Positions 1 through 64,000 of a DNA stretch of 64,000 nucleotides are shown in pieces; position 1 is the stretch's first letter; every line of letters begins with the position of its first letter. The notes beneath the pieces were generated by a model, which was not told the DNA's origin, did not search any database, and saw only the letters and a list, made by a program, of their open reading frames with translations. The DNA comes from Alviniconcha marisindica (taxonomy: Eukaryota > Mollusca > Gastropoda > Provannidae): positions 62,001-126,000 of the forward strand of contig JABMCL010003121.1 of NCBI GenBank assembly GCA_018857735.1. Direction: 5' to 3'. A program made the position numbers and the translations under genes.

Positions 1-267
1 GATCCAAACTCTGAATTGTTCGAGGACCTGCTTGACGACGACAGCAACGATGCGTACAAGGACAAAGGGGCTGCAGCAGCTTCCCTTGGCCGCCCGACGA
101 AGGCAGCCAGGGCGACCAACAGCGAGGACCCAGCCCAGCCAATCAGCAGCTGGGAGGAGATGATGGCCAGGAAAGAGGAGGAGGAGGAAGAAGAGGAGGA
201 AGAAGAGGAGGAGGAGTGTGGCTGGGCTTCAGAGATGCCCAGTGTGCAGTATGACCATCTGCATCAG
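1..267 (+). CDS. TRANK1: TRANK1-like exon 1 (partial at window edge)
   Basis: The frame is open from base 1 and gives an 89-residue segment starting [16 protein letters not shown]. It includes [12 protein letters not shown], a run of about 14 glutamates, and then [17 protein letters not shown]. It ends CAG|GTGCAG in phase 0, matching exon 2. The 5' edge of the exon is cut by the window, so no acceptor is visible. The poly-Glu stretch suggests a disordered acidic linker. Confidence 0.8.
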
Positions 268-1456
268 GTGCAGTGTGCTCTTTATTCTCTCTCTCTCTGT
301 ATATATATATGCTCTTAATGAAGTTAAGGTGGGGGGGGGGGGGGGGGTTGGATTGTTTTGCATTTTGTCCAGGTTGGTGTTTTCTGAACCACCCTATGTA
401 ACCAAGTGTGGTTTATGGTGGTGTTCTCTGAACCACCCTTTGTAACCAAGTGTGGTTATGGTGGTGTTTTCTGAACCACCCTTTGTAACCAAGTGTGGTG
501 TATGGTGGTGTTTTCTGAACCACCCTTTGTAACCAAGTGTGGTGTATGTTTTTATTTTATTTTTTTAAACCACCCTTTGTAACCAAGTGTGGTGTATGGT
601 GGTGTGTCATCACAAACCCGAGTGTCTTGCGAAAAGATTAGTTTGCTGTCTTCAAGGTCAGAGTCACACTCAGGGCTTGCTGTTGATGATACTGACCGTT
701 GATGATACTGACTGTTGATGATACTCACTGTTGATGATACTCACTGTTGATGATACTCACTGTTGATGATACTGACTGGCTCTGTGTTGATGGTACTGAC
801 TGACACTGTGTTGATGATATTGACTGTTGATGATACTGACTGACTCTGTGTTGATGACTGACTGACACTGTGTTGATGATACTGACTGACACTGTGTTGG
901 TGATACTGACTGACTCTGTGTTGATGATACTGAATGACACTATGTTAATGATACTGACTGACTCACTGTTGATGATACTGACTGACTCTGTGTTGATGAT
1001 ACTGACTGACACTGTGTTGATGATACTGACCGACTCACTGTTGATGATACTGACTGACTCAGTGTTGATGATACTGACTGACTGTTGGTGATGCTGACTG
1101 ACTGACTGTTGGTGATACTGACTGACTGTTGATGATGCTGACTGACTGACTGTTGGTGATACTGACTGACTCACTGTTGATGATACTGACTGACTGTTGA
1201 TAATGCTGACTGACTCACTGTTGGTGATACTGACTGACTCACTGTTGATGATACTTTCTCACTCTTGATACTGACTGTCTCACTATTGATCCCCTGCCCA
1301 GCTGTTTGTGACCAAGAACCAAGTGCTGTGCAGTGAAGTTCAGAAAAACTTCCGTGAGTTGTGTCATGCTGATGTTGTCGCTGAGCATCACGTGGAGGTA
1401 GAGGAGGCTGCCATGCCACACAGACTGCAGGTAAGATGATGGTAGTGGGGAGAACC

Positions 1457-1541
<85 letters not shown>

Positions 1542-1765
1542 TTTGTGTGAGTGTGCCTGTGTGTGTGTGTGTGCGTGTGTGTGTGTGTGTGGTGTGGTGT
1601 GTGAGTGTGTGTGTGTATGTGTGTGTGTGTGTGTGTGTTGTGTGTGTGTGGTTGTTGTGTGTGTGTGTGGTGAGTTGTGTGTGTGAGTGCGTGTGGTGTG
1701 TGTGTGTGGTGTGGTTGTGTGTGTGTGTGTGTGTGGGGTGTGTGTGCGTGTGTGTGTGTGTGTGG

Positions 1766-1822
<57 letters not shown>

Positions 1823-1836
1823 GTGTGTGTGTGTGG

Positions 1837-1933
<97 letters not shown>

Positions 1934-3891
1934 TCACTTTGAAATGCATCAGAGGCTTTTGGTGTTCAGCACATCCTTGTGGAGTTTCTCTGAAAGAGCC
2001 ATGTTGATTACCTGCCACCATACACCATAGAGAGTGTTCTGCTGTCCAGGACGTGGATGAGTACAAGTTCCCGCTGTTCCTGACGTCACGGCAGCTGATC
2101 CTCATGCTGGACGCCTCGCTGCCCGCTCCGCACTTCTTTGAACGCAATGAGGACGGCAGTCTGAAAGTCATCATTCAGGGCTGGGGTGCTGACGAGGAAA
2201 TCTTTGCCTTTGTCCCACTGGAGGATGACTCAGATGACTCTGATGAGGGGGAATATTTTGAGGATGATGAAGAGGGTGGGTTTTGATAGAAGGGCTTTTG
2301 ACATAGTGTCATGTGACTGATACCACCCAGTCAGTTGGCTTAGTGTTATGTGACAATGATACCACCCAGTCAGTTGGCTTAGTGTTGTGTGACAGTGATA
2401 CCACCCTGTCAGCTGACTTATTGTGTGACAGTGATACCACCCTGTCAGTTGACTTAGTGTTATGTGACAGTGATACCACCCTGTCACTTTGTCAGCTGAC
2501 TTATTGTGTGACAGTGACACCACCCTGTCAGCTGACTTATTGTGTGACAGTGACACCACCCTGTCAGCTGACTTATTGTGTGACAGTGATACCACCCTGC
2601 CAGATGATTTAGTGTCATGTGACAGTGGTACGACCCTGCCAGTTGGCTTAGTGTCATGTGACAGTGGTACGACCCTGCCAGTTGGCTTAGTGTCATGTAC
2701 AGTGGTACGACCCTGCCAGTTGGCTTAGTGTCATGTGACAGTGGTACGACCCTGCCAGTTGGCTTAGTGTCATGTGACAGTGGTACGACCCTGCCAGTGT
2801 GACAGTGGTACGACCCTGCCAGTTGGCTTAGTGTCATGTGACAGTGGTACGACCCTGCCAGTTGGCTTAGTGTACGACCCTGTCAGTTGAACTGATGTTG
2901 TGTGACAGGGTGGAGAGACGGAGGGGGGTTGTGGGGGTGACAGCTGTGAACACACTGTAGTGCTGATGTTGGAGGGGGATGGGGGGAAGGTGGCAGGGCA
3001 TGATAACTGTAAACATGTGTATGTGCAGGTTAGGTGGTGAAGGTTTGATAGCTGTGGACACACTGTAGTGTTGATTTGGTGGGGGAAGGGGCAGGGCATA
3101 ACTGTAAACACATGTATGTGCAGTGAAGTGGGACAGGTTTGATAGCTGTGGACACATACACCTGCATGAGGTGGTGGTGAAGGTTGACTGAACACCTGTA
3201 TCTGCAGTGAGAGGAGACAGGGGAAGGGTTTGATAGCTGACTGAACACCTACTGGTAGGAAAGAAAGGGGAGGGTTTGAAAGCTGACTGAACACCTACCG
3301 GTAGGAAATAAAGAGCATAGGTTTAATAGCTGACTGAACATCTATCGGTAGGAAAGAATAGGAAGGTCTAATAGCTGACTGAACACCTACCGGTAGGAAA
3401 GAAGAGGAAGGTCTGATAGCTGACTGAACACCTACCAGTAGGAAAGAAAAAGGTCTGATAGCTGACTGAACACCTATCAGTAGGAAAGAAGGAGAAGGTC
3501 TGATAGCTGACTGAACACCTACGGGTAGGAAAGAAGGAGAAGGTCTGATAGCTGACTGAACACCTGTGCCGGCAGGTGAGCGGAGAGAGAGAGAGGAGCA
3601 GGCTGCAGCCGATCGCCACCCAAAGAAGAAGGACATCCGGCGAGAGGTCACCTATGACGTCTTTGCACACGAGATCTGGCCCAAGATCACCAAGAAGGCA
3701 CAGGTACCTCAGCTTCCGTTTGGTGCTTGCTGTGTTGTTGTTGTTTGAGGTTTTGGGTGGGTTATTTTGCTTTTCTTTTTCTTTCCTGTTCATGTGTTTG
3801 TGGGTTTTTCTTTCATGGGTATTTTCAAATGCAGATACAGACTGACAGACATGCGCACCCACGCACACTCTCTCTCTCTCTCTCTCTCTCG

Positions 3892-3926
<35 letters not shown>

Positions 3927-6151
3927 TCTCGCTCTCTCTCACACACACACACACAGGTTTACCAGCCCCTTTGGCGTAGCAGTTAGCAGTTTGGAATTGT
4001 GTGTGTGTCAGAATGCCGAAGGTTAAAATCCCATGACTTGCAGTATGTTTTAGCCTTGACAGTCTTCGTCCCAGAGCTGGTAGTGCAGTGGGTCTAGTGG
4101 GTAGTGCAGTGGCCTGGTGGGTAGTGCAGTGGGCCTAGTGGGTAGTGCAGTGGCCTGGTGGGTAGTGCAGTGGGCCTAGTGGGTAGTGCAGTGGGCCTAG
4201 TGGGAAGTGCAGTGGGCCTAGTGGGAAGTGCAGTGGGCCTAGTGGGAGTGCAGTGGGCCTAGTTGGTAGTGCGGTGGGCCAAGTGGGTAGTGCAGTGGGC
4301 CTAGTGGATATGCAGTGGGCCTAGTGGGTAGTGCAGTAGGCCAGTGGGTAGTGCAGTGGGCCTAGTGGGAATTGCAGTGGGCCTAGTGGGTAGTGCAGTG
4401 GGCCAAGTGGGTAGTGCAGTGGGCCTAGTGGGAGTGCAGTGGGCCTAGTGGGTAGTGCAGTGGGCCTAGTGGGTAGTGCAGTGGGCCTAGTGGGAATGCA
4501 GTGGGCCTAGTGGGTAGCAGTGGGCCAGACATGCAGTGGGCCTAGTGGGTAGTGCAGTGGGCCAAGTGGGTAGTGCAGTGGGCCTGGTGGGTAGTGCAGT
4601 GGGCCTAAGTGGGTAGTGCAGTGGGCCAAGTGGGTAGTGACAGTGGGCCTAGTGGGTAGTGCAGTGGGCCTAGTGGGAAGTGCAGTGGGCCTAGTGGGTA
4701 GTGCAGTGGGCCAAGTGGGTAGTGCAGTGGGCCTGGTGGGTAGTGCAGTGGGCCTAGTGGGAATTGCAGTGGGCCAAGTGGGAAGTGCAGTGGGCCTAGT
4801 GGATATTCAGTGGGCCTAGTGGGAAGTGCAGTGGGCCTAGTGGGTAATACAATGGGCCTAGTGGGTAGTGCAATTGGCCTAATTGGTAGTGCAGTGGGCC
4901 TGGTGGGTAGTGCAATGGGCCAAGTGGGTAGTGCAGTGGGCCAAGTGGGTAGTACAGTAGGCCTAGTGGGAGGTGCAGTGAGCCTAGTGGGAGGTGCAGT
5001 GGGCCTAGTGGGTAGTGCAGTGGGCCTAGTGGGTAGTGCAGTGGGCCTAGTAGGGTAGTGCAGTGGGCCTAGTGGGAAGTGCAGTGGGCCTAGTGGGTAG
5101 CCTGGGGCCATGAAGCCAAGCTTTGCCCATTTCATGGATCCCCTGTCTTCTGTGTTTGTGTAGTGTGAAGGTGAGATGTCACCTGTTTTGTCTGTGGACC
5201 AGGTCTGTGTTTGTGTGGTGTGCAGTTGATAGCTCTCCAGTTGTATCTGTGGACCAGGACTGTGTTTGTTTAGTGTGTAGGTGTGCTGTCACCTGTCTCG
5301 TCTGTTGTATCTGTGTGCAGCTGAGCTGTCAGCCGTCCCGTGTGTGTAATGTGTAATGTAATGTGCAGGTGATTATCTACTCACAGATAGCTCACCTGTC
5401 TTGTGTGTGGACCAGGTCTGTGTTTGTGAAGTGTGCAGGTGAGCTGTCAGCTGTCATCTCTGTGGACCAGGTCTGTGTGTGGTGTGGTGTGCAGGTGAGC
5501 TTTCACCTGTCATGTCTGTGAACCAGGTCTATGTTTGTCTTGCATGCAGGTAAGCTGTTGCCTGTCACCTGTCTTGCCTGGGGACCAGGTGTGTCTGTGT
5601 CATGTGCAGGTGAGCTGTTGCCTGTCTTGCCTGTGGACCAGGTGTGTTTTTGTGTCATGTGCAGGTGAGCTGTTGCCTGTCACCCGTCATGCCTGGGGAC
5701 CAGGTGTGTCTTTGTGTCATGTGCAGGTGAGCTGTTGCCTGTGGATCAGGTGTGTTTTTGTGTCAGGTGCAGGTGAGCTGTTGCCTGTCTTGCCTGTGGA
5801 CCAGGTGTGTTTTTGTGTCATGTGCAGGTGAGCTGTTGCCTGTCTTGCCTGTGGACCAGGTGTGTCTTTGTGTCATGTGCAGGTGAGCTGTTGCCTGTCA
5901 CCTGTCTTGTCTGTGGACCAGGTGTGTCTTTGTGTCATGTGCAGGTGAACTACCACCCCTCCCTGGTGTGGACGGAGATCATGTCGTTCATCAAGGGATC
6001 TTTCGCTGCTCTGAGTCAGCGGCGCGGCTTTCTGGACAAGGACAGCTATGAGCAGCTCGGTCGCAAGCAGGCACCCAACTTCACAGGCAGCAGAGATAAG
6101 GTGTGTGTTGCTGCCCTTCTGTGCATTCATGCAGGCACACGTGTGTGTGTG

Positions 6152-6221
<70 letters not shown>

Positions 6222-6293
6222 AGGGGGTGTTTTGTGTGTGTGTGGTGTGTGTGTGTGTGCGAGAGAGAGAGAGAGAGAGGAGTGTGTGTGTGA

Positions 6294-6346
<53 letters not shown>

Positions 6347-6440
6347 TGTGTGTGTGTGATCTCAAACAAAATTGATTGCTAGCATTCTAAAACTGATAAG
6401 ATCCAAACACACACAAAAGTGTGTGAGTGTGTATGTGTGT

Positions 6441-6505
<65 letters not shown>

Positions 6506-9500
6506 ATACATAGGTGTGTGTATTATGTCATGTCTTTGTGTGTGTGATTCTGAAGTAACGGTTGCTATTTGCTGGGGATTAAAAATTAAGCATGTGTGTA
6601 TGTACGTCCTGGTGCATCAGTCAGGTAACAGATCTAGGTCACAAGCTATTACTCTTAGGTGTGCACCTGTAATGTTTAACATTATGTGGAGCCTGCTTGA
6701 AATGGGATTGGTTGGATCTAATACATGAGATTTCTGTCCCAGGTGTACGAGCTGTTCCTCAGGTACAGTGACTACAAGCGACAGCATGGTCTCTACGATG
6801 AAGCCGACTTGGTCTTCCACATCTACCAGCGTCTGAAACTGGCTGGCCCTCTGCCTTGGGTCCTGCATGAGGTCTGTCTCTGTCCCTGTGTCTGTCCCTC
6901 TGTTTCTGTCCCCGTCTGTCTCTTTGTCCATGTGCCTTGGGTCCTGCATGAGGTCTGTCTCTGTCCCTGTGTCTGTCCCTTGGTTTCTGTCCCCATCTGT
7001 CTCTTTGTCCCTGTGCCTTGGGTCCTGCATGAGGTCTGTCCGTCTGTCTCTGTCCCTGTATCTGTCCCTCTGTTTCAGTCCCCCTCTGTTTCTTTGTCTG
7101 TCCATGTGTTCTGGGTCCTGCATGAGGTCGGATCTCCGTCCTTGTGTATGTCCCTCTGTTATGTTACCCCTCTGTTTGTCTCTTTGTCTGTCCTTGTGTT
7201 TGTCCCTCTGTTATGTTTCCCCTCTGTCTGTCTCTTTGTCTGTCTGCCCAGATACTTGGGGTCCTGCATGAGGTTTATCTGTCTCTCTCAGTCCCTCTGC
7301 CTGTCCTTCTGTTTCATTTCCTCTCTGTCTGTCTGTCCGTCCATGTGCCTTGGGTCATGCATGAAGTCTGTTCATCTGTCTGACACCATGTGTCTGTTGC
7401 CTGTCTGTTCATCTGTCTGACACCATGTGTCTGTCCCTCTGTTTCGTTCCCTCTCTGTCTGTCTGTCTGTCTGCCTGCCTGCCTGCCTGCCTGCCTGTCT
7501 GTCTGTCGTATGCCTTCGGTCCTGTATGAGATCTTTTCATCTGTGACACCCTGTGTCTGTCCCTCTGTTTCTGTCCCCCTCTGTCCTCATTGTCTTGTCT
7601 GTCCATGTGCCTGTGTCCTGTCTGTAATATGTCTGTCCATCAGTTTGTTTGACATGTCCATCTGTCTGTCCATCAACCTTGGGTCCTGCATGACGTTTGC
7701 GTGTTTGTCCCCCTGTCTCAGCTGTCTGCCCATCTGTTCTACCGTCCTTCTGTCCAACATTCTGTCCCTCTGTCTGTCTGTCCAACTGTCTTTTTATCAG
7801 ACTGTCTTTCCAGGTGTTTGTAGATGCTGCGTCCTTGTCTGTTCATGTCACACTTCTTCCAGGTGTTTGTGGACACTGTCATTGTCTGTGTTACATTGTT
7901 TCCAGGTGTTTGTAGACACTGTCATTCTCTGTGTCGCACACTTTCCAGGTGTTTGTGGACACTGTGTCATTGTCTGTGTTACATTGTTTCCAGGTGTTTG
8001 TGGACACTGTGTTACATTGTTTCCAGGTGTTTGTAGACACTGTCATTCTCTGTGTCGCACAGTTTCCAGGTGTTTGTGGACACTGTCATTGTCTGTGTTA
8101 CATTGTTTCCAGGTGTTTGTAGACACTGTCATTCTCTGTGTCGCACAGTTTCCAGGTGTTTGTGGACACTGTCATTGTGTGTTACATTGTTTCCAGGTGT
8201 TTGTAGACACTGTCATTCTCTGTGTCGCACAGTTTCCAGGTGTTTGTGGACACTGTGTCATTGTCTGTGTTACATTGGTTCCAGGTGTTTGTGGACACTG
8301 TGTTACATTGTTTCCAGGTGTTTGTAGACACTGTCATTCTCTGTGTCACACAGTTTCCAGGTGTTTGTGGACACTATGTCATTCTCTGTGTCGCACACTT
8401 TCCAGGTGTTTGTGGACACTGTGTCATTGTCTGTGTTACACAGTTTCCAGGTGTTTGTGGACACTATGTCATTCTCTGTTTTCACACTTTTACAGGTGTT
8501 TGTGACACAGTCATTCTCTGTGTCGCGCGGGCTTTCCAGGTGTTTGTGGACATTTGTCATTCTCTGTGTCGCACTGTTTCCAGGTGTTAGTGGACACTTT
8601 CAGTGTTGTGTCGCACATTTCCAGGTGTTTGGGGGACACTTTGTGATTGTCTGTTAAGTGTTACACAGTTTCCAGGTGTTTGTGGACACTGTGTCATTGC
8701 TTGTTTACACTGTGTTACACTGTTTTCAGTCATTGTGGATGAGACGCAGGACTTTACTCAAGCAGAGCTGGAAACTGTCATTGTCCGTGTTGCACTGTCT
8801 CCAGGTGTTAGTAGACACTTTCAGTGTTAGTGTCGCACTATTTCCAGGTGTTGGGTGACACTTTGTGATTGTCTGTTAGTGTCGCACTATGTCCAGGTGT
8901 AAGGTGACATTTTATCATTGTCTATCACACTGTCTCCAGGTGTTTGTGGATGAGACGCAGGACTTCACTCAGGCAGAGCTGACTATTCTGATCCGCCTGG
9001 CGCACAACCCCAACGACATGTTCCTGACGGGCGACACGGCGCAGAGCATCATGCGCGGAGTCTCGTTCCGCTTCAGTGACCTCAAGACCCTCTTCCACTA
9101 CGCCAAGCAGTCGCTGAAAGCCCGTGGCAAGACGGGCGTGCTGGAGGTGGGTGGGGCTTGTATTTTAACACACTTGAGCAGTGCACAGGGCCACAGATGA
9201 CCCGGATTTCTGTGAGGCCAGATCCCATTTGTCATTGTGTCACAGCGTTTGAAAGTACACATGAGACATACGAGGTGCTGTAACCCAGAAGTCATGCTGT
9301 TTGAAATGACCTGTGCAGCTGTGTACCCCTCTGCAGAACTCGCCCTTTTCCCTTCTGTTTTTAAAGCTGCTATGCTGAATGGACAAAAAAAGGGAGTCAC
9401 ATGAACACAACAAAACCTGAATGGCATTTGGTCATTCTCACCTGGCAAAAATAAATACAAGGTACATAAACTCCACCGAAAAGGCACATCTGCAAACTTG

Positions 9501-12500
9501 GAGTTTTGCTGAACTGTATTGTGTACCAGCTGACCCATATGCTGAACTGTGTTAGAGCTTTGTTGTGCTGATTCAGGTCCCCAGGCAAGTGTACCAGCTG
9601 ACCCATAACTACCGCTCCCACGCCGGCATCCTGTCCCTTGCCTCTGCCATCCTGGACCTGCTGGTGGAGTTTTTCCCGGAGTCGTTTGACCGTCTGGAGA
9701 AGGACCAGGGGATGTTTGACGGGCCGCCGCCCGTCGTGCTGGAATCGGGCAGTGCTGCTGATCTGGCCATTCTGCTGAGTGGCAACAAGCGCAAGACGTC
9801 ACACATAGAATTTGGGGCGCATCAGGTGGGGTCTGTGTGTCAGTGTGTGTGTGTGTAAGGAGACTCTGTGTGTGTGTATGACTCTGTGTGTGTGTGTGTG
9901 AGAGAGAGAGAGTGTGTGTGTGTATGACTGTGTGTGTGTGTGTAAGACACTCTGTGTATGTGTATGACTGTGTGTGTGTGAGAGAGAGAGTGTGTGTGTG
10001 TGTGAGAAAGAGAGTGACTGTGTTGTACAGTGTTTGTGATTATGTGTGCTGTGTCACTGTGTGGTGTGGGTGGAGGGGCTGTGACCATTTGTGTCGTGTG
10101 TGTGGGTGTTTGGGGTGGGTGTTGCTGTCATTGTGTGTGTGCGTGGTTTGTCACTGTGTACTGCATGTGTGGGGGTGGGGGTAGATCTGTGTGTTCATGT
10201 GTGTGTGTGTGTGCGTGCATATAAATGGTGTGCACGCATGTCTGTTCATGTGTGTATATGCACACACATATATGCATGCTTTGGTGTGATTGAGTACGTG
10301 TTTGTGCTGTGTGATCTTGCATGAAAGCTTGAAGTGGAAACTTGTCAACATACAAGTACTTCATTTTGCTTTCATTCTATCTACTTGTACCTGACCTTGT
10401 GGCCAGGTGATCCTGGTGGTGAACGACGAGGCGCGCAACAACCTGCCTGAAGAGCTGGGGCTGGGCCTGGTGCTGACCATCTACGAGGCCAAAGGTCTGG
10501 AGTTTGACGACGTCCTCCTCTACAACTTCTTCAAGGATTCAGAGGTGAGAGTTTGATGATGTCCTCCTCTACAATTCAGAGGTCAGAGTTTGATGATGTC
10601 CTCTACAGTTCAGAGGTCAGAGTTTAACGACGTCCTCCTGTACAACTTCTTCAAGGATTCAGAGGTGAGAGTTTGACGATGTCCTCCTGTACAACTTCTT
10701 CAAGGATTCAGAGGTGAGAGTTTGATGATGTCCTCCTCTACAACTTCTTCAAAGATTCAGAGGTGAGAGTTTGATGATGTCCTCAACAGTTCAGAGGTCA
10801 GAGTTTAACGACGTCCTCCTGTACAACTTCTTCAAGGATTCAGAGGTGAGAGTTTGACAATGTCCTCCTCTACAACTTCTTCTGGGATTAGAGGTGAGAG
10901 TTTGATGAAATCTTCCTCTACAATTAAGAGGTGAGAGTTTGGTGAAGTCCTCCTCTACAATTAAGAGGTGAGAGTTTGGTGAAATCCTCCTCTACAACTT
11001 TTTCAAGGATTCAGAGGTGAGAGTTTGGTCTGTGGAGCCCTTGAATGGGGATATAGCTGCTGACTCACTCCCCCATGCAGCGAAGGAGTTTTCTCCCATA
11101 GTCCTTTTTCAGTGCAGACTCTCTTAAACCTTATGTGCAATCACATGGACAAACGTCTGTGCACGCTTTAAAAACCGAAGCATTAGCAGCTGTAGGCTGT
11201 ACCATTGCCTTAAGACGTTTCCCTTTACCAAACATTAGACCTGCAGTGTTTTCCGCTCTGTACTGTTGTCCTCCACCGTAAGCCTTCTGTTCATTATCTG
11301 TTTAAATTGTTTGTAAACTGTGTATAGTGTACTGTTGTCCTCCACCGTAAGCCTTCTGTTCATTATCTGTTTAAATTGTTTGTAAACTGTGTATAGTGTA
11401 CTGTTGTCCTCCACCGTAAGCCTCCTGTTCATTATCTGTTTAAATTGTTTGTAAACTGTGTATAGTGTACTTGTGTGTGTGAGGTGCCTATGTGTGTGTG
11501 TGTGTCTGTGTGCATGCGCGTGCATGCGTGTGTGTGTCCATGCTGAGAATGGTCTTGCTGGGCATGATTTGGCGCTTGTTAAGTTCTGTAGTTATTATTG
11601 CTTGTCTCCCTGTGCAGGCGTCCAAGGAATGGCGTGTGGTGACAGACTTCCTGGAGCGGCTGTCCAAGAATGAGGCCAGCACCACCAACTCCAGCGGACT
11701 TGTGCAGATTGATGAAGGTCACCAGCATGCTCTCAGTGTTTCTGTCCAGTGTCTGTTCTCTGTTTCTGCCATCTGTTTTCTGCTGAGGTTATCAGTGTGT
11801 TTTTGTCATCAGTTTTCTGTTGAAGTTATCAGTGTCTGTTCTATGTGTCTGCCATCTGTTTTCCGTTGAAGTTATCAATGTCTGTTTTATGTTTCTGTCA
11901 TCTGTTTTCTGTTGAAGTCATCAGTGTCTGTTCTCTGTTTCTGCCATTGTTTTCATTTCACTGGTGTCTGTTCCATTTTTCTGCTGTATATTGTTTGTGA
12001 CTGTGTCTGTTCAGTGTTTCTGCCCTCTATTTTTTTTCTTCACCTGTGTCTGTTGCATATTTTTGCCAAATGTTGTCTGTTTGCCAGTGTTTTTATCATC
12101 TGTTTTCTCTTTATTGGTGTCCGTTTCATATTTCTGCTGTATGTTGTTTGTTACTGTGTCTGTCCATTGCTATCTGTTTTCACTTTGCAAGTGTGTTCCA
12201 TGTTTCTGCCATCTGTTGTCTGTCACCAACGTCTGTCCAGTGTTTCTGTCATCTGTTTTCTCTTTACCGCTGTCTGTTCCATGTTTCTGCCCTGTATTTC
12301 TGTTACAGTGTGTGCCCAGGTTTCTGCCCTGTTTTCTGTTACCAATGTCTACCCAATGTTTTTGTCATGTTGTTATTTCTGTTCAGTTCTGCGTATGTTT
12401 TAAAGAAAAAAGAGAAATTGCTTCCTTTTGTGCCCCACCTGACTTTTTCCCCAGGCCAAATTAAAACAGCAAGAAAACTTCGCTCTGATTGTTGCAATTT

Positions 12501-15500
12501 CAGATGTGCTCCGTCAGACGGGACGACCTCGACCCCTGACCTTTGACCCCAACCTTCACAAGATCCTGAACTCGGAGCTGAAACACCTGTACACTGCCCT
12601 CACGCGTGCCCGAGTCAACGTATGGATCTTTGACCAGGATGCTGACAAGCGAGCGCCCATGTTTGAGTACTTCAAGGCTCGCAAGCTGGTCAAGTTTGTC
12701 TCCATGCAAGAGGGAGGAGATGAAGAAGGTGTGTGCATCTGCAGGAAGGTTTAGCCGTAGAGGGTTTAGCTGTAGAAGTGTTCAGCTGGAGAGGTGTTCA
12801 GCTGTAGAGGTGTTTAGCTGTAGAGGTGTTTAGCTGTAGAGGTGTTTAGCTGTAGAGGTGTTTAGCTGTAGAAGGTTTATCTGTCGAGGTGTTCAGCTGT
12901 AGAGGTGTTTAGCTGGAAAGGTGTTTGGCTGTAGAGGTGTTTAACTGTAGAGGGTTTAGCTGCAGGAGGGTTTAGCTGTAATCTGTAGAGGGTTTAGCTG
13001 TAGAAGGGTTTAGCTGTAGAGGGTTTAGTTGTAGAAAGTTTAGCTGTAGAAGGTTTAGCTGTAGAGGGTTTAGCTTAACTGTAGAGGTTTTAACTGTAAG
13101 CTGTAGAGGGTTTAGCTGTAGAAGGTTTAGCTGTAGAGGGTTTAGGTGTAGAAGGTTTAGCCATTGAGGGTTTGGCTGTAGAGGGTTTAGCTGGAGAGGG
13201 GTTTAGCTGTAGAGGGTTTAGCTGTAGCTGTAGAGGGTTTAGCTGTAGAAAGTTTAGCTGTAGCTGTAGAGGGTTTAGCTTAACTGTAGAGGGTTTAGCT
13301 GTAAGTTGTAGACGTGTTTAGCTGGAGAGTGTTTAGCTGTAGAGGGTTTAGCTGTAGAAGGTTTATCTGTAGAGGTGTTTAGCTGGAGAGGTGTTTAACT
13401 GTAGAGGGTTTAGCTGCAGGAGGGTTTAGCTGTAAGCTGTAGAGGGTTTAGCTGTAGAGGGTTTAGTTGTAGAAAGTTTAGCTGTAGCGGTAGAGGGTTT
13501 AGCTTAACTGTAGAGGGTTTAGCTGTAAGCTGTAGAGGGTTTAGCTGTAGACGGGTTTGCTGTAGAAGGTTTAGCCATGGAGGGTTTGGCTGTAGAGGGT
13601 TTAGTTGGAGGTGTTTAGCTGTAGAGTTTAGCTGTAGAGGATTTAGAGGGTTTAGCTGTAGAGGGTTTAGCTGTAGAGGGTTTAGGTGTAGAGGGTTTAG
13701 CTGTAGCTGTAGAGGTTTTAGGTGTAGAGGGTTTAGTTGTAGAAAGTTTAGCTGTAGAGGGTTTAGCTTAACTGTAGAGGGGTTAGCTGTAAGCTGTAGA
13801 GGGTTTAGGTGTAGATGTTTTAGCTGTAGAGGGTTTAGCTGGAGAGGGTTTAACTGTAGAATTTTTAGCTGGAGAGGGTTTAGCTGTAGAATGTTTAGCT
13901 GGAGAGGGTGTAGCTGTTTAGGTGTGACCGGTAGAGGGTTTAGCTGTAGAGGTGCTTAGCCTTAGAGGGTTTAGCTGTAGAGGTGCTTAGGCGTAAAGTG
14001 TTTAGTTGTAGAGGTGCTTAGCTGGAGAGGATTTAGCTGTAAAGGGTTTAGCTGTAAAGGGTTTAGCCATAGAGGTTTTAGCTGTAGAGGGTTTACTGTA
14101 GAGGGTTTAGCTGTAAAGGGTTTAGCCGTAGAGGGTTTAGCTGTAGAGGGTTTAGCCATAGAGGGTTTAGCTGTAGAGGGTTTAGCCGTAGAGGGTTTAA
14201 CTGGAGAGGTGTGTAGCTGGAGAGGTGTTTAGCTGTAGAGGGTTTAGTTGTAGAGGGGTTTAGCTGTAGAGGGGTTTAGCTGTAGGGGTTTTAGCTGTAA
14301 GCTGTAGAGGGTTTAGCTGTAGAGGTGTTTAGCTGTAGAAGGTTTAGCTGGAGAAGGTTTAGCTGAAGGTTTAGCTGTAGAGGGTTTAGCTGAAGGTTTA
14401 GCTGTAGAGGTGTTTAGCTGTAGAGATGTTTAGCTGTATTGGGCTTTGCTGGATAGCCAGAGAGGGTTTAGCTGGAGAGGTGTGAGCAGTAGTCACCAGG
14501 CACAGTTCTAGTCCATGCTCACAGCCATGTATCATGAGGCAGCACTGAGGAAAGTGCCATCTGTTGGTTTCCAAAGAGTTGTTTTGTCTCACAAGTCACA
14601 ATTCTTGACATTCAGAGGTGGTATGCATTTCATCGTTACCAGTGCGCATCTTTGTGTTCAGCTCTGTATGTACGAGTGGTCTTGCTACTTGATAATACAT
14701 ACACTGAATCTTTTGCAGCTGTACAGTTTAATGTGTTGGAAGCAGTTGGCTACACCAAATTTTGTTTTATGCTTTGCTTCATACTGAGATGGCTTTGGCA
14801 ACAGTAAATTGTATTGAATATGCATTCAAGTCCAAGTAACCTAATAAACAGGTGACATATTTTTGATTAAGGAATAAAAGGGCGAGGAGGTAAAATGTCA
14901 AAGTTGCCAAAAAGCCCTAGTGCAAGAAAATTGCCACATACTCTTTTCTGGTTCATAACATTGCCGTTTGCGGCCATATAAGATCATGTCTCGTGATATG
15001 GAATGATATGCTGTTTTCCAAGATGTATTTCACTCTTCAGTACAACACCTGAATTTAATTTTTTTTAATTAAAATGAAATAAAAATTGAAACAACAAAGA
15101 AAAGAAAAAGAAAAGAAAAAGTGAAGTTACATTCAGTATGAGACTCGTCCAAGGCAGGACAGTGTTTTGGGATTTTTATTGATCACTTTCACAGAGCTTT
15201 CACAGAACTAATCACTGATGTGTATCAGACTAATCAGTATAATAATAACAATAAATTTTATTTATAATGCGCCTGTCCTAGTTCTACAAAAATGAGCTCC
15301 AAGCATCATACAGCTTCACATATCAGGCTCAAAACATAGCTAAGAAATACATGCAATAAAAAAAAGGATCTAGGTAATACAGTTGCATCTGACAAGACAA
15401 AGATTATGAGCAACTGCTTTTCAAATTTTGTTTTAAATAAAAATCACATTACTGTAATAATTAAATAAAAAACAAGCGCATTTTACAAACTAATAAACAA

Positions 15501-17205
15501 ATAGGGAATACGACAATAGTAAAGAACAACTGACAATCCATAAAACAACATACACAGACCAACTTAGTTAATTTTGATTCAGTATGGAGCATCTGTGACT
15601 ATTGCTGATTCATGAATTTCAGTCATTGAATATGACACACAAACAACAAGCAGATAAACATGACACTCAACGGTTAGAGATGAGAATGCGTGGACGATGA
15701 GGCTGGAATAAAATGGAGGAATGTTTGGGAGTGAATGGGAGGCAGCTGTTTGTGCGAGTGGATTGTCACTTGGGAGAGTGAGAACATGTGTTATTGGTGC
15801 AATGTTTTATTGTATATTGAGTTTTGTGGCAGACCCTGTAATTTCTGCAGTGGACTAATATAGTTGTATTTTGTGATAACATGATTACAGAATAAAAGCA
15901 TTTGTTAGACTTGAGATGTGTGCATGCACATGCATGTGTACATGTACACAGCCATGCCACATGCTCTCTCTCTCTCTCAGTCTCTCTCTGTTTCTGTCTC
16001 TGTCTGTCTGTCTGTCTCTCTCACACTCTCTCATGTGTGTGTGTGCGTGCATGCATGTGTGCATATGTTATCTTATGTTGTTATTAAATTGTTTTAGCTA
16101 TAATTATAATTTGTTTAAACACTTTTTTTGTTTTAGTTTTTCTGAACATTTTGTTCATTCACTTGTTACAGTGATCGTATATTTCAAAGCAAATGTTCTT
16201 TTAAGCACAATAAAGTATTATCTTAGGTAAGTCCATGGAGTAAACAAAACTTGCTGTGACTTTCGCTTCCTGACCACTGTCTAGGCCTGGCGCAGTCTAT
16301 GTTTGCGGAGAAGTCCAGCCCGGAGGAGTGGGAGAAGCGTGGGGACGAAATCATGCAGCGCTTGCTCTATGACGTCGCTGCCAAGTGCTACGCCATGGCC
16401 GGCGCCACACACAAACAGAACATCGCCATCGCCCACCAGAGGGCGCTGAAGGCCTCCCACCTTCGCGCTCAGCCCCGGCAGATGCGAGAAGCGTTCCTGA
16501 AGGCGGCCATCTTGTTCTTGGAGTGCCACAAGGAGCTAGTGCCGAGCTCGTCGACGTTGGCGCTGCGCTTCAACCTAGTGACCAAGGCCGGCAGGTGTCT
16601 GCAGAACGCCAGGGAGAACCACCTGGCCGCCATGATCTTTGAGAAAAATGGACAGGTAATGTCGTCAGGCAGATTTTTCACATGTTTCTGCTTGGTCCAG
16701 ACCTGTTTAGTCTACACAATTGGCGTAAAAAACTACTCATTTGAGGCCCAAACTACACATCTGCGTTTGCATTACACAAACTATGCAAATGGCTTTGTTT
16801 TGGCTAATATTTCTAATAATAATTATTATTATAGTAATAATAATGATATTTTTTAATTTGAGAGTTTTTATGTTTTGGTTTGACAGAAAGCATTATTCCA
16901 GGTAATTTTGGGTTTGCTATTACAAAGTATTAGTATGCAAATTGAGAGAAAGGGGGCGTATGTCTAAGTGTGTATGTGCGTGTCTTTCATGACTTAGACT
17001 TATTGAGATATGTTGTTCATTGTGCGATCGGACGACAGCTTTAATTTCCCGCTGGGATGAATAAAGTATATTGTTATTGTCAGGCGATTTTTTTTTTTTT
17101 TTTTTTTTAAATGCCACAATAACACTTATTGTATATTTTTGAACTCAAAGAACAGTTATTGAAATACAAACATTGAATATTAAACAACCTAGTAATTTAG
17201 GTAAC

Positions 17206-17238
<33 letters not shown>

Positions 17239-20200
17239 CAGTCGTTGGGAGAGGGAGGGAGAGAGAGAGAGTCGTACATTACTTTAAACACAGAAGATCA
17301 GCAAGTGATAACGGTTGTGTCTCATGCCTTTCCTCTTGGTCTGAAGCAGCAGTGCAATATTTCTCTATGACTGCCCTTTGCTTTAATGAGTGGATGAAAA
17401 TGTTAACGTTTGGTTTTCCCTTTTGCAATTTTGATTTGAAAATATGGAATTTTGCCGTCAAAATAATTAGATCAAACTATCTGTCAGTTTGTACATTTTG
17501 GTCAAGGTCAAACAGAATCAGAGGCATATTCAGTTCCACTTGTATGTCCCTACCGATCAGCGCACTGACATCAGACCAGAAAGACTGGACAGCTGGACAC
17601 TCCCAAAACAAGTGAAGTAATGTTTCTTCTTCATGGCTGCAAAAATCACACATTGGAGTTTCTGTTAAGTGTCTCAAGTACAAATAACGTCCGTTGGTAA
17701 AAGTCTGTGCAAAATCCTGAACTGAAACCATCTTGAGTTGCGTATCTTTTGTTGTTAGAATCAGTTTACAGAAATAACTGACCACCGTTTTGAGTGAATC
17801 CAGAGGAAGAGCACTATTCTCACTCACAAATTTGTTTTGTTTTTTGGTACGTCATTACTGACAGAACCAATCCGTGATAATTGAGAAAATCCAATCCCAC
17901 GTTTGGAAACCTTTCATAAAAATCAGCAAAAGACAAGATATTTCCCTCTTCATCCATTAAATGTTTTACCATTGTCAAAAGTTTTCAGACAAGCGTCTAT
18001 CATGAAATGTTTTTTTGCTTCACAATATGAGAATTATAGTGTATATGCTCTGATAAAAACTCTGTAAAACATTTTGGTTGACATTTGGCACAAAATCTTT
18101 TATAATGCATTAACACTTGAGCCCCAAAAGGGTTCTGAATTTGCCGATGTACAATATTGGCATATTCCCCTCTGAATCCTCGGATATTTGCAAAAGCTGG
18201 ACAAACAGCAAACAAAACATTCTTTATTAGACAGTTGTCAGGCTGGAAAATTTGTCGCAACCAATTTATTTTCATGGCTGACAAATACTCATGTATATTT
18301 ACCATTTTTAGACCACCTTGCTCAAAAGCTTGACAAAGCGTCTTTCATTTTATTTTATCTTTCTTGCCATTCCATAAAAATCAAACAACATTTTTTCAGC
18401 TCCTGGATAAAGCCTTCTGTGGATGGGAATGTTCATCTTAAATATGTTATCTTTGAGACAACCAGGATTTGATGACTGCATTTTCCCTAAGGGAGTAAGG
18501 TGTCGCTTTGACCAAGCATTCAATAGTTTCTGAATCTCAAGTAGTTTACCTTCATAATTAATAGAAGGGACAATTTCTGTATTTGTAGAGAAGTGAACGC
18601 CAAGGATTTTGAACGTGGCAGGATTCCACTTGAACTCCAAATGTGGTAAAAATCTAATCCTCGAATTTTTTCTGAGCCAATCCAAACTGCACTTGTTTTA
18701 TCAAAATTTATCTTTAAGCCTGACATTGACGCAAATCTCACAAGCACATTTACACTCTCCCTGAAGGACTCCTCTTTACCATCGAGATAAAATGTTGTAT
18801 CGTCTGCAAACTGAGACAGGAGGACTGATATATCCTTCACAAGTATTCCTTTGATTCGTGGGTTTTGCTGAATCATTAAAGACATAATTTCGCAAATCAA
18901 TATAAATAAGGTATAGCGGATCTCCTTGTCGCACACCTCTTTCAATTTGAAACCAACTTGTATACTGGTGTTTACAGTTACACTGGCTTTAATATTGGTT
19001 AAAATATCTGAACCCATCGTTTTATATAAAGACCAAATTGAACCTACCAAGAGACTTCTTAATGAAGGACCATGCAACACTATCAAATGCTTTTTCAAAG
19101 TCAACTGCCAGGAGAAGACCCGGCTTTTTGTAGAAGTTTGTATAGGCAAGAACATCATATAGTAGTCTTAAGTTTTTCCCTATATATCTGCCCTTCATGA
19201 AGCCCTTTTGATCATTGTGGATTATCTTTAGGAGTACTGTTTTAATTCGAGCTGCAATACACGATGATGCTATTTTATAGGACGTATTTAACAGTGTTAT
19301 AGGTCTCCAGTTTCTGAGAAACTGCTTAGGTTTATCTTCCTTTGGAAAAATGTTATTATTCCCTCTTTTTGTGTGACTGACATTTCCCCTAATCTAAAAC
19401 CATAGTTAATAGATCTGACCAAAAAGTGTCTTATGTCCTTCCAGAAAAACTTAGAGAACTCTGTTGTGAAGCCATCAGAGCCAGGGCTTTTCTGATTATT
19501 CATGCACTTCAACACAGCCAAAGCCTCTTCTTCAGAAATAAGTCCTTCTATACTCTCTTTTTCCTCTGAGGACAGAGTTGGTGCTTCAACCATTGTATGC
19601 AAGTCGACATCTACAAACCCTTTTCTCTTGATTCATAAATTTTTCAAAAAAATTTTTTGTCTCCTTCACAATTTCATCCTGGTAAAGACACTTTGCCATC
19701 TTCTTTTTCAATAAACGATAAATGTTTCTGCAGTTTCTTTTTTCCAAGTGGCAAAAATATTTTAAAGGGCCTTTCACCCTCCTGTATCCATTTTATTTTT
19801 GATCTTACAATCATACCTTCAATTTTTTGCTGTCTCAGGAGTCTTAGCTCCTCCTTTGCTTCCAAGAGTACAAGGTCGTTTTCATTTATGGTATGGTGGT
19901 CTTTCAGTTTTTTATTTCTGACCTGAGCTCATTCTCCTTTTGCCTTGCTTGCTTCTTTTTGTATGCTGCATATGAAATAGTTTTTCCTCTTATCTCTAGT
20001 AGTATATTTCAAAAAACAACTGATCTTTAATCTGATAGCCTGCATGATGGATGTCTCTAGTGGAAGACTTTTCCCCCTTCTTGTGGAAAAGAGTACTGTT
20101 GTTTCTTTTTTTTAAATTTGTGTCCTTTACAAATTTTTAAATTTTTTATCCTGTAGTAAGGAGTTATTAAACTTCCACAATGGTTTTCCTCTCTTAATGT

Positions 20201-23200
20201 CATTTACTTTCAGTTCAAGTGACGCTAGTGCATGATCAGAAGAGTATCCAGGTGAAATATTGGCCTTTTTTGCTTGAACATTTAACTCTTGGGAAAGGAG
20301 AAAATAATCGACCCTTTGAAAAAGTTTTAAAGCGTCTCCACGTTTTTTTTTTCTTCTCCGGGTAAATTCCCTCCAAGAATCAATCAAGTCATACTTTAAC
20401 ATTAAGTCATAAACTTTCTTTCTGGCCTAGGTCTGTTTACTGCTCTGTAACGTGAGGAGTCTAAAGCAGGATTAAGAACAACATTCCAGTCCTCTCCGAT
20501 TAAAACGTAATTATTTGCTATTTTGTCAATATCTTTTTCAAATTTTTCAAAATATTCTGGATGGTCTCCACTGGACGGTGCATATAGGTTCACCAATGTC
20601 ATCCGTTTTCCCAGCATTTCAGTATCAAGAATAATGTATTTGCCTTCATCATCTCTAATAACTGTATGCCTGAAATCAAAATTATTTTTGAACAAAACAG
20701 CAACACCATTTGAATTTGTGTTATTCCCATTCAAAATACAATCATAACCCCACATGGCCCGTACCATATTTTCTGCCTTGGTCTTAAGGTGAGTTTCCTG
20801 TAAAAAGTAAATGCTAGCATTTTCAGTTCTAAGGTAGTCAAATACATCTTTCCTCTTTTTGTAATTTCCAAGGCCGTTAACGGTATAGGTACACAATTTT
20901 ATACAGTTGTTGTCACACATGTATATAGCAAAAACAACAACAAATTAACAATTTTCTCAGTAATACATCACCATATGGCACATGAACGCCACAGTATAAG
21001 TCATCTTGGCAGTCTACATACATAACATACATAACAATGAATATCTATTTAAAAAAAATAACCATCCCATGAAGTAAAGTATCGAAGACATCAAGACTGC
21101 TGCCGCTTGCACAGAACCCCACAACCTTCTGACCGACCTGGATACATTTCCTCCAAGTGAACACACGAGCATCTGGACAAAGCAATGCATGACTCTGAAA
21201 GAGCAGTGAAAGGGGAGACCAAAAGAAAAGAGAAAGGAACGTGTTTCAACCAACATTCAACCAATCCACACACAACACAGACCCAACTAGGCAACCCCAC
21301 AAACATACAGATAAACGGAATACACATCATGACTATTCTTTGGCAGTACCACTTTTCGGTCAATGCGAGTGACCAGACTTTTTTCAAAAACGTATCTTAC
21401 TTCACTCAAAACTACCCAGAACTTAATCATCTTTAGAGTTATGTCGAGTGTTCATAATTATTATTTTTTTAAATAAATAAAAAATCTGAAGATCTGTCAC
21501 CAGCCAAGCTCTATTTTCATTTTCAGCTGTTCAGTCACCATTTATTCCTATTTCAACAGCATCTGTTTCGTCCCCAGAGCTTTCTGGAGTTTCATTCTGA
21601 CCACCATGGGACGGGGGGAGGGAGGGGGGCGGGCAGTTGGAACAGCTAGGGCCATGGTGACGGTAGGGCCTGCGGGAGCCACCACGGACAGAACCTCAGC
21701 CTCGGCAACATTGACCTCTCCGATGCGGTTGGGTGACCTCATCTCGGGTGCCGCTGGTGTGGAGGTGGCATCACCACCTGCAATGACATCACCTGGCATT
21801 GGTAGAGCATCAAGATTCTGTAGGGAACCGATCTGTACAATTTTGGAATTCTTTGTTTTCACAAATACTTTGCAGTTTGCGGTCCACACTTTATCACGTG
21901 CGGGTTGTCTTTCGCTTTCGCCAACAACTGATAGTTTTTCTTTGTGAGATCTTCAACAATGAAAACGCCACACTTCTTCTCCATGAGTTCTTTTGCGGTT
22001 GCGGAACATTTAATTTTTTACTTTTCGCGACATGAACCGAACAATAAGGCTCACGCGCCTTTTGATTTTTTTTCCCTACCCTGTGAGCAATTTCAATGTC
22101 CTCAGACTTCACGTGCCTCAACTCAAGTTTGTCACGGAAATAGCTAAAATTTTTAAACCCCACCGTTTTTGCTGTTTTCCCATTTCTCTGTCTCCTCAAT
22201 GTTAAAGAAACGTAGGTTTGTTAGTCTTGTATACTGTTCAACAGCATCATTTCGTTGATCAGCTAAGGCTGCTTGATACTGGACTTCTTTCAGTTTTCTG
22301 TTGGCCTCCTCCTCTACCTTCCTCAGTCGCTCTATCTCTTTTCTCATGCATGCATTTTCATTGTCCAGTTCAAACACAGTGCCAGTCAGTTCATTCACTG
22401 CAGAATTCAAACTATCAAGCTTACTGTTCATTTTGCACAACGCTGACATGAGATCGGCATTGGAGGGTGAAAACGTTTTATCGCATTGTTCGCTTACCTT
22501 GTCGCTTTCCGATAAACCCAAACTGCTCGCTTCCCCTTCCTGCTTGTCCACTTCATCGGCAAGCACAAACTCCTGTCCAGTAACAGAAACGTCCAATAGA
22601 ATGGACGGACTCACCTCCGTGTTCACACCTCCCTTTTGCTTAGATTTTTTCTTCGCATTAGACATGCTGGCTGTTTCATCGCGATTTCCACGTGAGAACT
22701 GTCCTGGCTGGACACGGACTGGTTGCACTGGGCACGTTTTAAAACTGCGGCGGTTCTCCCCTCTGTCCGAATCGTACTCCATAGCCGGTTGACAATGTCG
22801 ACATTTTTGACGAGTGGCGCAATGTTTTCCTCAAATTTACATCTGGTCACAGCGCTGGGATGAAGGAGAGCGTCTGACGCTACATTCCGATCGCTTTTTT
22901 GCCAACTTAAGCTGATTAACAGCAAAAATTAGCAAAGACGAGCAGAGCAGTCTGAAAACGTGTCCACCCCTCGTTGTGAGCAGTTGTCAAGTCCCCAGGC
23001 GGATTTTTCACATGTTTCTACTTGGTCAGTGTTACTGTGTGTCCTGGGCGAAAGCAGATCCAAATTTTAGTGAAGTCGAGAGTATTTAGTAAACAGGGCC
23101 ATCTCCTCAGAAGATTAAATGTAAGGTTTCAGGAGGGAAAAAATTCCAGGACTCACAGCAGAACAGAGAAGGGGGAGTGGGGGGGGGGGGGGAAGGGGGG

Positions 23201-26200
23201 GGGAGGGGGAAGAGGGGGGCCGGGGAGGGAAGGGGGAGGGGGGGGGAACCTGGGGGAGGAAGGGAAGGGAGGGGAACGGGGAAGGGGGGGAAGAGGAAGG
23301 GGAATGGGGGGGGGGAGGGAGAGGGAGGGGGAACCTGGGGGGTGGGGGGGAGGGGAAAGGGGGGGGGGGGAGGGGGGGAAGGGGGGGGGGGGAGGGGGAG
23401 GAGGGGGAACCTGGGGGGGGAAAGGGAGGGGGAACCTGGGGGTGGGGAGGAGGGGGAACCTGGGGGTGGGGAGGGAGAGGAGGGGGAACCTGGGGGTGGG
23501 GAGGGGGAACCTGGGGGGGGGAGGGAGAGGAGGGGGAACCTGGGGGGAGGGGAACCTGGGGTGGGGGGGAGGGGGAACCGGGGTGGGGGAACCTGGGGGA
23601 GGGGAGGGAGGGAGGGGGAACCTGGGGGTGGGGAGGGGGAGGGAGGGATGAACCTGGGGGTGGGTAGGGGGAAGGAGGGGGAACCTGGGGGTGGGGAGGG
23701 AGGGGGAACCTGGGGGTGGGGAGGGAGAGGGAGGGGGGACAAGTAGTGAAATTAGTTGTGATTTTGGAAAAATCTCAAACAAGAATGACTGCTAGCATTC
23801 TAAAACCAGATCCATGAACATGAATCTTTTATGTGTTTGGATCTTGTGATGTGGGAAATTGAGTGATGCATCGTTGTATGGTGTACACAGAACATGCTCC
23901 AAGACGACAGCAGTTTTTATATGGGACCAGCCACGTAACGACTAATCAGCGTTGTAACCTCTTCAGTGGATCTTTTAAAAATACATTGTGTAAAGCTACG
24001 GTCACTCATTCAAAGTTGCATATGACTAGAGCGCAGCAGGTCTGCTCGGAATCAGAAAGTAGCGCAATAATTTCCACTGTGAAACACTTAGGGCTCAACT
24101 CAAGATGAGGTGCGTGACAAGACTTCATATAATATTTAAATTAATCAGAGCAAACAAATGAATGATCCGTAACAACTGAATGTTACTCTGTGAAGGGTTT
24201 AAAGGGGCGTACTCCTCCGCACTGTGTACATCACTGATCAGTCTTTAAGTGGAATTAGCAGACAAGGAGCCATTAACAACCATAACAGCCATGTTCTTGC
24301 TAAACATTATGAGCTTCTTCCATCTGGTAGACGATTTCGCATACCTAAATCAACTACAAAGTTTTGTTCTGCAGTCAATAGCATTTCTGAACAGATGAAT
24401 ATGTTCAAACATCAGAGCAGTGAGCATGTGTGTGTGTGTAAATTACGTAAATTACTAGTTTGTTTATTATGTAACTTTTGTATTTTCAATATATACTCTT
24501 TGAGTTTTAAAATATACAATATGTGATATTGTGTACTGTGATGTGGTTAATGTTCAGCCACGTTAGTAATCTTGAATCTTAACACACCATGCCGTGGTCA
24601 TCTCCCGCAGCATGAAAAGGCTGGTCAGCTTTACCTGCAAGCGCGGAAGTGGCTGGCTGCCAGCCAGTGTTTCGAGCAGGTGGACAACTTTGGGCGTGCC
24701 CTCAAAGTCCTGGACGAGCAGGAGATGTACGATCAGGCCATGGACTGCCTTCAGCGCTACAAGATCCGCAAACAGGTGAGACTTTATCATTGGCAGGAGC
24801 TGCCACAAGTATATTTTTTGTCTCGACAAAAGTTTTGTCACAACAAACATGTTTAAAATACATCTTTTGTCAGGACAAATATATGCTTGCAGTGACAAAA
24901 CTTTTGTCATGACAAATTTATGTTTAAGTTTTGTCGTGACAAAAATATTTTGTTGCAACAAACCCATGTTTGTCGCAACAAAAGTTTTGTCGCGACAAGC
25001 ATACTTTTGTCATGACAAAAGACATGTTCTGTTGCGACAAACACATGTTTGTCCTGAGGCGACCCTATCCTGTGGACAGGACATTAAAGTCCAAGCGGTA
25101 AGTAGCGCCATGCCAGAATGACCGTTATGATTCTGTTTTTTCCATGCTCCCTGCAGGAGTTTGAGAGGAAGGGCCTGCCGGTGCCCAAGGCGCTGATCGA
25201 CAACAAGCCGGAGGCGACCTTCACCGTCGCCAGCCTCAGCTACAAGGCGGCCAGGTTCTACCACCGCTACGGCGAAACCAAGAAGATGCTGGCAGCCATA
25301 GAGCGCCTGCCGGACAAGGAGGACCAGATCAAGTTTCTGCAGAAACACGGCTACCTCCAGGACGCTGCCCAGCTGATGTGCAGTGACGGTGAGGAGTTGA
25401 GTTGTTCAGCTTCAAGGGGACCACGAATAAAGATGCTGTTCTGCTGGCTTTGTTTGGTTCTTGTGTCTGTTGTATCTATGGGTTGTGGGTTTTTTCTTTT
25501 CTTTTTTTCTTTTGTACTTCATCAGCAGCAGCTACAAGAGCAGAGCTGCCGATTCCTATCTGTGTGTGTAGTATACTCATGTGTCCAAACAATGGTGTGG
25601 CTGCCAGTGTTTAGGATTTTTAACGTGCGCACAGACATTGAGGCATGCGATTGCACATGTGGGCTGTACAGACACCCTGAGAGAGTCTACACTGGAAGTT
25701 GACTCTGGGAGAAAAATCCCTTGCAGCACTGGGGACTTGAAACCATGTCAGTATTGCCCCAGGATTTTCAGTCGGACACTCTGCCAGCAGAGCTATATCT
25801 GCCCCAAGAAGTTTTATGAAGAAGTTTATGCCTCAGACATATTTTTTTTGCTTCATATTTGAGCTCCTCAGAGCTCAGTCAGGCTGGTTCACGCTTCACC
25901 ACTGAAGGGTTGAACGAAACTGGAGAGCAGAAATGGGCATTAAAACAGAAAATGTGCCACTGTTTCCCTTTGCTGGCTTTCTCTGCTAGTACCATCGATA
26001 TTTATGCGCTGGGAGTACTTTTTGGGTCTTGAATTGGGGCCCCTCGGTGCTCAGCCATGTGGGTTCGCACTGTGTGTGTTTTGTTAATGAATGGTGTGTA
26101 TGCATGAAAGGGTTTAGTATTAAATAGTAGCATTTGGCACAGTTGCTTATTTTGGGTAACAGTTGTACTTTTGCATGGGTGTCATTTTGATGATAATGAA

Positions 26201-28137
26201 TGAACCAACACCAAGGTACATTCTTTGTACTTTGACTTGGTGAGAATTAGGGTCATACGTCTCGTGTCGCAGGTCGCATCACGGAGGCGGCTCGCATGAT
26301 GCTGCACAACGGGCAGGTGGAGAAGGCGATCCTCATCGCGGAGGAAGGGCAGACAACTCCCTGAAGGCGCAGTGCTACTGGCTCAAGGCCCAAAAGCTGA
26401 TGGCAGCCATGTCATCCAAGTCCAAAAAACCACCGCCAAGGTGAGACTGACAAGGTCACTGTGAGATTGCAACAAAGCGATTGGAGACTGACATGGTAGA
26501 GGGACAAAGCTAAGGTGAGGCTGACAAGGCAACGGTGAGACTGACAAGGTCACAGTGAGATTGCAACAAGGCCACTGGAGACTGACAAGGTAGAAGGAAG
26601 ACTGACAAGGCAACGGTGAGACTGACAAGGTCACAGTGAGATTGCAACAAGGCCACTGGAGACTGACAAGGTAGAATGAAGACTGACAAGGCGATGATGA
26701 GACTGACAAGGTCACAGTGAGATTGAAACAAGGCCACTGGAGACTGACAAGGTAGAGGAGAGACTGACAAGGTCATGGTGAGATTGCAACAAGGTCATTG
26801 GAGGCTGACAAGGTAGAGGGATGAAGCTAAGGTGAGGCTGACAAGGCAACGGTGAGACTGACAAGGACACAGTGAGATTGCAACAAAGCGTTTGGAGACT
26901 GACATGGTAGAGGGAAGACTGACAAGGCAACGATGAGACTGACATGGTTGAGGTAAGACTGACAGCACTAGTGTGAGACTGACAAGGTCAAGGTGAGACT
27001 GACAAAGCCAGTGGAGACTGACAAAGTCAAGATGAGACCAACATGGTCAAGGTAAGACTGACAGGGACAAGGTGAAACTGACAAGGCCAAGATGAGACTG
27101 ACAAAGCCATGGTGAAGCTGACTTGGTCAAGGTAAGACTCATAAGGTCAAGGTAAGACTGACAAGGACAATATGAAACTGACAAGGCCAAGATGAGACCC
27201 GCAAGGCCATGGTGAAACTGACAAGGTCAAGGTAAGACTGACAAGGCCAAGATGGAAGGGAATTTTGCTTAGTGGATGGGTTTAAGGGTTTGAATGCGTG
27301 TGTTTGTTTATGCACATAATAAATTATCATTCATTCATTCAGATGTGGATGAACATGTTGCTTAGCACAGAAATCCAAAGGTGGATGTGTCTGGGTTTGT
27401 TAGGTGGATGGGTTTGAAGGAGGATGGGTGTATTGTTCAGTAGATGGATGGATAATAAGTGGAAGGGTGGGCAGGTAGACTGATGTCAGCGTGGGTTGCT
27501 GCTGATGTTGACGTGAGTTGGCAAACAGTAGGCGGCAACCAGGTGAGGCTGAAATCGGCAATAGGTGAGTGTGTGCATGTGTGTGAGTGTGTGTGTTTGT
27601 GTGCGTGAATGCGTGCGTGTGTGTGTGTGTCTGTCTGTCTGTTTGTGTCTGTCATTAGTGTTATTGTAAAGCGCCCTGTGCTCCCACCTTGTGCGGTAGA
27701 TGGGCGCTCTAGAAATCCTCTTTATTATTATTATTATTATCATTCTGGTTTCTTTTTCAGACAGCAGATGGTGGGAAAGATCATGTCAGTGCTGCCGCTG
27801 TCAAAGAGGTAGGTAACAGGCACATTAATTTAGCTCTTTTAAAAAAAAAAAATCTTTCTTTTACGATCAGATACTTTCACTGAAACTATGTAAGCGGAGC
27901 TTGCGAACTTTTCGTGACCTTGGAGCTTACATTTTCATAAAAGCTTCTGAGACATGATCAGATTTCAAGGTCACAGCAGGAGGGTTAGCGTGAACTTTTT
28001 CTCTGCAAGTTCCTCTTTTGTCTAATTTTGAGTAATGTGTGATGGTTTGAGGTATACTGAAAACTGTGTGGTAAAACGTCTGTATGGAAAAATACACATG
28101 TGCACGCACACACACACACATGCACACACGCATGCAT

Positions 28138-28181
<44 letters not shown>

Positions 28182-28214
28182 TCACACTCACTCACTCACA
28201 CACTCACTCACTCA

Positions 28215-28283
<69 letters not shown>

Positions 28284-31200
28284 CTCCACTATATATATGT
28301 ATATAATGTTTTCATGACCTTTTGGGATCATGGGGTGTTTTGAAGAAAGCCAAGATTGTTGTATCTGTTGAGATTGTTGACTGAAGATGGTATGCTTCAT
28401 TTTCCCATTTTGAATATCAGTCATGTTGGAGGCGATGGTTGGGCCTTTTGTAGTTAGTGTGTGGGTGGGTGGGTGGGGGGGGGGGGGCATGTTGTGTGGG
28501 TGTTTGTGTGTGTGTGTGGGGGGGCAGGGGCGGCATGTTGTGTGGGTGTTTGTGGGTGTATGTGTACATATATGGTGTGTGTATGTGCCGTGTGTGTGGT
28601 TGTATGTGTGTAGGTGGTTTGTGTGTGGGTGGGTGTTTGTGTGAGTGGATGTGGCATATAGGTGTTTGTATGTGGTGTGTGGGTGTTTGTGGTGGGTGGT
28701 GGGTGGGTGTATGTGTTTGTTTTTGTGGTGTGTGGGTGTATGTGATGTGTGGATGTGTGGTAGGGACAGCTGGCTCTGTTCTGTACTTTCTCCTCAGTGG
28801 ATGAGACAGAGTTGCTTGAGCACTTGCTCTTCTTGTTACCACTGAGTTTGTTGACTTGTTGAGTTTGTTTGAAAAGAAAAGTACACTGTGTTCAAGTTGC
28901 GTGAAATAACGGGCCTGTCAGAGGCGGAAGTTGCCAGGGCCCTGCATGACACACAGGGTGTCGTGGAGCGGGCTCTCGACATTCTGATGGAGGTGGGGCA
29001 GGTAGGAGCTTCACGCTCTCTGCATGCTCTGTTGTATGTTGTACACACAGGTGTGGAAAGCAAGTGCTGGACTGGCAGGCTGTACCCTTGGTAGCCCTGT
29101 GAACTCAAACTCACTCACAAACTTTACTTCACAAGGATTGTAGTTTAGGTTCAGTCAGAAACCTAACAATTAGTCCTTGCTAAGCTACTGATGAGTAAAT
29201 ATGAAGTTACAGGCATCATTTATGTACATATAGGCATGAATGAGGGAATGAAACATTATACATGAGAATTTCTGTACTAAACAGTGTGTTCACACTGTGT
29301 GCACTCTTGCATACATCACTCTGTTATACATTATGAGCATACAACCAGCAAATAAGGCAGTAAAACATCTGATCAGTTCATGGGGTGTATGGAGGCATGG
29401 AAGTGAGGGTGGGTTTGACAGCTTGTGGGTGGGTGGGGGGGTGGGGGGGAGGGATAACACAGTTAGAGCATCTGACCAAAGCCAGGTGCAGTACTCACGT
29501 TTTCAGGCAGTGTTGAAAGGTAAGAGACACTGGACTGGTTCAAGGTGAGACACACAGTGGACTGGACTGGTTCAAGGTGAGACACACAGTGGACTGGACT
29601 GGTTCAAGGTGAGATACACAGTGGACTGGACTGGTTCAAGGTAAGACACACAGTGGACTGGACTGGTTCAAGGTAATTAAGAGACACAGTGGACTGGATG
29701 GGTTCAAGGTAAGAGATACAGTGGACTGGACTGGTTCAAGGTAAGACACACAGTGGACTGGACTGGTTCAACGTAAGACATACACAGTGGACTGGACTGG
29801 TTCAAGGTAAGACACACAGTGGACTGGACTGGTTCAAGGTAAGAGCACACAGTGGACTGGACTGGTTCAAGGTAAGAGCAACAGTGGACTGGACTGGTTC
29901 AAGGTAAACACAGTGGACTGGACTGGTTCAAGGTAAGAACAGTGGACTGGACTGGTTCAAGGTAAGACACAGTGGACTGGACTGGTTCAAGGTAAGACAC
30001 ACAGTGGACTGGACTGGTTCAAGGTAAGACACACAGTGGACTGGACTGGTTCAAGGTAAAAGACGACAAGTGATACAGTGGACTGGACTGGTTCAAGGAT
30101 AAAGACACACAGTGGACTGGACTGGTTCAAGGTAAGAGATACAGTGGACTGGACTGGTTCAAGGATAAGAACACAGTGGACTGGACTGGTTCAAGGTAAG
30201 AGATACAGTGGACTGGACTGGTTCAAGGTAAAGACACACAGTGGACTGGACTGGTTCAAGGTAAAGAGCACACAGTGGACTGGACTGGTTCAAGGTAAAG
30301 ATACAGTGGACTGGACTGGTTCAAGGTAAGACACACAGTGGACTGGACTGGTTCAAGGTAAGAGATACAGTGGACTGGACTGGTTCAAGGTAAGAACACA
30401 GTGGACTGGACTGGTTCAAGGTAAGACACACAGTGGACTGGACTGGTTCAAGGTAGAGACACAGTGGACTGGACTGGTTCAAGGTATTAGAGCACACAGT
30501 GGACTGGACTGGTTCAAGGTAGAGATACAGTGGACTGGACTGGTTCAAGGTAAGACACACAGTGGACTGGACTGGTTCAAGGTAGAGACACAGTGGACTG
30601 GACTGGTTCAAGGTAGAGACACAGTGGACTGGACTGGTTCAAGGTAAGAGCACACAGTGGACTGGACTGGTTCAAGGTAAGAAACAGTGGACTGGACTGG
30701 TTCAAGGATAAGAGACACAGTGGACTGGACTGGTTCAAGGTAAGAATACAGTGGACTGGACTGGTTCAAGGTAAGACACACAGTGGACTGGACTGGTTCA
30801 AGGTTAGAGACACAGTGGACTGGACTGGTTCAAGGTAAGAGACACAGTGGACTGGACTGGTTCAAGGTAAGACACACAGTGGACTGGACTGGTTCAAGGT
30901 AAGAGACACAGTGGACTGGACTGGTTCAAGGTAATAAGACGACACAGTGGACTGGACTGGTTCAAGGTAAGAGACAAGTGGACTGGACTGGTTCAAGGTA
31001 ATAGACACACAGCGGACTGGACTGGTTCAAGGTAAGACCACAGTGGACTGGACTGGTTCAAGGTAAGAAACAGTGGACTGGACTGGTTCAAGGTAAGACA
31101 CACAGTGGACTGGACTGGTTCAAGGTAAGAGATACAGTGGACTGGACTGGTTCAAGGTAAGACACACAGTATACTGTACTGGTTCAAGGTAAGACACAGT

Positions 31201-34200
31201 ATACTGGAATGGTTCAAGGTAAGACACAGTGGACTGGACTGGTTCAAGGTAAGAGACAAGTGGACTGGACTGGTTCAAGGTAAAGAACACAGTGGACTGG
31301 ACTGGTTCAAGGTAAGACACAGTGGACTGGACTGGTTCAAGGTAATTGACACACAGTGGACTGGACTGGTTCAAGGTAGAGATACGTGGACTGGACTGGT
31401 TCAAGGTAAGACACCAGTGGACTGGACTGGTTCAAGGTAAGAGATCACATGGACTGGACTGGTTCAAGGTAAGACACAGTGGACTGGACTGGTTCAAGGT
31501 AAGACACACAGTGGACTGGACTGGTTCAAGGTAAGACAGATGCGTGGGACTGGACTGAATCTCAATGGTAATTAGAGGACCACAGTGACTGGACTGGGTG
31601 TAAGGTAAGAGTACAGGGATGGATGTTGCAAGGTAAGAACACATGCGAATCGGACTGGTTCAAGGTAATTAGACCACAGTGGACGGATGGTTCAAGGTAA
31701 GAAGATACAGTGGACTTGGCTGGTTCAAGTGTAAGACACACAGTATGACTACTGGTTCAGTGTAAGTACACATTACTGGTACGGTTCAGGTAAGACAAAG
31801 TGACTGGACTGGTTCAAGCAAAGACACAAGTGGACATGGACTGGTTCAAGGTAAGAGACAGTGGACTGGACTGGTTCAAGGTGAACACAGTGGACTGGAC
31901 TGGTTAAGGTAAGAATACATATGGACTGGACTGGTTCAAGGTAAGAGATACAGTGGACTGGACTGGTTCAAGGTAAGACACACAGTGGACTGGACTGTCA
32001 AGGAAGAGACAGTGGACGGACTGGTCAAGGTATAACACACAGTTATACAGTACGGTCAAGTAAAGACAACAGTAACTAGGGATGGTTCAAGGTAGCATGA
32101 CATGGATGGTTCAGGTAAGAGACAGTGGACAGGTCACTGTTCAAGGTAAGACAACGTCGGATGGATGAGGTTAGATTTGAGTGAGACACAGGGACTGGAC
32201 TGTTTTTCAGGTAGAGACAGGGACTGGACTGGTGTCAAGGTAAGACATCACAGTGGACTGGACTGGTCAAGTGAGACACACATGGACTGACTGGTACAAC
32301 GTAAAGAATAGTGACTGAGACGGTTCAAGGTAAGACCACGTGGACTGGACGTAAGGTAGGATCAGGGACTGGACTGGTTCAGGTAAAACACAGTTGACTG
32401 GGCAGTATACTGGAATGTGCAAGGTATAGAACATGGACTGGTGGTCAAGGTAGAATCACGTGGACTGGACTGGTTCAAGGTAATAGACACAGTACTGGTA
32501 CTGGCAGGTAAGACACGTATACTAACATGGTTCAAGGTAAGAACAGTGGACTGGACTGGTTCAAGGTAAGAGACAATGGACTGGACTGGTTCAAGGTAAT
32601 TAGACACACATGTGGACGGACTGTTCAAGGTGAGCACAATGGACTGGACTGGTTCAAGGTAATTAGCAACAGGGACTGGACTAGTTCAGGTAAGACACAC
32701 AGTGGACTGGACTGGTTCAGGTAGAGATACAGTGGACTGGACTGGTTCAAGGTAAGACAACAGTGGACTGGACTGGTTCAAGGTAAGCACACAGTGGACT
32801 GGACTGGTTCAAGGTAAGACACAGTTACTGGACTGGTTCAAGGTAAGACACACAGTATACTGTACTGGTTCAAGGTAAGACACAGTATACTGGAATGGTT
32901 CAAGGTAAGACACAATGGACTGGACTGGTTCAAGGTAAGAGACAAGTGGACTGGACTGGTTCAAGGTAATTAGACACACAGTGGACTGGACTGGTTCAAG
33001 GTGAGACACAGTGGACTGGACTGGTTCAAGGTGAGACACAGTGGACTGGACTGGTTCAAGGTAAGAGACAAATGGACTGGACTGGTTCAAGGTGAGACAC
33101 AGTGGACTGGACTGGTTCAAGGTAAGAGACAAATGGACTGGACTGGTTCAAGTACATCACTGACAGCCTCCCAGCCTTGCTGTGAGGAGGGAAAGAAATC
33201 ACTCACTGCAGCTGATGTGTCTTCAGAGTTGTTGCCAGAAGTGAACCACCGTAGCCGTAGCCGCTGAGGGTAGAGGGTGGGGTAAGGGGTGCTGGTGTTG
33301 GCAGGTTGAAAAATGCAGAAGTCACACTTGGAAAGGAATGTTGGTGACCTTGTGGTGACAGAATAGCCCGTCTTTCAGGTCAGTGTTTTGTCTGTGTTGA
33401 TTTGTTCGCCTCACACTGATCACCGTCATGATCAGTTATCAGTGAAGTATCACCCTTCTGTCCGTGTCAGGACAAGAAGAAACCATCACCCACAAAGACC
33501 AGCAAGAAGAAAAGCAGCGAGTTGCCTTCGTCGGATGAAGATGACGATGCGGATGGATCTGACCGTAACACTGAACAGCAGGTAATTGTGTAATAATAAT
33601 GTATTTCTGTAGCCCTAAGCCTTGTTCAGAGGGACTGTTCTAAGTGCATACTCGCATACTAGAGACTTTACACAATTTACAACCAACAACAGACAACAAA
33701 CGGGGATGGAAGGTAGCAGCATGGAGTGGAAAACATGGCAGGTCTACTGTTTTGGAAAAATACAAATTTTGAGGTTAGATTTGAATGAGTCAAGAGAGGG
33801 TTTCTTCGGAGAGGAAGGTGAAGGTCATTCCATGTAGAGGGGACAGAGATGGAGAAAAAAAAATGCTGGAACCAACAGCGGAAAGTCTAGTATGAGGGGT
33901 GTCTTTGTGTGATAATGTAGATTGGGACATTGTATGGCTAACCTGTAGTGGCAAATAATGGACTGTTGGAAAATGATGACAGGTAGTCAGCAACAGGTTA
34001 ACTGTTGTAGCAGATAATGGGACTTTTGGAATGATCACGACAGAGGTAGTCAGCAACAGGTTAACTGTTGTGGCAGATAATGGGACTACTGGAAAATCAT
34101 GACAGAGGTAGACAGCAACAGGTTAACTGTTGTGGCAGATAATATCATGACAGAGGTAGTCAGCAACAGGTTAACTGTTGTGGCAGATAATGGGACTGCT

Positions 34201-34888
34201 GGAAAATCATAACAGAGGTAGTTGGCAACAGGTTAAATGTTGTGGCAGATAATGGCACTGTTGGAGAATCATATGTCAGAGGTAGTTGGCAACAGGTTAA
34301 CTGTTGTGGCAGATAACGGGCCTGTTGAAAAATCAAGGCAGAGGTAGTCAGCAACAGGTTAACTGTTGTGGCAGATAACGGGACTGTTGAAAAATCAAGG
34401 CAGAGGTAGTCAGCAACAGGTTAACTGTTGTGGCAGATAATGGAACTGTTGGAATGATTACAACAGGATTAATCAGAGGACTAACAACTGTGGCACATGG
34501 TGAAATTGTTGGCAAGATCATGACAGGGGTAGTCAGCAACGGTTTGCCTTTTGCTGCAGGTGGTGGAGCTGTTGGAGCGGGCGCGGCAGCAGTTTGACCT
34601 GTGCAAGGACTACAGCGGGATGGGGGACTGTCAGCTGCTCCTGGCCCGACTCCGCCTGGACAAGGAGCTTCTGGAGGCGGCGTTCAGCAGTTTCCACACC
34701 GCACAGCCCGTCCCCAACACCGCAGGCATGCTGGAGTGTGTGGAGGTGAGCAGAGTTGCTCATTCCTCAACGCTATAATCGGAAGCAGAATGAGGCCTAG
34801 AGCACTCATGTAGCATCAAAAAACGAGGGATGTCTGTTTCTAAACTGTCTTTGTCACAACTGTGCCTATTTCCCATCTGACACCTGCA

Positions 34889-34922
<34 letters not shown>

Positions 34923-35633
34923 TGTGTGTGTGTGTGTTTATATGTGTGTGTGTGAGAGAGAGAGAGTGTGTGGGTGTATGTGTGTGGGTGTTGTTAGTGT
35001 TATTGTAAAGTGCCCAGTGCTCCCACCTTGTGCGGTGGATGGGTGCTATAGAAATCCCCTTTATTATTATTATTAATAGCTCTTGACATCACGCAAACAT
35101 GACAACAAAGACCTGAGTCACTTATGGTAACTCTCGCATGGCATGCAGGTAAATACAAGGTACATCCACCAAAGGTGCATCCTCAAAAGCTTGAGGGTAC
35201 CTTTTGGTGGAGTTTATGTACAAAGACTGAGTCACCTATGGTAACTCTCGCATGGCATGCAGGTAAATACAAGGTACATCCACCAAAGGTGCATCCTCAA
35301 AAGCTTGAGGGTACCTTTTGGTGGAGTTTATGTACAAAGACTGAGTCAACCTGTTTAATAAGTTACAAAGGATAACTGAGGGCAAACTGAGTCACCTGTA
35401 GTAACTCAACCTGGCATGCAAGTAAGTAGGAGGTATATAAACTGCACCTCCTACTTACTTGCAACTTAATAGTTACAATAATAATGTACTGTTTTATTGG
35501 CTGTTTCTCCGCAATGGAGCACATAGCCTGTTACAAAGCAAAGAACCAAACACACAGTCAAAGTGAATTTCCATGAGTACATGCACACACATGCATGCAT
35601 GCATGCAAGTGCACACACACACACACACACACA

Positions 35634-35695
<62 letters not shown>

Positions 35696-37614
35696 AATAG
35701 GATAGCTTGAAGAGGTGATATTTCAAAGGTGCTGTAAGAGATATATGAGTGTGTTTGATGACCTGACTTTGCAAGGGAGACTGTTCCAGACAGACAGTGC
35801 AGCATAAAAACAAGATCTCTGACCAAACAAGCGCATATATATCTTTTTCTTATGCTGCACTGGGAAGCCAAGGAATGGAAATAAATTATCAGAAGAGCTT
35901 AGCTGGGAGGTTGGCTAGTAAACTGTCCGGAGTTCACTCAAGTAGACAGGTGTGGTCGAGCTGAGGCAGTTGTGGCACAAAGAGGCAAGTTTGTACTGTA
36001 TTCGTGAATACTTGGTTTTCGAGAGCAGGTGCTTTTAGTTTTACTCTGTATGCCTTTCTGTCCATGATAGGGTCTTGTTAACAGAGATGCCAGCTATTAC
36101 AGTCTGACCAGGGTGTTGATTATACCTGTGTGGTTCAGGTGCTGCATAAAATTGTACCTGTGTGGATCAGGTGCTGCATAGGATTGTACCTGTGTGGTTC
36201 AGGTGCTGCATAAGATTGTACCTGTGTGGTTCAGGTGCTGCATAAATTGTACCTGTGTGGTCAGGTGCTGCATAGATTGTACCTGGTGGTTCAGGTGCTG
36301 CCTAAGATTGTACCTGTGTGGTTCAGGTGCTGCATAAGATTGTACCCGTGTGGTTCAGGTGCTGCATAAGATTGTACCTGTTGCGTGGTTCAGGTGCTGC
36401 ATAGATTGTACCTGTGTGGTTCAGGTGCTGCATAAGATTGTACCTGTGTGGTTCAGGTGCTGCATAAGATTGTACCTGTGTGGTTCATCTTTTTTTTGTT
36501 CAGGTGCTGCATAAAATTGTACCTGTGTGGTTCAGGTGCTGCATAAGATTGTACCTGTGTGGTTCAGGTGCTGCATAAGATTGTACCTTCGTGTGGTTCA
36601 GGTGCTGCATAAGATTGTACCTGTGTGGTTCAGGTGCTGCATAAGATTGTACCTGTGTGGTTCAGGTGCTGCATAAGATTGTACCTGTGTGGTTCAGGTG
36701 CTGCATAAGATTGTACCTGTGTGGTTCAGGTGCTGCATGAGATTGTACCTGTGTGATTCAGGTGCTGCATAAGATTGTACCTGTGTGGTTCAGGTGCTGC
36801 ATAAGATTGTACCTGTGTGGTTCAGGTGCAGCATAAAATTGTACCTGTGTGGTTCAGGTGCTGCATAAAATTGTACCTGTGTGGTTCAGGTGCTGCATAA
36901 GATTGTACCCGTGTGGTTCAGGTGCTGCATAAGATTGTACCTGTGTGGTTCAGGTGCTGCATAAGATTGTACCTGTGTGGTTCAGGTGCTGCATAAAATT
37001 GTACCTGTGTGGTTCAGGTGCTGCATAAGATTGTACCTGTGTGGTTCAGATGCTGCATAAGATTGTACCTGTGTGGTTCAGGTGCTGCATAAGATTGTAC
37101 CTGTGTGGTTCAGGTGCTGCATAAGATCAAGACTAGCAGCAAGCTGGATGATCTGAGCTGCCGGCAGCTGATCTGGGGTGTCGAGAGAGTGTTTGACGTT
37201 GTGCGCGTCCTGCTGCACCAGGCCACAGCAGAGGAGAAGAACCAGTACCAGGTGTACCTGATGTTCTACGGGCTGGAGACATCGGGCGAGGGCAAGCTGG
37301 TGCTGCATCCCAAGCTGAAGCCGCGCTGCGTGCAAATGATCGGCGCCAAGAACCTGTTTACCACCAAGGTTTGTGGTTGGCTGTCATGTGGAGCTTGTGG
37401 GTGACCTGTGTTGTGGTTTCACTGTGCAGTGCTGCGGCAGCTGTATACTCAATTGAATTCAGTTCAGTGACACTTTTGTTACTCCCTCAAAGGGCAACAG
37501 TGTGCATATGTGTGTGTGGTGTGTGTGTATGTTGGTGTGTTGGTGTGTGTAGTGTGGGTTTGTGTGTGTGTGGGTGGGTGGGTGGTTGTATGGTGTCTGT
37601 GTGTTTAGCTACAT

Positions 37615-37667
<53 letters not shown>

Positions 37668-40346
37668 CATAGTGTATATATTTGTGTGTGTAGCTGCATA
37701 GTGTATGTATTTGTGTGTTTAGCTGCATGGTGTGTGTGGGTGTGCAGTGCGTGTGTGCATGCATGCGTGTGTGTGTGTGTGTGCATGTGGTGTGTGTGTG
37801 TGTGCAGTGGCGTGATGTGCATGTGTGTCGTGTTACTAGATGTTTAGGATTGTGTGTATTTGTGTGCAAGTGTGTTGCTTTACTTTTTTGTGTTATCACT
37901 TCTTCTTGTGTATATTTTTGTATCATTTAGGACTAGGTTCTTCTAATTGATGTGTATCATGGAAACTAAACTTACTTGTGGATTGTGTTAGAGTTACCAA
38001 TGTGTCATGTTAAAGTATAGTTGTGAACCCTTTTAAGCTAATGTGTATGATGGTACACATGACTGACCTGTGTGGTGTTACACATGACTGATCTGTGTGT
38101 AGTGTGGCACATGACTGACGTGTGTGGTATTACATATGACTGACGTGTGTGGTGTAACACATGACTGACCTGTGTGGTGTTACACATGACTGACCTGTGT
38201 GGTGATACACATGACCTATCTGTGTATGAAGTTACACATGACCTATCTGTGTGTGATGCTACATATGACTGACCTGTGTGTGATGTTATACATGACTGAC
38301 CTGTATGTGATGTAACACATGACTAACCTGTGTGGTGTTACACATGACAGACCTGTGTGTGGTGTTACATCTGCTTGACCTGTGTGTGATGTAACACATG
38401 ATTGACCAATGTGTGGTGTTACACATGACTGACCTGTGTTATGTTACATATGATTGACCTGTGTGTGATGTAACACATGACTGACCTGTGTTGTGTTACA
38501 CATGATTGACCTGTGTATGCTGTAACACATGACTGACCTGTGTTGTGTTACACATGATTGACCTGTGTATGCTGTAACACATGACTGACCTGTGTGTGCT
38601 GTAACACATGACTGACCTGTGTTGTGTTACACATGATTGACCTGTGTTGTGTACACATGACTGACCTGTGTATGCTGTTACACATGATTGACCTGTGTTG
38701 TGTTACACATGACTGACCTGTGTATGCTGTAACACATGACTCACCTGTGTGTTCTGTAACACATGACTGACCTGTGTGTGATGTAACACATGATTGACCT
38801 GTGTATGCTGTAACACATGACTGATCTGTGTGTGCTGTAACACATGACTGACATGTGTGTGCTGTAACACATGACTGACCTGTGTGTGCTGTTACGCATG
38901 ACTGACCTGTGTGTGCTGTAACACATGACTGACCTGTGTGTGCTGTAACACATGACCTGTGTGTCATGTAACACATGACTGACCTGTGTGTGTTGTAACA
39001 CATGATTGATCTGTGCTGTAACATATGACTGACTTGTGTGTGCTGTAACACATGACTGACCTGTGTGTGCTGTAACACATGATTGATCTGTGCTGTAACA
39101 TATGACTGACTTGTGTGTGCTGTAACACACAACTGACCTGTGTGCTGTATCACATGACTGAGCTGTGTTATGTTACACATGACTGATCTGTGTGTCACTG
39201 ACAACTGTCAGGAGGAGAAGAAGGAGGAGCAGCTGTACCGACCAGCGACAGAGGTGTGCAGTCACCTGGCCAGGTTCCTCATCTTGCGCACCAAGGCCTG
39301 GTGCAATGACCTGGAGTTCCACCTGGAGACTCTCCTGCCCAACGTCGTCCAGTGCCACAGCTTCCAGGTGTGTACTGACCTAGCCTTGCTTCCTCCACAC
39401 TTTCTCGTTTTTACATCTCTTACTTCCAGGCCAGTGTCAGTTTACGCACTCTCCGTACCTGTACATCAGCATGCCAGCCTGCTAGGTGTATGTAGTTACA
39501 TCTGCATCCTTTACATGCTTTACTCTGAGATCTATGCGGTTCTCGCTGTCTGCACAAGCAAACCCCTTCTGACATCTCAGATCCCCTCCTCCCTGTCTAC
39601 AGATACAGTGGTGCCAGAAACCTAAGAAAGGGTCCTACCTTACCTAGAGCTGCTGGCTTTTTAATGCCGGCTGTCAGGATGTTTGTGTGTGTGCGTGTTT
39701 AGTCAAGTGTTGCTTGATCCAAACATTTTTTTAGAACGTTTTTAAAATTAATTTTATGTAAAAAACAACTTTTTTGTTTGTTTTTGTTTTAGAACGCTAG
39801 CAGTAGCAGTCATTCTGTTCCAGATTTTTGTGTTGTTTGGTTTTTTTCAAGGGCTTTTGTTGGGTGGTTGATTTTGTTAAGTGATGTTGTTTGTTTTGGG
39901 GGTTTGTTTTTGTGTGTATGTGTGCAGACAATGACTGTGAAAATGTTGATTTTGTTTGGTCAAGTGGTGCTGGACAGGTTGTGTTTTTGTTTGTTTGAAT
40001 GTGTGCAAACTGTGATGATGTTGATTTTGTGTTTAGCCAATAGATGCTCTTTTTTTGTTGTTATTTTTAGACTGTGCGGCTGTTGATTTTGTGTTCCGTC
40101 AAGTGTGCAGTGTTTTTGCTGTTGTTACTGTTGTATGTATATGTGTGTGTACATTTTTTTTTCTTCTTCAGACTGTAGATGTTGATTTTGTCAGTTCTGG
40201 TCCGGGTATGATGTAGTGTGCTTTCTGAGGGAATTGGGGGTGGAGGGAGCAGGTCGTAGAGGGAGAATATTGATTTTGTGTTTTAGCCCAACTAATATCA
40301 ATACCCAGTTTCTGCTACAGTCATAGTGAGTGTGTGTGTGTGTGTG

Positions 40347-40388
<42 letters not shown>

Positions 40389-43300
40389 ATGCATGTGTGT
40401 GTGTGTGTCATGTGTGTGTATACATTTGAATTCATTGTGTTGATGGTATGTGCTTTACGTAAAATACATATTAGTTAATTGTTTTGATGGTACTCGGGCT
40501 TGATGAGCATGGATAGAATTACATATTTAGGTTAATATGGTCTGTTTGTTTGAGCTTTCAGGGCATTGATGAGCAAGGAAAAATGCCTACCTATGAATTC
40601 ATTATTGAGTTTTGCTTGTAGAAGTTTATGATTTGACCCCTTTTAGAGTATAGCATCATTTACCTGTGAGAAATGAATATTCTCTACCTCATGTAGCAAC
40701 ACACAGGTGCTGTTTTGACCCCTTGTAGCAAAGTCATGACATCTTGACCCCTTGTAAGCTTAATAACATCTTGACCCCTTGTAGCAATGAATGCATCTTG
40801 ACCCTTGTAGCAACATATTGACCTTCCTTGTAGCTGTAACTAGCATCTTGACCCCTTGTAGCAACTAATGACATCTTGACCCCTTGTAGCAACTGTAATG
40901 ACATCTTGACCCCTTGTAGCAACTGTAATGACATCTTGACCCCTTGTAGCAACTAATGACATCTTGACCCCTTGTAGCAACTAATGACATCTTGACCCCC
41001 TTGTAGCAACTAATGACATCTTGACCCCCTTGTAGCAACTAATGACATCTTGACCCCCTTGTAGCAACTATTGACATCTTGACCCCCTTGTAGCAACTAA
41101 TGACATCTTGACCCCCTTGTAGCAACTATTGACATCTTGACCCCCTTGTAGCATTACCTAATTGACATCTTGACCCCCTTGTAGCAACTATTGACATCTT
41201 GACCCCCTTGTAGCAACTAATGACATCTTGACCCCCTTGTAGCAACTAATGACATCTTGAACTTTAGTTGTATCAGCTAAAGACATCTTGACCCTTTGTG
41301 TCAAGTAATGACCCTTGTGAATCCAGTGTTTGGCAAACAGACTGAGATATGATTGTTTAACCAATGACAGAAGAGAAGTAGTCTGGGTGTTGTTGTTGTT
41401 GATCACTTTTATATAGCACTGTTCTCCGCTCTCGAGCAGACTCACTGTGCTCGCATGTGATTCTACGTGAGTGAATAACTTTTTATAGCGTGTTTTTGAA
41501 TATCCACCAAAGTGGTGTACATACGGTGCTGGCATGGCTGGTGCCACATGAAACTGTTGCCGTCTTGGCACGTTCTTCTGTAGTGTTATTCTGTAGTGTT
41601 GTTCAGGGAAGAAAGAACTCTTCCGTTTCCACAAACATTGGTAGTCAGCTGACACAGCTGCTTGCAGGAATTGCACTATTTGCATAATTAATAATTAGGT
41701 CAAGATGTATACCTGTTTTTGATCTCTACCATTGTTTGATGCCGTCTGTTTTTTGCTGCACAGGATCACTCTGACCGAGCCATCACCGTTCTGTCCAGAC
41801 GCGTTCGCCTGGATTGCGCCATTCAGACGGGTGCTGAGGCGTTGCTGAAGGTTGACGTCATGCTGTCGGAACTGACCATGTCGCTGGCCCAGCAAGAACA
41901 GATGTGGAACTCTGTGGAAACCTTGCTGGAGTTCATTTTCCCCTCAGGGCTTTTAACCTACAACATGTCCTCCGTGCTTGGCTTCTGTCTGAGATGTTGC
42001 GAGGAAGAGTCCGTCGAATAAGGGAGTTCACATGCAGGTCAGAGTTGGGTTGTTGATGCTGTCTTTTCCTCAGCTTCTTCTTGGGTGTGTGTGTTTGTGT
42101 TTGTGCATGGGGGTGTGCGAGTGAACATGCGTGCATGCATGCATGTTTGTGTGTGTGTTTGTGTGTGTGTGTGAGCATGCATGTGTGCGCTTGTGTATGT
42201 GTGTTTGTGTGTTTCTCAGTGGTGGGTGGGTGTGCGTGCGTGCATGCGTGTGTGTGTGTCTGCATGTGTCTGCACATGTCTATATGTGTGCAGAAGTTCA
42301 GCCATTGGTTTCATCTTGCTGATCAAATAATTATAGGCTGGAACCCTCTGGACACTTGGTGTTTGACAGGTATTATGTAAAGAGATGTTCACAGGTGCAG
42401 AGATACCTGCAGTACCTGTGGGACAACCAGGTCATGTGGGCAAAGGGAAGTCCCCCAGTGGGTTCAGAACCTGATGTGTAGAGGTGTTGACAGGTGCAGA
42501 GATACCTGCAGTACCTGTGGGACACCCAGGTCATGTGGGCAAGGGGAAGTCCCCCAGTGGGTTCAGAACCTGATGTGTAGAGGTGTTGACAGGTGCAGAG
42601 ATACCTGCTGTACCTGTGGGACAACCCAGGTCGTGTAGGCAAGTGTTCGGTACCTGATGTGTGGAGGTGTTCACAGGTGCAGAGACACCTGCAGTACCTG
42701 TGGGACAACCCAGGTCATGTGGGCAAGGGGAAGTCCCCCAGTGTGTTCAGAACCTGATGTGTAGAGGTGTTGACAGGTGCAGAGATACCTGCTTACTGTG
42801 GGACAACCTAGGCAAGGTGCTGGGAAGGTGTTTGAGTACCTGCATTGCCCTGTAGAAGGTCGATTTGACAGGTCAGAGATACCTGCAGGGACCTGTGGGA
42901 GGGAAGTCCCCAGGTCAGTGTGGGCAAGGCGGAACCTCGGACCAAGTTGTGGGTTTCGACAGGAGCGGTGCAAGTCCACTGTAAACGGGTTGTGTGGCGT
43001 CTTACCTGGTGGCCCTCTTCAAACCCCCTGGTCACCTATTTAAGGTGCAACAAGTACCTGGACCTTAAGTTTCTTCGGGGGGGGGGGGGGGCGAGCCTTG
43101 AAACCCTCGAATGCGTCTAGTCTGGGTGAAGTTATCTACCTCTTTGAGACCATTTAAGTGTAGTCAGCCATTACAAACGGGGAATGTTGCATTGTGATTC
43201 GTGGCTGCAGCTGTGGGGGTGTGAGACTGAGATCAGCCAATGATGGTGGGCAGGTTAAATGACAACTGTGTGTGGGTGTGTGTGACTGTGCTGATGTGAA

Positions 43301-45931
43301 TGTAGGGTGCAGCTGTGTGTGGCTGAGTGAGTTTGTGTGTGACTCTGTGTGTGTGTGTGTGTGTGACTGGGTGTGTGTGTGTGTGTGTGCAGCTCTTTCT
43401 CTTGCTCCCTCTCCCTCTCTTCCTCTCCTTCTCTTCCTCTCTTCTCTCTCTCTCCCTTTCTTCCCCTTGCTCCCCGTCTTTCTCCCCCCATCTCCCTCTC
43501 TACATTGGCAGGAGCTGCCACAATTATCATTTTTGTCTCGACAAATGCACGTTTGCCACTGACAAAACATGCTTTTGTTGCGACAAAAGTATGCTTGCCA
43601 CAACAAACTTTTGACACGACAAAATTATGTTTGTCGCGACAAAATTATGTTTGTCACAACAAAATCTTGTTGTCAAACAAAACTTTTGTCTGACAAATAT
43701 TCTTCCGACAAACGTGTTTGTCATGACAAACGTTTTGTGCAACAAGCATACTTTTGTCATGACTCAAAAGACATGTTCTGTCACAACAAACATGTGTTTG
43801 TTTTGACAAAAGTAAGCTTGTTGTGACAAAAGTTTTGTCGTGACAGAAATATGTTTGTCACAACAACAGTTTTGTCATGACAAGCATACTTTTGTCGCAA
43901 CAACAATAATAATAATAATGGAAATTTGTAAAGCACATACCCTGCGGCTCAAAGCGCTGAACAAGCATACACACATTATGTACATCGAGATGGAAAATGT
44001 TACCAAAAGATTATTTTTTTTTATATTGACAGGTGTTCAAGCATAATTATGCAAAAGATGCACACACACACACACACACGTGCACGCACACACACACAAC
44101 AGACATATTTTGTCACGACAAACATGGAATTTTTTCCAGTCTGGAATTTTTGTCATGAGCTTTGAGGATCCGCTAGAGCTCATAGTGTAGAAACTGTTAC
44201 ATTCTTGTCAAACCGTGTTGCCAACAGTTTGATGGTGAAAATAATAGTAAGGAAGATTTCTGGAGTGTCGGGCCTTGTTCAGGCGTCAAGCACTTCACAT
44301 AGCACCAGGACAAGATGCAATGATGGTTACAACTACAAAACACTTGAAGTTTAACAGAAGAGTATGGTCAAAAACAGAGATGGTTATCTTGTGTCTGTTA
44401 CAGTCATGGTAGGAAACAGACACGCTTGCCTTGTGGTTGTTACAGTCATGGTCAGAAATGGACACACTTGTGGTTGTTACAGTCATGGTCAGAAACGGAC
44501 ACACTTGTGGTTATTACAGTCATGGTCAAAAACAGACACGCTTGCCTTGTGGTTGTTACAGTCATGGTCAGAAACAGACACTTACAGTTGCCTTGTGGTT
44601 GTTACAGTCATGGTCAGAAACAGACACACTTGTGGTTGTTACAGTCATGGTCAGAAACAAACACACTTATGGTTATTACAGTCATGGTCAGAAACAGACA
44701 CACTTAGGTTGTTACAGTCATGGTAAGAAACAGACACACTTGTGGTTGTTACAGTCATGGTCAAAAACAGACACACTTGCCTTGTGGTTGTTACAGTCAT
44801 GGTCAGAAACAGACACACCTTGTGGTTGTTACAGTCATGGTCAGAAACAGACACACTTGTGGTTGTTACAGTCATGGTCAGAAACAGACACACTTGTGGC
44901 TGTTACAGTTATGGTCAGAAACAGACACACTTGCCTTGTGGGTTGTTACAGTCATGGTCAGAAACAGACACACTCCCTTTTGGTTGTTACAGTCATGGTC
45001 AGAAACAGACACACTTGCCTTGTGGTTGTTACAGTCATGGTCAGAAACAGACACACTTGCCTTGTGGTTGTTACAGTCATGGTCAGAAACAGACACACTT
45101 GCCTTGTGGTTGTTACAGTCATGGTCAGAAACAGACACACTTGTGGTTGTTACAGTCATGGTCAGAAACAGCCCACACCTTGTGGTTGTTACAGTCATGG
45201 TCAGAAACAGACACACTTGTGGTTGTTACAGTCATGGTCAGAAACAGACACCCTTGTGGTTGTTACAGTCATGGTCAGAAAGACACACTTGTGGTTGTTA
45301 CAGTCATGGTCAGAAACTGACACACTTGTGGTTGTTACAGTCATGGTCAGAAACAGACACACTTGTGGTTGTTACAGTCATGGTCAGAAACAGACACACT
45401 TGCCTTGTGGTTGTTACAGTCATGGTCAGAAACAGACACACTTGTGGTTGTTACAGTCATGGTCAGAAACAGACACACACACTTGTGGTTGTTACAGTCA
45501 TGGCTGTTACAACAGCAACCGGATTCAAAACAAAATAGCTGTTGTCTGCTTCCGCATTGTCTCTGGTACAGCTCCTCCATACCTCTCGGAATTGCTTCAT
45601 CTCTACTCTCCTCGCTGTCTTTGCTAAGCCTCTGATATTCAGATCTTCCTGTGTTCCGACAATGGGCAGGATGACCCTGGGGGAGAGATGCTTAAATTCA
45701 GTACGTTGCACTGGTGATCTGGAACTCTCTTCCTCTATCAGGCAATCCTTTTCAGTCTCTTCTTCGAAGTCCAAGCTGAAAATCTATCTGTTCTCTTTTG
45801 CATACTGACTTGTGCTCTTTCTTCTCTTTCTGACAACCCATCACTAGTAATGCATGTATTTGTAGTGTGTATGTGTGTGCGTGTGTGTGTGTGTGTGTAT
45901 ATGTTTGGATCAAGGTGTATGTGTGTGTGTA

Positions 45932-45962
<31 letters not shown>

Positions 45963-46403
45963 TTGGATCAGGGTGTGTGTGTGTGTGTAATCAAATGCAC
46001 ATATTTGTAGGTTTTTGTACACCCCCCCCCCCACACACACACACACACCACCCTTACGAGATGGGTCACCACAGATCTATTTATTGTTATCATGGTTAAA
46101 AGCAGACCCACTTGTGACTGTGACATCAGAGACTGTTACACTAAGCACGTTAAACTTGTGTGCTGCCTTGATGAAGACGACGACCAAAATAGACAGGCCT
46201 GTGATGTTGACCTTTGGTCTTGACCTGTGGCCTTGACCTGGACAGGTGGATGACATGTGTCGAGAGCTGGAGCTGCATTTGGCGAAGAAACGGCCAGAGT
46301 GGATAACAAAGCGTCACAAGTACGCCGTGGCCATTTCTGGGCCGGTGGTCATCACGCTGGCTCGTAGACACCTGGACGCTCTGGAGTACCTGCAGGTAGT
46401 TTG

Positions 46404-46481
<78 letters not shown>

Positions 46482-49400
46482 CATGCATGTGTGTGTGTGT
46501 GTGTGTAGGTTTGGATCAGGGTGTATGTGTGGGGGTTTATGTCAGGCTGTGTGTATGTGTGTGTGTGTGTGTAGGTTTGGATCAGGGTGTGTGTGTGTGT
46601 GGGGGGTTTATGTCAGGGTGTATGTGTGTGTGTTTGGATCGGGGTGTGTATATGTGTGTGTGTGTGCGTGCGTGCATGCATGTGTGTGTGTTTGGATCAG
46701 GGTGTGTTTGTAGGTTTGCATCAGGGTGTGTGTCTCTGTGCCCATGTGTGTGTGTGAGAGAGAGATCTTAATGAGCTGTGTTGAATGGGATAAAACCAGC
46801 GAGGGATTTTCGTTAACTTTGCTGAATGGGGTGAAGACATGTATTAATTCAGCAGTGCTGATTGGGATGGAAGGCTGTTAACTGGGAGGGAAGGCTGTTA
46901 ACTGGGAGGGAAGGCTATTAACTGGGATGGAATGCTTTTAACTGGGATGGAAACCCATTAACTGGGATGGAATGCTGTTAACTGGGATGGAAACCCATTA
47001 ACTGGGAGGGAAGGCTGTTAACTGGGAGGGAAGGCGGTTAACTGGGAGGGAAGGCGGTTAACTGGGAGGGAAAGCTGTTAACTGGGATGGAAACCCATTA
47101 ACTGGGAGGGAAGGCTGTTAACTGGGATGGAAGGATGTTAACTGGGATGGAATGCTGTTAACTGGGATGGAAACCCATTAACTGGGAGGGAAGGCTGTTA
47201 ACTGGGATGGAAGGCTGTTAACTGGGATGGAAACCTCTTAACTGGGATGGGATGGAAGGCTGTTAACTGGGATGGAACCTGTCAACTGGGATGGAAGGCT
47301 GTTAACTGGGATGGAAAGGCCGTTAACTGGGAGGGAAGCTTAACTGGGAGGGAAGGCTGTTAACTGGGATGGAAAGCTGTTAACTGGGATGGGTGGAATT
47401 AACTGGGAGGCAAGGCTGTTAACTGGGATGGAAGGGTGTAATGACTGATGGAAACCCCCTTCAGGAAATGTTCATAAACCCGACTGGGATGGAAGGCTGT
47501 TAACTGGGATGGAAAAACTTACCATGGTTCCAAACAGGGATGGGATGGAAGCTGTTAACTGGGATGGAACCTGTCAACTGGGATGGAAGGATGTTAACTG
47601 GGATGGAAGGCTGTTAACTGAGATGCAAAGCTGTTAACTGGGATGCAAAGCTGTTGGAATTCACTACCAACTGTGCTGATTTGCTCAGAATCCTGTTGGA
47701 TTTTGATCAGCTGTAGTGACTATAGTTGAAATGCCTTCCCCATTCCAGCAAATAGTTCATAAATCCACTGGATTGAAGTGAAGGTGTAAAATAAGGCGGG
47801 AAATGGAAAAAACATTGCCACCCCATAGTCAAGTTACCAAACAAGTGGATTGCTTGGATTAACGCTTATACGCTTTATCCTCTGAGTGCATGTGTGTGCA
47901 TGTAATCCTGTGAGAATGTGGGTGTTGGATTATGCTTTGGATGAATATGCATTTATGTTTATTAATGTGTTATTAAGTCAAAGTTATTTTCTCTGTGAAG
48001 TGTTCCATACTTTCGTTTAATCACTGGTAAGTTGTGAAGCACTTTGAGTCAGTCAATGTACCCTATAAATCCCATTTTTTTTAGTATTATTGCACATGCA
48101 CAGTCATGGACGACTTAATCTCTGGGCAATGTATTCAGCTACTAGGCTTTATGTCATGCAGGAAGGGTTGTCTTAATTTTGGTTAAGATAATAAATATAA
48201 TGATGTTAAATAAATGACCAAAAAAACACAAAACAAACTGAAAACCCATTCTGTTTTGCTCTCTCTGTCTCTCTTCTTTCTTCAGCAAAACAACTTTGAT
48301 CCATTTGAGGCGCTGATCAAGTTCACCAAGTATGTGAAACTTCTGTGGGACCGTGGCGAGGTCGGCTTGATGCCCGACCTGCGCATCTTTCTCTTCTGGC
48401 TGGAGCTGTTTGTGACCCTTGCCCTCTGTGTGTCCGCCAAGATCAGGGGGTCAGCAGGCTTGCTACATGTTCTTTTCTTTTGTGTGTCTTGATTAGTTGT
48501 GTTGAATGGGTGGAAACCAGTCAGAGATATTGACTAGCTATGTTGAATGGGGTGGAAACCGGTCAGACATATTGACTAGCTGTGTTGAATGGGGTGGAAA
48601 CCAGTCAGACATATTGACTAGCTGTGTTGAATGGGGTGAAAACCAGTCAGACATATTCACTAGCTGTGTTGAAGGGGGTGGAAACCGGTCAGACATACTG
48701 ACTAGCTGTGTTGAATGGGGTGGAAACCGGTCAGACATATTGACTAGCTGTGTTGAATGGGGTGGAAACCGGTCACAGACCTTGACTAGTTGTGTTGAAT
48801 TGGGTGGAATCCGGTCACAGACCTGGACTGGTTGTGTTGAATGGGGTGGAAACCGGTCACAGACCTTGACTAGTTGTTGAATGGGGTGGAAACCGGTCAC
48901 ATATCTTGACCAGCTGTGTTGAAGGGGGTGGAAACCAGTCAGAGATATTGACTAGCTGTGTTGAATGGGGTGGAAACCGGTCACAGACCTTGACTAGCTG
49001 TGTTGAATGGGGTGGAAACCGGTCACAGACCTTGACTAGTTGTGTTGAATGGGGTGGAAACCGGTCAGACATATTGACTAGCTGTATTGAATGGGGTGGA
49101 AACCAGTCACAGACCTTGACTAGCTGTGTTGAATGGGGTGGAAACCGGTCACAGATCTTTACTAGCTGTGTTGAATGGGGTGGAAACCTGTTGTGTTGTT
49201 TTTAATGTCTGCTACACCAGTAGTAATGTGAAACACAGTCAGATATTGATGCTGTAAAGGCATGGAAACCAGCAGCAGACTGATTGAACACTTGTTGAAG
49301 GGGGTGGAAACCAGTCAGACATATTGACTAGCTGTATTGAATGGGGTGGAAACCAGTCACAGACCTTGACCAGCTGTGTTGAATGGGGTGGAAACCAGTC

Positions 49401-52400
49401 AGACATATTGACTAGCTGTATTGAATGGGGTGGAAACCAGTCACAGACCTTGACCAGCTGTGTTGAAGGGGGTGGAAACCAGTCAGAGGTATTGACTAGC
49501 TGTGTTGAATGGGGTGGAAACCGGTCACAGACCTTGACCAGCTGTGTTGAATGGGGTGGAAACCAGTCAGAGGTGTTGACTAGCTGTGTTGAATAGGGTG
49601 GAAACCGGTCACAGATCTTGACTAGCTGTGTTGAATGGGGTGGAAACCAGTCAGAGATATTGAGATATTGACTAGCTGTGTTGAATGGGGTGGAGACCTC
49701 TTGTGTTGTTTTAATGTCTGTTACACCAGTAGTCAATATACAACACATTATATATATGCGAAAGGCAGACATTACAGCAGAAGACTGATTCCGAACACTT
49801 GTTTGATATGGCCCACCCTCAGTGGTATTTGCTGGTACACAACTTTGGAGAATGACCCATATATATCCATCCCGTGCTCTAATACAAGCACGTGACAGTT
49901 TGAAGGATTCAGAGTTAAGTAGGAGAAGAGAAGGAAGAAAGAAGAAAACACAATGATGGACACTTACTTAGGCATGCCTAACCAGGGATAACCGTAAGTC
50001 CTTTTTTTTATGTATATATTTTATATTTTATATAATGTATACAGACTGGTAAATCCTGTTCCGGTGATGTTTTCTGTAATGGCCTGTTGCTGTTGTCGAC
50101 CCCAAAGGGAGGCCGGGGATGTCTGATGTCCCCCTCCTGTCTGGAATCTCAGGGCTGTCATTTGGTTCCCCTTTCCTATCTCCTCTCTTGTTTTTTCTGC
50201 CTAGTCCTCTTGCTTTTTCTGTCTTGTCATTTTTCTGCTAATGGTCCATTCTCCTGCCTTTTTTCCAGAAAAATGTTTTTCGTTAAGGGTTAGGCTTTTT
50301 TGTATGGCTCTTGTTGAGCAGCTAGGAGATGATATTTGGTCGGTGCTATGTGCAGCTTGCGGCCATATGGCACTGGTATTTGCCATTATGCATTTATATT
50401 TAAAAAAAAAAATTGTATCAGTCCATTCCTTTATTTATATTTTTCTTTAACCTGGTATTGATAAATTAGATGGAATGGTCGACGATACCGGCATGTCCTT
50501 GCCTTATGTGCTCTTTTAGCAGGAGTAATATTGAAGGGACTAACTCTTTGAATTTTTTTATCTAATGTTTGTGTATGTATATTTTATGTTTGTGGAATGA
50601 TTGGCTTTGTAGATTGACTTGACGGAGGGTTGATATATATGTGAGAAGAGTTTAGCAATGTGTATTTGCTTATGACCTGAGTTTGACTGTCCTGAGGTGA
50701 CCCTGTGTGGTTGACAGGACATTAAAATCAAATTACTACTACTACTGCTGTTGTTATCGATGTGCTCCCCATGTGTGCTGAAGCTTTTGATGTTTCGTTT
50801 TCAGGAATGAAAACAAAATGAACACTCTCTGCTGTAAATGTATCGTGCACGCTGCTCAGTCTTAGCTCTGTGACTGTCGTCAGCTTTACATTCCCTCCCA
50901 TATTCTCCGCTCTGCTTCTGATACCATTGGCCTCTAGATTCCTTGTACCCAACTTTCCACCGTCGGTTCCTGCACCTTTTTCGTCTTCAGCCCATCTGCA
51001 TGCAATGATCTCCCCTTTCCTCTCCAAAAGAAACCCTCCATGAACTCATTGAAATCTAACCTGAAGACATTTTATTTCTGAAACAGTAAGCCAGCCACGT
51101 TTTCCATTCTGTACTGCTATCTTCACCAGAAGTCCATCTTTATTTTAGGCTGTAAATTAGTTGTAAATTGTGTATAACGTATTATCTATATACTGGTGTG
51201 TGTGGGTGCCTGTGTGTGCATGTCTTTTCTGGACAGGATTTTGTGCTGTAGAAATACTTAAATTATTTGGCAATATTGTGAACGGCATGTTGCTGTTACC
51301 AACATGCTGCCTATGTGTGCTGAAACTGTTGACATTTTGTTTTCAGGAACGGCATGTTGCTGCTACCGATGTGCTACACACGTGTGCTGAAGCTGTTCAA
51401 CCTGACGCTGCCCCATGCTCAGAAAGGAGACCTGATGCAGCTGCTGGAAAACTACAAGCCGAGCCGATCCCAGTCGCTGCATCTGCTTCACCAGAGGATC
51501 GAGGTGGGCACTGACACCGGGGTAGGCTGGGTCCGTGTGATGGGGTGTTCACAGGGTAGGCTGGGTCCATGTGATGGGGTGTTCACAGGGTAGGCTGGGT
51601 CCATGTGATGGGGTGGTCACAGGGTAGGCTGGGTCCATGTCGTGGGGTGTTCACAGGGTAGAGCTGGGTCCATGTGATGGGGTGTTCACAGGGTAGGCTG
51701 GGTCCATGTGATGGGGTGTTCACAGGGTAGGCTGGGTCCATGTGATGGGGTGTTCACAGGGTAGGCTGGGTCCATGTGATGGGGTGTTCACAGGGTAGGC
51801 TGGGTCCATGTATGGGGTGTTCACAGGGTAGGCTGGGTCCATGTGATGGGGTGTTCACAGGGTAGGCTGGGTCCATGTATGGGGTGTTCACAGGGTAGGC
51901 TGGGTCCATGTATGGGGTGTTCACAGGGTAGGCTGGGTCCATGCTATTGGATGTTCACAGAGTAGGCTGGGTCCATGTCATGGGGTGTTCACAAGGTAGG
52001 CTGGGTCCATGTGATGGGGTGTTTACAGGGTAGGCTGGGTCCATGTATGGGGTGTTCACAGGGTAGGCTGGGTCCATGTATGGGGTGTTTACAGGGTAGG
52101 CTGGGTCCATGTATGGGGTGTTCACAGGGTAGGCTGGGTCCATGTCATGGGGTGTTCACAGGGTAGGCTGGGTCCATGTTGGGGTGTTCACAGGGTAGGC
52201 TGGGTCCATGTCATGGGGTGTTCACAGGGTAGGCTGGGTCCATGTGATGGGGTGTTCACAGGGTAGGCTGGGTCCATGTGATGGGGTGTTCACAGGGTAG
52301 GCTGGGTCCATGTGATGGGGTGTTCACAGGGTAGGCTGGGTCCATGTGCATGGGGTGTTCACAGGGTAGGCTGGGTCCATGTGATGGGGTGTTCACAGGG

Positions 52401-55400
52401 TAGGCTGGGTCCATGTGATGGGGTGTTCACAGGGTAGGCTGTGTCATGGGGTGTTCACAGGGTAGGCTGGGTCCATGTGATGGGGTGTTCACAGGGTAGG
52501 TTGGGTCCATGTGATGGGATGTTCTCAGGGTGTGAGGCCTATGCGTAACACATGAGTGTGCATGTTGACTTTACCATCCCTGGTCCTGAGGTGACCCTGG
52601 GTGGCTGATGGAATGTTAAAGTCCAAGAACTGTCTAAGCTTCCCAGAGGGGAGTGGGGGCAGGGGGTGGGTGGGGGTGGGAGGGAGAGGATGGAAAAAAT
52701 TCTCAAGTTCTACAGGACCTGACACTTACCCTTCCTGATGTTTAAATAGAGATATTGTAGATGATATTCAGTCGGTGTGTGTGTGATGGGGGGGCAGCAT
52801 TCTGCTTTTCAACGTATCTGATGTGTGTGTGGTGTGCGTGTGTGTGTGGGGGTGGTGGTGATGGTGTGTGTGTGTATGTATGTGTGTGTATGGTGTGTGG
52901 TGTGTGTGTGCGTGTGTGGGGTATGTGTGACGGTGTGTGTGTGTGCGTGTGTGTGTGTGTGTGCGTGCGCATGCGTGTGTGCCCTTCTGTGTGCATGCAT
53001 GCGTGTGTTGTGTGTGTGTGTGTGTGTGTGTCTGCGTGCATGCGTGCGTGCCCTTGTGTGTGCGTGCATGCGTGTGTGTGTGTGTGCAGACCCTGGCCTC
53101 CATTCTGTGTGGTGGGAGGTTGTCGTCATCCAGGTTCTGCTTGCTGACCCACCTGGCCCACCTGGACAAGAGGAAGTCCACCACGCACCTGCTGACTGAG
53201 CGCACCCTCATTCTGGCCCTGACCTTGCTTATGAACGTGGAGCAGAACAACGTGCCTGATGTCTGTGAGATCTTCATCCTACGATGTGTGCACAAAATCA
53301 ACGAGAGCAAGGTGAGTGACTGTGTGCTTCTTTGTTAATGTGTTGTGTGTGTGTGTGTGCATGTGGTTTTTTTTTGGGGGGGAGGGGGTCTTTGTGGGAT
53401 GGGGGTGTACTTGTGTATGCGTGTGTTTCTGTGTTGGTACGTTTGTATGTCTGTATGCTATTGTGTGTCAGTGTGTTTATGTGCCACTGTATGTGTGTAC
53501 GGCCTTTGTATACCATTGTCATTGTTGTGTGTGTGCGTGGCTGACTAACTGGCTTGTAACTCAGTAACCTGTGTGTAACCCTGTAACCTGTATGTAACCC
53601 TGTAACCTGTATGTAACCCGTATGTAACCCTGTAACCTGTTTGTAACCATGTAAACTGTGTGTAAACCTGTAACATGTGCTGTGTATAACCATGTAAGTT
53701 GTGCACAGTCCTGTAACATGTTTGTAACCATGCAGCATGTGTAACCTTGTAACCTGTGTGTAACTCTGTAACATGTGGATAACCCTGTAACCTGTGCTGT
53801 TTAACCCTATAACCTGTGCTGTGTAACGATGTAACCTGTGCTGTGTAACCTTGTAACATGTGTGTAACCTGCGTGTGTGTGTGCATGTGCAGATGCAGGA
53901 TATGCCACCACGCCTGGCGATGCTGATCGACCAGGTGCAGCGCTCCATGTCCTATCAGCACATTTATGAGGCTCTGAGCATTGCACTGGGTGAAATGAGC
54001 GACCGCGCGCAGTTTTACCAGTGGCGTTGGAACAAGCGGGAAAGGGACGGCTTGATGCCAGTGGGCTTGGCCAACGTGCGCGCAGGCGGACCATTCCGGC
54101 GTTTCCGACCAGACGGCCACATGCAGGGCATGGCCGGCTATGGAGAAGAAGTGGTTGGAGGCTTTGATGAGATTGACGAGGAGATTGATGATGGTCCAGA
54201 GAGCGGAGAGGTGGAAGAGGTAAATATTCTGGGGTTGGTGAGATGGATGTTCCAGTGAGCAGAGATTTAGATAAATACATCAGGAGGGTTTGGTGAGATG
54301 GATGTTCCAGTGAGCAGAGATGGAAGAGATAAATACATCAGGGGGGGTTTGGGTGAGATGGATGTTCCAGTGAGCAGAGAGGAAAAAAAATCATCGGGGG
54401 GTTTTGGTGAGATTGATGATGACCCCTGGGGGTAAAAAGATTTTTGGTGTGTTGAAGCCCAAAATGTTTTTTTTTTTGTTAACACCACCTGGAATGTGGC
54501 TGGTTTTTTGGTTTTGACTGCACCTGATGGGCGGGTTTTTTGTGTTGACAGCACCTGATGTGGCTTTTTGTTTGTGTTATTCCCCCCAAATGTGGCGGGT
54601 TTTGTGTTGACAGCACCTGATGTGGCTGGTTGTTTGTGTTGACTGCACCTGATGGGGCGGGTTTGTTTTGTTTGACTGCCCAATTTGGCTGGTTTTTTGG
54701 TTTGCGGCACCTGATGTGGCTGGGTTGTTTGTGTTGACGGCACCTGGTGGTTTGGTTTTTTGTTTGACGCACCTGATGTGGCTGGTTTTTTTGTGTTGAC
54801 TGCACCTGATGTGGCTGGTTGTGTTGACACCCACCGGGAGGGTGGGCGGTTGTGTTTTGACAGCCCTGAGGGTGGCTGGTTGTGTTGCCCAGCACCTATG
54901 TCGGGTTTGTGTTGACAGGATGTGGTTGGTTGTGTTGACAGCACCTGATGTGGCTGGTTTTTGGGGGACTGCACCTGATGTGGCTGGTTGTGTGTGTTGA
55001 CTGCACCTGATGTGGCTGGTTGTTTGGGGGTGATGTGGCTGGTTTGTGTTTTGGGCTGCACCGGGATGTGGCTGGTTGTTTGTGTTGACTGCACCTGATG
55101 TGTGGTTTTTTTGTGTTGGCGGCACCTGATGTGTGTGTTTTTTGTGTTGACAGCCCCCGGGTTTGTTTTTCCATTGTTAAAAGCCCCCAATGTGGGGTTT
55201 TTTGTGTTGACGGCCCCCCCAAGTGTGTGTTTCATGTGTTTGGCAGCACCTGATGTTGGTTTTTTTTGTTGACGGACCTGATGTGTGTTTTTCCATGTGT
55301 TGACGGCCCCCTGATGGTTTTTTGTGTTTTGGGAACAGCACCTGATGTGTGTGTTTCATGTGTTGACAGCACCTGATGGGGTTTTTTGTTTGACGCCCCG

Positions 55401-58400
55401 TTTTTTCATGGTTGCCCCTAAAGGGGTTTTTTGTTTTGGTGTTGTTTTTCTTTTTGACTTTTCCTGATGTGATTTTTTTCCCTTTGTTGCCCAGCACCTG
55501 ATTTTTTTTTCTCTGTGTTGACAGAACCTGATGTGATTGTTTATGTTGATAGCACCTGATGTGGTTGTTTGTGTTGCCCAGCACCTAATGTGGTTGTTTG
55601 TGTTGACCCCACCTGATGGGGTTTTGGTTTGTGTTGATAGCCCTGATGTTTTTGGGGTTGAAGCCCCCGTTGGGTTGTTTGTGTTTGACAGCACCTGATG
55701 TTTTTTTTGTTTTTTGGACAGCCCAAAACCCAGCCCCCGGGTTTTTTTTTGTGTTTTCCCTTGATGGATGGGGTTTTTTTTGGTTTAAGAGTTTTATGTG
55801 ACTGGTTATTTTTGTTGACAGTAGCTGTGACTGGTTATTTTTGTTAACAGTAGCTGATGTGACTGGTTATATTTGTTGACAGTAGCTGATGTGACGGGTT
55901 ATTTTTGTTGACAGTAGCTGATGTGACTGGTTATTTTTGCTGACAGTAGCTGATATGACTGGTTATTTTTGTTGACAGTAGCTGATGTGACTGGTTATTT
56001 TTGCTGACAGTAGCTGATGTGACGGGGGTTTTTGTGTCAACAGGGGGAATCAGTACGGAAGAGCTGATGGACTTGTTTTTGTCAACAGGAGGAGGTCAGT
56101 GCCGAAGACAAGGTGCGCTTCCAACAGCAGGTGATGGGGGCCCCAGACACAAACTGAGCAAAATAAAGCTGCACATGTTCTTCTGAAATTCTTCCGCTCC
56201 ATAATTTTCAAGAAGCGTTTGAAGAGGCTAGTGTTTAACTGCTTTGTGCAGATTGAACGCGAACTGTTTTCCCCCTTCGTGATCACGGAGAGGATGTGTG
56301 GTGTTTGTGGTGTAAGTTTTGAGAAGGCCTCTGTACCTCCGAAGGCACCCCCTTCAGCAGAGGGAGAGAAGGCAACGGATGAAGAGCAGGAGGAGGAAGA
56401 AGAGGAGGAGGAAGAAGAAGTGGTAGTGGCCAGATTGAAGCAGGCTCACCTAACCTCTGAGGAGCATCGAGTTACGGACGCCAACTTCCGTATTTTCCGT
56501 GAAGTGTACCGCAACATTATCATGCAGCCTCTGGTTGAAATTGGCGCCTTCCTGTCCAAGTATGAGGTAAAGTGGCAGTGGCTTCCATTGGCTTTGAAAG
56601 TGAACCATGTTTAGCAGGTGAAAGTGAACCATGTTTACCAGAGCAGGTGAAAGTGAACCATGTTTAGCAGGTGAAAGTGAACCTGTTTAGCCGGTGAAAG
56701 TGAACCATGTTTACCAGAGCAGGTGAAAGTGAACCATGTTTAGCAGGTGAAAGTGAACCTGTTTAGCCGGTGAAAGTGAACCATGTTTACCAGAGCAGGT
56801 GAAAGTGAACAGTGTTTAGCAGGTGAAAGTGAACCACGTTTAGCAGGTGCAGGTGAAAGTGAACAATGTTTAGCAGGTGAAAGTGAACCATGTTTAGCAG
56901 GTGAAAGTGAACCCGTTTAGCTGGTGAAAGTGAACCATGTTTAGCAGAGCAGGTGAAAGCGAACCATGTTTAGCAGGTGAAAGTGAACTGTGTTTAGCAG
57001 GTGAAAGTGAACCATGTTTAGCAGAGCAGGTGAAAGTGAACCATGTTTAGCAGGTGAAAGTGAACTGTGTTCTGTGTTTGCAGGTGAAGAAGCGGAAGGA
57101 TACCTGGTACAAGGGTCTGGAGTTCCAGGTGACAGGTGTCCTGCAGAAGATTGAGAATCTGCAGCAGCAGCTCAGCCTGGCCATCCAAGGTCGCAAGTGG
57201 ACGGAGTGTGCAAGACTCATCATGCTGAGAGATGACCTGGCCAAGTTCTTCCAGGAGCATGTCCGCAATCCGGTGTCTAGCACTTACAACGCCCAGCAGG
57301 TGGCTAGTGTTGATATCAAGTACAGTATGTTAACAGCAGTCAATGTGACAGTGGAGGGGGAAAGAAAAAAACGGGGGTGGGGGGAACAGGGCTGGCTGCT
57401 ACTGTGCTAGTGTTTTAAAACAAGATTTGGATCTCTTTTTTTTTATGTGTTTATTTTCTTGTTGGATATACAAGAATAATGTATTTCCCAACTGAGAAAA
57501 ACACAAAATGAGCAGAAACTTTTATTTGGTGTTTAATATTGATTTTTAAATTTGCATACATAAATCATTTGACACAGTTACTTCCCTTCACATGGGATTT
57601 CGTAGAGAAAGGGCAGCAGCTTGTTTGGGGCTAGGTGGGTTAACTGTTGTTTTGTGGCTTGAAAAAAGGGCTTACCTGGGAAATTTTATTTTTTTTGTGT
57701 TGTTCTGTTAAATTAGGGTTCTTTTTCAACAGTTTATGTGTGTGGATAGGTGACAGTGACACCAGTCATCTTGCTTTGCACATTTACCTCAGTCGTACAT
57801 GTCGCATGACACTGACAGATTGTTTTTACTTATATTTGTTCAGTGGTTGAGGCTGGATTGCTTTTACTTGTTAAACTGGTTGAGGGGGCTGGATTGCTCT
57901 TACTTGTTCACTGGTTGAGGCTGGATTGCTCTTACTTGTTAAACTGGTTGAGGGGGCTGGATTGCTCTTACTTGTTCACTGGTTGAGGCTGGATTGTTTT
58001 TTTTATTTGGGGGGTTTCCATTTGGTTTGAGGCTGGATTGTTTTTTTTATTTGGGGGGTTTCCATTTGGGTTGAGGCTGGATTGTTTTTCTTGTTCACTG
58101 GTTGAAGTTTTGGGGAATTTGTTCTTACTTGTTCACTGGTTGAGGCTGGATTGTTCTTACTTGTTCAGTGATTGAGGCTGGTTAAGGCCTGTTCCCCATA
58201 CCAGTTGGTAGACAACACACGTGCTGCTATCACTCACTGATGGTTGTTTTTGTTGATCACTTTTATATAGCGCTATTCTCTGCTCTCGAGCAGACTCGCT
58301 GCGCTCTTGTCGCACGTCATTCTGTAGCTGTGGCTGGTGACTGTAGCCTTTCTGGCGCACTTTGAATATCCACAGATGTGGTGTACTTACACTCAGTGTA

Positions 58401-59301: not shown

Positions 59302-59529
59302 TTAAGGAAAGGACTTGTCTGATTTGTCATAATGTTTGACAAGGTCACTGACCTTTTGTGCCTTGCAAAGCTGTATGCAAGATGCAATTTACAGTGGAAC
59401 CTTTTTAAGAATTCTCTTCCTGACAACATCTGTTTCAAACAGTGATCTGAAAATCTGTGTTGTACACTTGTTTGGTATGTCAGTTCTGTTCAGACGTATT
59501 CGTGTTAAGAAGTCAGTCTTATGTTCCTT

Positions 59530-60000
59530 GTATTAAGAAGTCAGTCTTATGTCCCCTGTAGTTTTGTTCAGACACATTTTATGTTAAGACACACTGATGT
59601 CTGTTAAAGTTTTGCTCAGACTCATTCATGTTTCAAAGTCACACTGATGTTCACTGTCGTTCTGTTCAGACACATTCATTTTGTTGTTAAATCACCCTGA
59701 TGTTCACTGTTGTTCTGTTCAGACACATTTATGTTGTTTTTAAGTCACCCTGATGTTCACTGTTGTTCTGTTCAGACACATTTATGTTGTTAAGTCACCC
59801 TGTGTTGTTAAGTCACCCTGATGTTCACTGTTGTTCTGTTCAGACACATTTATGTTGTTGCTAAGTCACCCTGTGTTGTTAAATCACCCTGATGTTCACT
59901 GTTGTTCTGTTCAGACACATTTATGTTGTTGTTAAGTCACCCTGTGGTGTTGTTAAGTCACCCTGATGTTCACAGTCATTCTGTTCAGACACATCATCCT
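59530..60000 (+). repeat. 3' flank minisatellite, ~50-bp unit
   Basis: About nine copies of GTTCTGTTCAGACACATTTA, 'tgttgttaagtcaccctgatgttcactgtt', some with an extra 'ccctgtgttgttaagtca'. Confidence 0.92.
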
Positions 60001-60040
60001 GAAATGACCCTGTGCGGTTGACAGGACATAAGAATCCCAG
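59996..60040 (+). mobile_element. SINE-like 3' tail, CCTGAGGTGACC family
   Basis: ATCCTGAAATGACCCTGTGC then 'ggttgacaggacataagaatcc'. Fourth copy of this tail type in the window. Confidence 0.6.
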
Positions 60041-60620
60041 TACTAAGTAACCAAGTTCAGACACACATTCATGTTGACAATGTCCATGTTACATGTTACA
60101 TATTCCCTGCCCCTGTGTCTTCTTCTTGAAGGGTTCCACAGCATTTTGGTTACTTGACTGCAAGCCAGCTTTTTCACTTGTGTGTGGCTGGCATGTAGCA
60201 AGTGGCACACTACATACCTGGCGGTGAATGTGAAATGACAAGTGCCGTGTCGCAAATTTTCAACCGTCATTCTTTTTTTATGTGCCATACTGCATAATAT
60301 CAACTATTATTCGCTGGCAGTGCCCTGTGTGATATCGACTGTTATTCATTGTAACCCTGTGTGATATCTAGTAGGCAAAGTCCACTATATGACACCATGT
60401 TTCATAATATGAGCTATTTTTCATCCACTTTTGTGCAGCACATCAACTATTGTTTACTGGTGCTGTCAGTGTCATAGTAAAATTCACTGACGCCATGCCC
60501 TGTGACCTGAACTGTTATTCTCTGGTGTCCATGATGCATATCAGCCAAGATTCAACAGTTCAGTTCAGGGCATGCGTAATTTCAGTTCAAACTCCAAAAG
60601 ATCAGTGGGAAAAGGGAAAA
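60041..60620 (+). other. 3' flank, unique
   Basis: No gene, repeat array or element recognised. Confidence 0.4.
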
Positions 60621-60624
60621 AAAT

Positions 60625-60740
60625 CAAATCTGAAACAAGAACGACTGCTAGCATTCTAAAACAAGATCCAAACCTATTTGCTGATTGTTTTTGTCTTAAT
60701 AAATAGCAGTCTTTGGAAACTTTTATGTGTTTGGATCAGT
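60625..60740 (+). mobile_element. Foldback-type dispersed repeat, copy C (most complete)
   Basis: GACTGCTAGCATTCTAAAAC, AGATCCAAACC, about 45 bp of spacer, then ACTTTTATGTGTTTGGATC. Inner inverted arms GATCCAAAC / GTTTGGATC. Candidate MITE. Confidence 0.62.
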
Positions 60741-60919
60741 AGGAAAGGAGTGCTCCAATCTGCTACTAGATCATAGACAAATTATAAAAACGTCAGAGTT
60801 CATCATGAATAGAAAATACACTTTGTATGCAGGGGATGGCTATACATTTGCATACAGCACACACGCACACGCACACTTTGTATGAGTGGGGTATACAGCA
60901 TGCATGCACAGACAGGCTA

Positions 60920-61370
60920 TGTAGATATCAGATGATTATGAATAGGAAACACACTTGGTATGCATGGTGTAGCTGTAAATTTGCACAAGGCACTCACCTA
61001 CATTTTATATGACTGGGGTAGCCTAAATTTGCATACTGCATGCACATAACACTGTTGGTGTGAATGGGGAAACTGTAAATTTGCATAAGGCACACACCTA
61101 TGTTTTGTATGACTGGGGTAGCTCTAAATTTGCATACTGCATGCACATAACACTGTTGGTGTGAATGGGGTAGCTGTAAATTTGCATAAGGCACACACCT
61201 ACATTTTGTATGGTTGGGGTAGCTCTAAATTTGCATACTGCATGCACATAACACTGTTGGTGTGAATGGGGTGGTGTGGCTGTAAATTTGCATAAGGCAC
61301 ACACCTACATTTTGTATGATTGGGGTAGCTCTAAATTTGCATACTGCATGCACATAACACTCATAGTTCA
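60920..61370 (+). repeat. 3' flank minisatellite, ~100-bp unit, four copies
   Basis: GGGGTAGCTGTAAATTTGCA, 'taaggcacacacctacattttgtatgactggggtagctctaaatttgcatactgcatgcacataacac'. Each unit holds two sub-repeats ending in taaatttgcata. Confidence 0.92.
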
Positions 61371-62111
61371 GGAGCTGTGTGAGAGTCGAGGTGGCCATCC
61401 TGTGCTGTCCGTCCGAACGAGCCTTCTGGTTTCCGTGGATGAAAAGGTTTTATTGAACCCGTGCTTGGCTTTTGGTCTCAGCTTGCCCTTTTAATATTTT
61501 AAAGGGGACACCCTGAGGACATTAAGAAATCCCCTTACCACCACCCCCACTTAAAACAACCGGGCAGTTTTGACACACATTCTGGATATTACACTTAATA
61601 TGTATGTGTTGGAATCCTCTCCAAAATATTGAATGAAATTAATATGGAATAAAGACAAGAGATCAGTTATTTAAAAAAAAAAAAATTGTAGATGTGTGTG
61701 TGTGTGTTTTCTCTTTGTAATATTATGTAAATATAATGGTATAAACTTTCTCTTCTTTTTCTGCTTTAACATCTTGCCTTGCTAGGATTGTGGTGCTTTT
61801 CCTTTCGTGTTTGTGCTGCTTTTTGTTGTTTTCTTTGTTTCGGACAGTTGCACAGTATCGCTTTTCAAAGTTGTCTTCCTTCTTTGAGTGTTGCTTCTTT
61901 TTGTTTTCTTTTTGCTTTGGGTGATGTTTCTTATTGTTTTTGTATTTCTGTGGATGTTTCTTTCTGTTTTCATTTGTTGCTCGGAGTGCATTTTTTTTCT
62001 TTTTCTTTTTTTCTTCTTCTTTTTTTACGTGGATTTTTTTTTTTTTATGTCACTTTGACTATTGCTTTGTGTGTGGTTGTGTGTTTTGGGGGGTGTGTGT
62101 TTTGGGGTGTG

Positions 62112-62146
<35 letters not shown>

Positions 62147-62550
62147 TGTGTGTGAGGGGTGTGTTTGTGTGTGTGAGTGTGTGTTGTGTGTTGTGTTTTG
62201 TGTGTTGATGTTTTCCTCTCTTCTTTTTTTAAATTTATTTTTATTTTTATTTTTAAATGTATCACTTTGTCGTTGTTTCCTGTGAATATCTTGCTGTGAT
62301 ATTTATCATGTATGCAAACTTTTTTTAATTTTTTTGGTTTTTTAATTTTAAATTTTTGTTGGGGTTTTTACCGTTTTGATTTTTTTTTGTTAATTTTTTT
62401 TTTCTTTTTTTTTTTTACCTTTCAAAGGCCTTTTTTTTTTTATTTTAGGACCTTTTTTTTTTTTTTTTTTTTTAATTTTTTTGGTGTTTTTTATTTTTTT
62501 TTGTCTTTAGGCCCTGTTGTAGGACTCATTTTTGTGTATTTTGTGTTTTA
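61371..62550 (+). other. 3' flank, T-rich low complexity
   Basis: A (GT)n at about 62085-62200 and extreme T-richness at 62300-62510 with T-runs of 8-20. Open frames here are phenylalanine artefacts. Confidence 0.7.
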
Positions 62551-62554
62551 GGTT

Positions 62555-62690
62555 GTCTTTTTGTGTGTGTTTTATGTTTTAGCTTGTCTTTAGGCTGTAT
62601 TTTAGGACTCATTTTTGTGTGTTTTATGTTTTAGCGTGTCTTTAGGCTGTATTTTAGGACTCATTTTTGTGTTTTATGTTTTTACTGAGT
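62555..62690 (+). repeat. Minisatellite, ~54-bp unit
   Basis: Two to three copies of TTTAGGCTGTATTTTAGGAC and 'tcatttttgtgtgttttatgttttagc'. Confidence 0.85.
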
Positions 62691-62824
62691 GCAGGGAACA
62701 CCTAGATTGGCGCGTGGATGAAGAAACGAGGTTAACGGTTTGCTTGTCAGAAATACAGGTGTAGAGGTAAACAAGACTTCCACTTTCTTTGCATGTAGTT
62801 CTAGTTTGTTTACGTATTAACACA

Positions 62825-63025
62825 GCACACAAATGCCACGCAGTGTTTTGTTTGAATCCATGTTTTGAGCATTGGTGGAACACACAGGTGCTGCGCAGTG
62901 TTTGTGTGAATCAGTGTTTTGGGTGTTGGTGGAACACACAGATGCTACACAGTGTTTGTGTGAATCAGTGTTTTGGGCGTTGGTGGAACACACAGATGCT
63001 ACACAGTGTTTGTATGAAAGCTAAC
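62825..63025 (+). repeat. Minisatellite, ~57-bp unit, three to four copies
   Basis: GTTTGTGTGAATCAGTGTTT, 'tgggtgttggtggaacacacagatgctacacagt'. Confidence 0.92.
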
Positions 63026-63169
63026 CTCGCTGTTTCAAATATCTTACGTCCCCCGTTTAAAAAAAACCTGAATCCAGCTTCAACTGGCTGGTTTTCAAAT
63101 GAGAGCTTTGTTTTTTGCTTGTTTGTTTTTGGTTTAAATACACACAGTTCTTATCATCATGTTAATAGC

Positions 63170-63645
63170 TAATGACCAGAATGCAGAAATATTAGTTGGT
63201 ATTCACCAAGTTGGTCTTTTCATACTTGTTAGTGAGTTAATGGCAAAGGACTAGAACACAGAAATATTAGTTGGTATTCACCAAGTTGGTCTTTTCATAC
63301 TTGTTAGTGAGTTAATGGCAAAGGACTAGAACACAGAAATATTAGTTGGTATTCACCAACTCGGTGTTTTTGTACTTGTTAGTACATTATTTGTTTTGTT
63401 AATGGCAAAAGACTAGAACACAGAAATGTTACTGTTAGTTGGTATTCACCAACTCAGTGTTTTTGTACTTGTTAATATATTGTTTTGTTAATAGCAAAAG
63501 ACTAGAGCACAGAAATATTAGTTGGTATTCACCAACTCGGTGTTTTTGTACTTGTTAGTACATTATTTGTTTTGTTAATGGCAAAAGACTAGAACACAGA
63601 AATGTTACTGTTAGTTGGTATTCACCAACTCGGTGTTTTTGTACT
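63170..63645 (+). repeat. Minisatellite, ~75-90 bp unit, six copies
   Basis: ACTAGAACACAGAAATATTA, 'gttggtattcaccaagttggtcttttcatacttgttag'. Two subtypes (caagttggtctttt and caactcggtgtttt) alternate. Confidence 0.92.
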
Positions 63646-63694
63646 TTTTTTTTAGGTTTAAAAAAAAATTAAAAAAAATTTGTTTTTGTTTAAT

Positions 63695-63990
63695 GGCAAA
63701 AACACCAGGTGATAAGTAGATTGAGAGAACAAAGGAATATGATGTTATTCATAGACATACCAGATACTAGTAGGTGTTGCTCAGTTCACCAGGTGATAAG
63801 TAGATTGAGAGAACAAAGGAATATGATGTTATTCATAGACATACCAGATACTTAAGGGTAGGTGTTGCTCAGTTCACCAGGTGATAAGTAGATTTAGAGA
63901 ACAAAGGAATATGATGTTATTCATAGACATACCAGATACTAGTAAGTGTTGCTCAGTTCACCAGGTGATAAGTAGAAAAGTGATTTGTTG
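63695..63990 (+). repeat. Minisatellite, ~90-bp unit, continues to the window edge
   Basis: CACCAGGTGATAAGTAGATT, 'gagagaacaaaggaatatgatgttattcatagacataccagatactagt', three and a half copies. Confidence 0.92.
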
Positions 63991-64000
63991 GATGCAGAAC

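Follow-up and report, generated by a model that had tools for sequence, protein, structure and literature searches.

Tandem arrays of splice junctions in the introns of a TRANK1-like gene of the snail Alviniconcha marisindica and their likeness to amphioxus mirages

A stretch of 64000 nucleotides from the genome of Alviniconcha marisindica (the window; contig C2555, GenBank JABMCL010003121.1, positions 62001–126000, from an assembly of 2806 contigs totalling 818 Mb) raises the question of whether the minisatellites in its introns are truly built on splice junctions and, if so, whether this is a peculiarity of one gene. The original prediction held that at least ten introns carry arrays whose units contain the neighbouring exon edge or the splice site itself, that these arrays grew outward from AG|GT sites and that no such gene-wide pattern had been described. 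As judged by sequence similarity, the window contains the greater part of a TRANK1-like gene, for which we built an exon model by combining a dynamic-programming gene finder with tblastn searches, exon by exon, using a Littorina saxatilis protein (P0001), the best of the 120 protein matches listed, with 77% identity over 66% of the query. An AATAAA polyadenylation signal lies at 59296. Six exon pieces of the gene gave no Pfam match, and exon 17 (28882–29001) gave a weak UBA-like match with an E value of 0.008, which is below Pfam's cut-off. Array units were mistaken for exons by the gene finder, which should serve as a warning for gene prediction.

Each junction was represented by a 24-bp template (12 exon and 12 intron bases), for which scores were obtained in the intron that it came from and in 30 further introns, a pass being a score of at least 11 that was also better than in every other intron. 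Ten of the 62 junctions passed, namely the acceptors of exons 4, 5, 7, 20, 27 and 30 and the donors of exons 6, 9, 15 and 29; an eleventh pass, at the donor of exon 23, was rejected as an artefact, this exon having been placed on the first unit of its own array. The acceptor of exon 31 tied with another intron and that of exon 19 failed (Table 1). Because any array adjoining an exon will trivially contain copies of the intron edge, we added an exon-side-only test, in which the exon bases following each copy of the intron edge were compared, with the edges of other exons as the control; 29 of 60 junctions had such a copy to score. Exon sharing was strong at six junctions (the acceptors of exons 5, 7, 19 and 20 and the donors of exons 6 and 9), moderate at the acceptors of exons 27, 30 and 31 and weak at the acceptor of exon 4 and the donor of exon 15, and the donor of exon 29 was not separated from other exons. 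Arrays or copies that adjoin the acceptors of exons 21, 28 and 32 and the donors of exons 8, 11 and 25 did so without exon sharing in this test, and these candidates were rejected. These data clearly show that tandem arrays of splice junctions in the introns of the TRANK1-like gene are real, and that in several of them the unit carries the exon edge with the copies lying on the intron side, as had been claimed.

Table 1. Coordinates of the gene and its arrays in the window, with copies and best scores in the 24-bp junction test (highest score in other introns in parentheses)
Feature	Position	Strand	Exon edge	Unit and extent	Junction copies	Best score
TRANK1-like gene (TPR and ankyrin repeat-containing protein 1)	1..59300	+		about 32 exons in the window, which opens inside an exon		
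Array before exon 4	3222..3565	+	first base 3576	exon sharing weak		11 (8)
Exon 5 acceptor-type array	5149..5962	+	first base 5945	unit approx. 55 bp	8	14 (11)
Exon 6 donor-type array	6852..7129	+	last base 6871	unit approx. 81 bp	7	perfect, 24/24
Exon 7 acceptor-type array	7806..8923	+	first base 8940	unit approx. 43 bp	23	18 (11)
Exon 9 donor-type array	10500..11027	+	last base 10544	49-bp unit, mostly exon sequence	11	perfect, 24/24
Array after exon 15	26443..27251	+	last base 26440	unit with few exon bases	11	
Interior array, intron after exon 17	29529-33152			approx. 115 units, away from junctions		
Exon 19 acceptor-type array	33943..34454	+	first base 34560	unit approx. 62 bp, diverged		10 (up to 12)
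Exon 20 acceptor-type array	36118..37127	+	first base 37114	32-bp unit	30	
Exon 23 array	42381..42930	+		acceptor and approx. first 60 bp of exon, six recognisable copies		
Array after exon 29 (apparently exon 28 of the original prediction)	54231..54418	+	last base 54219		1	14 (10)
Array and nearby copy before exon 30 (apparently its exon 29)	55796..56088	+	first base 56089		1	15 (9)
Array before exon 31 (apparently its exon 30)	56595..57065	+	first base 57084			12 (12)

Of the twelve cases originally listed, seven proved firm (exons 5, 6, 7, 9, 19, 20 and 23), whereas the remaining five (listed as exons 4, 15, 28, 29 and 30) were moderate or weak. The exon extension at exon 5 beats that of 97% of other exons, and at exon 6 it reaches 18 bp. 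A partial copy of approximately 50 bp of the start of exon 7 lies at approximately 8725–8775 and was seen at the protein level too (tblastn, E value 4.6e-4), and the better units of the exon 9 array each hold 45 bp of that exon. At exon 19 the exon extension lies above that of other exons' edges, and gapped alignments cover 17–30 exon bases. Exon 23 had been taken for a whole-exon array, but its units hold no more of the exon than is given in Table 1, and in this assembly the exon is broken. Among the less certain cases, exon extension ranked 0.10–0.17 at exon 4 and, at exon 15, 0.07 by mean and 0.27 by maximum. One gapped alignment with 39 exon bases was obtained at exon 29, and the array before exon 31, which occupies most of a 517-bp intron, had an exon-side rank of 0.03 and gave no alignment across the junction with 6 bp on either side. 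Exon 27 has junction copies, a single one by the 24-bp test, and no array.

We defined a decoy as an intron site scoring within 0.5 of the true site and matching at least six of the eight exon-edge bases, the splice matrices being generic consensus values. The prediction that real exons are surrounded by dozens of near-perfect decoys was upheld for a few arrays, with 28 at exon 20 and 14 at exon 7, whereas the others held seven or fewer (7 at exon 9, 4 at exon 5, 2 at exon 6 and 0 at the other seven junctions counted). Five decoy donors at exon 9 differ by 2–6 mismatches over 57 bp and have a score equal to that of the true donor. At exon 20, seven decoys match the true acceptor exactly over 46 bp, and a further 11 deviate from it at a single base. 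Five of the 17 exact 23-base decoys at this exon would add a multiple of three bases, and use of an inner site would therefore usually break the reading frame. If splicing is accurate, the exon 20 and exon 9 junctions offer a natural test of the way in which the spliceosome chooses among identical sites.

A search of the genome with P0001 found diverged copies of the gene. One of these, on contig C1451, matches the window at 87% identity across 331 bp surrounding exon 20, and its exon 20 acceptor is single, whereas the 24-base core occurs 30 times in the window; no further copy of the junction was found in the 621 bp upstream of the C1451 acceptor. This comparison makes it most likely that a single junction gave rise to the exon 20 array after the gene copies parted, although it is possible that the C1451 copy lost its array. 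Exon 23 is intact in the C1451 copy (147 bp), with one degenerate copy upstream, and the contrasts in copy number at exon 20 (30 against 1) and exon 23 (more against fewer) are between diverged gene copies, not alleles. The proposal of regular growth outward from the junction is not supported by the units themselves, the identity of which fell significantly with distance in one of the six arrays tested (the exon 5 acceptor). Between its exons 21 and 22 the C1451 copy also carries a small exon (EGHCEDEGFCPYLHQSYTQ; L014/L015, reverse complement 5396–5452) that was not found in the window. A further copy, on contig C2067, has an array at none of its 12 junctions in the sampled part, which spans approximately exon 4 to exon 11 and in which the exon 9 donor is unresolved and the start of exon 7 uncertain.

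Arrays were called with TRF (period of at least 8 and score of at least 80), which found 43 arrays in the 30 introns of the window, covering 47% of intron bases, 2.5% of exon bases and 43% of the 3′ flank. Elsewhere in the genome the coverage was 5–56% in seven sampled stretches with letters, of 16 chosen by contig number, and 4–48% in stretches with chaperonin genes. As a null model, each array was reduced to a single unit, which was placed randomly and was free to run into exons. Array ends lay within 30 bp of a junction in 17 cases against 11.3 expected (P=0.022), the expectation being 7.0 if arrays are barred from exons; the corresponding values were 14 against 9.5 within 20 bp (P=0.054) and 20 against 14.6 within 50 bp (P=0.042). 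The predicted placement of array ends near junctions finds support in the excess at 30 bp; at 0 bp (4 against 6.0) and 10 bp (6 against 7.7) there was no excess. Random seeding would give 4.3–4.9 junction-spanning arrays of the 43, against approximately seven that are firm and up to 12 in all.

Outside the window we examined 104 junctions of 52 introns, of which 18 lie upstream in the same gene, 22 in two gene copies and 64 in chaperonin genes. The chaperonin exons were gene-finder predictions checked against Pfam matches, five of nine multi-exon loci being used, some in part, and predicted exons L020 57–92 and L019 1380–1413 and one upstream TRANK1 piece were left out of the counts. Nine of the 104 junctions passed the junction test, comprising 5/64 in the chaperonin genes, 4/18 in the upstream part, which belongs to the window's gene and is not an independent gene, and 0/22 in the two gene copies. 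Pooled, 18 array ends lay within 30 bp of a junction against 10.8 expected (P=0.009), none of the subsets being significant alone (8 against 5.7 in the chaperonin genes, P=0.14; 7 against 3.7, P=0.055, and 3 against 1.3, P=0.13, in the others), and nine of 49 arrays spanned a junction against 4.8–5.4 expected (P=0.04–0.07). There is thus a modest excess of junction arrays, with array ends at approximately 1.5–1.7 times a null that uses today's non-array intron length and that old decayed arrays and the LINE sequence in the introns would make too low, on top of a high random rate. The excess in both sets makes a small junction preference beyond plain random seeding possible. The pattern is not specific to one gene, as had been supposed, as arrays are common in the other sampled stretches and the chaperonin genes show junction copies too.

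Nor is it without precedent, contrary to what had been supposed, and the snail arrays are of a kind that has already been named. In amphioxus, tandem copies of intron–exon boundaries, termed mirages, were reported in Adh3 and in the globin genes BflGb6 and BflGb9 (PMC3087553), with PGBD5 added and troponin C cited in a later paper (PMC3902484). Amphioxus mirages and the snail arrays are alike in being minisatellite-like copies of a 5′ or 3′ boundary in which many but not all units hold AG/GT. In the snail, the tandem unit spans the boundary of its own exon at exons 5, 6, 7, 9, 19, 20 and 23, either boundary may be duplicated (the donor at exons 6 and 9 and the acceptor at exons 5, 7, 19 and 20), and AGGT occurs in at least half of the units in ten of the 12 junction arrays. 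Copy number in amphioxus varies between haplotypes (PMC3087553 and PMC3902484). The snail differs in the number of affected junctions, which are many in a single gene and recur in other genes, with up to approximately 30 copies. In amphioxus RT-PCR suggested regular splicing, and a role in intron gain was proposed (PMC3087553), whereas the snail arrays are known here from DNA sequence alone. We found no mirage report for a mollusc in the literature searched, itself a part of published work, and the abalone example in it is an ordinary intron minisatellite (PMC6905558); the term may need to be extended to molluscs.

In our view the arrays are probably mirage-type minisatellites, i.e. duplications straddling exon edges that were tolerated and later expanded into decoy arrays. 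The genome of this snail readily forms tandem arrays, in introns and outside genes, and a duplicated segment would by chance straddle an exon edge, with the extra copies landing towards the intron. A correct mRNA would still be obtained from the outermost splice site, so that the duplication would be tolerated, and slippage or unequal exchange could later expand it. We infer the duplication mechanism, its neutrality, the use of the outermost site and the greater age of the single-copy state. This origin is supported by edge sharing that is confined to an array's own exon, by the many arrays that are free of junctions, by the similar behaviour of other genes and by the single-copy counterpart of exon 20, and array copies at exons 7 and 9 include coding sequence of those exons. 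The strongest parts of the findings as a whole are the exon 20 counterpart, the recurrence in unrelated genes and an apparent small junction preference. The arrays also illustrate the extent to which copies of a genome's own splice sites are tolerated when that genome is rich in minisatellites. A similar idea, tolerance through splicing-out, has been put forward for the dual-specific AGGT repeats of human UBC and VCX3A, which were argued to be less harmful because splicing can remove them (PMC10809524). These repeats share AGGT in their units with the snail arrays, but the units of UBC and VCX3A act both as donor and as acceptor within an intron-bearing coding repeat, whereas the snail units are candidate sites.

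A more ambitious reading, which we regard as possible but rather doubtful, is that junction-spanning minisatellites make up a class found throughout the genome that genuinely favours junctions and that splicing reads only the outermost of up to approximately 30 near-identical sites. With seven decoys at exon 20 identical over so long a stretch, local sequence could not discriminate and the choice would have to rest on position, whether through exon definition, the spacing from the donor or the use of branch points.

The mirage-type origin has to be weighed against the original model, in which duplications start preferentially at AG|GT and junctions thereby seed arrays, a mechanism that we consider improbable. 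It would fit the prevalence of AGGT in the units of the junction arrays and the surplus of array ends lying 30 bp or less from a junction inside and outside the window, and seven of nine acceptor-type cases in the window start with GT, against five of 22 other acceptors (P=0.007). However, a junction-spanning unit is expected to hold AGGT without any seeding, and among the 31 other genic arrays AGGT occurs in at least half of the units in four, no more than in shuffles; their first units contain it five times, against 4.9 in shuffled sequence. Outside the window, two of four donor cases are AG|GT (35 of 52 for all donors) and one of five acceptor cases starts with GT (12 of 52 for all acceptors), which also sets the snail arrays apart from the dual-specific repeats. 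A link between arrays and exons starting with GT, seen in the window at ten of 13 junction exons against two of 18 (P=0.0003), was drawn post hoc and was rejected on the same outside count. Since AGGT is enriched in junction arrays alone, the GT-start link fails outside the window and two of the four outside donors lack AG, the AG|GT in the units of junction arrays most likely reflects their location, and seeding at AG|GT does not stand as a general rule.

It is very unlikely that the arrays serve a function, such as providing ratchet points at which splicing proceeds stepwise, or a place where U1 or another factor could dock. Ratchet points of recursive splicing consist of an adjoining acceptor and donor AG|GT (PMC8605326), and the snail arrays resemble them in this juxtaposition. 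Of 44 AG|GT sites on the sense strand that score fairly both as acceptor and as donor, 38 lie in arrays, against none of six on the other strand. The interior array after exon 17 has in addition 71 strong donor-like sites, 59 of them exactly AAGGTAAGA. A consensus match is, however, not evidence of use, two arrays hold 35 of the 38 sites, good-scoring decoy donors occur in one strict acceptor array only, and the C2067 copy does without junction arrays from approximately exon 4 to exon 11.

The possibility that tandem duplication of AG|GT segments gave rise to these introns and left the arrays behind, a model of intron gain set out for AGGT segments in PMC4974935 and discussed in PMC3087553, appears slimmer still. 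The likeness lies in tandem copies edged by AG|GT, and hemocyanin genes of caenogastropods gained many introns (PMC8599328). Under this model the donor and acceptor contexts of an intron should be homologous, but the two contexts resembled each other no more within an intron than between introns (4.13 against 4.18 over 30 introns), so the suggested relation to intron gain finds no support here. The exons of the C2067 copy, moreover, match the same query ranges of P0001 as those of the window gene while no junction array is present, and the introns, which appear to be common to this diverged copy, therefore look older than the arrays.

Mis-assembly of junction copies from noisy long reads is the least credible of the explanations, as the units are diverged and intron-specific across many genes and contigs and those of exon 20 carry private changes, although copy numbers may still be wrong and the assembly does contain several single-base frameshifts and a broken exon 23. 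The frame breaks, in otherwise conserved exons, lie at 26340–26430, approximately 42000–42038, 42390–43035, 48440–48449 and approximately 56139, mostly at homopolymer runs; together with the broken exon 23 they are probably sequencing errors, the alternative being decay of this gene copy.

The introns of the gene also hold repeats of other kinds. In the intron after exon 12, LINE remnants on the minus strand (18520–22830), with Pfam matches to reverse transcriptase and endonuclease, are followed by a G-rich array at 23170–23740 with a GC skew of 0.83, and short arrays of the inverted motifs TTTTGTC and GACAAAA lie at 43595–43905. On contig C2065 (L016) an N-terminal TRANK1 exon and exon 30 lie within 10 kb of each other, and the intron arrays there match arrays of the window in a different order.
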